A stretch of DNA of 64,000 nucleotides from Argyresthia goedartella (Eukaryota; Arthropoda; Insecta; Lepidoptera; Argyresthiidae): contig OX463816.1 of the NCBI GenBank assembly GCA_949825045.1, positions 15,309,579-15,373,578 on the forward strand, given 5' to 3'. The translations under genes and the position numbers were made by a program. Position 1 is the stretch's first letter. Each line of letters begins with the position of its first letter. Of this stretch, positions 1 to 64,000 are shown piece by piece. Below the pieces are notes generated by a model. The model did no database searches. It saw nothing but the letters and a program-made list of their open reading frames with translations, and was not told the origin of the DNA.

Positions 1-1849
1 ATAAAACGTCATGTAAGGGCTGTGTACAAACCTCAATAAAACATCCAAACGGCTTTATTTAACGCCTCCAGATGGAAAACAATAGAAACAGACCGAGCAG
101 AACTTGGCCCATATAGGTACAGTATAAAAGACAAGTGTAATCTGAAGGGTTTGATGAGGACATCACGCTGAACAACTTTTATTATGAAACCAATCGATGA
201 AATTAGGTCAACTTGATTTTTCACTCCTCCGTATATTTTGGCCGAGAGGGCGGCCGGTCAAACACTAAGGGGAAGTGTCCTAAACAATATCTTGAAAGAC
301 TATAACTTACTATAACACCCTGTATACGAGGGTCGTCATAAATATTGGAAAGTTTGCGAGCAATCCTAACCCCGTAATAAATCCAAACTATATTTACGGC
401 AACTTCAGTCTAGCGAAGTCTCAAGTTCAGTCTGGCATCATCGGTCTCTTATATATTCTATTCGAGATAGATTTATGAAACTTATGGGTGACAAGGAAAA
501 ATTGGTTTTTATCTGACCAAAGTACGTAATATGTATTTATGTAAGCCAATCATTTGCGACTGTGTCATTAGTACCTACAATACGTTTTTCCAATATTCTG
601 TATTATGGTTTCTACTTAAATAGTTACGTATATTGGAATGCCAGAAAATTGAGCAATTTATCAATAAGGAATTCACGATGGACCATCAATATGATTGATT
701 TTGACAGTGTGCAGACTTGTCGATTGTCTATCTACGGGATATCCGTGATGCCATAATAAATTCTGTCTTCATAGATAGTTGGAGTATAATAATATAACTA
801 GCATACTTCCAGTAGAGGTATTATGATATCAGAAACCGTGTTACCACAAAAAATATTAAATAACGTTTAACCTCAAAACAAACGTCAAATCCGATACATT
901 TTTGTTTTTGAACAAGGGTTGAACAGTAGTTTATTTTTTTGTGGTGAGGCCTAAAATGTTTAAGTTTTAAAACTTATTGTAAGAAATCTTTCAGATGACC
1001 TTCAGAATTCTTGAGATTATGCATGTATTTATTTTTTCACAAGTAACCGTCATGTGGAAAAGAAAACATGTCCAATAGCTATTATTTATTTTACGACAAA
1101 AGTGTTGTCGCAAGTGCCTAGTATTGTACTTTATCAATTTCAGGAGGTTTGGCCCGTTTCATCAATTATTGGAGTCGTTTAGCAAACTGAAAAAGTGGCA
1201 GGAATCGAAAACTCTTGATTTCCAACTAATTTAATAGTAATCGTCAAAGAATGGCCATAAGACGTCCTGGTAGTTGAAACTCCTTCCGACATCACTAAAC
1301 TATCGTGTTGTTTGTGATTATGTTTATCGGGGAGTTTTTTACTGGTCACTGTACTGGATATATACCTATAGGTATTCAATTATCAAATAAGGAGGTCGCA
1401 CATGTAACAAGACCTGCAGACTGTCGAACTGCTTTTGTACTGCGCACGCGGATGATGCTGGCAGCTGAGAGAACTTCATGTAACGAATTCAAATCCGATG
1501 AATGAGGTACTGCGGCGGGGCTCTACTCGTTATATGCCCTTATAATAGTTTCGTTTATCTAATGCTCTTACCACGACTATTGCCAGTCAAATTAAGCAAG
1601 AGTGAAACTACTGTTACTGTACTGAGAAGCAGAAGTTATAATGGAGCATTACTAAATAAACAAAACAGTAAAACTTTAGAAAAAATCTACTACAATGAAA
1701 CCCGATTTGATTGGTAACCATTTAAGCAATCGGATCTCAGCCCATTAAGTACTCAGAATTGAGTATTTCCGATGGCAATCTGCAGTCTTCATCATCAGTT
1801 CAATACACCATCACTACCACATCACCAGAACTGCAGCTTCCAAATGCAC
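1..1849. other. AT-rich intergenic DNA, no gene seen
   Basis: Only short uncorroborated ORFs occur here and no family motif is recognisable in either strand. A short 'acaccctgta' repeat edge near 310 resembles ends of common insect interspersed repeats but cannot be delimited. Confidence 0.5.
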
Positions 1850-2335
1850 GAGATCCATAAAAAACGCGTAAATCGCTATGGGTATGAATTTATTTTCGAT
1901 GGATTTCTCCATGATCCCATCATCAGGGTCTGAAATAATCTGTTGACAAGCTCTCCTGGTACTTCACCATCACTTCCATCAACCTGTGGGATACCTAGTA
2001 TTGAGCAGGTTCGGTCTGTGGTCTTCATATCAGTTCCAGTTAACAAAATGTATGCTTTCTGAGAGTAAATTCACGAATTACGTGAAAAATTCAAAAATCA
2101 CCATGGATTGGCCCATAATATTTGAGGAGTTCGCTCAATTTATCCAGGATCCCATCATCAGATCCTGACCTGATGTCAATGCGACTAATCGGAAGGTAAA
2201 CTCTCTCGAACAAAATAGATTTTTCCAAATCGGTCCATCCGTCTTCGAGAAATCGCTGAACATAAAAACCAACATAAAAGATCCCGACTAATCGAGAACC
2301 TCTTCCTTTTTTAGGTCGGCTAAAAAGAGGGGAAG
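1850..2335. repeat. Degenerate lepidopteran interspersed repeat
   Basis: The stretch contains two copies of a 'gatcccatcatcag' block (near 1914 and 2149). It ends with 'atcccgactaatcgagaacc' followed by a 'cctttttaggtcggctaaaa' block. I recognise this ending as a family scattered in thousands of copies through lepidopteran genomes. No coding capacity is visible. Class (SINE-like or Helitron-like) is not assignable from this copy, and the boundaries are approximate. Confidence 0.45.
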
Positions 2336-4804
2336 CGGGAACAGCCGCCTCTAGTCCTGGATAAGATCACGCCAATCCATTATTCGCCATCGCCATACTT
2401 ACTCCGTTTCCAATGGGATAAGAGCCCATTTCGCCATCAATGTTTTACTGTTCTTTGTTTTATGAGACTATTTATCCGTTAATGCATCGAAAGTTGCCGC
2501 AAAAGGTTCTTTCTTACTAACTTATTGCTGGACCACTTTTACAAGTTACGTGACAGGCAGATATTTCTAGACACACACACAGACACACAATATAGGAATA
2601 GACGTATGAGTCTGTTTTCACCAGTTACGTAATTTTAAACAGAATACTCTCCATATAACTGGAATAGACGTGTTTGTGGAAAACGACGGTATGATTGTTT
2701 GATCTAAAATTAGCCTCGATGCAATACTGGTTCAGTCGGAATATGTCCAAAAAGCTTAAATATATATACTATACCTCAATTACATCCTGTAGATCACAAA
2801 CAACGCTGTGCCAAAATAGACTATCGAAGATACAATTGATTAGCGGTATTTGTTGATAGGTACACGTGTGATTGGCGGGCCGCTTCTCTGGCACAGATTA
2901 ACGAATGCTCGGCATTGCTGCAGTAGTGGTTGGCAAAGTTTTTTCGATAAAATATAGCACTTTCTAGTACCAAGCTTTCTATGTGTGGAATAATAGAACA
3001 TTCAAAATCACAAAGAGAATCTTCGCTAATAAAAGTATTTTCTTTTGTAATTAATTAAAGAGGAAGGTGATACACACATTGTTGAGTTCCCTAGGTATAG
3101 TGGAAGGGAACAGACAACGCTCAATATATACATACTAAACTATATCCCGGACATAGTAAAGGATTTACCTGGTTCCTAAACTCTGCGAATAAGAAACTGT
3201 ATCCAAGATAATCGTTTATATTATCGCTATGGGGTCAAAGCTACCCAACTTTGCGATAGGAAGTTTCGATACACGACTTTGCTTAACAATATCTGGTAGC
3301 TACGATAGTGAGGCTTCCGGGAAATGAAACCCGGAGCGCGGAACTGATTTCAATCTGTTTTCCCGAGAAAACAAAAAAACAGTAGAGTGAAAAATTTATT
3401 GTAAACGTGATTATTGTTGCGAGTTTAGATTTGTATCTTAGTTTATAATTTCAGCAAATGTTGCTGTCCGTATCTAAGGATAAAAAACTACAAGGAAAGC
3501 GTAGTTGCGCTCAGGTATATAGAAATAAGAAAATATCATACAAGCAATGTATTCGTTGTGATTTTGTTGTTGAACGAAAATGGAAATGCTGTTCTTTCAA
3601 AGTGTTTTCATGTTCCATTTGGGAACAGCGGAAAAATACACTTCATTTTATATTTGTAACAGCGAGAGTTAATCTACAGATTTGTTCATTTTCTACATAG
3701 AATTGCAACGCCATCTATCTATGTATATGTCACCAAAATTTTGTCAAAACCGTTTATAATCTAAAGTTTTTCTTTTCTTGTTAGTTTACAAACTATCAAT
3801 AAATTGTAAACTGTATTACCGTACTGCTTACGATATACACACACATATATATATATGTTGGTAAGCGCTAAACTCGCTGAGGGTTAGACCGATTTGGATG
3901 AACATTTTTTTAAATTATTCGTTGAAGAATCTTTTTACAGAGAACAAAATAAACACGCAAAGGGAACAGCCAAAATATCAAAAAATCTTTTGGCCAGTTA
4001 ATGCTTCGCCCAATAGATGGCGCTGGTAGTCCAAAAGCTTTTGTCAGAACGACGTATGTCGGGTCAGCTCGCATAAAATAAAGGCACATACAAAAATATA
4101 CAATAAAGGCACACACAGAAAGCCGTTCGCAACTAGAGGAATTCGTTTGCATGAAATTCCGCCGATAGTCCAACTTTAATAACTGTCAGACGGTCGCGGC
4201 GCAAAAAAATACGCACGACATAGTCGCGAAATGAAACGGCTGATCCTTTTAACTATGTGTACAGGGTGTTACAGAAAGGTATACTCGCATTGAAGAGGGT
4301 CATTATCGACATATCACTGTAAACATCTAGAAATATGAATCTGGTTTTAGCAGATAGACTTTATTCTCGATATGGTTCGCTTGGGCGTAACGGCTAAAAT
4401 GTTTGTGGCGATCGTAAAGTTTATTTTCCACTTGAATTTAGATTCGATAAGGTCTATAAAGTCAATAGTTATCTATTACAAATACTGACTGGCCTTAACC
4501 ACTCGCTAATAGAATTCCGCCGTTCCGCAACACTCTGTACCTCTCTATTACAAAGGAGAGAATCATTTTCTCGGAATCCCTTTTCCTTTGTAATGGGTTA
4601 AAATACGAGTTGATATACATTCAGAGTTTAGAAAAGGTAACAAGAAAGGTAGGTATTTTTGCACGTACAGCGTATGAAAAGGTTTATGTTTAAACGATCT
4701 TCAAACACGCACCTATTTTACTACCAATAAATTCTAAACGACCGCCAGAATTAGTATACGACCACCAAATTGTGTTTGGATAAATAATCAACAAACTTCT
4801 TTTT
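2336..4804. other. Intergenic DNA with simple repeats, no gene seen
   Basis: Contains an (AC)n tract near 2571-2590 and an (AT)n tract near 3846-3858. The longest ORFs (3458-3700 plus, 3910-4173 minus) show no recognisable domain, and I do not call them genes. An 'acagggtgtta' repeat edge lies near 4261. Confidence 0.45.
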
Positions 4805-4950
4805 ATGTTAGTTTATGTTTTTTGTATTTTTTGTTGTTCTTACTTGTTCAACCTAACACGAAGGATAAAGGGGGCTTCGCTTCGCTCACCCCCTTTACCC
4901 TTCACCTAAGCTACCGCAGTTTTTTGCCGTGATATTTTCTGCAACTTTTG
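4805..4950 (-). repeat. Core of foldback family, lone copy
   Basis: This stretch is the inverse complement, with few differences, of the central part of the foldback element at 15071-15690 (around 15300-15420). It includes a GC-rich internal hairpin in which 'taaaggggg' pairs with 'cccccttta' around a loop of 'cgcttcgctc' type. The long terminal arms present at 15 kb are absent here, so this is a truncated or solo core. Confidence 0.6.
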
Positions 4951-6509
4951 GTGCAGGGCATCATTTACCCATTTTGGGTATGAATCAAATATTTTGGCGA
5001 TCATTATATTTGTTGCCGTTTGAAAATATTCCATGTCGCTCATCTGAAACGAGCGATGAATCAGTAAAATACAAACATACTACAAAAAATTTCTGTGGAG
5101 TTAGAATGTAAGGGTCTGTTATTCTAACTCTACAGAAAATTTTTGAATTGCCAAATTGGGCTGTCCCTTAAATTAAATATTTATAAATAATATATATATT
5201 ATTATATAATATTTCAGCGGCTAAGGGGGCTGATCGCTCGTTGTCTAATTAAAAGGATGCGTCTGCTGTGTGTTTGTCAACATCCTCCCTAAAATAAATG
5301 ACACGTTTACGTGAGAATATCCCGCGCTAACGAGAAGACGAGATAAGTCTTGAATTCTCGACGGCTTTCACTCCCCCTCGTTGATTGTCCGGGATTTTGA
5401 ATTAACATAACAGAGACGTTCTGCGCTCAGTTCAGTTACGGAGACTGTAAGACGAGTATACGTCCTTGTTTATAAAGAGATGAGATGCCTTCCTCCCACG
5501 GTACCAGTAAACAAAGCGACTTGTGTTCTAGTGTTGTTTCTGTGTTTGTACTGCAGAATGGCGCCGGGAGACTCAAAGCAGCAGGGGTTCATTATAATTT
5601 AAGCTTCTGTATTCCCCTAAAATAATGACTATCGGCCGAATGGACAAACTGCAATGAGCAAAGTGATTTGATTGTCAGCCCTTATATGACAGTAAACACC
5701 CGTGCTCAGTCAGTATCGTTCTACTAAGCGTCTTTGTTGAAATATGTTGTGACGTTGCGTTAGGTTGAAGGGGTGAATCATGTTCATGGTAAGTAAGGGA
5801 TAAAGGGATAAGAGAAGCGAAAAAGTGTTATTTACCTATGCAGAGAGTTGTTTTGTATAGTCACGCTCCCCGACTCATGGACGATAGATTAGGTATCGCT
5901 TGTAACAAAAAAAAAAACCCTCGCATAATTTTGATTTACAAATTTCCGTGTTCAATTTGTTCTGAAATAACCACAACGATGACCCGGCCACGCGGCGAGT
6001 GCCCAATATTGCGAGTGTGGTAGCAAGCGTAAGAAGTAGGGCCACAATTTCATAATTTTTAGGTATTTCTCACCTGATTTTTATAATTATTTTTGTGCCT
6101 CAGTGGCGTGTTAATAACCACCCATGAGTCGGTTCTAACTTTACAAAACAACCGCCTGTACACTATTTATGGTTATTCCTTGGTGACGTAATTGTGTCTT
6201 CCTTCGCGTTGAACAAAACTACACGTTTAGCTATAGGTACAACAGCGCTTAGTCATTTGCGATGACATGAGTGTATTTTGTGTTTCATTATAATTATGTC
6301 ATCGGCTCCTCTGTTTTCAATTTTGTTCGCAATTCAGCAGCTACGAGGACAATTGTTAGGTTAACCCCTACGCAACGTGGATAAATTACTGTCTGTATAT
6401 AGGTAAACGTTTAGCCAAAATACATTGTATTGTAGTATATTTGCACCTATCTAATAACTTATAGAGGTTGGCTTTATAATTACATTTTTTTTAAGCAGGG
6501 GAAGGCTCA
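4951..6509. other. Intergenic DNA, no gene seen
   Basis: No ORF with recognisable domains and no clear repeat boundaries. There is a TA-rich stretch near 5184-5212 and an A-run near 5908. Confidence 0.45.
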
Positions 6510-8285
6510 GAAGGAGATTGAGGAACGTCCTGGAAAACTTTCTGCCAGGGTGGATCGATAAATATCCAGCTATAGATGTGTGGGCTCGAGCCGGAGCGTA
6601 TTTCCTTATCCGTATTGAATTCATCCCCTCGTCGTGATCAAATCAATACGGTTATGGAAATTCATTTATGCCCCGTGAGCGTATCGATTTCGTCTCCTCA
6701 AGTTGACGAAATCAAATGGGCATTTTTTGTATTAAAATAAACTCTCATTAGCTTATACTCTATGTCTCTCGAGGTGGAAAAGGCTTTGTTTAACTAACTA
6801 GCATCACCAATGATAAATATCTAATCCTGGGTTTTTACCAATTTCTAGATACTAGGTCATACAAATAGGGATTCCTTTGCTTTGCATAATTTTGTTATTC
6901 CTAATTTTTATTCGCCTAATGAATTTGTGATGACTTTAATGGCATAAAAGTAATATGTTGTAACAATACTGCGGCATATTGTTTTAGTTGGCATAACATG
7001 CTTTTAGTATATTTTCTGTTGGACTACTGTTGAATTGTTTTTAACATATTATTATTTTGACTGATAATGATTTATAATATTTATCAAAAGGCAGAAATTT
7101 AGTTTACTATTATAAATTAAGCTGAAGGTAGGGAGGCAGGTGAAGGCTAACCGCACGCCCCTCTCTCCATGGTTAGGTTAGGTTAGAACCTAAATGTGCA
7201 ACCAGCGGAGCGAGCTTGCGACTAAAAGTAATTAAAAACCAAATTTGGCTAGAGTGGGTTATTGTAGCTAAATTTCAATTGGGTTATAGGTTAGGTTAGA
7301 ACTTACAAGAACCAAAACCAGAGCGGAGCGTATGCAAATAAAAAAACATTTAATGATAATAATATAGTTAAAATACGAATTTAGTAAGAAATTGGGATTG
7401 CATTTGAGAAAATATTTTTAGGAGTTTCTTTTTTATGTCTTTTTCTACGATGCGAAATGATTGTAAGACCTTTTTATGTTTATACTGTATAAATGTAGTT
7501 ATTATAATGGCAACAACTGAAATGTATGCGTAATCATGCTAAATAATTATAAGGGTTTACAAAATTTCGGTCAAAGGATTTATGCCAAACAATATTATGC
7601 AACCCAACAGTGACCCTAAAAATAACTATCAACAGGATAGAGAAAATTTCAGGAGCACTTTTGAAAAATCGAATCATAAACAAGATATCATTTTTATCTC
7701 ATTGGTGGCGCTGGCAACTACATATCAAAAAATATTATAATGAAAAAGATAGTCAGTGCTTCGTAGCTTCTATAGGATATTCAGATGTTTGCTGAAATAT
7801 TGTTGAAATATTGTGTAAGTATCAGTCATGATTTATTTCTTTGCAACGCTGTATTTTACATTGACAATAGCCCATGCTACTTATCTATGATATGTAAGAC
7901 ACTATTTAATAGCATTGGCAAAGCGTTAATTTTTTCATTAAAAAAAGAAAAATAATTTAGGAGGGGACAAGATCGATACGGACGAGCAAAACTGCATAAG
8001 TAACATGCACCGTAAGTGTATTGAATTCATCCCCACCTGTTGATGAGGCCAATATGGCTACGGCGATCATTATGTATGACAATATTTACAACGATAACCG
8101 TATTAATTTCGTCAAAACGAGGACACGAAATCGATACGCTCACGGGGCATTAATGAATTTCCATAACCGTATTGATTTGGTCACGACGAGGGGACGAAAT
8201 CAATACTGATAAGGAAATACGCAACCGGTGAGGGCATTTCCCAGCAGTGGGACACCGTATAGGAAACGGAATTACGTTCCTCAAG
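6510..8285. mobile_element. Candidate non-coding element with long inverted ends
   Basis: Positions 6596-6720 reappear as a close inverse complement at about 8090-8222. A shorter match ('ttgaggaacgt') extends the arms to about 6519 and 8280. Each arm is built of imperfectly palindromic units in which 'gtattgatttcgtc' faces 'gacgaaatcaatac'. The interior of about 1.4 kb has no meaningful ORF. The structure fits a foldback or TIR-type non-autonomous element, or two inverted copies of a palindromic satellite unit. No target-site duplication was identified. Confidence 0.45.
7167..7316 (+). repeat. Two GGTTAGGTTA-bearing tandem-like units
   Basis: 'ggttaggttaggttagaac' near 7171 and 'ggttaggttagaac' near 7290 lie about 116 bp apart. 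Each is followed by an 'aacca(g)..gcggagcg' block, so the two segments look like diverged tandem units. The TTAGG motif equals the insect telomere repeat, but such short runs are common inside lepidopteran chromosomes. Confidence 0.4.
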
Positions 8286-8920
8286 ACCTTTGGCGGTGGT
8301 GAAAGGGTGCCTTTGCAACAACGTAACGTAGTCATTTAAACATTGAAACTTATTTTAGGGAAGTTAATAAAATAACTGATATTATTAACCCAAAACCCAG
8401 CGGTCAAGTCTCATCGAATATGAATATCCAGCTGCGTCTGTTTACTTTGATCCTATCCGCTATAACCTTTCAGAAATAAAGGGCGACTCTGGCTACTGGA
8501 GTTTACCTGATACTTTGTTTGACGGGTATTGAAGTTACCATTGCCATACTCGTTCGAGTACAGTTAATCTTTATGAGATACATTTGACATTTATTTATAT
8601 AATATCTAAGTTTAGTGGAGGTAGTTTTGACAGTGGGAAATATGAAAAACTAAATATTATTATGATCTTAGACCTAAAATTGTGTCATTCGTAAACGGTA
8701 TCCACGAAACGTTATTGCAGGTAACATTTTAATAATTTATGTTCAGTTTATTTTCCTAAATATAAATTATATATTTCATTGAGCAACTATCGTTTAATAA
8801 AAGGTATAATTTTTAAGTGAAATACAAGTATTCGTATGTATATTTTGGGGTAAATACGGGTGTACTCAACTGAGTACAGCGGCAACATACATACATGAAT
8901 ATATTTTTTGTTTCAGTTCT
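8286..8920. other. Intergenic DNA, no gene seen
   Basis: AT-rich sequence without recognisable coding motifs on either strand. Confidence 0.4.
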
Positions 8921-9410
8921 ATGATAATGTCTTCTAATTGTTTTGATTCTGTCAACAACTATGAGGGGTTAGAAGAAGCTATTCAAGCTGTTTTTGATAA
9001 AAGTGAAGAAGACGTTAGCTATGATTTAGCTATACCATCACCACCGAGTGTCCTGACGGACGAAGAAGAAGGTGCTGATGAAGATGTCTTCATCAGCACC
9101 TTCTTCTTCGTCCGTCAGGTAACCATGTAACCATGTGGTTACTGCCTTACAGCCGAAGATATTCCCGGGAATATTGTCGTAAATGTGCACAATACTTACA
9201 CTAGTGAATACCTACGACAGCAGTTATGAAGAACTTTTGAAGCGACTTTGACGTCATCAGCAGGAAGTAATTCAATCTTGGCGTAAATGTGATCCAGTTT
9301 ATTCTTTAAGACCTGAGGAAAATTCTGAAATGCGCTGTAGAACAGAGGCTGTCAAAGAAGCTCTCAAAGGCCTGAATCCTGCCCAGAGAAAATAAATTCT
9401 TCATTTGGTC
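8921..9410 (+). pseudogene. Probable piggyBac-like transposase N-terminal fragment
   Basis: The ORF from 8921 encodes an acidic, Ser/Pro-rich leader (about 45 residues, including 'AIPSPPSVLTDEEEG'), followed after a disruption by 'EDIPGNIVVNVHN'-like residues. A further piece around 9280-9390 reads 'KWR/KCDPVYSLRP' and 'ALKGLNPAQ' in shifted frames. Acidic N-termini followed by 'D(V/I)PG.I.V' blocks are typical of piggyBac-derived proteins in insects. The family call is inference, because the catalytic DDD core is not visible downstream. The ORF is broken at 9052-9119 by a perfect inverted duplication that replaces the normal continuation. Boundaries are approximate. Confidence 0.4.
9052..9119. 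repeat. Perfect 33-bp inverted duplication, 2-nt loop
   Basis: Bases 9052-9084 are the exact inverse complement of 9087-9119, with only 'tg' between. The left arm encodes the acidic stretch of the piggyBac-like ORF, and the right arm is the same DNA copied back in the opposite direction, which terminates the reading frame at about 9128. Near-zero loop and perfect arms indicate a recent template-switch or snap-back replication event. Confidence 0.9.
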
Positions 9411-10009
9411 AATACTTGTCATGAAACATATCTACTAATTGAACACATGATCGGCTACAATTCGTAGATTATTTAACGAGAAGGGTACTCATTATTAAAT
9501 CCGGTTCAATCCAAGAGCTCTATTTGCCACGGAGTAGGGAATGTTTTCTCATTTGCAACAAATCAGTCGCTGTAGTGCCACTACGCCAAGTTGGTCAAAT
9601 AAATAATTAGTCCTAAGCTAATATTAACCCTGTGTTGGGCAAACAAAGGTTTTTGGAAGGACGGGTAATGTCCCCGCGATCGAAAATGTTACGTTGACTG
9701 TTCCGACGAAACTCGAATTATTAGTGAAAACTATGATTTCAGGTTGAGCACCTTTACAAAAGTAACCCAGATAAATTCTATACTTTTGCACTTTTTAATT
9801 TTGTTTTTACTATAGATATTTATATATACTTAGCAAATGCCCCTTCTCTAGATTGGACCACTGTGGGAGATAAAGGGCGTAGAAAATCCCACAGAGTTTT
9901 ATATCTCATTTAAAAATTGGTTGTGTTCAACTAGTGCAAATATTACAGTATTAATTGTTATAATAATTACAAAGTTATTGATAGTGAGTTCTGTGTTGAT
10001 TGGATTTAC
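9411..10009. other. Intergenic DNA, no gene seen
   Basis: No recognisable motif. It may contain further decayed sequence of the upstream piggyBac-like fragment, but no residue-level match could be made. Confidence 0.35.
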
Positions 10010-11560
10010 CCCATACAGTACCGTCATTTAAGTATCTTGAATATTGTAATATCCCTTTTTAGATAAAAACGCTTCTACACGGTTTTTAAATTTCTCAAAT
10101 GCCAATTTCAAAATCTCCAGATTTTTCTTGTTGTAGTAGAGAATGCACCTTTAAAATGATTGCTATCTTTCGCGTGTTTAAACCGGGGCAACTAGTCTGT
10201 GATTATTTCTTAGGTTAATATTACAGCTATCGCTAAATTTGGAAAATGTTGTAAGGTTGTTTGAATTTCTTTAAAAAGTTATCTTAAGGAGTCAGTGAAT
10301 TTTTAATTACAAATTGCTCGAATAGCTCATTTATATAATATAAAAATAGTTTGAATATCCGCAGCTTTTCCCCACAACAAAATACCATAGAACATGACAG
10401 AGAAGAACACTATGAAAGTTACTAAAATAGACGAGCCTAAATGTAGCCACACCCGTATTTTGTCTGATGTTCCTAACAGCGTAAGCCGGCTACTCTACCA
10501 GGTAATTTATCTATGTGGGGTCTCAACTACAACTTGCTGTCTATAGTTATTCAAAGAAACTTCGTATTATTTACTAATTCTAACATGTTGTGGTCTAACA
10601 CTAACGGTCTCAGCTTGCCTGACATCTGGAAGTGAGAATTTGATACACTTGGTTTTACCAGCGTTTAAAAATAAATTATTTAGTGTGAACCAATTCAAGG
10701 TTAGAGACAATACATCATTATCATACTTAAAATCTTATTTTTGTCTTTCAATTTTGAATACCAGTGAAGTATCATCAACAAACAACACTATGCCAGTCAA
10801 TCTTTCCGCCATAAAAGGCAGATCGTTTAAATATACCAGGAATAAGAAAGGGCTTAATATGGAACCTTGTGGAATGCCAATTTTACGCAAAATCCATCAG
10901 ATTTAACGCCGTCGACTTCCGCTTTTTTGAATGACAATGCCTAAGTATCTTCTTAGTAGATACATAATTTAATTGGTTCGCAATGATTGAATTTAATTGG
11001 TAGCGTATCATGATCAATACTTTCAAATGTCTTCAACAGATCGCAAAAATGCCGATGGCATCCTGTGCGGCCTCCCATGCAGAGAAAATATGAGATATAA
11101 GGGCAATGCCCGTAGTTGATTTACCCCTTGTGAAACAGAATTATTTGGCGTGGAGTTGTTTTGTACGGTTGAAGTGTGATAGCATTTGATTGAGTATAAT
11201 CTTTTCAAATATTTTACTTAGTGCTGGAAGAACAGATATTGGTCTGAAATTTAAAGGATCACCCCTGTCCCCCAACTTGAACAGAGGTATCAGTTTACTT
11301 TGTTTCATGAGGTCTCGGAAATCTCCATCGTCAACACACTAGAATTACTGAACCAATGATTTTTACTGATATACCCCAAAGGTTTCAGTATTTTTTAAGT
11401 TAAGTAATCTAATCGTTTTGACAATGTCCTGGGGATATACATGATAAATAGTAAAATCTACGTTATCGATGATAGTGCTGTTTTTTAACAAAATCTCTGC
11501 TTTATAGCTTTAAGACGCTCTGTTGTGACTAAGGGTATGGAATGTTTGGTAAACCGTTTT
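10010..11560 (-). pseudogene. Decayed non-LTR retrotransposon RT (LINE-F)
   Basis: Read on the minus strand in several frames, this region follows the reverse transcriptase of LINE-C (40745-42721) from the fingers to the C-terminus. Recognisable blocks are 'DPLNFRPISVLPALSKIFEK' (near 11250), 'GIFCDLLKTFESIDHDTL' (near 11040), '[20 protein letters not shown]' (near 10850), '[14 protein letters not shown]' (catalytic DD, near 10780), 'NAGKTKCIKFSLP' (near 10660) and 'YYNKK...KKGYYNIQD' (near 10050-10130). Stops and frameshifts are scattered throughout, with none of the near-identity seen in the copy at 12990. It is an old relative of the LINE-C family, probably 5'-truncated and inactive. The endonuclease is not seen. 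Confidence 0.85.
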
Positions 11561-12389
11561 CATTATATTATTTGAACTATTATTTTTCTATTAATGTGTA
11601 AAGCGTTTGCTGTACTGACTTCATACATACCTACTTCATAGGATGTTGACAAGATGGATACTCTATTATTATTTTGTTATCAGTAATCTTCATTCTCTTT
11701 ATAAAGAACGAGTACTATATGATACAAGATAGTCACAACGATGTCATCGCGTTCTCTCAAAACGTATATCTAACCAGTTACCGATTGCTGAAGACCATCA
11801 TGTCACTTTTTGCCTTCCCTCATTAACCTCAGCCACTGGCGCGTGTGATATCATCGTGTGGATAGTACCTTGGCAGTGCAACGGATCCTATTTTTATATA
11901 TTTTGCTATGAAACATTTACAGGCGTTAACATTATATATGGGCAAAGGCTCCATGCCCATCATTAACCAATATCCGTAGGTATTTGGTTAATTTTGTTGC
12001 GAAATACCGAAAAATGGTACTAGAGAACTGCGGATGTTTTACGTTTCACGACTGAAGGTGACTTGATTTGAATATCGATCAATGCTCAAAAACAAGTGGT
12101 GATTCAAAATTTATGACTAATATTGAAGATTGGTGACCGAAAGTCTTTTGCAGATTTCACAAGGTCTCATATCAGCTCTGGTAGCTCTCTCTCTCTCTCT
12201 GCCTTCGGGGTTTGAGACCGAGCTGGTTGTCCTTTTTGTATATATTTTTTCTATTTTACGTTAGGTTTTGGGTTCTTGCTCATTGGGCAATTATCTTATT
12301 GATCTATTCACAATAGCTATTCGGGAGTGACGGTTTGCACTAATTGAATTTATGTTTTGGAAGTTCCCGTGTTGTAATGCCCTTGTAAT
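11561..12389. other. Intergenic DNA with a short (CT)n tract
   Basis: No gene recognised. A (CT)n microsatellite lies at about 12186-12201. Confidence 0.4.
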
Positions 12390-12780
12390 GAAAACTCTAT
12401 TGTGGGATGAAAAAGGCGTCAACATTAACGGCGCCAAGCTTGCGCACATGAGGTTCGCAGACAATCTAGTACGCAGAGCTGAAGACGTCTTTGCAGGTCG
12501 GCCTTAAGATGAACATGTCCAAGACGAGAATAAAGATGAGTCACTCGTCGGTAGCGAATATAATTGTCGGTAAAAGTACAACAGAGGTCCACGCCTTTAT
12601 CGAGTTATGTTTATCTTGGACATTTTTTGTCTTTTGGCCGAGACTCTCAAGTAAATGAGATTAGCAGACGGATTCAGTTGGGTTGGGCCGCATTTGGAAA
12701 ACTTAAAGACGTCTTCAAGTCCAACGTCCCGCGGAACCTGCAAGCCAGGGTTTACAACCAATATGAGTGAATGACTCTGA
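12390..12780 (+). pseudogene. RTE-clade LINE reverse transcriptase fragment
   Basis: Translations in two frames give the palm and thumb of an RTE-type reverse transcriptase: 'KGVNINGAKLAHMRFADNL' (the catalytic FADD is altered to FADN), 'GLKMNMSKTRIKM', then after a frameshift 'YLGHFLSFGRD' and 'ISRRIQLGWAAFGKLKDVF' to a stop at 12770. The motif order and wording are characteristic of RTE elements of Lepidoptera. The piece is short, frameshifted and lacks endonuclease and N-terminal RT, so it is a dead fragment. Confidence 0.85.
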
Positions 12781-12989
12781 GCAAATAGCGGAAATATAAG
12801 ATTGGGTTCTCTCAATAACACATTTTGGTTTTTATACAAAGTAGTGACATCTCATGAAGAAAAACAGAAATATTCCCAAGGTTTGAATAGCCAAGTACCA
12901 AAAGAATTGATTAATGCGGGTTTCGTATAGACATATAAACAGAAAAGTGAGATAAGATTTGGAATTTTATCAGTAAATTTAAATGTGTA

Positions 12990-13584
12990 AAAATCAAAAT
13001 CAAAATCAAAAATCATTTATTTCCATAGGATGTTGTTACATCACTTAGATCCGTCATTACATTTTTTTGGGTGAGTTCACTAACACAATGGCGGAATCTG
13101 TGGAGAAGAGCTCACCGAAGAAACTCCACAGTCGTCGCATCTTTTGCGTTTCCTTTTTTAATTAAAATATTGTCAAATTACAAAATGAATGCTAATTATA
13201 TATCGAAACAGCCTGTTACTCAAACAATCCATTCCCATGGACATCTGTCCTCTAAGTAATCAGATATCCTATAGTAACCTTTTTTATAAAATTTCTGTTT
13301 TATTATTATTTTAAACTTGTCTAAAGGTAAGTTTTTAATATCAGTAGGGACCTTATTGTAATAGCGTATACAATTGCCTTTAAAAGAATTACTAATTTTA
13401 TGTATTCGGCTTACATAAGCAACCAACTTGTCTTTATTTCTAGTATTAAAATTGTGTATATCACTGTACTTCTGAAAATTAGTTATATTTCTTTTTACAT
13501 ACACAAGATTGTCATAGATATATTGAGACACAAATGTCAGAATATTGATTTCTTTAAACTTTTCCCTCAGTGACACTCTAGGCC
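12990..13584 (-). mobile_element. 5'-truncated 3' copy of LINE-C
   Basis: The minus-strand reading at 13220-13584 is almost identical to the last ~120 residues of the LINE-C ORF at 42360-42721 (for example 'LREKFKEINILTFVSQYIYD' and 'GYYRISDYLEDRCPWE'). It has a few substitutions and a short read-through at the end. The 3' UTR is shared and ends in the same AAAATC hexamer tail near 12990-13013. Homology stops abruptly at 13584 inside the C-terminal domain. This is an ordinary 5'-truncated retrotransposition product, young by its similarity to the longer copy. Confidence 0.9.
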
Positions 13585-13769
13585 CACAAAGGGTTTCAAT
13601 TAGAAGCAAATCAGTGTTTGAAAATGGAATAGGAAATGTAGATATAAAGTAAAATACGGTGATGAAAGTAGGACTAAATCGCAGGATATTGAAACAGTGT
13701 TATTTTGGATTCTTTTCGGATTAATTTGCTCTTTGTATTATTGATTACATGATGATTTGTTAATTAATA

Positions 13770-13812
13770 GAAAAAAACCGGTCAAATGCAAGTCCAACTC
13801 GCTCAAGAAGGG
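13770..13812 (+). repeat. Fragment of abundant lepidopteran repeat (edge)
   Basis: 'ccggtcaaatgcaagtccaa' and 'ctcgctcaagaagggttg' match the edge of the repeat found complete at 61722-62138 ('cggtcaagtgcgagtctaaa'). Only this edge is recognisable. Confidence 0.5.
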
Positions 13813-15070
13813 TTGTCGTAGTCGGCTGGAGTCTTCGACGACTTCCGATAAAACTTGATCTTGGTGGCAATGCCCCTGATGATGTCCCCAGTGAAACCAC
13901 ACTGGATAACGACTGGTAGGTTGACTTGGCCTGGTCTTCTTTGGGATCGAGTTATTGAAGATCTTGTAAATTACATCTTAAAAGCGACCAACCATCGACT
14001 CCACATCCGGAGTGTCGACAACATTATCCTACGATACTCTACTCATGAGTTCATACAGAACTGTGTGGTTGCCCTTTGCAAAATTCCAGTCACTGTGACA
14101 GCTAATGTTGCTAGGATCCAAGCGTCTGGATACATTATGTACTAATAATTAGGCACCTACTTAATGTTTATTATGCTTGCTTGATTATGTTATGACGTTA
14201 ATTAAGTAGCTCAATTTTTGTGCTATTATGAATAAAAATCTTGGAATTGAATTGAATTGAATTGACCATACAGCTTAAACGGCGCTCAACTATATGAAAA
14301 TCGGCCCGACAAGCTTGACAATTATTGTCACTCTTATTAGCACTCCCCTAGTATCAGTAGCTAGTGATCCTGCAAATTGATGTTGCCCGCTAGTTCCGTC
14401 CGTGGACCTTCCTCCAATTGCTCCTCAGTTGTGATAACAGGCCACGGAGGGCGCTACTGGACTTACACTGATTAGTAAAAGGTGTGGGCGGCGTGGGATC
14501 GTACCAAGAACCGATTGCACGCTCTGCATTTGACCAAAACGTTAGCACAGAGCGTCACCGAGACATTATAGAAAAACTGCGAAGTTAGGGAACTCTTTGG
14601 GGTGTTTGGCGCGTTATAACGTTGATGTAGGTTTTGAAAGAAATGGAATAGAATTGATGACTATGCACTCAACAAAATTTGATCACACGATGCACTGATT
14701 TACTGTTTCACTGATGATATTGTTGAAGATTTTGAAAGAGACTTGGAGACGCATTGGTCCGTTACTGTTGTTATTAAAATTAGTAAAATTGGTGCTCTTT
14801 GGACTGTGTTTTCGAAAAATTTATACGGGGCGATTTAATACATTATCTTGTCCGTCTACCCGACATCCGGCCGAAGTTATATTGAGACTATTTAGGTATA
14901 TGGACACAGTGATATCCAAATTATTAAAATCAGTAGTTTCATTTTAGGCAATTAAATAGTTACAGTTTGTTATATAATGGTTTAAATTTGGAGAGGCCCG
15001 AATTTTAGGCTATCCACTTGAATTTATAAGTCATAAAGCTAATAAACTAAAAGTCATTATGCGGGTTAGA
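13813..15070. other. Intergenic DNA; (GAATT)n tail near 14250
   Basis: A 'gaattgaattgaattg' run at about 14252-14270, after an 'aataaaaatc' signal, looks like the 3' tail of an unidentified LINE on the plus strand. Its coding part could not be recognised (ORF 13855-14145 has no known motif). The remainder shows nothing identifiable. Confidence 0.4.
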
Positions 15071-15690
15071 TTACACAATAAAAGTTCACTCACAACTTCT
15101 TTTTGAACACAGACTGACGTCCTGTCTAGGAAGTAAAAATGTATATATGTCGCAGTTAGTTGGTTAAATCCGACACTTACCTAACTCTCTAGACCGTCAA
15201 TTAAATACCGACGTTTAACGAAGTCACTAGCATTTTGATTTAAATAAAGCATCGTTTTGGAAAACAATATGGCGTCACGAAAACAGCTGATTTGCACAAT
15301 TTATATCAGGGAAAAACATTGCGGCAGCTTAGGTGATGGGTAAAGGGGGTGAGCGAAGCGAAGCCCCCTTTATCCTTCGTGTTGGGTTGAACATGTAATA
15401 ACAACAATAAATACTTAAAACATAAACTTAAGTACACATAAAACAATATTTATATTGTATATGTCTTGTTGCCTAGAAACGTTTAGTCAACTCGTAAAAC
15501 GTTTCGTTCCCTTCCTTGTCTGACGGAATTTTAATGACTTGGTTAAACGTCGGTATTTAATTAACGGTCTGGAGAGTTAGTTAAGTGTCTGATTTAACCA
15601 ACTAACTGCGACATATATACATTTTTACTTCCTAGACAGGACGTCAGTCTGTGTTCAAAAAGAAGTTGTGAGTGAACTTTTATTGTGTAA
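15071..15690. mobile_element. Foldback/MITE element with ~158-bp TIRs
   Basis: Bases 15071-15228 are the inverse complement of about 15533-15690. The outer ~100 bp are identical and the inner part has a handful of mismatches. The termini read TTACACAATAAAAG and its complement, flanked symmetrically so that a TA target duplication (TA|CACAATA...TATTGTG|TA) is possible. The ~300-bp interior contains the GC-rich hairpin core also seen at 4805-4950, and no ORF. Pieces of the arm occur again at 58525-58577. It is a non-autonomous DNA element, and the Tc1/mariner affiliation is only suggested by the TA. Confidence 0.85.
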
Positions 15691-17318
15691 AATAAAGTAA
15701 TAAAAGAAATCCATTAATTTTTCAAAATTTATCACGTATTTATTGACTATTATTCTATTCTCGCATTCGGTCGGCTACAAAGTTTTAACTACAACTACCT
15801 AGATACGACGTTTGAAAGGTTAAGGAAACATTGTTGTAAGGAGGTGCTTAGTTACAAGGCTTGTCAAGAATATCTTCTTTTCTTTCTTTCTTTAGGTATA
15901 ATTCTGTAGGTATAATTTTGAATGTACCTATTACCTGTAGGTACTGGCTGATTAGGTGATTTTAAACACTTTAATTAACCTTTAATAAGTCGCGAGCTTG
16001 TAAAACTGTCATCTGTTTTTAAGTTATTTATATTTAAAGAAGAAATGGTTTTAGGTAACTAATAGTGGATAATAGGAACAGTTGCAAGATAGAGGAAAGT
16101 TTGAGAAGCTTATCATTGGCATCCCGGTGCGAGGTAAATAACCTCGGAAATCGCCAGCAATTTATTAGGCTCAAGGATGAACCTGAATAAAGAGGAGTGA
16201 GCGGCGATTATCACTCCATACACAGGGTGTAGCAGTACCGCTTGTTATGTTTTTTCGGCCCTTATATCGACGAGGGATACTTGATACCCGGCCGATCACA
16301 TAATCTTCGACATGGAAAGTAATAATTCCAGGGGTAAAGATATACTCGTAGATTTTCATTTGAATTTGGATTTTTAGGAATTAAACAAACTGTATGAAGC
16401 ATATCACACCAAATTCGAAAGCGGGCCCGCGCTGTTGTGTCAGCGTGAGCATACATTTGACAATATTGATAACCAACCCGCCCCACCGCCCCGCCACTGT
16501 CCCGCCTGTGGTGTGCCGAAGCCTTTTACCCCTTTATAATCAAATTCCTAGTAATTTGGAGCTTTTATTTACCGTCGACAGTACGTCGGCAAGCAACATG
16601 CGTCCGTTACGAAGGGTGGCGTAAAACCTCTGAGTTACAATGCCTCTTACGATTATTTAAGTTTTTATTTACGATTATTTTTCTTTGTATTTAAAATGTG
16701 CTCAAAGAATCCCACAATGAATACCACAGGTTTTCAGGCAAATGAAATGATCGTCTGTATGCAAATAGTGCGATATTTTCCAGGCTGTGCAATTTTCCGG
16801 TAGATATCCTACAAGTAATAAATTGTAACTGGTACTTAGAAAGAATAAATGATGAAGAAATAACAACAGTGAGTTCCATTACTTCAAGCCACATAAAGTA
16901 AGTATAAAGAAGTTCCTCTAAGCCCATTCAAAATTCACTGAGTACATTACCATTTTTATTAGAAAATATACTTACGCACTTGAGTAATGTTAAGATGAGA
17001 CGTTTCTACCGCGTATAAATGGGACGACATTCACGATAGCATTTGTCAGAGGACCCTTGAGCCTGTAAAATTGTGCTCATATTGTAAGGGCTAATCCTGA
17101 ACATGAATTCATCAGGTTTCGCTCGTAACTTGGCTTATCTCTGGCGCGGTACCGGCCCTGATAACTAATAGGATTACTACCTATATAATAAAATGTGAGC
17201 TTTGTTTTGTTTAAAGAAAGGTAACTGAGGAACCCTAGATTGGTATGTGAATAGTGAGTGGTGGTAAACTAACAAGTTATCCAGATATTTTTGGCTTACA
17301 AACAAATTACTATTTTCA
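15691..17318. other. Intergenic DNA, no gene seen
   Basis: No recognisable coding motif. A repeat edge 'acacagggtgta' lies near 16219. Short ORFs (16171-16624, 16691-16927) have no supportable function. Confidence 0.4.
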
Positions 17319-17354
17319 TTAACCGCCCATTAACCGGGTAATGGGCGGTTTAAA
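17319..17354. repeat. Short perfect hairpin
   Basis: 'aaccgcccatta' and 'taatgggcggtt' form 12-bp arms around a 6-nt loop 'accggg'. It stands alone in AT-rich DNA. No function is inferred. Confidence 0.6.
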
Positions 17355-17647
17355 AAATATCTTTGGTTACAGTTCATTAAAAAAAAAGAAGTTTCTGTAA
17401 AATGCTCTATCTACAATATTCAAGGTACTTTCTGTCCATTTGGCATAGCCATGGGACACCCTTTATACTATACCAAATTTAAAAATACATACAAAATCAC
17501 GTGCCGTATACATCTAGGGAAGTCGGTTAGTGCAGTTGGTCGCACGGATAACTCATCATCAGACAGCACATTACTCGTCATAGGCTGTTTATGTGTAGGG
17601 TGAATGAATAAATACCTGTGTCATGTGACCAAACAAATTGCGTGCTT

Positions 17648-17785
17648 GCTTATTCAAGTACAGTCCGCGCCACTACTCAAGTCCTGCGATGGAAAGTGGA
17701 ACTAATAACGCTGATGCCACAGGCAAGTTTCACTGGCAAGATAACGGTAGGACTTGAGTGGTGGCGGGGACTCTAAGCAAGATGT
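17648..17785. repeat. Imperfect inverted repeat, ~40-bp arms
   Basis: 'gtccgcgccactactcaagtc' (17664 on, shown cut) pairs with the complement of 'gacttgagtggtggcgggga' (17752-17771), and flanking 'ttgctta' blocks extend the arms. The spacer is about 50 bp. It is a small foldback or MITE remnant without an ORF. Confidence 0.55.
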
Positions 17786-18957
17786 ATTTGGATTCTATAC
17801 CTAATTTAAACCAAACTTTTTGGTTAGGCTTCTCCCTCCGACGCACTATTGTAAATATTGTCACGTGATGTTAGGGCGGTAATCTCACGGGAATGATGAT
17901 GTCATTTTTGATTGTCATTTCTGCCTTATATTTATAGAAATAAAGTGAAATCACCAGTCTCGTGACAATTTGGACTGAGAGTCGATTTTTTTGGTCATTG
18001 CAATTTTTGCCTTATTTTACATTGTATTGAAAAGATAAAAGCATGAAAACTTGAAAAAACGCGTTTTCTAGTTATGAGACGGTTAGATCGTTTTTTTGCC
18101 CCCAAAAACCCCTATATGTATAACAAACTTCATCAAACACTTTGCGCCGTTTTCAAGAACTCAAAACATATATAGTTACAAATATTCCGGCCTACGGCCT
18201 GCGGCCTCGCACCTATAGTGGATATATTATACCCTAGTCTGAAGCCACCTAAGCATTGAAGCAATCTGTCACCATTCGACTATTTGATATGATCATGATA
18301 TGTTAAATTTTACCACTGATTTGATTTTCACCACCCAATAAATGATCTGAAGTTATCTGCCCATAATGTGTGTCCGATTTGCCACGAACTTGATCCATAT
18401 TCGGAGAATAAGCGATGTTTTCTTTGTTTTGGTGGATAGTGTAGGTAAAGACCTAATATTTGATCGGCGGCACGCGGCGGGACCGCGAGAGACTCTTCAA
18501 GTGCTATCTTGGAGCGTTCTATAGCCGTCAATGTCCTTGGTACGTGACTTTCTCCGAGGAAAGACAGCGGCAGCCGACTATCGCATATTTAAAAGGGGAT
18601 AGATTCCACGAGAGGAAAAAATGTAAATTTTTGCAGCGATGCTAGACCTGTTTGTCACGGGCGCAGGCAAAATCGTTAAAGGGTAGGATTTTTCATTTTA
18701 CGCTCGGAGGACGGGCGGTATGTTGCTAAACTTATAAAAAAGGCATCGCGTTTTTACTCACATGTGCCTGGTTCGTGTTGAGATTCATATTCCGCGGGCT
18801 CCTCATATTCGCGTGTTCGCAATTTGCATGTTCAAAGAATTACTGCCAGGCCAGCTGAATTTAGAGCTATCTCGCTATTTAGCAGCAACGCTATTAGTTT
18901 GATGGTAGTTTTGGTGTAGTTTAGAACGAGACATTGTAGCATTAAAAGTTTACTTTA
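17786..18957. other. Intergenic DNA, no gene seen
   Basis: Contains a stretch around 18085-18180 with a 'tttttttgcccccaaaaacc' block that resembles common lepidopteran non-coding repeats. No gene recognised. Confidence 0.4.
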
Positions 18958-19110
18958 GCACCAGCACCCTAGCTTTTTAGGGTTCCGTAGAGAAACAAGG
19001 TTCCCCTTATAGTTTCGTCAAATCTGTCTGTCTGTCCGTCCGTATGTCACAGCAACTTTATGAAAAAACTATTAGGATTACACAGGTGAAACTTGGTATG
19101 TAGATGTATT
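18958..19110 (+). repeat. Abundant lepidopteran repeat, partial (forward)
   Basis: 'agggttccgta' followed by 'ctgtctgtctgtccgtccgt' and 'tgtcacagcaactt' is the diagnostic block of a very common lepidopteran interspersed repeat. The inverted, longer copy is at 61722-62138. It is non-coding. Confidence 0.65.
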
Positions 19111-19412
19111 TTGTAAACTGCTTTACGATTTTTAAACAAAAATTTATATAATTGAATTGAATGGAACACATTGAACTGAAACATTTCTTTTTAATCAAGG
19201 CTGTGTCTTTAAGTCGAATAAGTAGGGTCTCTATAGATAGGTCCTTAAAATGACGTTGAGGTTACTGAAACCGTTTTTCCTCTAAGTAAATCGTTAAAGA
19301 GACAGACCCTTCCAAAGTTGAAAAATGTGTGTGTCTAACTTTTAACTTAAGAGAGTGAAAAATCTAAAAAAAATATATGCTTTGTATCTTAATAAACACT
19401 TAAATGAAAATT

Positions 19413-19690
19413 GGTTTGAACACCCGACGACCCGAATGATCGAGTCGGCGGTGACCCTGCCTACGAAGCCAAGGGTCCCGGATTCGAGACCCGGTGGGGG
19501 CAAATATTTGTTTGATGAAAACGGATGTTTGTACCCTAGTCATGATTGTTTATTTATCTAAGTATAATATGTATCTATATAAGTATGTGTATCGTTGTCT
19601 AGTACCCAAGATACAGGGAAACCTAGTTTGGGGCTAGATCAATGTGTGTAATTAGCGTCCAAGGTATTATTATTATTAATAACAAAATAA
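19413..19690 (+). mobile_element. Lepidopteran tRNA-derived SINE
   Basis: The head contains a pol III B-box-like GGATTCGAGACC (19480-19491) preceded by an A-box-like 'gatcgagtcgg'. The body has 'ctgcctacgaagcc', 'cccagtcatg'-type and 'tatcgttgtctagtaccca' (19588-19607) blocks, and a tail of ATT repeats at 19666-19681. I recognise this order as a SINE family widespread in moths and butterflies. SINEs are transcribed by RNA polymerase III and mobilised by LINE enzymes. The copy is diverged, and start and end are approximate. Confidence 0.75.
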
Positions 19691-19833
19691 AATAAGCAGT
19701 TTTTAAAGATATAAATCATTTATTAAAAACCGCAAAGATAACTTTGTCAGTCATACAAACACTATGAAAAACAAAGTAAAAACACAAGCATCCAGTCACA
19801 TAATTACTTGTTACAACGGAACCCTTCATTGGC

Positions 19834-19874
19834 GAGTCCGACTCGCACTTGGTCACTTTTTATATGAGCAATGA
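19834..19874 (-). repeat. Edge fragment of abundant lepidopteran repeat
   Basis: 'ggcgagtccgactcgcactt' followed by 'ggtcactttt' is the inverse complement of the repeat edge seen at 61729 and 13770. Nothing further of the element is present. Confidence 0.5.
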
Positions 19875-20283
19875 ATTAATGGAACAGCTTCTATTATAAT
19901 AATTCATCATCTTTACTGCCACAACAGAATATTAAACACCCAGCGGCTATTCACAAACAACAATTAATATAACTCAGCGCTACAGATAAATATTTGAGCA
20001 TTGATGACTCAGCGGTGAATTTTGTAAGTGGGCCCCTTCATATATTTTTCTCAAACACGCAATGAAATATCGCCATTACGTGCGTTGTAACAGGCTTGGA
20101 AGTATCACGTTTCGGGCCGCACAACTCAAGGGAACTTTAAAGGAATTTCATACAAAATTGCAGGTCTAAGCCGGTTTTTTTTTAATTGTATGCTCAAAGC
20201 TAAATACATCAACGGGCGCATGAAACGCCGCCCACGGGATGTGGCTCCATCCACTCCAAAACCATGCGTGAGGACGGCAGCAA
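19875..20283. other. Left flank of the LINE-B insertion site
   Basis: This is older sequence that continued directly into 55921-55956 before LINE-B inserted. From about 20200 it becomes GC-richer, and across the reconstructed junction it keeps an open frame (see findings). No product is recognised. Confidence 0.4.
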
Positions 20284-20295
20284 GCAGGGTAACAT

Positions 20296-21401
20296 TATTA
20301 TTATTTTTATATATTGTTTTTAATTTATTGAAGGTTTAGTACACAATGTGACTATGTCACCTTCGTATGGGCTACAATTTTAATCTAAATCTAATTAGCT
20401 TACTTAATATAAACTTAACAATTATTTTCTAGCACGCATTCCAAATATAATTAATTTGTATAACCTTCGCGCATCGTCTGACGTAGGGTAAGATAATGCA
20501 ACATTACAGGCACCAATAATAGAAAACAGAAAATTGAGCCAAATGCTGGAGGGCGCTTTTTGAATCAGAAAGCACAGCTATATTTAAATGATCCAGCGTT
20601 GAGGCATATTCGATGGCCTTTTCTATAGCAAATAATTCCGCATATTGTCGATATCGATAATGATCGATATTTTACATTCAATTTTGTATCTTACACTATG
20701 ATTAGATTGAGGATCCCAAAATGCTGCTCCTATTTTACCATTACAATCTTTGGACGCGTCTGTATATAGTTGATAGCTATTTTCATATTTGGTCTGCAAT
20801 AAAAATGAGCACCTATCTACCAAGTACTTATCATTGTGTAATCTTTTGGCTTTATCTATATCATCAATTTTACTATAAATTAAATCATCTAAGTTTATAC
20901 TCATCCAAGTATCCAAGGAAAACATATCCAACATAGGACTGGAGTGTATGGGAAGACTGTTAAATTTTGTGTGAATATCTACTAATAATGGTATTTTGGC
21001 TGTAGAGCTCCGGTCGGTGTTATCAACCACTGAGAGTTCCTCAAATAAACGTATGGTATAATTATTTTCTAAAGACTTAGCACGTAACCAAAACTTTCCA
21101 GCCAAATATCTTCTTCTTAAATGCAAAAGTTGTAGACAAAGCTCGCTTTCCATTACATGTATAGGAGTTGTCTTTATAAACCCACCAATCACCCTCATGG
21201 CCTGATTTTGAACCTTTTCAAGTTTGTATAGATGACACTTAGCGCTTGTGCCATATAGGAAGCTACTGTAATCTATTCGGCTGCGAGAATAATAGATATA
21301 TACAATCTGCGAAGATGTATTGGGTGTACTCCCCAGTTGAGCCTGATAAAACTTTAAACACATTTAAGAATTTTTGAATTTTTTCTCGCACACTATCAAT
21401 A
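20296..21401 (-). pseudogene. LINE-B ORF2 3' part: RT C-terminus and RNase H
   Basis: The minus strand encodes the end of a reverse transcriptase ('REKIQKFLNVFKVLSG', then a frameshift, then 'SRIDYSSFLYG' and 'LEKVQNQAMRVIGG') followed by an RNase H domain. Its active-site blocks are 'YTDASKDCNGKIGAAF' (first Asp), 'ELFAIEKAIEYAST' (Glu) and 'VLSDSKSALQHL' (second Asp), the last two after another frameshift near 20640. After a stop near 20500 comes a 3' UTR with AATAAA near 20330 and a short ATAATAATAATG-type tail at about 20296. The reading enters directly from 33489-33654 once the Merlin insertion is ignored. Confidence 0.85.
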
Positions 21402-21922
21402 GGGTTGGTTTTTGAATGGTTCCAAATTAATTTGATTATAATGATATTTTTTATGGATAGCTGGCACTTACTTTTCATACCAAAGTGCTTTTCTTTTTTG
21501 TCGGAAATGCACAGTTTTTCTGAAAATTGAAAGTTAAAATTGCGAATTTTCTATGATCAAAACGTAATTTGCAACTAAAATCGGCAAAACATAACTTTTA
21601 TTTATTTATTTTATTTATGTTTTTATTTACTGATTACAGAGTTTACAGCACATACGATACAAATAAGACAAAAAGGTAAACTTATCTTTGGCCAATTACA
21701 AACTCTCATTATTTAAGACTAAGCAGGTATGATAGAAAGCATACAGTTTACATTAAAAAGAAAAATTAAATTAAATCAAAAATTAAATTAACTTACATCA
21801 AAATTACATTATTGTGGTTATGTGAGTGAGTTTGTGTATATGGGACTATGTGTATGGGAGTGTGTGTATGATAGAGAGAGAGAGAGAGAATTTAAATGAT
21901 TATGCAGGAACAGAAGGCAGGC

Positions 21923-24790
21923 TTACCTTTGTTCCTTAAGCAACGACATAATCCGTTTTTTGAAGAGCGGCTTTGATAGATGAAAAATGTCCGGGTCGGC
22001 AAAGTACTTGTTGTAAGTGCGGGGCAGCCTGCAGCTGATTGAGTTAGCTGCGTAGTTTGTGCGTGCGAAGGGAATATGGAAGAGTTTGTTTGCAGAGTGG
22101 CGAGTGCGAATAGATACATCCAGTTTAAGTAATGAGTTAACGAGGTCAGGGCAATCGACACCTCCGTTATAGAGGAGCATCATATCAAGCATCTTCCGAC
22201 GGTTCTCGAGGCTCTCGAAACCGTGGTGTTGGCAAGAGTTCTCGTATCCTTCGCTTGAAAATCTGTCACGGAAGTTAAGTTGTTTTAAAAACTTCTTTTG
22301 AATGCGTTCTACTTTGTCCACGTAGACGCCATACTGTGGATTCCAAGAAGTACTGCAATATTCAAGGACACTTCTCACATATGCACAGTAAAGTATTCGA
22401 ACACATCCCATGTCTGAAAAAGGTTTGGTGACTCTTAAAATAAACCCTAAATTTCTAAAAGCTTTGCTAGTTATTGCCTCTACATGCTCCTCGAATGTCA
22501 GCTTATCATCAAGAATCACCCCCAAGTCGCGTATCGAGTGAACTCTCAGAATAGGGATATTGTTGAGATGATAGCTGTGCAAAATGGGCTGGTTTCTTCT
22601 TGTGAAGCTGATGGTGTTGCATTTCGAGGCATTGACATTAATTCTATTTATATCATAGTAGTGTGTCAGACGATCCAAATCCTCCTGCAGCAGATCACAA
22701 TCTTGAGTAGACTTAATTTGCTTATATATTTTGTTATCGTCAGCATACAGGAGGAATTTGGCGTGGTGGAAGCACACACCTATAACGTATAGATAGGCTA
22801 CATATAATAGGGGACCCAATATTGACCCTTGTGGGACTCCAGACGGGATAATAATTTGATTAGACATGTGTTCACCAATCACAACAGCCTGACAACGGTT
22901 CGCGATATAAGATTTTGTCCATCGTAAGAGGTCGCCCTGGATGCCTAGTTTTTCTAACTTCCTTAAAAGTATGTTATGGTCAACACGGTCGAAGGCCTTC
23001 TCAAAGTCGGTGTAGATGGCGTCCACCTATCCACCGCCATCCATGTCTCTAAGTACCGCATCTACAAAAGTAGCCAGATTAGTTGTGGTAGATTTAGACC
23101 TCATAAAACCATGCTGATCCCCAGGGATGTTATTGGAAATAGTGGCGTAGATATGGTCGTGGACCACTCGCTCCATAATTTTGCTGAATGCGTTGAGTAT
23201 CGATATAGGCCTGTAGTGTTCTACAGGCAGCCTAGAACCTTTTTTGTGTATAGGCACAATATTTGCAAATTTCCACTGATTGGGAAAGACACCTTCGCAG
23301 AATGACCTGTTGAAGATGGTTGTAAGTGGTACAGCGAGAACCTTGGCACAGCGGGCGATTAGTATTGGAGGAATCTTGTCGCTGCCGGGGCCTTTACTTT
23401 TGTCCAGGGTGCTGAGTATTTTGAAAACGCTGTCTGTAGATACTCGCACCGCGCTTATAACTCTGGGATGGGCTGGTTCGAGGAGGTTAGTGTTGTGGTA
23501 TACTGCAACGGGTTCGCTAAACATCCTACCGAAGTACTCATTGAAGGCATTGCAAGTGTCTTTTTCGGTTTGAAGGGCAACCGTGCCATGAGTCATATAA
23601 CTGGGATAACCCGAGCCTTCTCTACGCATATTTTTAACGTACGACCAGAAAAGTTTCCGGTTATTTTTTATGCTATCTTGTACCAGGTTTATGTAACTTA
23701 TGTGACAATTATGTTGAGCGAGTTTGCACCTACTACGGAGGAGAGAGAACGCCTTGTAGTCTACGGGGTTCCTATGTTTTCTCCATACCTTAAGCAGTTT
23801 GTTTTTCTCTGATAATGGCAACCAGTGACCGACTATACCAGATTGGGTACTGACGCGAGCTGCTTGTTGTTCTCTTAGGGACGTATTTTTCTATGGCATC
23901 ATGTATATGCGAGTTCAACAAGCAGACCGCGTCATCAAGCGAGCCAGAGTCGACGCTAGACCAGTCGATTTTGGAAAGATAATTGTTCATGTCTTCATAA
24001 TTGCCTTTACGGAATTGGTACCTGAACTGCTTAATGGTGGGGATATCAACTATGCCAATGTCTGCGGTTTCCATTACAAGGGTTGTATGGAAAAGGTCTT
24101 CATCTACAACTGGTGACGGAGCCTGATGTATGTCTAATGGAAAATTGGTGTAGACAAGATCCAAAACGTTTTCGCAGCAGTTCTTCAGCCTGTTGTGTTG
24201 AGTAAGACCAAGGAAGTTCATTAAGCATGTTAGGTTGGTGGCAGAGTTCTGAAGAGCGACTGGACCAGTCCTCATGCATAGTGGCGCACTTGTGTCCCAA
24301 TTAAGGCAGGGTAGATTAAAATCTCCTACTATAAGATACAGGTCATCCGGGTGTTGCTGGGTGATATCACTCAGCCCCTTGAGAAAGTACTGTACGCGTT
24401 CAGGTAGGTTTACGTCAGGAGGTAAGTATACAAGGGAAATATGCAGATCATGTTTGGAAGCAATTGCGCCGCCCGGCACGGTCAGCCATATACTTTCGTG
24501 GTCGGCGCGATGGCACTCAGGCCGAGCGCGCGCATTGAGTGCGGGCGAGCTAAGTGCCATTACACCACCGCCGGCCGTCGCAGATGCACGGTCGTGACGG
24601 AATATGTTATAGCGATTGGGATCCGTGATCTCCGCGTTAAGAAAACCCTCACACAGTTTCGTTTCTGTGATTAAAATGAGGTCATAATCAAATGCCGCGA
24701 TACTATTATAAAAATTCATAGTCTTAGTCCTCAGACCATTCACGTTTTGATAAAATATGCGTAAGCTATGATTTTTGAATTTTATGCTGG
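21923..24790 (-). pseudogene. LINE-A ORF2: endonuclease and reverse transcriptase
   Basis: Read from high to low coordinates. The first part is an APE-type endonuclease with 'YQNVNGLRTKT' (near 24750), 'LILITETKL', 'SLVYLPPDV' and 'IVGDFNLPCLNWD'. The RT follows with 'KGPGSDKIPP', 'HYRPISILNAFSKIMERV', 'DFEKAFDRVDHNIL', 'GVPQGSILGPLL' and catalytic 'LYADDNKIY', ending at 21923. The enzyme would nick chromosomal DNA and copy its RNA there. Two lesions separate the three open stretches: a 1-nt slip in an A-run near 23813 and an in-frame TAG at 23027-23029. Otherwise the frame is intact, so inactivation looks fairly recent. No RNase H is present. Clade is given only as the CR1/Jockey group. Confidence 0.9.
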
Positions 24791-24949
24791 CTCGACATAG
24801 TTATGTCATAACATGTAGATTGGTTTAAGTTGTAGTTATTAATAATAGTTCTGCAGACGACAGAGACGGCTCCGATTAGACACATTGATAAGCATATTGA
24901 TTTTGATGTCATTGGTGTGATGTAAAAGATAACAAAGTGATGTATAGGT

Positions 24950-25314
24950 TGTCTTCGCCAAAATATAAAATATTACCAATTTATCTATTATTTAAGTACT
25001 GCTACCCTCACTACGCATTCATCACTCATTCAAACACTCACTCTTCCTTTCGCATCCTTTCGTTCATTCTTTTCCTGACGGAACCAGTTCAGATCGAGAC
25101 GCGCGCGCATAAGGGGCAAACCACTACGCTCCCCACAAGAAAATTCCTACAAACGCTAATTACGCTACCTAGTGATTGTGTTATTAACCTAGCACCGGTG
25201 CAGTGTAGTGTTTGTGAAAACCTATTTGGATTAATGTGAAAATCAAAACCTATCTCCTGGGTAGAAGACCAGCGCAAGTAAGGTACCACCATTCCTTTAC
25301 TTTTCCTTCTCCCA
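24950..25314 (+). repeat. BEL-A1 5' LTR
   Basis: A 365-bp repeat beginning TGTCTTCGCC and ending CTTCTCCCA, identical to 30060-30424 except at two positions seen by eye. The TSD TAGGT (24945-24949) lies directly outside. Confidence 0.95.
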
Positions 25315-25321
25315 AGTGTTT

Positions 25322-25338
25322 TGGTCCTTCGAGCCGGA
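25322..25338 (+). promoter_or_regulatory. BEL-A1 primer-binding site, tRNA-Tyr type
   Basis: TGGTCCTTCGAGCCGGA starts 7 nt after the LTR and is complementary to the 3' end of insect tRNA-Tyr (…TCCGGCTCGAAGGA plus CCA). It would prime minus-strand synthesis. The equivalent site of BEL-A2 (about 39411-39427) has changes, including in the TGGTCC part. Confidence 0.8.
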
Positions 25339-25755
25339 TACCTACTCCCTCAGAAAACGCATCACACGCAACTCATACATAATTTTCTTATATTTCACGC
25401 TAATTTTGATAAAATTGATACGCAAACTCATTCATGTCCGCCATTACAGTGGCCGGGTTTTCTCGTAATTTTCGGTAAATGCACATATTTCTCCCTCATA
25501 ATACCGCTATTATTATCTCATATACACACCATAGTTTATGTATTGTTTATCAAAATCAGCCGCACACTCATAGTTTTCAAAATATTCATACTAGTGAGCC
25601 GTACCTCACCCCCCGCCCCCCACGCTGTTCAAACCACGCGGTTTCTCATTGCAGCAGCCGCGCCGCGGACCGTTTTTGAACTCGATCTACCTAGTAACTA
25701 ACTTACTACCTATTTGTCTCACATTTGTTTACGCGAAACATAATAACGCATAAAT

Positions 25756-28126
25756 ATGACGCGAAATCAAAATAATGACGAAGAAATAATGATGGAAATT
25801 GTTCGTCTTACCGCTAAAAAGGAAAGTTTGTTCGTAATTACCCAAAAAATATACGATTTGAGCCTAAAGGTTTCCGATGAAACATGTAGATTAAATTTCC
25901 TAACGCAAGTTCAATCGCTAGAAAAAACTAGAACTGAATTTATCGAAACTCTTGATAAATTAGTATCAGCTGAATTGATTAATAATCCGAAATCTAAACC
26001 GGATTACTCGGCTATTCAATCTTTTGATGATCTTTATTGTAAAATTAAAGTTTGTGAAAATAAACTCAAAGACAAGGCTTCAAAAAGCGAACATAAACAT
26101 GATCTGTTAAATAAAAAACTACCTCCGCACTCCTAGCAAATGGTCACGCTTTTACGAAAACTTTAAAAGTCTCATACATGATAATTCACACTTAGCTGAC
26201 GCGGAAAAGGTTCAATACCTAGCAGGTAAATTGACGGGCAAGGCTTTAACAGTTTGCTCAGGGATTCCACCCACTGCGAGTAACTATAAGATTATTTGGA
26301 ACTCTTTGCTAGAAAAATACCAAGACACTAGGATCCAAGCTTCCTTTTATATTGATCAGATGTTACATTTTAAACCTAATCAACCGCTGGACGCATTCTT
26401 AGAACAGTTTTGTTCTGCAGAAGCTGCGCTGCAAAAATTAAAAATAGACGACTTGTCTGATTTCTTATTTGTTCACATCGCGCTTAACAAACTTGATAAA
26501 GAAACTGTTAATTTGTTTGAGCAATCGCACACATCAACAGAAATACCTACATTCTCGCAACTCACGCAGTTCATAAACGAACAAAGTAAAATACAAACAC
26601 TACGCACGCCCGCATACGCAAATAAAAATCATAATTCTTATAAAAATATAAATTAAAATAAACAAACACACGCTTTTCTTGTAAGTACCGAGGAAACGGA
26701 CTTGTACTCGCAACCATCTCACTCATCGCAAACGCACGCATATCTCGCACCGCAAACTCACGCATATCTCGCACCGCAAACTCACGCTACTCAAAACTAC
26801 GCACCACAATTACGCTCTTCGCAATCGCTCGCACCACTCGCACCGCCCGCATTCTCTCGCAATCAAAACGCACACTCAGCTCGCTCTCAAAACTTGCATG
26901 CTACTCACACTCAAAACGTGCAACCAACTTACTCGCAAAACTCGCAAACCACTCACTCTAAAAACGCTCCCGCACACACTCACGCACCACGCTTTCAAGT
27001 CACGCAATCGAATTGCTTGCTATGCAATTCTCACCCTTCGCACGCACTATATAAGTGTCAGTATTTTCTTAGTGAAACTCCGCTTTCACGTAATAATATC
27101 GTTGCAAAATACAACTTTTGCAATAATTGTCTAGGCTTTCACGATATTACAACGTGTCAGTCACAACACACTTGTAATATTTGCCGCCAAAAACATCACA
27201 CGTTATTTCATAATAATAATATAAATTTTACTCACCCGCCAAACGCTTCGCCTGTCACGATGCACGCGTCCGTAGATAACGTCGAATGTTACGAGCTGTC
27301 TCGCTCGCACTCGCCGCGCGCTTTAGGTACTCCGCTGCCGCCGCCGCCGCCCGAGTTTCGCTGGACGACGCATCCTATTCCAGCGCCGCAAACGCTTGAA
27401 CGCGCTTCTAGTTCGAACGTTGCGAATGCGCGCGCTAATTTAAACAACGTTTCGTTATCAGTAACGACTTCTCGTAATATTACCGCAAATAATAGCACGG
27501 TTATTTTGCCGACCGCTTCGGTTTATGTTTACAATGAAAACAAACGCCACAACATTCGTTTATTTATCGATTCGGGTTCTATGAGTCATTTTATTTCGAA
27601 AATATGTTGTGATCGCTTAAACTTAAAAATTACTCCCGCTTCAACAACGATCAAAGGAATCGGTCAAACCGAAAGTTCGTCGCATGGACTCACGACTTTT
27701 AAAATTCATTCACGGTTCGATCCTTTGTGTTCGTATGATATAGTAGCTCGTGTTATTGATTCGATCACCGATCAATTACCGAACGCGGAGCTAGACACTT
27801 CATATTTTACGCATCTCAATGACTTACCTATGGCCGATTGTAGTTTCTACATGCCGGGTGAAGTAGACTGTTTGATAGGAAACGAGCTCTTCCCGTTCCT
27901 CTTGGGACCTAATAAGGTTACTTCTCCACACTCTTCGGTAGTCGCAGTAGAAACTACTCTTGGATACTTAGCTATGGGCAAGGCCCAGACCGCGCACATT
28001 CGTCCTCCTGTTCGCAACACAAATAATAATAAAAATTTCTTTTGTTCTATAGAACAAACGCCAACGCTAGAAATGCTCACTGAACGTTTCTGGGAACTTG
28101 AAAATGTTCCAAATAAAAACATGTAA
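25756..28126 (+). pseudogene. BEL-A1 gag and protease region
   Basis: The frame opens with ATG at 25756. It reads a helical gag N-terminus to 26136, where a 23-bp deletion shifts the frame. Gag continues from about 26150, has an in-frame TAA at 26654-26656, and then a Ser/His/Gln-rich stretch with repeats of 'THAYLAPQ'. A cysteine/histidine cluster follows ('CLLCNSHPSHALYKC' and 'CNICRQKHHTLFH', about 27015-27225) that would bind RNA. The aspartic protease motif 'LFIDSGSMSHFIS' (27560-27600) is intact. At about 28126 a 1-nt shift moves the reading into the pol frame. The same region is open in BEL-A2 except for that copy's own deletion. Confidence 0.9.
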
Positions 28127-29910
28127 GTCCTGATGATGAGATATGCGAAAAAATATTTCAGTCGACATACTCACGCGATGACACCGGGCGTTATACCGTG
28201 CATCTGCCCTTTAAAGAGGACCCTACTCAATTAGGAAATTCCTATTCGATCGCGAAACACCGCCTTCTCAGTCAAGAGAAAAAATTAGACGCTAATCCGG
28301 ACTTACGCTCAAACTATAATGACACCATACAAAATTACATCGACCGAGGTTATTTAACTAAGGTTGAGAGCGCCAAAGAGACACCCCCTGATCGCTCTTA
28401 TTACATCCCGCACCACGCCGTTTATCGCCCCGATAAATCGACTACTAAAACGCGAATAGTTAATGACGCGAGTAGTAAAACTACTAGTGGAAAATCGCTA
28501 AATGATATACTTTATAAAGGTCCGAATTTACAAACTAACATATTCGATCTTTTAATAAATTTGCGTATGTTCTCCGTCGCTATGACGGCAGACATTGAAA
28601 AAATGTATTTTCAATTAAAACTTACTCCCGAACATCACGCTTTTCAACGCATTCTTTATAGATTTCATTCTCAATCAAATATCGATACATTCGAGTTTAA
28701 TCGCGTTTCTTTCGGCATATCTAGTTCTCAACTCGATTTTGGTCAAAGGCACCCAATCTTGCAGCTTACTAAGGATTTAATTACTCAACTTATTTTTGAC
28801 AACTATCATGTAACTACCCTCCACACTGGTCCATCACTTTTACTCGCATTGCTCAGACAGAAATTCTGGATATTATCTGCTAGAAATTTAGTTCGTCAAC
28901 GCGTGCATAAATGTAACAGATGTTTCAGACTTAAACCTAAATTCACTTTCCCACGCATGGGTGACTTACCGTCATTTCGAGTCTCGCAAACCAAAGCTTT
29001 TGTCTACACCGCTGTGGATTATGCTGGTCCTTTTTATATAACGCATATAAGACGTCGAGGAATTAAAAACCATAAGGCTTATGTATGCTTGTTTGTATGT
29101 CTTGCTACCAAGGCATTGCATTTGGAATTGGTCTCAGACCTCAGTTCTGAACTATTTCTCGCAGCTTTCAAACGTTTTATTAGTAGAAGAGGCCCAGTTT
29201 CCATGATCTATAGCGATGGTGGAACAAATTTTATAGGCGCCAAGCGCAAGCTTAATGAAATTTACGATTTATTACAGTCCACAGCACACCAAACATATAT
29301 TGGTAATTATTTATCTAATAATAAAATTCAATTTAAACATAGCCCCCCGTATGGCCCACATTTTAATGGCCTGTGTGAAGCAAACGTTCAATGCGTTAAA
29401 ACTCACTTATATAAAACTATAGGCTCTCAGATCTTAACCTATGAAGGATTCATGACAGTCTTGGTGCAAATAGAAGGGTTGTTAAATAGCAGACCTCTAT
29501 GTGTTTTAAGTTCTGAACCTGATGTAACCGCACTAACTCCTAATCATTTTTTAAATGTCACTCCTATAAAATTTTTGCCCGCTGAAAATTTTGTAGATCA
29601 ACCTGATAATCGTTTATCACGTTATCAGTTGTTGTGTAAACTCACACATGATTTCTGGCGAAGTTGGAGTCAGGAATATCTCACTTCGCTTCAACAAAGA
29701 GAAAAATGGACCATGCCATCCGATAATATTAAACTAGGCACAGTCGTGGTTATAAAAGATAATAATGCTCATCCTCTTTGTTGGCCTCTTGGAGTTATTG
29801 ATGAACTCTATCCCGGAAAGGACAATGTAGTTAGAGCTGTTAAAGTTCGCACTGCCTCTGGAAGCTATATACGTCCAGTAATCCGAGTTTGTACTTTGCC
29901 TACTCAATAA
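28127..29910 (+). pseudogene. BEL-A1 pol: RT start fused to integrase
   Basis: From 28198 the ORF encodes the RT N-terminal half ('KTRIVNDAS', 'MTADIEKMYFQL', 'FNRVSFGISS') and then jumps at 28725 into the integrase start, so YMDD and RNase H are missing. The integrase has its H2C2 finger ('HVTTLHTG' and 'HKCNRC'), the first catalytic Asp ('AVDYAGPF'), the second ('IYSDGGTNF') and Glu ('GLCEANVQCVK'). The C-terminal DUF5641-type domain runs to the stop at 29908-29910 and is complete here, unlike in BEL-A2. The fusion is an internal deletion through a TCTA microhomology, not a natural protein. Confidence 0.9.
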
Positions 29911-30059
29911 ACTAAACTCAATTTATCTTAAATTAGTATATAAGTCCTGGTTTTTTGGCATTTGAATCTATTTTGTTGTTAACTTTTTAACTTACTAAAT
30001 TTTAACATTCTCTGTTAACTTGTAGCTTAATATAGAGGAAACCTCTAGGCCGGCAGACT

Positions 30060-30424
30060 TGTCTTCGCCAAAATATAAAATATTACCAATTTATCTATTA
30101 TTTAAGTACTGCTACCCTCACTACGCATTCATCACTCATTCAAACACTCACTCTTCCTTTCGCATCCTTTCGTTCATTCCTTTCCTGACGGAACCAGTTC
30201 AGATCGAGACGCGCGCGCATAAGGGGCAAACCACTACGCTCCCCACAAGAAAATTCCTACAAACGGTAATTACGCTACCTAGTGATTGTGTTATTAACCT
30301 AGCACCGGTGCAGTGTAGTGTTTGTGAAAACCTATTTGGATTAATGTGAAAATCAAAACCTATCTCCTGGGTAGAAGACCAGCGCAAGTAAGGTACCACC
30401 ATTCCTTTACTTTTCCTTCTCCCA
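30060..30424 (+). repeat. BEL-A1 3' LTR
   Basis: Partner of 24950-25314 and 365 bp long. The TSD TAGGT follows at 30425-30429. The sequence before it (30030-30059, 'agaggaaacctctagg') is the likely region of the plus-strand primer, though no clean polypurine tract is seen. Confidence 0.95.
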
Positions 30425-30580
30425 TAGGTATAAATATAGGTAGGTAGGTAGGTATAATTCTCTCGGGTGTGTGAGTGTTGTGGTGATGTTGTGCTAGTGG
30501 TGGTTGAGTTGTGTATGTGTATGTGTTTAGTTTATATTGCATGTTAACAAAGGTGAAGGCGGCAGTTAGGTAAATTTCAG

Positions 30581-31302
30581 TTATATAATTTTCATCAAGT
30601 CTGTTTCTGTTGATATTAAAATTTGCGGTGCATTTATTCTTCTTACAAAAATGCGACAGTTTTTTGTCCAGATAAATTTATAACCAGAGTCTTTAGCCTT
30701 TAACTTACATGAGTTGAACAGTTTTTTTTTTTTTTACTGTTAGATGTTCATTTACATGTATATGCGACGGATCTCCGCTTATGCCGATCTTCGCAGTGTC
30801 CAGGTTTTGTGAGCGGGATGCAGCATAGACCGCGTCCTTGGTGCTGCGCTGCCTGAAGCGCACGACGAGGGCGCGCGGCTTGCCGGCCACAGCGCGCAGG
30901 GGCTGCACTCAATGCGCGAACTCGACGTCATCCGGTCCCAGCGCCACGCCCATACACGACGCGACCTTCTTCACCAGCCCGTGGATTGTCGCCTTCGGTC
31001 TCCGGCACTCCAACAATTTCTATATTTTGCAGGCGGGCCCACTGTTGGTTCTGCTGAGATTCGCGTTCGAGGACTGTGAGGCGAGACAGTAAGTCCTTGG
31101 ATTGACCAGACAACTTCGCGTTATCGGCCTGAAGGCTCTTGATCTCTTCATCTTTCTTGCAAAGAGATGAGTTGACGACGTCTAGGCATGCTTCTGCTTT
31201 CTCCAATCTATTATTAACGTCGACATAGTTGGCTTGACATATCTCAACGTCTGCACGGAGCGAGTTGAAATCAGAGTGGATCTTGGTTAACTCTTGTATA
31301 TA
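30581..31302 (-). pseudogene. LINE-A ORF1 (coiled-coil RNA-binding protein)
   Basis: The minus strand encodes, in three frames, a coiled-coil segment ('EEIKSLQADNAKLSGQSKDL'), a conserved 'RLQNIEIVGVPE' block, 'QPLRAVAGKPRALVVRF' and 'NEHLT', and a C-terminal 'GYKFIWTKNCRIFVRR' block ending at TAA 30581-30583. This order is the usual ORF1 of many lepidopteran LINEs, an RNA-binding chaperone of the retrotransposon particle. The C-terminal block resembles the domain shared with the baculovirus FP25K family (inference from memory of the motif). The N-terminus is cut at 31302 and frameshifts lie near 30920 and 30730. Confidence 0.8.
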
Positions 31303-32230
31303 ATAACGTTGTAAGTACTATTCACAGACAAAATTAAGACTTTTTGTCTGTGATATTGTCATTATTGAAAAATGGCGCATTTTCATTCCGTTCACTGTAA
31401 TTACGACGACTTTGGCTTTCCCCCTGGACTTTTGTGAATTCTATAAACGACCGACCTCTGCGTGTATTCTGGATCCCTGCTTGCAATTACGATTGACCTT
31501 TGCTTCTAACCTGGACATTGATTTGCTTTGCGAAATGGACCAACCTTCGACGAGTGGTACTTCTGGACGGCGGCTCTACGATGAGGTGCTAGATGGTGAG
31601 CAACCATCAACGAGTGCTGCAATCCGGCCTCGTTTGGAGGTAGAAGATGCGCAGGCGGCTGTCTCATCATCATCGACGGATTATACTTCCGACGAAAAAG
31701 AACCGTTTGTTCGGCGGAAGTTGTATTCGATGTGGAACTTGGTCAAAGTGGTGCAGAGACTGGACACGAGAGAAAAGTGTCTGACTTTTGCTGAACAAGA
31801 ACGCCTAATCCGAACAACAAAATTGTGTGCTAAACATCGCACACCAATGAAAGTGGTGTACACCAAAAACAAGACAGCTGGTTCATTTATATGTAACGAG
31901 GGAAGCTGCTTGAACAAAAATTGTGTCTCCAGGTCCGTTGGAACCTGGTTTTGAAAATGCAAAGATTCCAATGCCAACAATCTTTTACCTGATGTACTGC
32001 TTCGCGCAGAAATTAGATACTATGAGAGTTATTTGGGAGGACTACACAAAAGTCGGAGAGAAATGTCTGTCCCGGGTTACCATAGTGGATTGGTTTTACT
32101 ATTGCAGGGAAGTGGTGGTGAAATATCAACGTCACAGACAAGCTGGCAAAGGAAAAATTGGTGGCCCGGGTGCCGGGTATAGTGGTGCAAATAGACGAAA
32201 GTAAATTCGGAAAAAGAAAATATAACAAAG

Positions 32231-32800
32231 GTATGTAGACATGTTTGCTCTAGGTCACTTTCTGTGTAAATACTAGAGATAGGTTGTGTAAGGTCACAAG
32301 GTTATGAACGACCCAGAGCCGAGCGAAGCGGATCAGAGCGAGGCGACCCCATCTAGTTTCACAAAACTGAAATTGTTGTTTTAGGTCACTTTCTATATTC
32401 TATTCTATTCTAGATAGGTTGTGTTAGGTCACAACGTTATGAACGACCCAGAGCCGAGCGAAGCGGAGCGAAGCGAGGCGACCCCATCTCGTTTTACAAA
32501 ACTGAAATTGTTGTTTTAGGTCACTTTCTGTGTAAATACTTGAGATAGGTTGTGTTAGGTCACAACGTTATGAACGACCCAGAGCCGAGCGAAGCGGAGC
32601 GGAGCGAGGTGACCCCATCTCGTTTCACAAAACTGAAAATTTTGTTTTAGGTCACTTTCTGTGTAAATACTAGAGATAGGTTGTGTTAGGTCACAACGTT
32701 ATGAACGACCCAGAGCCGAGCGAAGCGGAGCGGAGCGAGGCGAACCCGTCTCGTTTCACAAAACTGAAATGGTTGTTTAACATTGTTTTGTTTGTTTCAG
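32231..32800 (+). other. Intron of the Merlin transposase
   Basis: The donor AAAG|GTATGTAG at 32231 and the acceptor TTTGTTTCAG| at 32800 join the '…KRKYNK' and 'GRRVEGHW' coding blocks in frame. Length is 570 bp, nearly all of it tandem repeat. Confidence 0.85.
32252..32780 (+). repeat. Four ~131-bp tandem repeats inside the intron
   Basis: Copies start with AGGTCACTTTCT at 32252, 32383, 32518 and 32649 (periods 131, 135, 131). Each contains 'gataggttgtgttaggtcac', 'gaacgacccagagccgagcg', a run of AGCGGAGCG-like units, and ends in 'actgaaattgttgttttag'. The end of each copy resembles the true 3' splice site. Confidence 0.95.
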
Positions 32801-33488
32801 GTCGACGCGTTGAAGGTCATTGGGTGTTGGGGATGATCGCAGATAACAGTGAGGATTTACGTTTAGAAGTGTGTCCTAATAACTTAAGGACATCAGAGGT
32901 TTTAGTACCACTGATTAAACAGCATGTGGCTGAAGGGTCCATAATCCACACAGATTATTGGATGGCTTATGATTGTCTGGGTGACCATGGGTTGACTCAT
33001 AAAAAAGTAAACCATAGTCACCCAGACAATCCTTTCATAGCCCCCGATGGAGTCCATACACAACGGATTGCATCTCAGTGTAGGGTGGTTAAAAGGTTTT
33101 TTAAGGGTAACTACAGTAACACCATAAATTTTGAAGACAGTGTTATGGAGTATTTGTGGCGGAGGAATGTGTCGAGGCAAAAACATGACCCGTTTGAAGA
33201 GTTGTTAAAAGCTATAAGGTATCTCTATAAAATAGAATAAATATATGTAGTGATTTTAAATATGGTGTATTTCTTCATTTCCCTCTCCCCCCCCTTTAAA
33301 TTTATTGTTTGTTTTTTATTTTCTGATCATTTTGGGTGAACCAAACCTCAAAATTTAATTAATTTGAAAAATTCATATCTCAAAAAGTATACATTTCCGA
33401 TCTTCAAAAACTATATTGGGGGGATGGGGGACCCCCCCCCTCTCCCCCTCCCCCTCAATTCATTTGGAACCATTCAAAAAATTACCCT

Positions 33489-33654
33489 AATCAATATGCT
33501 TACCCCACCTTAAGCCGCGGTCTAACCACAGACCCAAATACTTCACACTATGGACTACATCCTACTTGTGACCATTCAATTTGACATTTGTACGCCCTCC
33601 ACTAGAGACTTTCTTGAAAATGCATACTTTTGTTTTTCGTGATGAAATTGTAAG
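33489..33654 (-). pseudogene. LINE-B ORF2 fragment: RT thumb
   Basis: The minus strand reads 'TISSRKTKVCIFKK', 'NVKLNGHK', a TAG, and 'VVHSVKYLGLWLDRGLRW' and 'GKHID'. It continues without a gap from 39801 once BEL-A2 is ignored ('VEDLSL' then 'TISSRKTKV') and into 21401 once Merlin is ignored ('GKHID' then 'SVREKIQ'). The second TAG in the right Merlin TSD copy arises from the single mismatch of that duplication. Confidence 0.85.
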
Positions 33655-34019
33655 TGGGAGAAGGAAAAGTAAAGGAATGGTGGTACCTTACTTGCGCTGG
33701 TCTTCTACCCAGGAGATAGGTTATGATTTTCACATTAATCCAAATAGGTTTTCACAAACACTACACTGCACCGGTGCTAGGTTAATAACACAATCACTAG
33801 GTAGCGTAATTAGCGTTTGTAGGAATTTTCTTGTGGGGAGCGTAGTGGTTTGCCCCTTATGCGCGCGCGTCTCGATCTGAACTGGTTCCGTCAGGAAAGG
33901 AACGAACGAAAGGATGCGAAAGGAAGAGTGAGTGTTTGAATGAGTGATGAATGCGTAGTGAGGGTAGCAGTACTTAAATAATAGATAAATTGGTAATATT
34001 TTATATTTTGGCGAAGACA
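33655..34019 (-). repeat. BEL-A2 3' LTR
   Basis: The 365-bp LTR in inverse orientation, paired with 39436-39800 with three differences seen by eye. The TSD GTAAG is at 33650-33654. Confidence 0.95.
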
Positions 34020-34168
34020 AGTCTGCCGGCCTAGAGGTTTCCTCTATATTAAGCTACAAGTTAACAGAGAATGTTAAAAATTAGTAAGTAAAAAAGTTAA
34101 CAACAAAATAGATTCAAATGCCAAAAAACCAGGACTTATATACTAATTTAAGATAAATTGAGTTTAGT

Positions 34169-36996
34169 TTATTGAGTAGGCAAAGTACAAACTCGGATTA
34201 CTGGACGTATATAGCTTCCAGAGGCAGTGCGAACTTTAACAGCTCTAACTACATTGTCCTTTCCGGGATAGAGTTCATCAATAACTCCAAGAGGCCAACA
34301 AAGAGGATGAGCATTATTATCTTTTATAACCACGACTGTGCCTAGTTTAATATTATCGGATGGCTTGGTCCATTTTTCTCTTTGTTGAAGCGAAGTGAGA
34401 TATTCCTGACTCCAACGTCGCTAGAAATCATGTGTGAGTTTACACAACAACTGATAACGTGATAAACGATTATCAGGTTGATCTACAAAATTTTCAGCGG
34501 GCAAAAATTTTATAGGAGTGACATTTAAAAAATGATTAGGAGTTAGTGCGGTTACATCAGGTTCAGAACTTAAAACACATAGAGGTCTGCTATTTAACAA
34601 CCCTTCTATTTGCACCAAGACTGTCATGAATTCTTCATAGGTTAAGATCTGAGAGCCTATAGTTTTATATAAGTGAGTTTTAACGCATTGAACGTTTGCT
34701 TCACACAGGCCATTAAAATGTGGGCCATACGGGGGGCTATGTTTAAATTGAATTTTATTATTTGATAAATAATTACCAATATATGTTTGGTGTGCTGTGG
34801 ACTGTAATAAATCGTAAATTTCATTAAGTTTGCGCTTGGCGCCTATAAAATTTGTTCCACCATCGCTATAGATCATGGAAACTGGGCCTCTTCTACTAAT
34901 AAAACGTTTGAAAGCTGCGAGAAATAGTTCAGAACTGAGGTCTGAGACCAATTCCAAATGCAATGCCTTGGTAGCAAGACATACAAACAAGCATACATAA
35001 GCCTTATGGCTTTTAATTCCTCGACGTCTTATATGCGTTATATAAAAAGGACCAGCATAATCCACAGCGGTGTAGACAATAGCTTTGGTTTGCGAGACTC
35101 GAAATGACGGTAAGTCACCCATGCGTGGGAAAGTGAATTTAGGTTTAAGTCTGAAACATCTGTTATATTTATGCACGCGTTGACGAACTAAATTTCTAGC
35201 AGATAATATCCAGAATTTCTGTCTGAGCAATGCGAGTAAAAGTGATGGACCAGTGTGGAGGTTAGTTACATGATAGTTGTCAACAATAAGTTGAGTAATT
35301 AAATCCTTAGTAGGAAGCAAGATTGGGTGTCTTTGACCAAAATCGAGTTGAGAATTAGATAGCCGACCACCGACTCTAAGAATGCCTTCTTGGTCGATGA
35401 AAGGGTTAAGTTTTGATAACGAGTTATTTAACAACTTTTTATTTTTTAACGCGGCAATTTCTTTAGAAAAGTGTTTGTTTTGAACATAACGAATTATGTA
35501 GTCTTCTGCAGTTTCGAGATCTTGAACGGTTATTTGTCCAGTGGAGCGCAATTTTCGTGAGAAACGGAGTACGTATGTCATCGAGCGTAGTAATTTTTTC
35601 CAATCGGAAATTCTTTCAGCCATCATGTCAATGGGATGAGATTCATGCGAGTTACTGACATTTTGAGCAACTAAACTTATTGTAGGTTTTGTTTCCAAAG
35701 TTTCAAAACAAACATTTGGTTTGACTGCAAAGTGTTTTACAGGTCAATCAGAAGTTCTTTCAGCAGTCCACGAAGGACCGTGAAACCACAAGTCATTGTT
35801 CACGAGAGATTTAGCCGTTACAGGACGAGAGATAATATCTGTGGGATTCTCCACGCCTTTGACATGAAACCAATGTTTCGCGGGAAGTTTTGAATTTATT
35901 TCAGTAATTCTGTTCGCGACGAACGTGTGAAATTTATAAGCTGGAGAGTGAATCCAGGTATGTGTAATAGATGAATCTGAAAAGGCGTAGATTTCATCTA
36001 TGTGACATCTGCGTAAGAGTGTGTCTCGAACAACGTCAATGAGATTTGCGAGAAGAAGCGCGGCACAGAGCTCTATTCTTGCGAGAGGCATTTTAGCCAG
36101 TGAGGCGACACGTGACTTCGAGGACAGTAAATAAACTGAACCAGGTGAGTATGGGTCAGGACTAACCCGAATATAAACGTTAGCACCGTAGCACCTTTCG
36201 CTTGCATCCGCAAATCCAATGTGAGCGACGTGAGGCGAGTTTAAGCCAATATAGCGAGGAATTTTAATTATTTCAAGATAATGAAGCTCATTATGAAATT
36301 GGGTCCATTTATTTAAAATAGTGGGAGTAACTGGATCATCCCAATCAAGGTTTTCTGCCCAGCACTCTTGAACTAAGAGTTTCATAAAAGCGACAACAGG
36401 GGAGATAAGACCCAGAGGGTCGTATAAACGAGCGGTGACGGAGTGAATAGAGCGCTTTGTGCACTCCTGAATATCAGCGTTTATAGCAAATTGAAAATTG
36501 TCAGCAGCAGGCTGCCACTGCATACCTACAATTTTATGCGTCGTGGGAGAATCAGAGTCAAACTCTATAATGTCATCACCTTTGTGAGAAGGAGAAATTT
36601 TGTCCATGAGATCAGAGTTGTTGGATATCCATTTAGTAAGATTAAAACCACCGGAGGCGAACATTTGGACCATTTCACGGTAAGTCTTTTCTGCGTTAGC
36701 TACACCATCAACGGACGAGATATAGTCATCCATGTACATATGGTTTGCAGCTTCCACTGCGGCGAGCGGGAAGTGCTCGCGGCTGTCGTCGGCCAGCTGA
36801 CGAACGACGCGCATTGCAAAGTAAGGAGCACTAGATATGCCGAAAGAAACGCGATTAAACTTGAATGTATCGATATTTGATTGAGAATGAAATCTATAAA
36901 GAATGCGTTGAAAAGCGTGATGTTCGGGAGTAAGTTTTAATTGAAAATACATTTTTTCAATGTCTGCCGTCATAGCGACGGTGAACATACGCAAAT
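34169..36996 (-). pseudogene. BEL-A2 pol: RT, RNase H, integrase
   Basis: One frame with two nonsense codons. RT palm starts with 'MRMFTVAMTADIEKMYF', and catalytic YMDD is in 'NHMYMDDYISS' (near 36730). RNase H residues lie in 'HIGFADASERCYGA', 'LARIELCAALL' and 'AFSDSSITHTW'. A TGA interrupts at 35744. Integrase follows with 'HVTNLHTG' and 'HKYNRC': the first finger cysteine is Tyr here but Cys in BEL-A1, which should weaken zinc binding. The catalytic residues in 'VDYAGPF', 'YSDGGTNF' and 'LCEANVQ' are intact. A TAG at 34421-34423 (Trp in BEL-A1) truncates the C-terminal domain, whose natural stop is at 34169-34171. Confidence 0.9.
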
Positions 36997-37000
36997 TTCA

Positions 37001-39010
37001 TCAATCATCAATAACACGAGCTACTTTATCATACGAACACAAAGGATCGAACCGTGAATGAATTTTAAAAGTCGTGAGTCCATGCGACGAACTTTCGGTT
37101 TGACCGATTCCTTTGATCGTTGTTGAAACGGGAGTAATTTTTAAGTTTAAGCGATCAAAACAATTTTTCGAAATAAAATGACTCATAGAACCCGAATCGA
37201 TAAATAAACGAATGTTGTGGCGTTTGTTTTCATTGTAAACATAAACTGAAGCGGTCGGCAAAAGAACCGTGCTATTATTTGCGGTAATATTACGAGAAGT
37301 CGTTACTGATAACGAAACGTTGTTTAAATTAGCGCGCGCATTCGCAACGTTCGAACTAGAAGCGCGTTCAAGCGTTTGCGGCGCTGGAATAAGATGCGTC
37401 ATCCAGCGAAACTCGGGCGGCGGCGGCGGCAGCGGAGTACCTAAAGCGCGTGGCGAGTGCGAGCGAGACAGCTCGTAACATTCGACGTTATCTACGGACG
37501 CGTGCATCGTGACAGGCGAAGCGTTTGGCGGGTGAGTAAAATTTATAATATTATTATGCAATAACGTGTGATGTTTTTGGCGGCAAATATTACAAGTGTG
37601 TAGTGACTGACACGTTGTAATATCGTGAAAGCCTAGACATATTTTGCAAAAGTTGTATTTTGAAACGCTATTATTACGTGAAAGCGGAGTTTCACTAAGA
37701 AAATACTGACACTTATATAGTGCGTGCGAAGGGTGAGAATTGCATAGCAAGCAATTCGATTGCGTGACTTGAAAGTGTGGTGCGTGAGTGTGTGCGGGTG
37801 CGTTTTTAGAGTGAGTGGTTTGCGAGTTTTGCGAGTAAGTTGGTTGCACGTTTTGAGTGTGAGTAGCATGCAAGTTTTGAGAGCGAGCTGAGTGTGCGTT
37901 TTGATTGCGAGTGAATGCGGGCGGTGCGAGTGGTGCGAGCGATTGCGAAGAGCGAAATTGTGGTGCGTAGTTTTGAGTAGCGTGAGTTTGCGGTGCGAGA
38001 TATGCGTGCGTTTGCGATGAGTGAGATGGTTGCGAGTACAAGTCCGTTTCATCGGTATTTACAAGAAAAGCGTGTGTTTGTTTATTTTTATTTATATTTT
38101 TATAAGAATTTTGATTATTATTTGCGTATGCGGGCGTGCGTAGTGTTTGTATTTTACTTTGTTCTTTTATGAACTGCGTGAGTTGCGAGAATGTAGGTAT
38201 TTCTGTTGATGTGTGCGATTGCTCAAACAAATTAACAGTTTCTTTATCAAGTTTGTTAAGCGCGATGTGGACAAATAATAAATCAGACAAGTCGTCTATT
38301 TTTAATTTTTGCAGCGCAGCTTCTGCAGAACAAAACTGTTCTAAGAATGCGTCCAGCGGTTGATTAGGTTTAAAATGTAACATCTGATCAATATAAAAGG
38401 AAGCTTGGATCCTAGTGTCTTGGTATTTTTCTAGCAAAGAGTTCCAAATAATCTTATAGTTACTCGCAGTAGGTGGAATCCCTGAGCAAACTGTTAAAGC
38501 CTTGCCCGTCAATTTACCTACTAGGTATTGAACCTTTTCCGCGTCAGCTAAGTGTGAATTATCATGTATGAGACTTTTAAAGTTTTCGTAAAAGAGTGAC
38601 CATTTGCTAGGAGTGCCATCGAATGACATTAAACTAAGCGGAGGTAGTTTTTTATTTAACAGATCATGTTTATGTTTGCTTTTTGAAGCCTTTTCTTTGA
38701 GTTTATTTTCACAAACTTTAATTTTACAATAAAGATCATCAAAAGATTGAATAGCCGAGTAATCCGGTTTAGATTTCGGGTTATTAATCAATTCAGCTGA
38801 TACTAATTTATCAAGAGTTTCGATAAATTCAGTTCTAGTTTTTTCTAGCGATTGAACTTGCGTTAAGAAATTGAATCTACATGTTTCATCGGAAACCTTT
38901 AGGCTCAAATCGTATATTTTTTGGGTAATTACGAACAAACTTTCCTTTTTAGCGGTAAGACGAACAATTTCCATCATTATTTCTTCGTCATTATTTTGAT
39001 TTCGCGTCAT
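37001..39010 (-). pseudogene. BEL-A2 gag and protease (long open ORF)
   Basis: A 669-codon uninterrupted ORF starting with ATG at 39010, the best-preserved gag of the family. It has an N-terminal helical domain, the gag core ('FDGTPSKWSLFYENFKSL', 'IQASFYIDQML'), a low-complexity Thr/His/Gln stretch, the zinc cluster ('CLLCNSHPSHALYKC', 'CKICLGFHDITTC', 'CNICRQKHHTLLH') and the protease motif 'LFIDSGSMSHFIS' (near 37200). It ends at 37001 in two adjacent stops created by the deletion junction, so the protease lacks its C-terminal part. Gag packages element RNA in virus-like particles. Confidence 0.9.
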
Positions 39011-39435
39011 ATTTAAGCGTTATTATGTTTCGCGTAAACAAATGTGAGACAAGTAGGTAGTAAGTTAGTTACTAGGTAGATCGAGTTCAAAAACGGTCCG
39101 CGGCGCGGCTGCGGCAATGAGAAACCGCGTGTTTGAACAGCGTGAGGTACGGCTCACTAGTATGAATATTTTGAAAACTATGAGTTTGCGGCTGATTTTG
39201 ATAAACAATACATAAACTATGGTGTATATATGAGAAAATAATAGCAGTATTATGAGGGAGAAATATGTGCATTTACCGAAAATTACGAGAAAACCCGGCC
39301 ACTGTAATGGCGGACATGAATGAGTTGGCGTATCAATTTTATCAAAATTAGCGTGAAATATAAGAAAATTATGTATGAGTTGCGTGTGATGCGTTTTCTG
39401 AGGGAGTAGGTATTCGGCTCGAAGTCCAAAACACT

Positions 39436-39800
39436 TGGGAGAAGGAAAAGTAAAGGAATGGTGGTACCTTACTTGCGCTGGTCTTCTACCCAGGAGATAG
39501 GTTATGATTTTCACATTAATCCAAATAGGTTTTCACAAACACTACACTGCACCGGTGTTAGGTTAATAACACAATCACTAGGTAGCGTAATTAGCGTTTG
39601 TAGGAATTTTCTTGTGGGGAGCGTAGTGGTTTGCTCCTTATGCGCGCGCGTCTCGATCTGAACTGGTTCCGTCAGGAAAGGAACGAACGAAAGGATGCGA
39701 AAGGAAGAGTGAGTGTTTGAATGAGTGATGAATGCGTAGTGAGGCTAGCAGTACTTAAATAATAGATAAATTGGTAATATTTTATATTTTGGCGAAGACA
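39436..39800 (-). repeat. BEL-A2 5' LTR
   Basis: A 365-bp LTR, partner of 33655-34019. The TSD GTAAG follows at 39801-39805. Confidence 0.95.
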
Positions 39801-40297
39801 GTAAGGCTTAAATCCTCTACTAGTTTAGCAAGGCAATTTAAAGCGGACCGGATCTTATATGTAGAATCTTATAAAGAATTACCAGACACGTAGATGACAA
39901 AGTCATCCGCGTATTGTGATATTAATACTTCGGTAATCTCGTGGCAGATTCTAGAGGTTACAACATTAAAAAGGATGGGGGATAAAGGATCACCATGAAC
40001 CAGACCTCTCCCTGTTTGACGACATACAATTTGACGACTTTCAAAAATTTCTTTACTTAGATGTCGTTCCTGCAAACAATTCCAAATATATTTGCATATG
40101 TTAAGATCTATTTTAACAGACTCCATTATACACAACAATGCTTTAATGTCTACATTATTATATGCGCTTTCTATATCAATAAAACACCCTAATGTTGGGT
40201 ATTTCTTCGCAAACCCTATTTGAATTGAAAGTATCAAGCGCGATAGGTTATCCAAACACGATTGAGACTTTCTAAACCCTATAGTTGAATCAGAAAA
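39801..40297 (-). pseudogene. LINE-B ORF2 fragment: RT palm
   Basis: Minus-strand reading 'SDSTIGFRKSQSCLDNLSRL', 'CFIDIESAYNNVDI', 'GLVHGDPLSPILFNVV' and catalytic 'QYADDFVIYV', then a TAA at 39869 and 'ALNCLAKLVEDLSL'. The Asp in 'FIDIESAY' and the YADD pair are the polymerase metal ligands. The wording (FIDIE.AYNNV, G.P.G-type 'GDPLSP') fits I-like RTs. It joins 42971 on one side (LINE-C removed) and 33649 on the other (BEL-A2 removed), both in frame. Confidence 0.85.
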
Positions 40298-40752
40298 TTG
40301 GTGATTTTAATGTTAATCTGTCAGAGGATAATAATATTTGTACTAGATTAAAATCTTTATTTTTATGTCACAACATGAACTATCTGTTTTTGGAGCCCAC
40401 TAGAATTACTGCAACATCTGCTACCTGCATTGACAATATATTTACTAACATTACGCCCATTTTCAAATCGGTCATCAATAAATTAACCTCTGATCACTCT
40501 GGTCAGATAGGTATATTCATTATTAAAATAAAAAAGGACCAAAAAGAGGATATTACATTTGTGCCCGTTAGTGACACTCGGCTTGAACACTACAGGAATA
40601 ATATTTTAGATAAACTATGGGAAATACCATACAGTGACGATCCAAATTTGTTGTACAACTCAGTATTTAACCTTGTCAAAAATGAATATGATACGGTATT
40701 TAAATCAAAAACTATAAAAGTTAATAACAAACAAAATAAAAACATTGTTTAG
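40298..40752 (+). pseudogene. LINE-C endonuclease C-terminal fragment
   Basis: The open frame begins at the 5' truncation with 'GDFNVNLSED', an Asp/Asn pair of the APE active site. It continues through 'TSATCIDNIFTNI' and 'KLTSDHSGQIGIF' (the conserved SDH), reaching a stop at 40752. A 1-nt indel there separates it from the RT frame that starts at 40745. The upstream half of the endonuclease is missing, so no target nicking is possible. Confidence 0.85.
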
Positions 40753-42721
40753 TGATTGGGCGACAGTTGGAATTCATAGGAGCAGACGAAGATTATATGA
40801 ACTCTATGAAGAGAAATCATATAAAAAAAATACGGCCTTTCTAGATTATGTTCGTAGTTATTCAAAAATGTTTAAACGCGTTTGTCCCGTAGCTAAATCT
40901 AATTTCATTAAAAACAAAATTGAATCTAGTAGCAATGTAATGAAAACGACTTGGCAAATTATAAACAGAGAGACTGGAAAGGCCAAAGCTACACATAATA
41001 ACTTCAAGCTTAAGATAGATAATCAATTGCTAAGTACAGACCTAGAAGTAGCAAAAGCTTTCGAAAATTTCTTTACGGACATTCCAGTTTCAACAACCAA
41101 GTCTTTAAATTCATCTCCCGCTGCTGTTGAATCTATACTTAAACAAAACTTTGAGGAATGTAAAACAGATTTTAAATTTAGGCACGAAAATAATGAAGAC
41201 ATTGTAAAAGCGTTTAAATCCCTGGAAATGAAAAAGACAGCTGACGCCCATGGTCTATCAGTAAAAATTATTAGTTCCATTGTAGATTGTATTGCACCTC
41301 ACTTTTGTTGTATATTTAATCAATGTATAGATAATGGTGTGTTTCCTGACTTGATGAAACTAAGTAAAGTTATACCTTTTTTCAAAGCTGGTAGTACATC
41401 AGACCCCACCAATTTTAGACCCATATCGATACTACCAACGCTTAGCAAAATATTTGAAAAACTCATACTTAATCAATTGCAAAGTCATTTTTATCTCAAT
41501 AATTTTATTCATATTGCTCAGTTTGGTTTCACAAAGGGTCGTTCAACAGCCGATGCTGGTGTTGAACTAATCGACAATATTTTTGATGCCTGGGAAGACG
41601 CAATGGATGCAATAGGTGTCTTCTGCGATCTATCCAAGGCTTTTGATTGCGTCCATCATGACACTCTTGTCAGGAAGTTACGCCATTATGGTGTAAACGA
41701 TCAGGCCCTTGGCCTTCTGGAGTCATATCTAACAGAAAGGGTTCAGATGGTCGATGTTAATGGGAAAAGATCACCTGGGTCTTCAATAAGTATGGGCGTA
41801 CCGCAAGGTTCAATTCTTGGTCCTTTCTTGTTTTTAGTATATATTAATGATTTACCTTACCTTGTTAAAGCAAAACATGGGTTAGTATTGTTTGCCGATG
41901 ATACTTCTTTGATATTTAAAGTTAAAAGACAGCAATCAAATTATGAGGTGAACAATGCTATCTCTAGTATAGTGAACTGGTTTACTGTTAACAATTTATT
42001 ACTTAATGAAAAGAAAACTAAATGTATTAAATTCGTGTTACCCAATGTGAACCCGGTAACTACAGACATATTTATAAAAGGACAGAGATTGGACCTTGTG
42101 CAGTCGACTGTCTTTTTGGGCATTACTTTAGACGCCAAACTACAATGGGATCCTCATATAAATAAATTGTCGAACAAACTGAGTTCAGCAGCGTTCGCAG
42201 TTAAAAAAATTAGAGCTCTTACCGACGTAGACACCGCTAGACTAGTCTACTTTAGTTACTTTCATAGTCTAATGACCTATGGTATTTTATTGTGGGGTCA
42301 CGCTGCGAATGCTAATAGTATATTTATTCTGCAGAAACGGGCTGTTCGTGCAATTTATAGATTAGGGCCTAGAGTGTCACTGAGGGAAAAGTTTAAAGAA
42401 ATCAATATTCTGACATTTGTGTCTCAATATATCTATGACAATCTTGTGTATGTAAAAAGAAATATAACTAATTTTCAGAAGTACAGTGATATACACAATT
42501 TTAATACTAGAAATAAAGACAAGTTGGTTGCTTATGTAAGCCGACTACATAAAATTAGTAATTCTTTTAAAGGCAATTGTATACGCTATTACAATAAGGT
42601 CCCTACTGATATTAAAAACTTACCTTTAGACAAGTTTAAAATAATAATAAAACAGAAATTGTATAAAAAAGGTTACTATAGGATATCTGATTACTTAGAG
42701 GACAGATGTCCATGGGAATAG
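40745..42721 (+). CDS. LINE-C reverse transcriptase (open, 658 codons)
   Basis: A long uninterrupted RT ORF. Its N-terminal linker ('YELYEEKSYKKNTAF') leads into 'KTADAHGLSVKIISSI', 'NFRPISILPTLSKIFEK', 'QFGFTKGRSTADAG', 'IGVFCDLSKAFDCVHHDTL', 'SMGVPQGSILGPFLFLVYIN' and catalytic 'LVLFADDTSLIFK' (near 41885-41920). The thumb follows with 'STVFLGITLDAKLQW', and a C-terminal domain ends '…YLEDRCPWE'. RT would copy LINE RNA at a nicked site. All RT motifs look intact, but the element lacks its 5' half, so this is a preserved remnant rather than an autonomous gene. The start shown is a frame boundary, not a proven initiator. Confidence 0.9.
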   Translation: MFSDWATVGIHRSRRRLYELYEEKSYKKNTAFLDYVRSYSKMFKRVCPVAKSNFIKNKIESSSNVMKTTWQIINRETGKAKATHNNFKLKIDNQLLSTDLEVAKAFENFFTDIPVSTTKSLNSSPAAVESILKQNFEECKTDFKFRHENNEDIVKAFKSLEMKKTADAHGLSVKIISSIVDCIAPHFCCIFNQCIDNGVFPDLMKLSKVIPFFKAGSTSDPTNFRPISILPTLSKIFEKLILNQLQSHFYLNNFIHIAQFGFTKGRSTADAGVELIDNIFDAWEDAMDAIGVFCDLSKAFDCVHHDTLVRKLRHYGVNDQALGLLESYLTERVQMVDVNGKRSPGSSISMGVPQGSILGPFLFLVYINDLPYLVKAKHGLVLFADDTSLIFKVKRQQSNYEVNNAISSIVNWFTVNNLLLNEKKTKCIKFVLPNVNPVTTDIFIKGQRLDLVQSTVFLGITLDAKLQWDPHINKLSNKLSSAAFAVKKIRALTDVDTARLVYFSYFHSLMTYGILLWGHAANANSIFILQKRAVRAIYRLGPRVSLREKFKEINILTFVSQYIYDNLVYVKRNITNFQKYSDIHNFNTRNKDKLVAYVSRLHKISNSFKGNCIRYYNKVPTDIKNLPLDKFKIIIKQKLYKKGYYRISDYLEDRCPWE

Positions 42722-42965
42722 ATTGTTTGAGTAACAGGCTGTTTCGATATATAATTAGCATTCATTTTGTAATTTGACAATATTTTATTTAAAAAAGGAA
42801 ACGCAAAAGATGCGACGACTGTGGAGTTTCTTCGGTGAGCTCTTCTCCACAGATTCCGCCATTGTGTTAGTGAACTCACCCAAAAAAATGTAATGATGGA
42901 TCTAAGTGATGTAACAACATCCTATGGAAATAAATGATTTTTGATTTTGATTTTGATTTGATTTT

Positions 42966-44524
42966 GAAAAGCAACGGTTCCTTTCCAACCATCACTCAAA
43001 CCTTTTACACAGGACTGACTGAAAAATCTTGCAGGTACAGGACATTAGAGCTATGGCTCTAGCATCAGGCTTACTCAAGTCACTTTTAGGTATAGGAATG
43101 ATTTTGATATCTCTCCATTGATGAGGAACAAAACCAGTCGCTAAGATTGTATTAAATATGGACAGAAGATACACTTTACAATTTGTCGGCAGATGTTTAA
43201 TCATAGAGAATGAAATATGGTCTCTGCCAGGGGCAGTATCCTTAGGTTTGATAGAGCGCTCTTGTTCATGAAGTGAGATGGGTGTAGACAACACAGAAAT
43301 TTCTGAACAAACATTGGGACTGTCATGTGGGACATAATCTGGGGTCAATTGTTGTAACATCGTTATGGCTGTATCTTGGGACATATCGAATTTTGGAGTC
43401 ATGTAGCCTTTTATCCACTTCATCTTACGCCACATTTCACTTGATGATGTCACGTTATCTATCGACTCACAGAATTCCTGCCATGTTTTTTTTCCCGTCA
43501 CGAATCAGTTTCTGTGCTTTGGAAATCTTAAGTATCGAGATTAGTAAGTTATAGAGATTTTCAGGGGTTGGGTTTCGTCTTAATTTAGCCAGAGCCAATC
43601 TACGTTCTGCAACTGCCTGAGAGATTGCCTGATTCCAGTAAGGTTTAGGTACAAACTTTTCCGCGCGTTTAGGAATCGTTGCATACTTTAATAGTTGGGA
43701 TACTGACATCTGCAGCGTCATTAATTACTTTAATGAACTGATCATAAGCGGAAAAATGTTTCAATGTGATCATGATATCCTTTCCAATCGGCCTTTCTGT
43801 AGTTCCTTCGCCTTTGAAAACTATTGTCTATTGCAAATTGGGAACTAAATTTAACAAATACGTGATCGAAACGTCTCGTTCACCGTATTCCAGTGAAATC
43901 TTAAAGCTATATCTGCAGTAGTAACAGTTACATCAGGAGACGACTGTTGTAAAGAACCATTTACCATTTTTATTCTTGTAGGTGAACCATCGTTGAAGTT
44001 GAAGAAAGGCTATCAAACAAACATGAAACTTTAGCATCAGTTCTACAAGACCAGTTTGTATGGTGTGAATTAAAATCCCCGGCAAAAATAGTCCTACTAG
44101 AAAAGACCCTAAATATGGCATCCCAATGACTTTGGCTGATACGGACACTAGGGGCACAATATATTCCAATAATATTACCTAATAGTTCACAGTTTACAAT
44201 TTTTAGATGTAACACTTCAATACCAGTATTTGTTACATTAATTTTACCAATATGTGACTTTATACTATTATGTACAATTATAGCAACGCCTCCATACTCA
44301 TCCCATCTATCTTTTCTGAAGACATTGTACCCACTAATTCTTAATTCACTGTCAGGTTCCAACCAAGATTCACTAACCACCGCTATATGTACTTTTTTTT
44401 GGGATAAAAGCTGCTCGAAGACCAACACTTTAGGCCACAAACTTTTTGAATTCCATTGAATAAGATTTAACACAGAAAGTTTATTTTGTATTTCCATTGT
44501 AGTAACGTCGAGAGAAAAGGCCAC
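42966..44524 (-). pseudogene. LINE-B ORF2 5' part: endonuclease and RT start
   Basis: The endonuclease opens at 44524 or at the internal Met ('MEIQNKLSVLNLIQWNSKSL'). It shows 'VSESWLEPDSEL', 'YGGVAIIVHNSI', 'IIGIYCAPS' and 'IFAGDFNSHHTNW', the metal and phosphate ligands of APE nucleases. A frameshift near 44000 precedes 'SPDVTVTTADIALRFHW'. After degenerate sequence come 'PYWNQAISQAVAERRLALAK', an A-run frameshift near 43495, and the RT N-terminus ('KDTAPGRDHISFSMIKHLP', 'PHQWRDIKIIPIPKS', 'IALMSCTCKIFQSVLCKR') to TGA at 42992. The start overlaps ORF1 by 58 nt in another frame, as in compact LINEs. Confidence 0.85.
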
Positions 44525-44771
44525 GTAGATATTAGCTGCACACTATAATCCAGCAACCAAGCCCCGAGTACTTTAGCACATGCAATCAACTTCTCAGTGA
44601 AAGACTCATACCTCTTAGAGAAGATGATATGTTTTATCTTCTGTATCAGCTCACCTATTTTTTCCTCTTTGTGTATGTGTATTTTTTCCGTCATGTCCTC
44701 TATGTACTCACAGCTATCTGTGTTAGAAGCTGGGTCACATAAGCTCTCTGTCTCACAGTCCTTTTTATCAT
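44467..44771 (-). pseudogene. LINE-B ORF1, C-terminal piece
   Basis: An open stretch that enters from the BEL-B junction at 44771 and ends at TAG 44467. It reads 'KDDKKDCETESLCDPASN' and 'MTEKIHIHKEEKIGELIQ', an amphipathic C-terminus. The first codons use one copy of the ATCAT duplication, so the frame continues from 54568 without a shift. Confidence 0.8.
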
Positions 44772-45317
44772 TGTTTAATATTTATGCTTCGGAACGCACC
44801 GGTTTTTCGTTGCGCGGATCGACCGCGAGTGATCGGGACATCACTAGCAGCTGTCACTTGTATAGAAACGAGATGACGAGTTAGAGGTTACTTTTCTTGA
44901 CGTGGAAAAAATGTCGGCACATGGAGTTCGGGCCTTGGCTGTATTTCAGTAGTAATAATTGTCTAACACGGGTGTCGGGCCTGGTCGGAGTGTTAATTAT
45001 AATAAGCACGGAACAATCGTCGGGAATAAGTAGATTCACGTCATCGGAGTGAGTGCTTCGTGTTGTGAAGCTTGAAGTGGTTTGGTCCCCAATTCGTCGC
45101 GTTCGGCAGCGACGGCGACAGCATCGGGCTACGACGAGAGTAAGATTTGACTCCTCTCCCCCCACCCCTTGTGCTCCTTATCCCGTATTCCTGCCTCGAA
45201 TTGAGCTTTCGAATTCCGGTCTACGGCGTCAAAGGTCAGTACCACGTGTGATACTCCTGGTGAAAACCAACCCTACCAAGATTCCACGCCCGTTCGGTTG
45301 AGGCGTGGAATTAATCA
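44772..45317 (+). repeat. BEL-B 5' LTR
   Basis: A 546-bp repeat beginning TGTTTAATATTTATGC and ending AATTAATCA, matched by 54017-54562 with about four differences seen by eye. It contains a hairpin (ATTCCACGCC / GGCGTGGAAT) close to its 3' end. The TSD ATCAT (44767-44771) precedes it. Confidence 0.95.
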
Positions 45318-46026
45318 TTTTGGTAGCAGGCGCGGTTTCCTAGTGGGAAATCATCGAGTCACGGACGGTTGTAGGGTTGTTTTTTTGCCACATTGTAGTT
45401 GGGAGAAAAGGGTATCTCAGATTGGTCGGCAATCAGTTTGTGAGTGAGTCTTGTGGTCGGTATACCACAATTAAAGTTCATTTTCGGTTAGTGAAAGTAT
45501 AATTGACGATTTAGTTAACAATTATTATAAATTTGTAGTCGGAAACTACTCGGTGTGCATAAGAAACAGTCATTCGGTCGGACTATAGTATTGCAGTCGG
45601 GTTCCATAGCATTGCAGTGTTATTTCGGATTACAGAGCAGGGTCAGGCTATTTAAGGGGTATTAAGCTGATTTTGCTGACCTCAGTAGAAGTGTGGGTCA
45701 TATCGGAGGGGCCACTTCTAGAAGGTTCACAGCTACCTTCATTATATTAAAAATAGCCTTTTTTCTATAATAAATTTTTGTGTGTTATTTTTTATTGTGC
45801 CTTATGGTGGCATTCTCTAATTGATTTAGAGTGTATAGTCATAAGGTGTATGTCCACAGGGCGACCATATTAAATATTTTTTAGGATTTAATTGTTTTAG
45901 TGGTTGCCTTAGTTTTGACAACTTAGTTTTAATTTCCGTGCCCAGCGCTGACGGGCAAGTGCTGGTCTCTGGCTATACTTAGTTCGGTAGTGAAGTATAA
46001 GACCAGAATCTATTAAATCGGAAAAC

Positions 46027-47496
46027 ATGGCACCTTCGCCCTTGACGGTACTACGGCATGGTGTCCGTGAGGAAATGAGATGGCTCGCCCATACTCATAA
46101 GTATGTGGAGCGACCTGACATGGACAATGTCCTGCTCAAGCGTGTGGAGGACGCAATGACACGCGTCGGGAAGGTGTGTCGGCTGGCTGCGGAGGCTGAA
46201 GCTCTCGGGCTTACGGATGAAGCCTCGGTGGCTGCAGTGAAACAGCTCTGCGCGGATGCTGACCAAGCGATGGAATGCTTGGGCGACATCGAGCGTCGCG
46301 CGGAGAAAATTAAGCGGTCGCGACGGAATGACCGCGGGGAGGGTAACGGAGACCCACCCCCGAAGGGTGTTGTTGGACGGCTGCCACACCTGGAGATTCC
46401 GGCCTTCAGTGGGGCAATTGATGAGTGGCCGGCATTCATTAATTTATTTGATAGTTTGGTCCACGGTCGGGACGACCTGGACAACGCCTACAAGTTGGCC
46501 CAACTATTGATGGCTCTGCGGGGTGAACCGAAGGAGTTGGTCGGTCACCTAACGGTCACGGCGGGCAATTATGAGATAGCCCGGTCCATATTGTTTGACG
46601 GCTACGGCGGTTGGTTGATGCGCAGCTGGGGAAGCTATATCCCAAGAGTAACCCGGGATGTTGACATCCGAGTACAGGTGCTCAACCCTGTGCTGGTGGC
46701 CACTAAGGCCCTTCAGAACCTTGGTCTTCCGGTAGACCAATGGTCATATATTGTTCTACATATGGTTTTGTCACGGTTGCCTGCAGCTGTTCAAAGTCGG
46801 TTTGAACAGCTGCATGGGGGCAGTAGCTCGGAACTGCCCACGCTCGTCCAATTGACGGATTTTTTGAAGGGTGAATGCAGGCGATATGACACACTGGATA
46901 CGGAGGCCAGTGTGCAGCGCCGACCCGCGCGGATGCGGGAGGGGCCGCGCCCCCCGCCCCCACGGGGGGGTGGGCGTTCGAAACAATTTGGCGTTTTGAA
47001 TGCCGCGCCGTCGGGTGACGGCTGTGTGCACTGCGACAGTGCCGGTCATGAAGTGACCAGTTGCGCCAACTTTAAGGCGCTCGGGGTAGCTGCCCGCAGG
47101 AAGGTAGTCTTCCGCCACCAATTGTGTTTCGGTTGTTTGGGGCCGCACCCGCTGAGCGAGTGCTCGCGCGCGTTCCCCTGTGAGTGCTGTGGTGGCAAGC
47201 ACCACATCGTGTTGTGCCTGAATCGGTCAGGCCCTTCGGACGGTCACCAGGGCCGGACTCAGGTTGGTCGGCCACAGGGCCCAACCAGGGCCGGACCCAG
47301 TCCCCCTCCGGGCAACGGGAGTCACCAACGGGGTGACTGGGGTACCCGTGGACGGGACCCCCCCGAGGGGAAGGGGGCAGCGCGGGGGGTAATATGCGGG
47401 ATAGCAGGGGTTCGATCGCCGCTGTCCACGGTCAGCGAGGACTTCGGGCCACTGGCTCACTGCGTGTTACGGGCGGGTGTCAGATTGCACCTATGA
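46027..47496 (+). pseudogene. BEL-B gag
   Basis: A 489-codon ORF preceded by a leader of about 700 bp. Its N-terminal half is helical ('MTRVGKVCRLAAEAEALGL'), followed by the gag core ('LPHLEIPAFSGAIDEWPAF', 'LAQLLMALRGEPKELVGHL') and a stretch at 46595-46690 that matches family expectation poorly and may be frameshifted. Three zinc-binding clusters come next: 'CVHCDSAGHEVTSC' (near 47025), 'CFGCLGPHPLSEC' and 'CECCGGKHHIVLC'. A Gly/Arg/Pro-rich tail ends at 47496. The downstream ORF lies in the -1 frame and overlaps by about 100 nt. Confidence 0.85.
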
Positions 47497-49469
47497 GTAG
47501 CGCGAAGGCCGGGAGTCCACCACCTTCTGCGCCACCCTGCCCGTCGCTCTGGGAGGCGAACAGGGAGGCGAACAGTCGGATGTCGCCCCCATTCCTAGAG
47601 CGCCCAAGCTTGGATCCGCTCTCCCCCATTCATCCACGGTGCGCACCGGGCACACCGTACACCGTCCGGTATGATCGGATACCGGGACAGCGAGGGGCCT
47701 ATTATACGGGTTGGGACCCCTTGATGCACATACTGTCTGATATGCCGGTTGCATATCAGCAGCCGAGTTACTCCAAGGCCGACGGAGGTCTGAGCGGGTT
47801 CGGATCCCGCGGAGGTTCCCGCTAGGGACACGCCGCCCACTTACAGGGTGCCGCCACTCCACAGACGGTCATGCTCCCCACCGCCTCTGTGATAGCGTGG
47901 AGTTCGGACGGCAAAGCATGTGTGGCACGAGCACTATTGGACTTGGGGGCCCAGGGGTGCTTAGTCTCGTGCAACCTTGTAAGACGGTTGGGCATTTCGG
48001 TAAGGGAGTATCCACATTCCATTCGGGGAATTGGGAACACGGAAGTCGGTTCCGTTAAGGGAGTGTGTCGGATTACTCTCTCGTCACGGGTGGATTCATC
48101 GGTGAATCTGACGGTCACGGCATTAGTCATGCCTAATGTGATGGGCTCACACCCTCACGTACGGTTGTCGCCCTCGGTGCGACAGTTGGTCGCTGGGTTG
48201 TCACTGGCTAACCCGGAGTTCGATATTCCGGGCCCAGTAGACATTTTATTGGGTGTCGATGCCTTGGGATACGTGTTAGTGCCAGGTGTCCACGTGTTGC
48301 AGGCGACTGGTCTGGTTTCGGTCAACACCAGACTGGGCCATGCGGTAATGGGTCCGGTCATGCCGGCTGCCCCACGCCTAGCGACTCGTAGTCCCTTATT
48401 CGGTTCTGTACTCTCGGAGTTGATACAGAAGTTTTGGGAGGTGGAGGAACCACCTACGGTCCGCCGGTTGGACCCGGTTGAAGAAGAGTGTGAACAGTTT
48501 TATCGGAACAATACTGGTCGCCTTCGGTCAGGTCGATTTCTCACACGTCTTCCATTCCGGAGTGACTGCCCACCGCTGGGCAGTTCACACCATGCAGCCG
48601 AGACGCGGCTTCTGTCGATGGAACGACGCATGAAGCGTGACGGGATTTTCCGGCAGAAGTACGTCGACTTCATGCGGGAATACGAGTCGCTCGGCCACAT
48701 GTCGGTTTCGGGTATCGACTGGAAGCGTGAAGACCACTGCTTCCTGCCCCATCACGCGGTCTTGAGGACGCCGGAGGGCAAAATACGGGTAGTGTTCGAT
48801 GGATCGGCATCAACATCTAACGGCATGAACCTGAACCAGTGTTTGCATTCAGGGCCGAAGTTGAACCATGACATCGCGGATGTTATCACACGGTTCCGTC
48901 GACACAATGTTGTGTTTGTAGCTGACATCCGGATGATGTTTAGACAGACGGTCATTCACCCTGACGATAGACGGTATCAGCTGATACTGTGGCGAGAGAG
49001 CCCAGATCAGCCCATCAGGGTGTACGAGCTGAACACCAACACGTACGGGCTACGGTCTAGTCCTTATTTGGCGATTCGCACTCTGCGCGAGTTAGCGGAT
49101 CGAGAACGGTTAAACTTCCCTAGAGGAGCAGCGATCCTGGAGCAGGATCTCTACGTGGACGATATCTGTACCGGTGCAGATTCCGTAGAGGAGGCGCTAG
49201 CTCGACGGGACGAGCTAGTTGAGCTCTTACGGGGTGGAGGTTACGAGCTCCGGAAATGGATGTCGAACTCTCCAGAGTTACTGTCTGGTCTTCCGGATGA
49301 CTACCAGCAGGATACCCACATTTTTGAAAATTTGGAAAATCCAAATATGTGGTCGGTATTAGGCGTCCAGTACCAGCCGGTGTCAGACATGTTTTCGTAT
49401 CGGGTCGAGTTGGACTCCCCGAAGGTCTGGACGAAACGGAACGTCCTTTCAACGGTGGCTAGGACATTT
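47394..49469 (+). pseudogene. BEL-B protease and RT N-terminal half
   Basis: The frame overlapping the gag end runs through a Pro-rich linker, meets TAG at 47823-47825 and reopens before 47871. The protease region reads 'VARALLDLGAQGCLVS': the usual D-S/T-G is D-L-G, which would impair catalysis. RT follows with 'HAVLRTPEGKIRVVFDGSA', 'VVFVADIRMMFRQTVIHPDD', 'NTNTYGLRSSPYLAIRTL' and catalytic YVDD in 'QDLYVDDICTGAD' (near 49160), then 'LRKWMSNSPELLSGL'. It stops being BEL sequence at 49469, where LINE-D inserted, and resumes at 51955. Confidence 0.9.
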
Positions 49470-51948
49470 CATAATTCTTTATTGCACACACACATATTAA
49501 ATTTAAAAGGTTACATTAGGAGAAATCATATGTACAAAGGCGAGCTTATCTCTAAAAAGAGATTTCTTCCAGCAAACCAAGGCATGAAAGCGAAATGTAT
49601 CATGAAAGGGTAGGCAGTGTACAATATCTAATATCTAATCTATACTAAAATACATATATAATATAAAATACGGAAAATAAAATACTTACATACCAGACTA
49701 CTAAATACAATACATATATATAGTTTATATATTATAATGATATACATACTATATATAACTCTCACGAAAGAGAAAGGAAGTGCTCTTTTACCCGGTTTTT
49801 GAAAGAGACAAGAGAGGGACAGTCTCTTATAGTGCTAGGTAGTGCGTTCCACAGTCGAACCGCCTGCAGCCTGAATGAATGCTCATATGCCGAGGTGCTA
49901 TGCCTTGGAGTGGCTAAGAGTGAGACCGTGTGGGATCTCCGGTGCCGATCTCCTGAAAAGAGATACTCAAAGCGGTCTCGAAGGTAGCTGGGATAGCGCG
50001 GATTTTTCAATATATTGAAAAGATAAGAGAGAATATGAGTGTCTCGGCGACGACGAATTGGAAGCCAACACAACTCTTTGCGATATTGAGAAACATGGTC
50101 GAATTTGCGCAACCCGAAGATAAACCGAATCCCAAGATTCTGAAGTCGTTCGAGTTTGTTCAGTAAATCTTCGTTCGCGCTCGCCCAACAGACATCGGCG
50201 TAGTCGATTAGTGGCAGGAGAAGGGACTGAGCAAGGGTGATTTTGGTCTGCCGTGGCAAGAAGTACTGCAAACGCCTGAGGGAGTGAAAAGACGCAAAGA
50301 CCCGTCTGCTGACCTCGCTGACATGTGGAGACCAAGACAGCAGGTTGTCAAAAATAACCCCAAGGTTTTTCGCCTGATCTGTATACTCTATTGTGATGCC
50401 ATTGTATGACACAGGAACAATAAGTTTTTGTATCAAGGAAAGCGTGTGCCTGGTTCCTAAAAGCATGGCTTGTGATTTGGTCGGGTTTACCAACAGCCCG
50501 TATGATAAGGCCCAGTCTTTCACATTCTCGAGGTCAGCATTCAGTGCCTCCACGGTTGAAGCTACATCGCAGGGGCAAAAGTGGCGATAAATTTGGAGAT
50601 CATCTGCGTAAAGATGATACGAAGAAGAGATAACGTCGGAGATAGAGTTGATGAAGACTGAAAATAGAAGAGGAGAGAGAATACCACCTTGAGGCACTCC
50701 TGAGGAAAGATCACACCATTGAGTTTCGGTCTCTTCAGATTTAATGCGTTGCTGACGACCTCTCAGGTATGAGTGGAACCAGTTAGCAGCATGGACGGAG
50801 ACATTCAGAGAGCTCAATATAGCGACCAGGATGTCAAAATCGACACAGTTAAAGGCATTGCTAAAGTCAAGCAGGGCTAGGACCGTGACCAACTTCTGAT
50901 CCATGGCTAGCTGTATGTCATCGCTGACTTTTAAGAGTGCTGTGGTAGTACTATGGCCTGGTCTGAACCCAGATTGGAAAGGATTGAGAAGTTTGTTTGA
51001 TGAAAGGTAGGAGGAGAGTTGGGAGTGGACTATGGATTCAAGGACTTTGGAGAGAATGGGTAGGATAGATATGGGCCTATAATCTTTGAAGGAGGAGGGA
51101 TTGGATTTTTTTGGCAGTGGGATAACGAGTGCTTTCTTCCACAGACTAGGAAAGGAGCTCACCGATAGAGAGAAGTTGATGATGTGGGTAATTGGAGGAA
51201 GCAACTCCTCAAGGACGCTGTGGATCATCTGATAGCTGACGTTGTCGCCACCAGCAGCTTTAGATGTGATAGCTAGTACTGCCTTTCTAACTGCACCGAT
51301 TCCGACAAGCTTAAAGTTAAACGGTGAGTTGCGGACTGCAGCCCTCGATCGTAGACAATGAAGGGTTGCCTCCTTAGTGGTAGGGTCCATCACGACGGGA
51401 GGAGAAGAAAAAAACTGGTTGAGACCGTTGAGATCGACATTACCTGAAGTAGATTCCTGGGACTTGCCAACACCAATGGTTTTAAGGAACTTCCATACCT
51501 GAGCTGGAGTGTACATCTCTATACGCTCATGGATGTGGCGTCGCTTGGCATCGCGGCACATGCGGTTGCACAGGTTACGGAGGCGTTTAAAAGCTAGGAG
51601 ATTGTCGTTGGTCGGGTCCCTCTTATATCGCCCTTTTGCACGGTTTCTTTTTGCCATTAAACGCTTGATGGCGTCGGTAAGCCACGGGGCAGGAAGATGT
51701 TTGACCCTGACTTTTTTCATTGGTGCGTGCTTGTCGAAAAGCCCAAGGACAATTGAGTTGAACTTCAGGATTTTGTCATCAACGGTCTCACAAGTCATGA
51801 CAGGGTTCCAATCAACAGATGAGGCATCGGATTTAAGGGAGTCGAGGTCCACACCTTTGAAGCTCCGAATATCCAGAAATTTGGCTTTGCGCTTAGTGGG
51901 CCTAACTTTGTATGAAAGATAAACCAGGTCGTGGTAAGAGAATTATTA
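49470..51948 (-). mobile_element. LINE-D: CR1-like LINE inside BEL-B pol
   Basis: A minus-strand, 5'-truncated LINE of 2479 bp with duplication ACATTT (49464-49469 and 51949-51954). Removing it restores the BEL-B reading ('STVARTF' then 'DPNGWITPV'). The 3' end carries AATAAAGAATTATG without a poly(A) tail. The 3' UTR of about 290 bp is TA-rich. Confidence 0.92.
49762..51945 (-). CDS. LINE-D endonuclease end and complete RT (open ORF)
   Basis: One uninterrupted frame from the 5' truncation to the stop at 49762. It starts within the endonuclease C-terminus ('HDLVYLSYKVRPTKRKA'). A linker ('PAPWLTDAIKRLMAKRNRAK') and RT follow: 'SKAAGGDNVSYQMI', 'YRPISILPILSKVLESIV', 'PFQSGFRPGHSTTTALL', 'LLDFSNAFNCVDFDIL', 'SSGVPQGGILSPLLFSVFIN', catalytic 'YHLYADDLQIYRH' (near 50600), 'LVNPTKSQAMLLG' and 'AKNLGVIFDNLLSW'. 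The C-terminal 'LWNALPSTIRDCPSLVSFK' is typical of CR1-like LINEs. RT motifs are intact, implying a recent insertion, but without the 5' half the copy cannot move itself. The open frame begins at the junction, not at a start codon. Confidence 0.9.
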
Positions 51949-54016
51949 ACATTTGATCCAAACGGGTGGATCACCCCGGTAACATTTCAGCTAAAGTGTT
52001 TTATGCAGCAATTGTGGTCTGCTGAGCTGAAATGGGACGACCCGATCGGCGGGTCATTGAGCTCAGAGTGGGACTCGTTCTTTTCGACCCTCCCTGGCAT
52101 CAATCGGATTTCACTGCCACGGAGGTTGGTCCCCACCAAACGATACACCGCCACCCTGCATGGGTTTTGCGATGCCTCGGAGAAGGGCTACGGAGCTGCG
52201 GTGTATCTGCGTACGGTCGACTCCTCGGGGGAGGTTCATGTGCGGTTGGTCATGGCCAAGAGCAAGGTTGCGCCGTTGCGCACTCGCCTGACCATTCCCA
52301 AGTTAGAGCTTTCGGGAGCGGCTCTCCTGACTCGTCTGCTCAACCACACGATGACGGTTCTTCGTGGGTCAATAGCGTTAGAAGATACGGTCTACGCTTG
52401 GACGGACAGCCAGATCGTGTTATGCTGGCTGAAGGCTTCACAAGCTGGAGATTTTTGTGGCGAATCGGGTTTCGCAGATTTTGAATTCGGAGGTTCCCTT
52501 AATCTGGAGACATGTTCCAGGGGAAATGAACCCAGCAGACTGTGCGTCTCGTGGGTGTCACGCTCCGGAGTTGGTTGGACATCCCTTGTGGTGGGGTCCA
52601 AAATGGTTGACTCAAGCCGAATCGGATTGGCCAATGAGTCCACGCGTTACCTCGGTGAACGGCGCCTTGACAGTCGGTGTCTGTACGACGCAACCAGAGC
52701 CGGAAGAGGAGTTCAGCCTGCTGGAACGGTACAGCTCGCTCGACAAGCTGGTCAATGTGACCGCCTGGATCTTCCGATTTGCGCGGAATTGTCGCAATCC
52801 TGAGGCGCAACGGGTGCGGACACAGGTCCTGACACCACAGGAACGGAACCATGCGTTGTTCGCATTGGTACTGAACATGCAGACGGTGCACTTTAAGTCC
52901 GAACTGGACATTCTGAGACGCGGACGCGGCCAACTGAAGGGAGCTGTGGCTCGGCTCAACCCCTTTATTGACCCTCACGGATTTCTGAGGGTAGGAGGTC
53001 GGCTGCGGAATGCCAACCTGCCTTATGCGGCTCGCCACCCGTTGTTACTCCCTAGGAAAGGGAAGTTGGTCGAACTGTTGATACCGGATCGACACACTCG
53101 GAATGGGCATGTCGGATGCCACGCTTTGATGGCGTTTCTCCAGCGCGAGTTCTGGATTCTATCGGGAAGACGCTTAGTGCGTAGCGTCGTATTTCGGTGC
53201 CTGCCTTGTTATCGGGCCAAGGCGGCTACGATACAGCCCCAGATGGGCGATTTGCCCTCGGATAGGGTTAACGAAATCTGGCCCTTTGCGGGTGTCGGAA
53301 CGGATTTCGCGGGACCATTCATGGTCAAGTCTTCACAGCTACGGAACGCCAGATTAGTGAAGGCATACCTGTGCGTCTTCGTGTGCTTGGCCACGAAGGC
53401 AGTCCACTTGGAGGTGGTCAGTGACCTCACTACGGAGGCATTTATCGCATGTCTGGATCGGTTCGTCTCACGAAGGGGCCTCCCGACATTAATCCGTTCG
53501 GACAACGGCACAAATTTTGTCGGAGCCACGCGATATCTTCAGGAGGTCACTCAATTCCTGAACGGTAACCAGGACGCCATCGGTACGGCTTGCTCCCGAC
53601 GAGGGATTGAATGGGTTTTCAGTCCGCCGGGATGTCCTCATTGGGGAGGAATTTTTGAGGCTGCGGTTAAATCGGCTAAGTCGCACCTGACGAGGATCAT
53701 CGGTGAGACCTCTCTACGCTTTGACGAGCTTGCGACGCTGTTCTGTAAAATTGAAATGACACTGAACTCGCGTCCGTTGTGCCCGCTCAGTTCGGATCCA
53801 AATGATTTGGAAGCGTTGACGCCGGGTCACTTCCTGATAGGTCAGCCCCTTAACGCCCTGCCAGAATACCCATTCGGTGATGTTAAGTTAAGTCGGTTAA
53901 CTAGGTGGCAGATGTTGCAGCAGATGGCTCAAGATTTTTGGAAACGATGGTCCCTTGAGTACTTGCATTCCTTCCTATTAATTAGGGACAGGTTCGGGCC
54001 TGTCCGGGCGGGTGAC
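51949..54016 (+). pseudogene. BEL-B RT end, RNase H and integrase
   Basis: After the LINE-D junction: 'DPNGWITPVTFQLKCFMQQL', RNase H ('LHGFCDASEKGYGAAVYL', 'LTIPKLELSGAALL', 'VYAWTDSQIVLCWLK'), a frameshift near 52440, then 'VANRVSQILNSEVPLIWRHV' and 'PADCASRG'. Integrase follows with 'RHTRNGHVGCH' and 'CLPCYRAK' (H2C2 finger), catalytic residues in 'GTDFAGPFMVK', 'IRSDNGTNFVGA' and 'GGIFEAAVKSAKS', and 'HFLIGQPLNALPE'. The C-terminal domain is cut after 'FLLIRDRFGPVRAGDY' exactly where the 3' LTR starts, so the pol end and the region with the polypurine tract are deleted. Confidence 0.9.
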
Positions 54017-54562
54017 TATTTAATATTTATGCTTCGGAACGCACCGGTTTTTCGTTGCGCGGATCGACCGCGAGTGATCGGGACATCACTAGCAGCTGTC
54101 ACTTGTATAGAAACGAGATGACGAGTTAGAGGTTACTTTTCTTGACGTGGAAAAAATGTCGGCACATGGCGTTCGGGCCTTGGCTGTATTTCAGTAGTAA
54201 TAATTGTCTAACACGGGTGTCGGGCCTGGTCGGAGTGTTAATTATAATAAGCACGGAACAATCGTCGGGAATAAGTAGATTCACGTCATCGGAGTGAGTG
54301 CTTCGTGTTGTGAAGCTTGAAGTGGTTTGGTCCCCAATTCGTCGCGTTCGGCAGCGACGGCGACAACATCGGGCTACGACGAGAGTAAGATTCGACTCCT
54401 CTCCCCCCACCCCTTGTGCTCCTTATCCCGTATTCCTGCCTCGAATTGAGCTTTCGAATTCCGGTCTACGGCGTCAAAGGTCAGTACCACGTGTGATACT
54501 CCTGGTGAAAACCAACCCTACCAAGATTCCACGCCCGTTCGGTTGAGGCGTGGAATTAATCA
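54017..54562 (+). repeat. BEL-B 3' LTR
   Basis: 546 bp matching 44772-45317. The expected initial TG reads TA, consistent with the deletion that fused pol to the LTR. The TSD ATCAT (54563-54567) follows. Confidence 0.92.
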
Positions 54563-54567
54563 ATCAT

Positions 54568-55791
54568 CCTTGAGTTTGTGCTTACGACGTTTCGATTTTG
54601 TATTTGTTCCAGTCCCGTTCTGTTTTTCATGTACTGTAGCTTTAGTACAGATTGTAGCCCTAGTCAATGTTCTATAAGTGCCATCCTGCACAGCTTGTTA
54701 GCTCACAGCGGCTTGTAAAACCTCTGAATAACTTGATCCCAACTGGCCAGATTGCTTATTCAAAGTAGGACTTCTTTGACGAACATTTGCTACAGTAGAA
54801 AGTTGTGTGGTGAAAGCTGGAGGCGATGGTGGAACATAGATGGTGAGAACTCTTCTGTAAGTACAGTTAGCTTCAGCCATAATCTCTCTGAGTTTCTTCT
54901 CTTTTAGGAACATAGGGCAAATTTTAGCTAAGGCCATATGTCTGCCCGAGCAGTTAAAGCATTTGTAATCTGTCGTTTCACAGTTCAGATGATTGTGGCC
55001 GCACTTAGGACATGTTATTTTATTTGCAGGGCACATCCTCACCTGATGACCATACTTCCAGCATCTGGAACATTGGGTGACTGGGAAAATAAATGGATCT
55101 ACTTTCGCTCGTGTGTCTAAAATATAGACATGTGTCGGAAGCAAGGAACCTTTAAAACAAATACGGATAACTTCACTAGGCTCCCATGTAGCGTCATCGA
55201 AGCTGCGACGTTTTTGTCTTTTTACTTCAATTATTTCTACTTCCGACTTCAGGAGAGCGCAAATTTCTGTATCAGAAAGATCTAAGTCTATATTTTTTAT
55301 GACTCCGTAGGATACACCTACTTCAAAAGTTTTTTGACATCTATATCCTTTCTCCATAAAACTTTGGCATGACAGTAATCTCTCCGCATTTAACTCATTA
55401 TCGAATTCAATAATAATTTTGTAGGCGTTATGTATCTCACCCTTATAACACCTTTTATATTATCCGCTTTAAACAACCGAGCCAGTCCTATTTGTTTACG
55501 AAGTTTTTCTTTTCCAGTCATGCATATTTCAAATTTCTCTTCTGGTATTACTATATTATTACCACCCAAATTACATCTTAAGAATTTCTTCTTTCCTCTC
55601 GCCACTGTAGTCCACTCCTCTTCATTGTCTAAATCTCGGTTCTTCTTCTCCGCGCGTCCCCTTTCGTTACTTCCAACACACGTTTGCATATTATTCGACA
55701 TAATTTCCGTACTACCTCCATGATCGATATTGTTTACCTCGGACTTATCATGCTCGCTACCAATAAGCAATGACTCACCTTCACTATCCAT
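54568..55791 (-). pseudogene. LINE-B ORF1 (CCHC RNA-binding protein)
   Basis: ATG at 55791. The N-terminal part is acidic and Asn/Glu-rich ('RDLDNEEEWTTVARGKKK') and is followed by an RRM-like stretch ('KFEICMTGKEKLRKQIGLAR'). A frameshift lies near 55420. The second frame (55357 down) has 'DLDLSDTEICALL' and three zinc knuckles: 'CSRCWKYGHQVRMC' (near 55060), 'CPKCGHNHLNC' and 'CFNCSGRHMALAKIC'. A linker ends at an in-frame TAA (54698-54700) and then open sequence continues to the BEL-B insertion at 54568. Three CCHC knuckles in ORF1 are the I-element arrangement. The protein would coat element RNA. Confidence 0.85.
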
Positions 55792-55956
55792 TATCGGTAA
55801 ACACTACGCCACACATCAATACAGATAAAAAACTATAACAAGCTCTTGCAACTGCGCCAAACCGGTTTCAAAGAAAACAACAACGGGACGTCCTACGACC
55901 GCACTGAACGCCGCGCGAGTGCAGGGTAACATGCCAGCCCGACATCACAACATCAA

Positions 55957-56217
55957 GGGCCCAATTCCGGTACACAATGACAGCGTCATGACAATTACAT
56001 GACCATTACGGTCAACTTTAGATATCCAATATTTGGCGTTTGGAGAATATTTTTTGAGGCAATTATGTTAAAAATTAAGTTAATTGGTAAGCATAATAAT
56101 TAAGTTAATCAACCATGGGAATGGGATTACAAAATCGTCAGATATTGGATTTCTAAAGTTGACCATAATCGTCATATAATTGTCATTGAGCTGTCATTGT
56201 GTACCAGAATTGGGCCC
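55957..56217. mobile_element. MITE with ~80-bp inverted arms
   Basis: The left end GGGCCCAATTCCGGTACAC and about 80 following bases reappear as an inverse complement ending at 56217, with a few mismatches. Total length is 261 bp, with an AT-rich centre and no ORF. It lies 25 bp from the LINE-B target duplication. The target duplication of the MITE itself is unclear. Confidence 0.8.
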
Positions 56218-56407
56218 CAGACCCAGCGGAACAGGACCGAATGCGGGCCGCCACCTCCGATTACGGAGGAAATGTCCGCCGCGCTATGCGGCGGTTGATT
56301 GCCCTTCCAAAGAGCTGGTTGAAGGTATATGGGTGAAGATTGCTGAAATTAAACGCTGACTTGATTACACGATTACAATCTATTGAGTTGAAGTTTATAC
56401 ACAATAG

Positions 56408-56413
56408 TTTATT
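56408..56413 (-). promoter_or_regulatory. AATAAA polyadenylation signal
   Basis: AATAAA on the minus strand, about 85 nt beyond the stop of the cysteine-rich ORF. Confidence 0.5.
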
Positions 56414-56494
56414 ACACGAACAGCAATGATGATTCGACAGTACACCAAAACAAGGCGTCGCACTGGCGCGCACACACACACAGTGGCGTGTCGA

Positions 56495-56593
56495 CTAGCA
56501 GATCTTGGTGCAGCTTGTGTAGATGCTTATGCAGGGGCAACAGCACCCGCCGCATCTACCACAGCAGCCACCACATCCGCCACTGCAGCACAT
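56495..56593 (-). CDS. Small cysteine/glycine-rich protein (32 aa)
   Basis: ATG at 56593-56591, TAG at 56497-56495. The product has 12 Cys and 7 Gly in 32 residues, opening MCCSGGCGGCC with further CGGCCCPC and ending SCTKIC. There is no signal peptide-like hydrophobic start. A TATAAA lies about 80 nt upstream and AATAAA about 85 nt downstream, so a compact single-exon transcript is plausible. Proteins of this style occur as testis-specific 'MCC(G)G' families such as Mst84D of Drosophila, and as metal-binding or cuticular peptides; no specific homology is claimed. It is too short for ordinary ORF finders. It could be chance in a GC-rich patch, but Cys codons alternate TGC and TGT and the ORF has both flanking signals. 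Confidence 0.5.
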   Translation of the reverse strand: MCCSGGCGGCCGRCGGCCCPCISIYTSCTKIC

Positions 56594-56670
56594 TTTATCA
56601 GGTTGAGGAAAGAGTACAGAGTAACCAAAAAAATGTCAAAGGATCAGTATCAGGGAATCAGCAGTATTTT

Positions 56671-56676
56671 TTTATA
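56671..56676 (-). promoter_or_regulatory. Candidate TATA box
   Basis: TATAAA on the minus strand about 80 nt upstream of the cysteine-rich ORF start. Confidence 0.35.
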
Positions 56677-56990
56677 TTTAAGTATTTAATTTAATGTTTA
56701 ATGATTTCTGCTTGAGATATTTGTAGTACTATACATCTATAAAAAATGAACTACGCACAATGAGTTGATAAAATGAGATAACAACAAACGACACGACCGT
56801 CCTAGGCTACGGCTTATGAGCAAGAGAAAAGTGAGGATTACGCTCAGATTACGTATGATAATATGAGTGACCGCGACAGCGTCCATTGACCTTGATTGAA
56901 CTGAGAAAAAATAATTGTTGTGAATATGTGTCGATTGAATTGACAAGGGTTGATTGAATGAAGGACTGGTCGAGACTTTTTTATACAGTA

Positions 56991-58290
56991 ACAAACATAG
57001 TAAATTAAATGAAAGGAAAATATGAAATCTTAAAACTTATTTTATTATTAACCTAAAAACATGTAAAAGCTAACTAATTAGTTGTTCGAAATGGGCTCCC
57101 TCTCGTTGAATACATACATTTATTCTTCTAAGGAACTCTTCAGTAGCCTTTAATAGCGTGTTGTGGTGAATAAGAAAAATTGTACTGTAAACCTCAGCCC
57201 TCAAGTCGTTTACAGTTGCATAGGATTTTAGGTAAACTTAATTTTTTACTTAGCTCCATAAAAAAATCTAGAGGGGTGAGGTCTGGTATTCTTGCAGGCC
57301 ATCGGATTGTGCCGTTTGTACCGATCCAGGTCCTGAAATTGTTATTAAGATATGCTGCAGTGATTCTGCTGTTATGGGCTGGAGCACCATCTTGCTGTAA
57401 TATTACACGGTTTCACTCATCGTCGGATAAAACATTCAACTCGTTTCGTAAGAGGGCCAGTATTTCAAGGTATTTGACCGAGTTTAGATGCCCTTCATAA
57501 ATGTGGATTAACACAACCATATCTCTATCATCATCATATCATCATCATCAATCATATACCGCACCAAACGTTGAAAGAAAATCTTCCTTGACTGTTAGTT
57601 TCATGAACACGAACAGGATTTACTCTAGACGGCGGTTGTACATGCCATTATTACTAAAGTTGGTTTCGTCAGACCACACAATGTCACTCAAAAAATTCGG
57701 GTTACAAGCAACTTCTGTTACCACGGTTTGACAAAATTGTAGTCGTCAGGATGTAATTCTGAGGATCTCCAGGATGTAATTTTTGAACCAACCGACCATC
57801 ACGATAACATTTCCACTTATACTTTTTCAAGAGTTTAAGTACCTGAGTATGGGTGGTTCCAATTTCTTCGGCTGCTTCTCTGCTTTGGATATGCTTCAAA
57901 ATATGTCAACACCCGTCCCGATATCTCTCTCCATACTAAAGCTAAATTGACGTCTTGGCGATTTAAAATAAAAGCTTGCATTATATCAAATTGTTCTTGA
58001 TAAGCCATTTTGACGATTAGTAATGCTGCAGCTGACAAACAATTTGACAACAATCAAAAGTGAATAGCAAAAGACTATCGCGACGTCGTATTTTCCCTGT
58101 TCCATTTTCAATTTTTTATTTTTTATTTACGCCACACGCAAAAAAATAGGTCTCATCCAAAAGAGTCTGCATTACAAACACGCGTAAAGATGATATTGTG
58201 AACAACACAAGGCTATCTGATGGATCCTTGAGTAAAAGTAACTTATCCTGTCTTTCATGGTTTTCCTTTCATTTAATTTACTATGTTTGT
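56991..58290 (-). mobile_element. Tc1/mariner-superfamily element with TIRs
   Basis: The 30-bp terminal inverted repeats begin ACAAACATAGTAAATTAAAT at both ends and are perfect. A TA dinucleotide flanks each side (56989-56990, 58291-58292). Length is 1300 bp with a decayed transposase on the minus strand. An (ATC)n expansion at about 57526-57555 disrupts the coding region. Confidence 0.9.
57074..58008 (-). pseudogene. Tc1/mariner-superfamily transposase, decayed
   Basis: ATG at 58008 ('MAYQEQFDIMQAF') opens a helix-turn-helix region continued in other frames by 'REAAEEIGTTHTQVLKLLKK' and 'LVQKLHPGDPQ'. The catalytic blocks follow: 'FLSDIVWSDETNFSNNG' (first Asp, near 57680), 'VILQQDGAPAHNSRITAAYL' (second Asp, near 57390) and 'PARIPDLTPLDFF' (third Asp). 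About 40 residues separate the last two, so it is a DD~40D type near the DD41D group rather than classical DD34E/D. The end reads 'INVCIQREGAHFEQLIS' before TAG. Several frameshifts and stops make it dead. Confidence 0.85.
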
Positions 58291-58524
58291 TAGAGAGATG
58301 TGATCCTTATGATTGACCCTGTCGATTGACGCCATAAAAGTACAGGTGATGTTTTTTCGAATTTAGCCGGTTCGATTCCTGGTTGTGGCAATCGTATTTT
58401 TCAAAATCTTTGAATGCAGTTTTGTTTCTTTTAGAAAATAAAGGAATGTTTCCTTTGAGGGAAATTTGCTACCTCAATTAATTACAGTACTTGCCCTCCA
58501 GGTGGTGTCATAAAATTCCACCTT
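58291..58524. other. Intergenic DNA, no gene seen
   Basis: A B-box-like 'ggttcgattcc' at about 58370-58380 has no convincing A-box or tRNA fold. Confidence 0.4.
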
Positions 58525-58577
58525 GTATATGTCGCAGTTAGTCGCTCTTGACCGTTAATTAAATACCAACGTTTAAC
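58525..58577 (+). repeat. Arm fragment of the 15-kb foldback family
   Basis: 'tatatgtcgcagttagt' and 'gaccgttaattaaataccaa' followed by 'cgtttaac' match the arm at 15141-15220 with an internal gap. Only this fragment is present. Confidence 0.65.
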
Positions 58578-59510
58578 CTACATATATACAACGATTTCAG
58601 AGACAGATAGCATAACGATGACGATTGATCGGTCCTTCCATAGTATAGACCTTAATAAAAGAAATAGCATGTTAATTTCTTAGAGTAAATGTAACTCAAT
58701 GGTTAATTTGGATTAACAGACTTATAAAATTTAAACTTCGAACATCTCTGAAAAATCAAAGGAATTTGATTTGATCTTAATTCTAATATCAGTCGAGATG
58801 ACGTTCTGTTCGAAAATATATGTCAATGCCGCAATGGTAGTTACATTTCTGAACACATTATATGGGTGTAGATAGAGCAGTGTATGTAACTGTACATAAT
58901 TAAGCATTAAAACACTCGTGTGCCCACCAGTGTTCTGATGCTTTCGTTATGTAACATTACGATTGCAAACTAATCACTAAGAGTCAGACAAGTAGTGTTT
59001 TATTTTGTAATCCTTCTTCAAATGATTAAGTAGAAAGAAAGGAACTCTTATTGTTCTGGAATGTGGGTCGTAAAGACGAATTCTGATGAAACCACATTAG
59101 TGACGCCCTCAGTGCGACCTACCAGCAAAGGCTACGCCTACCCACAATTCGATCTTATCTCCATGCAATAGTGACCAAAATTATCGATCTTTACCATTTC
59201 GGCCGTGTAATGTGGGCAATTTGTGAGAGCGTTGATCACCCAAAGAAAAGTTCTGGTGACGGGTGAAACTGCTGTAATTCAGCGCTGAATTCCGAGGGTT
59301 AATCACGCGTCCCATCTATCAAGGGTTAATTTGATACAGGCTGTGGGGATAAAGTTAGTTTTTGTTCTGGGGCTTAATTTGTCCGGTTTCAGTTTTAGAA
59401 TCTTTCGTCCTATATCCTCCCAGAATGGGGATACTCGCTCGAAAGTACCCTTTTATCCGTAGTTCTGGTTCCGGAAAACGATTGTCTAAACCCGTATTAG
59501 GCTGGCTTAG
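58578..59510. other. Intergenic DNA, no gene seen
   Basis: No coding motif or clear repeat boundary recognised on either strand. Confidence 0.4.
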
Positions 59511-59795
59511 TAATTTCCCTTGAGTACATTATACGGACGTTCTAACAGAGATGGAAAATATCGTGAGGAAACCTTCAAGCTTAATAGCTGCGGCGATGGG
59601 TTAGCCCCCTGTCACGCAAAATTGACTATTATATAATTTTTACTTATATATACACAGTCAGGTCATAAGTTCTGTCACACAATAAAAACTTTTGAATTTA
59701 GAACGCTGGCCACAAAAAAGTTTATTGAATTCGAATTTCGGATTTTTCATGAAAATAAAAATATGTACTTTTTAGAATTTTCCTCATTTTTAAAT

Positions 59796-60868
59796 ATGGA
59801 GTGGACACTTAAAGAAGACCGTGTCGCAGTTATTGCGTTGCATCGTTGCGGTTACGCGCCAATTCAGATTTTCGACTTACTGAAAAATTTGAATATAACC
59901 AAAAGATTCGTTTATCGTACCATAAAACGATACAATGAAGACTCTAGTGTAGATGACAGGTCAAGAAGTGGTCGCCCTCGCTCTGTTAGGACTCCAGCAG
60001 TGATAAAAGCTGTGAAGGCGCGAATTCAAAGAAATCCCATACGTAAGCAGAAACTGTTGGCCCTTCAGATGGGGTTAAGCAGGACCACGGTGAAAAGGGT
60101 GTTAAATGAAGACTTAGGGCTTAGGGCATATCGAAAAAAAACAGGACATCGTTTGGACCTTCGTTTAATGGACCTGAGACTGAAGAGATGCCGCGCTTTG
60201 TTGAAGCGGTACGCGGGAAAAAAGCATCGGGAAATTCTTTTTTCGGATGAAAAAATTTTCATCGTGGAAGAGAGCTACAACAAACAAAATGATAAGGTGT
60301 ACGCACACAGCAGTGAAGAAGCGAGCAACCGTATTCCGCGTGTCCAACGAGGTCATTTTCCATCCTCGCTCATGGTTTGGTTGGGAGTCTCTTATTGGGG
60401 CTTAACTGAGGTACATTTTTGTGAGAAAGGCGTAAAAACGAATGCAGTTGTGTATCAAAATACAGTCCCCAAGAACCTTGTGGAACCTGTTTCTTATGAG
60501 AACCCAGTGCCTGTTATTAAACATGGTATGCCATGTTTAATAACAGGCACTGGGTATTCCAACAAGATTCTGCGCCAGCTCATAGAGCGAAAAGCACACA
60601 AGACTGGCTGGCGGCGCGTGAAATCGACTTCATCCGGCACGAAGACTGGCCCTCCTCCAGTCCAGATTTGAGTCCGTTAGATTACAAGATATGGCAACAC
60701 TTGGAGGAAAAGGCCTGCTCAAAGCCTCATCCTGATTTGGAGTCACTCAAGGCATCCTTGATTAAGGCAGCCGCCGATATTGACATGGACCTCGTTCGTG
60801 CTGCGATAGACGACTGGCCGCGCAGAATAAAGGCCTGTATTCAAAATCGCGGGGGTCATTTTGAATAA
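59796..60868 (+). pseudogene. maT-like transposase broken by a hairpin
   Basis: ATG at 59796 ('MEWTLKEDRVAVIALHRCGY'). Two helix-turn-helix regions follow, with the 'RSRSGRPRSVRT' linker and 'LSRTTVKRVLNEDLGL'. First catalytic Asp is in 'EILFSDEKIFIVEE' (near 60250). The frame is intact until about 60500, where a perfect 25-bp inverted duplication shifts it. The second frame resumes at 60533 with 'FNNRHWVFQQDSAPAHRA' (second Asp) and 'WPSSSPDLSPLDYKIW' (third Asp, 37 residues on), ending at the stop 60866-60868. Apart from this one lesion the gene looks whole, so inactivation by the hairpin may be recent. Confidence 0.9.
60502..60555. repeat. Perfect 25-bp inverted duplication, 4-nt loop
   Basis: 60502-60526 is the exact inverse complement of 60531-60555 with loop 'tatg'. 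The right arm is original transposase coding sequence; the left arm is an inserted back-copy. Confidence 0.92.
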
Positions 60869-61501
60869 ACTTTATTACCATAAGAATCTATGTTTTATTA
60901 AGTTCATTTTGTTATATAAATGTTTACATAAATAATAAACATGTCTAAATTATTTCATATTGCACATCTGACTGAACTTATGACCTGACTATGTATATAT
61001 ATATCAGTGATTAAATAACTGGGTAAACGTGGGCACAACTGTCCATTTGCCACCCCGTATGGGAAATGGCATGACGCTGTGTTATGTTAGGTTGTAATCT
61101 GTGAAAAAAGTCACGTAGCGTTGAAGCTGAAACACTCGCTAAGCGATAAAAGGGTAATAACACTTTGTAGCTGAACTGAGTTATCGAAGTGCCAGGGGAT
61201 GCTCGTAATGAAAACAGACTCGCAGTTTCATCCAGAGGGAAAATAAAGGAGAAATATACATAACATTACAACGTGGCATAACATAACATAACATAACATA
61301 GCGTCACGCCTTTTCCCATACGGGGTGGCAGAGGCACAACTGTGGCCACTTTGAGCCAGTTATTCAATACGCCAATTTGCGTGACAGGGGGCTAGCCCAT
61401 CATTGCCGCAGCTATGTAGTAATGAAGGTTTCCTCATGAAGTTTTCCATCACCGTTAGAACGTGCGTATAATGTACTTAAGATAAATTATCTCATTGGTA
61501 C

Positions 61502-61573
61502 AACGTCAGGAATCGAACCTGTATCTCCTGTGTAAGAAGCAAGCATGAAACCCATTAGACCACGGAGCTCATA
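61502..61573 (-). ncRNA. tRNA-like SINE head or pseudo-tRNA
   Basis: On the minus strand, TGGTCTAATGGG (A-box) and GGTTCGATTCC (B-box) are spaced as in a tRNA. The acceptor strands do not pair convincingly and the anticodon stem is poor, so it is more likely the head of a tRNA-derived SINE than a working tRNA. It directly adjoins arm A' of the foldback. Confidence 0.55.
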
Positions 61574-61721
61574 TAGGATGAATATACAATCAATAAAAAG
61601 TGATAATTTTAAAACCTAGTTGTGAAATTTATAAAATTTCTACTAAAATACTTCTATAAATATTAAATGCCATACACTATATAGCCCAATATAATTCACC
61701 AAGTTTAAACACTTTAAAAAA

Positions 61722-62138
61722 AAAACGGTCAAGTGCGAGTCTAAATCGCGCACAAAGGGTTCCGTACCACCGTTCAATGGAAGCGATGGTGTGGAGTGAA
61801 TAGTTTGGATTTTACACAGCAAAATATTGTTTACAAAGTTATTGGTGCGGTTACTTTCACACTCCATGTACGTAACCTGGTGCATCCATAAGTTATTATG
61901 TGGTATTGAAAGAATTGTTGTATGGGAGCCCCCTTAAATATTTCTTTTATCCTGTTTTTTAGTATTTGTTGTTATAGCGGCAACATAAATACATAATCTG
62001 TGAAAATTTCAACTCTAGCGCTAGGTTCTTGAGATACAGCCTGGTGACAGACGGACGGACGGACGGACGGACGGACAGCGGAGTCTTAGTAATAGGGTCC
62101 CGTTTGGAACCCTTCGGGTATGGAACCCTAAAAACAAG
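61722..62138 (-). repeat. Abundant lepidopteran repeat, near-complete
   Basis: Starts with 'cggtcaagtgcgagtc' and 'aagggttccgtacc'. It includes 'tatgggagcccccttaaata', 'ttgttatagcggcaacataa', a (GGAC)n run at 62053-62078, 'taatagggtcccgtttg' and 'ggaaccctaaaaa'. I recognise the order as a family present throughout Lepidoptera. It is non-coding, and its class is uncertain. Confidence 0.7.
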
Positions 62139-62288
62139 GCCTATTTCTTCCTCGCCGGTCGGGATGTGTATGTCGCCAAAATACGCGAAAACAAGGCTAC
62201 GAAATCTGTCTGTCTGACAGTCAAGTCCGCACGTATTACACGACATAAATGAATATACGGTACTTATAGATAGAATTAACCTTAAGCA

Positions 62289-63679
62289 GTGAAATATTTA
62301 GGTGTATGGCTTGACCACAAATTAAGTTGGAGCAAGCAAATGGAAGCAACACTTAAAAAAGCCACCATATCGTTCTTCCAGTGTAGGAAGATGGTAGGGA
62401 ACGGATGGGGACTCCAGCTCAAAATATGTCGATGGATGTATATGGCTGTGGTGAGACCCATCATCACATACGGCTCCCTGGTATGGTGGCAACGAACAAC
62501 ACTATGCATAACTACAACACAACTACAGCAGTTCCAGAGAATGGCATGTGGGGCCATGACAGGCTGCATGAGGTCAACGCCATCAGCGGCACTGGAAATC
62601 ATGCTAGGCATACCACCATTGGACCTATTCGTGCAGCAGGAGGCCAAATCGGCGGCCATAAGGCTATACAGTACTGGACAATGGAAAGGACAAATAGCAG
62701 ATAAAGGACACTGCACAATTCTAGAAAAAGCATTCGGGGAAGTACCGGAAGCCATTATTGGAATTGATCGCATAAAAACAGAGTTCCTATTCGGTAGGAA
62801 ATATGAAATCACAGCCAAGGGCTTGGAAACACCAACAATACCAAATCACAAAAGCATAACAATATACAGTGATGGCTCAAAGAAAATCAAGAACATGGCG
62901 GAGGTCTTTTCTCGCCGGAGCTTGATATTAAACTTTCCCTAAGCTTCGGAAAGGAGACGACAGTGTTTCAAGCTGAAACACTGAGTATCCTATACGGGGC
63001 AATGCACTTGATAAATGATGCAGAGGGGAATGACAAAACCTTTAAAACGGACTGCACAGCCCTACTAAGCTCACCAAAAAGACTGTTGACAAAATCAAAA
63101 CTCATACTAGAATGCCACAAGGCACTCAACAGGCTAGGTGAGAAAAACAAGGTCACAGTCCAGTGGGTAAAAGGTCACCAGGGTGATCAAGGCAACTGGG
63201 AGGCAGACAAGCTAGCAAAATTAGGGGCAGAAAGGCCAGCAATCGGCTCTCCACCATTCTCGCCCTTATCAGCGGAAGCTCTACTAAAAAGGCTCAGAGA
63301 AGCCACAGTACAGCAACAAAGCTTATTATGGTCTAGCAGAGAAGACTGCAAAAACACAAAACTTTTTATAGACAAGTATAACCATAAATTTACGAATTAC
63401 TTAATGAGACTGCCACGCAGTAAAATAAAAATACTAACAAGCCTTATTACAGGCCATTGTACACTAAACAAACACTTGACAATTACAGGTGCAACGGACA
63501 GCCCCCTGTGCAGGGGGTGCATGGAAGTGGATGAAACAGTAGAGCATATGCTACTGGCATGTCCATCCACAACAGAAACCTGGATGGCTATCCTAGGAGA
63601 CACAACAAACACCCACGAGCTCCTAAAACACCCAGGCCTCCTTCTCCAGCTGGTTCAGGAGTTGGGATGGCTGAAGTAG
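62289..63679 (+). pseudogene. LINE-E RT end, RNase H and C-terminal zinc motif
   Basis: The RT thumb opens with 'KYLGVWLDHKLSWSKQM' and 'YGSLVWWQRT'. RNase H follows, with 'ITIYSDGSKKIKN' (Asp), a 1-nt frameshift near 62903, 'VFQAETLSILYGAMHL' (Glu), 'KTDCTALLSS' (Asp) and 'VKGHQGDQGNWEADKLAK' (His/Asp). A terminal zinc-type motif CRGC...HMLLAC (63508-63570) precedes the stop at 63679. RNase H plus a C-terminal CCHC occurs in the I/Ingi/LOA group; the exact clade is not assigned. The 5' part, including YADD, is absent. It is distinct in sequence from the LINE-B RNase H. Confidence 0.88.
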
Positions 63680-63768
63680 ATGTGCAGGCGAAGGGGACAT
63701 GCACAAAGGCCCCGCTCAAGTGGGCCTGGTGCAGGCACTACAACCCCCTTGTAGAAGATAGAAGATAG
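62289..63768 (+). mobile_element. LINE-E: 5'-truncated RNase H-bearing LINE
   Basis: A plus-strand insertion flanked by an 11-bp duplication AACCTTAAGCA (62278-62288 and 63769-63779). It starts abruptly within the RT thumb and ends in GAAGATAGAAGATA-like repeats. Confidence 0.95.
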
Positions 63769-63779
63769 AACCTTAAGCA

Positions 63780-64000
63780 CCACTGATAAGTCACAGTAAA
63801 GCAATAATACCCAATTTCGTGTTCCAGTCTTTTTGCTTAAGAAACCAAAGTAGTGGACCGATTTCTAATTTTCAAAAAAGGAGACCAATCTGGAAGGTTA
63901 CCCTTTCAAATAAAAAAAAAAGTATTTTTGTAATCCGTTCATTAATAGTACCAATTTTGAGGTAACAAACATTTAAATAATACAACCGAATTGAGAACGC
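63780..64000. other. Intergenic DNA, no gene seen
   Basis: AT-rich, with an A-run near 63910. Nothing recognisable. Confidence 0.4.

What the first reader, a model, noticed from the sequence alone, without database searches (positions are those of the whole stretch)
20284..55932. One I-clade LINE dispersed over 35.6 kb by a four-deep transposon nest
Five separate minus-strand pieces read as one LINE (ORF1, endonuclease, RT, RNase H) when four inserts and one copy of each target duplication are ignored. The inserts are Merlin, BEL-A2, LINE-C and BEL-B; Merlin holds LINE-A, which holds BEL-A1, and BEL-B holds LINE-D. The deepest path is LINE-B > Merlin > LINE-A > BEL-A1. This explains nearly all of the central window with seven dated-by-nesting insertions.
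Basis: partly seen in the sequence, partly recalled or inferred. Interest (0 to 1): 0.85.

Follow-up and report, generated by a model that had tools for sequence, protein, structure and literature searches.

The report
LINE split by nested transposon insertions
A jumping gene in what is probably a moth or butterfly genome is broken into five pieces because four younger elements, two of which hold further elements, landed in it; it is a very clear example of a well-known kind of nesting.

Summary
Five minus-strand pieces (20284-21401, 33488-33654, 39801-40297, 42966-44771, 54563-55932) are one I-group LINE with a 12-bp target duplication at its outer ends. Twelve other copies of this LINE from the same genome were compared. 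Of those that keep both flanks of a site, all run straight through: BEL-B 7 of 7, LINE-C 10 of 10, BEL-A2 11 of 11, Merlin 11 of 11. The inner levels were tested the same way: Merlin copies run across the LINE-A site in 10 of 12 (two lack the left part), LINE-A copies across the BEL-A1 site in 12 of 12, BEL-B copies across the LINE-D site in 9 of 9 fetched. Corrections: LINE-B has its own ~520-bp deletion that cuts off the end of RNase H; the Merlin duplication is 8 bp with one extra base on one side; LINE-A's duplication is 5 bp. Nested insertions are common and five layers are in print, so interest is low although the verdict is near certain.

The parts
54563..55932 (-). LINE-B piece 5 (5' end, most of ORF1 with zinc knuckles); 12-bp duplication at its right end
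   Evidence: P0041 residues 1-385; copies; duplication
42966..44771 (-). LINE-B piece 4 (end of ORF1, endonuclease, start of RT); private 31-nt deletion at 43750
   Evidence: Pfam endonuclease; P0001 residues 6-529; copies
39801..40297 (-). LINE-B piece 3 (RT core)
   Evidence: PF00078; P0001 residues 525-693
33488..33654 (-). LINE-B piece 2 (end of RT)
   Evidence: P0001 residues 691-745; copies
20284..21401 (-). LINE-B piece 1 (after RT, truncated RNase H, 3' end with TAA tail, 12-bp duplication); private ~520-nt deletion at 20535
   Evidence: P0001 residues 744-1032; no Pfam RNase H hit in the window ORF itself
44772..54562 (+). BEL-B, LTRs 44772-45317 and 54017-54562, 5-bp duplication ATCAT
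   Evidence: unfilled in 7 of 7 LINE-B copies with both flanks
49470..51948 (-). LINE-D, 5'-truncated, inside BEL-B pol; 6-bp duplication ACATTT
   Evidence: RT
40298..42965 (+). LINE-C, 5'-truncated, TTTTGA-type tail; 5-bp duplication GAAAA
   Evidence: RT; unfilled in 10 of 10 copies with both flanks
33655..39800 (-). BEL-A2, 365-bp LTRs, 5-bp duplication GTAAG
   Evidence: unfilled in 11 of 11 copies with both flanks
21402..33487 (+). Merlin element with its own inserts; imperfect inverted ends, 8-bp duplication with one extra base
   Evidence: PF12762; ends; unfilled in 11 of 11 copies with both flanks
21596..31302 (-). LINE-A with its own insert, 5'-truncated in ORF1; 5-bp duplication ATAAC
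   Evidence: endonuclease and RT; 10 of 12 Merlin copies run across the site
24950..30424 (+). BEL-A1, 365-bp LTRs, 5-bp duplication TAGGT; the deepest element
   Evidence: 12 of 12 LINE-A copies run across the site

Best explanation
One I-group LINE (LINE-B) inserted here, by target-primed reverse transcription as far as its TAA tail and 12-bp duplication tell (inferred). It was later hit at four separate places by BEL-A2, BEL-B, a 5'-truncated LINE (LINE-C) and a Merlin DNA transposon. Merlin received LINE-A, LINE-A received BEL-A1, and BEL-B received LINE-D. Each insertion duplicated a few bases of its target, and the order within each chain of nesting follows from which element is broken (shown). 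The order among the four direct inserts is not known.
For: Same-genome copies unfilled at all seven sites: 7/7, 10/10, 11/11, 11/11 of copies with both flanks (12 compared), 10/12, 12/12, 9/9. Protein collinearity. Joined short flanks give one alignment in one frame for 31 of 31 relatives at LINE-C, BEL-A2 and Merlin. Matched target duplications. LINE-B's private branch is about 4% against 0.5-0.8% between LTR pairs, so the BEL inserts are younger.
Against: The BEL-B join is weak by protein alone: 10 of the 37 ORF1 relatives that hit the joined flank cross it, of 106 tried. Merlin's and LINE-A's duplications are imperfect or short. No unfilled host site of LINE-B itself was found. Long reads were not available.
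Confidence: 0.97

Rival explanations
1. Assembly join: pieces of different LINE copies were put together wrongly, helped by the two near-identical inverted BEL-A copies.
For: BEL-A1 and BEL-A2 are inverted and 96-99% alike; no reads were available.
Against: Both BEL-A copies have their own matched duplications, and the five pieces meet at the exact duplicated bases. Wrong joins would not give that.
Confidence: 0.02
2. Chance clustering: the five pieces are separate LINE fragments that happen to lie in order.
For: The window is rich in LINE remnants.
Against: The residue ranges abut, overlaps in copies equal the duplications in most copies, and the 12-bp duplication brackets the whole.
Confidence: 0.005
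3. The nest is real but the place is special: a transposon trap such as a piRNA cluster or a region of low recombination.
For: Eight elements and more remnants lie within 64 kb. Nested transposons are mentioned for a Drosophila piRNA cluster (PMC7601171, one passage seen).
Against: No small-RNA, recombination or genome-wide nesting data here. Other LINE-B copies also carry inserts (L016, L017).
Confidence: 0.05

Closest known systems
Layered nested insertions as catalogued by LTRtype and similar tools
   Same: Elements within elements; five layers (1,884, 338, 35, 4 and 2 elements) counted for LTR elements of Arabidopsis (PMC5379124, passages seen)
   Different: Here the chain mixes LINE, DNA transposon and LTR elements, and each step is checked against unfilled copies
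Lepidopteran RNase-H-bearing LINEs (I group)
   Same: ORF1 with zinc knuckles, endonuclease, RT, RNase H; ORF2 relatives at about 41-51% over the RT piece, ORF1 relatives up to 73%
   Different: This copy is broken by four inserts and two private deletions
Merlin DNA transposons
   Same: IS1595-type DDE domain, ends starting with GG, 8-bp duplications in some copies (PMC8101967, passages seen)
   Different: An apparent intron filled with 131-bp tandem repeats; the word intron does not occur in the main text of that paper, which does report a 163-bp tandem repeat in one Merlin family
BEL/Pao LTR retrotransposons
   Same: Pao peptidase, DUF1759, DUF5641, 5-bp duplications
   Different: Nothing of note; BEL-A1 and BEL-A2 each carry an internal deletion relative to the other

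Membership tests
I-group LINE (LINE-B) | ORF1 with CCHC-type zinc knuckles (feature recalled) | tested here: met
   Read in the translation of piece 5 and similar to 106 ORF1 relatives; P0041 has no Pfam hit
I-group LINE (LINE-B) | Endonuclease and RT in ORF2 | tested here: met
   PF03372/PF14529 and PF00078 in the pieces
I-group LINE (LINE-B) | RNase H after RT | tested here: met
   Met for the family: P0001 has PF00075 at 954-1079 and copy L009 aligns over residues 1-1217. In the window copy the domain is truncated and gives no Pfam hit
I-group LINE (LINE-B) | Short TAA-type tail and 10-14-bp target duplication (recalled) | tested here: met
   Tail and 12-bp duplication
I-group LINE (LINE-B) | Position among named clades in an RT tree | not tested
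   No named clade references on hand; I versus Nimb and kin is open
Merlin | IS1595-type DDE transposase | tested here: met
   PF12762, E 1.9e-14
Merlin | Inverted ends of 24 bp or more starting GG | tested here: met
   27 of the first 31 bases match, both ends start GGG
Merlin | 8-9-bp target duplication | tested here: met
   Of five copies with both ends found, L025 and L033 have 8 of 8, L032 7 of 8, L026 and L029 none; the window copy has 8 bp with one extra base
BEL/Pao (BEL-A1, BEL-A2, BEL-B) | LTRs TG...CA with 5-bp duplication | tested here: met
   one LTR of BEL-B starts TA, not TG
BEL/Pao (BEL-A1, BEL-A2, BEL-B) | Pao-type pol domains | tested here: met
   PF05380 in BEL-A2 and BEL-B; in the three BEL-A1 ORFs scanned only PF03564, PF18701 and PF17921, as that stretch of pol is deleted in BEL-A1

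The most novel reading that the evidence does not exclude
The locus is a transposon trap (piRNA-cluster-like or poor in recombination) in which insertions pile up, so that the nest records a defence or chromatin feature and not plain chance.
Probability: 0.05. Interest if true: 0.45.

Novelty: new member of a known kind. Interest (0 to 1): 0.15.

Why it matters
It is an unusually clean worked example: each of seven insertions is backed by unfilled copies of its host in the same genome, so the order along each chain of nesting is secure. That is useful as a test case for repeat annotation, which could report one LINE as five fragments, and as a local clock. It does not change any view of how transposons work.

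Tried and rejected
Considered and rejected: assembly join and chance clustering (see rivals). For Merlin, a 9-bp duplication with two mismatches was considered first; copies show 8 bp, which leaves one extra base in the window. For LINE-D, a first candidate duplication (ATGAAAG) was rejected because the similarity to the BEL-A2 pol piece stops at 49469; ACATTT fits and other BEL-B copies bear it out. For LINE-A, an automatic word search gave no clear duplication; comparison with Merlin copies showed ATAAC. The unfilled host site of LINE-B was not found: the left flank holds a common ~185-bp repeat and none of the 40 other matches listed reaches the insertion point. Joined host flanks showed no reading frame that I could name. 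Rfam at gathering threshold and a tRNA scan found nothing in the window. Paper searches returned none; two returned three and two papers, of which I looked at passages of one (PMC7601171).

Not done: the third protein search, structure prediction and scans of the viral, phage or plasmid collections, which would not bear on the question. A genome search for LINE-C copies (40320-40720) and one for the right host flank (56233-56632) did not complete. Only part of the matches was fetched: 12 of 12 single-stretch LINE-B places at 93-96% (the two-part C11 copy and the 71-76% ones were left out), 12 Merlin places of 39 long non-window matches listed, 12 LINE-A places, 9 of 10 BEL-B places (a partial one left out).

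Full report
What was claimed. A reader without tools saw five minus-strand pieces over 20284-55932 as one LINE, split by Merlin, BEL-A2, LINE-C and BEL-B, with LINE-A and BEL-A1 nested in Merlin and LINE-D in BEL-B.

Element identities. Pfam scans find endonuclease and RT in the LINE-B pieces and in LINE-A, RT in LINE-C and LINE-D, BEL/Pao domains in the three BEL elements and an IS1595-type DDE domain near the right end of the Merlin element. The LTR pairs are 365, 365 and 546 bp with 2, 3 and 4 mismatches (BEL-A1, BEL-A2, BEL-B, where one extra base at my chosen edge of BEL-A1 is ignored). The window lies in a genome of 1.109 Gb in 89 contigs. The relatives of LINE-B that carry an organism name in the two listings are all moths and butterflies, so the host is probably lepidopteran; it is not named.

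The pieces are collinear. The RT piece found 39 relatives, 31 of them 1100-1300 aa long; the ORF1 piece found 106. Against P0001 the ORF2 pieces cover residues 6-529, 525-693, 691-745 and 744-1032; after a gap, short weak matches at 20517-20434 cover the last residues of several relatives, e.g. P0002 1204-1230. P0041 covers ORF1 residues 1-385 in the outer piece and 396-487 in the next. With one duplication removed, joined 180-nt flanks give one alignment in one frame across the LINE-C, BEL-A2 and Merlin sites for 31 of 31 relatives each. For BEL-B the protein test is weaker because the end of ORF1 varies: 51 of 106 relatives match both pieces; 37 hit the joined flank at E up to 10 and 10 of these cross it, the best with E 2.6e-31 and 7 gaps.

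The decisive test. A 401-bp probe from the last piece gave 40 scored matches in the own genome: the window itself, 12 other places at 93-96%, one copy in two parts, and 25 matches at 71-76%. The 12 were fetched. They run through the insert sites. Counted by script (gap of at most 30 nt), contiguous copies among those with both flanks were 7 of 7 at BEL-B, 10 of 10 at LINE-C, 11 of 11 at BEL-A2 and 11 of 11 at Merlin; the rest of the 12 lack a flank. The overlap was 4 nt in 6 of 7 at BEL-B (the alignment stops one base short of the 5-bp duplication), 5 nt in 10 of 10 at LINE-C, 5 nt in 10 of 11 at BEL-A2 and 7 nt in 8 of 11 at Merlin. The others (L016 at BEL-B; L019 at BEL-A2; L017, L019 and L020 at Merlin) are contiguous with small differences. 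Empty sites are printed (10, 10, 11 and 6 copies for Merlin, LINE-C, BEL-A2, BEL-B). Copy L009 aligns to P0041 over residues 1-486 and to P0001 over 1-1217.

Inner levels. A Merlin probe gave 72 matches (40 of 252 candidates scored). Of 12 copies fetched, 10 run across the LINE-A site; L027 and L028 show no left part. Of five copies in which both ends were found, L025 and L033 have exact 8-bp duplications, L032 has 7 of 8, L026 and L029 show none. The window Merlin then has TATCAATA on the left and the same with one extra A on the right. LINE-A lies at 21596-31302 with ATAAC on both sides. A LINE-A probe gave 41 matches (40 of 152 candidates scored), and 12 of 12 fetched copies run across the BEL-A1 site, 10 with a 6-nt overlap and two (L046, L047) with gaps of 7 and 19 nt. 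A BEL-B probe gave 11 matches including the window; 501-base stretches of 9 were fetched, and 9 of 9 run across the LINE-D site, one (L060) with a 2-nt gap.

Order and age. By piece-wise identity LINE-B is about 5% from copies L009 and L017, which differ from each other by 1.8%. That gives LINE-B a private branch of about 4% (my arithmetic; gaps counted as differences). LTR pairs differ by 0.5-0.8%, so the BEL inserts are much younger than LINE-B, as the nesting demands. No absolute ages are claimed, and the order among the four direct inserts is open.

Corrections. Apart from its inserts LINE-B is not complete. It lacks 520-540 nt at 20535 relative to L009, L012, L015, L017 and L018 and 31 nt at 43750 relative to nine copies. 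The first takes away about residues 1033-1203 of P0001, that is roughly the last third of RNase H (954-1079) and most of what follows. Frameshifts and stops occur in several pieces.

Literature and novelty. Layered nesting is catalogued by dedicated tools, and five layers were counted for Arabidopsis LTR elements (PMC5379124, passages). Nested insertions have been used to order non-LTR activity in Heliconius melpomene and Bombyx mori (PMC4016481, passages). My searches do not show that no such lepidopteran nest is in print. The finding is real and clear but ordinary in kind.

Noticed in passing
32251-32778: Four 131-bp tandem repeats fill an apparent intron in the Merlin transposase (GT...AG read from the sequence, splicing not tested). 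Other Merlin copies in the genome carry the same repeat.
   Followed up: partly
24950-30424 and 33655-39800: BEL-A1 and BEL-A2 are inverted copies 3.2 kb apart; each keeps its own matched duplication, so no inversion between them is needed. Each carries an internal deletion in pol relative to the other.
   Followed up: partly
59511-61489: Probable Tc1/mariner-type element: inverted ends of about 130 bp (82%) around a 344-aa ORF with HTH_29 and HTH_32 domains.
   Followed up: no
62289-63562: Plus-strand remnant of another RNase-H LINE, with RNase_H and zf-RVT domains.
   Followed up: no
10034-13585: Decayed relative of LINE-C (10034-11497) and a 595-bp LINE-C 3' fragment at 12991-13585 that is 99% identical to the end of LINE-C.
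   Followed up: no
20040-20226: Common ~185-bp repeat beside the LINE-B insertion point; 40 of 967 candidates were scored, the other copies listed being 81-89% identical.
   Followed up: partly
55957-56217: Inverted repeat with 85-nt arms (87% complementary), possibly a MITE, just right of LINE-B.
   Followed up: no
L016 4696-5467 and L017 326-1865: Two other LINE-B copies hold inserts related to LINE-D (72-95% identical stretches), so LINE-B copies elsewhere are also interrupted.
   Followed up: no
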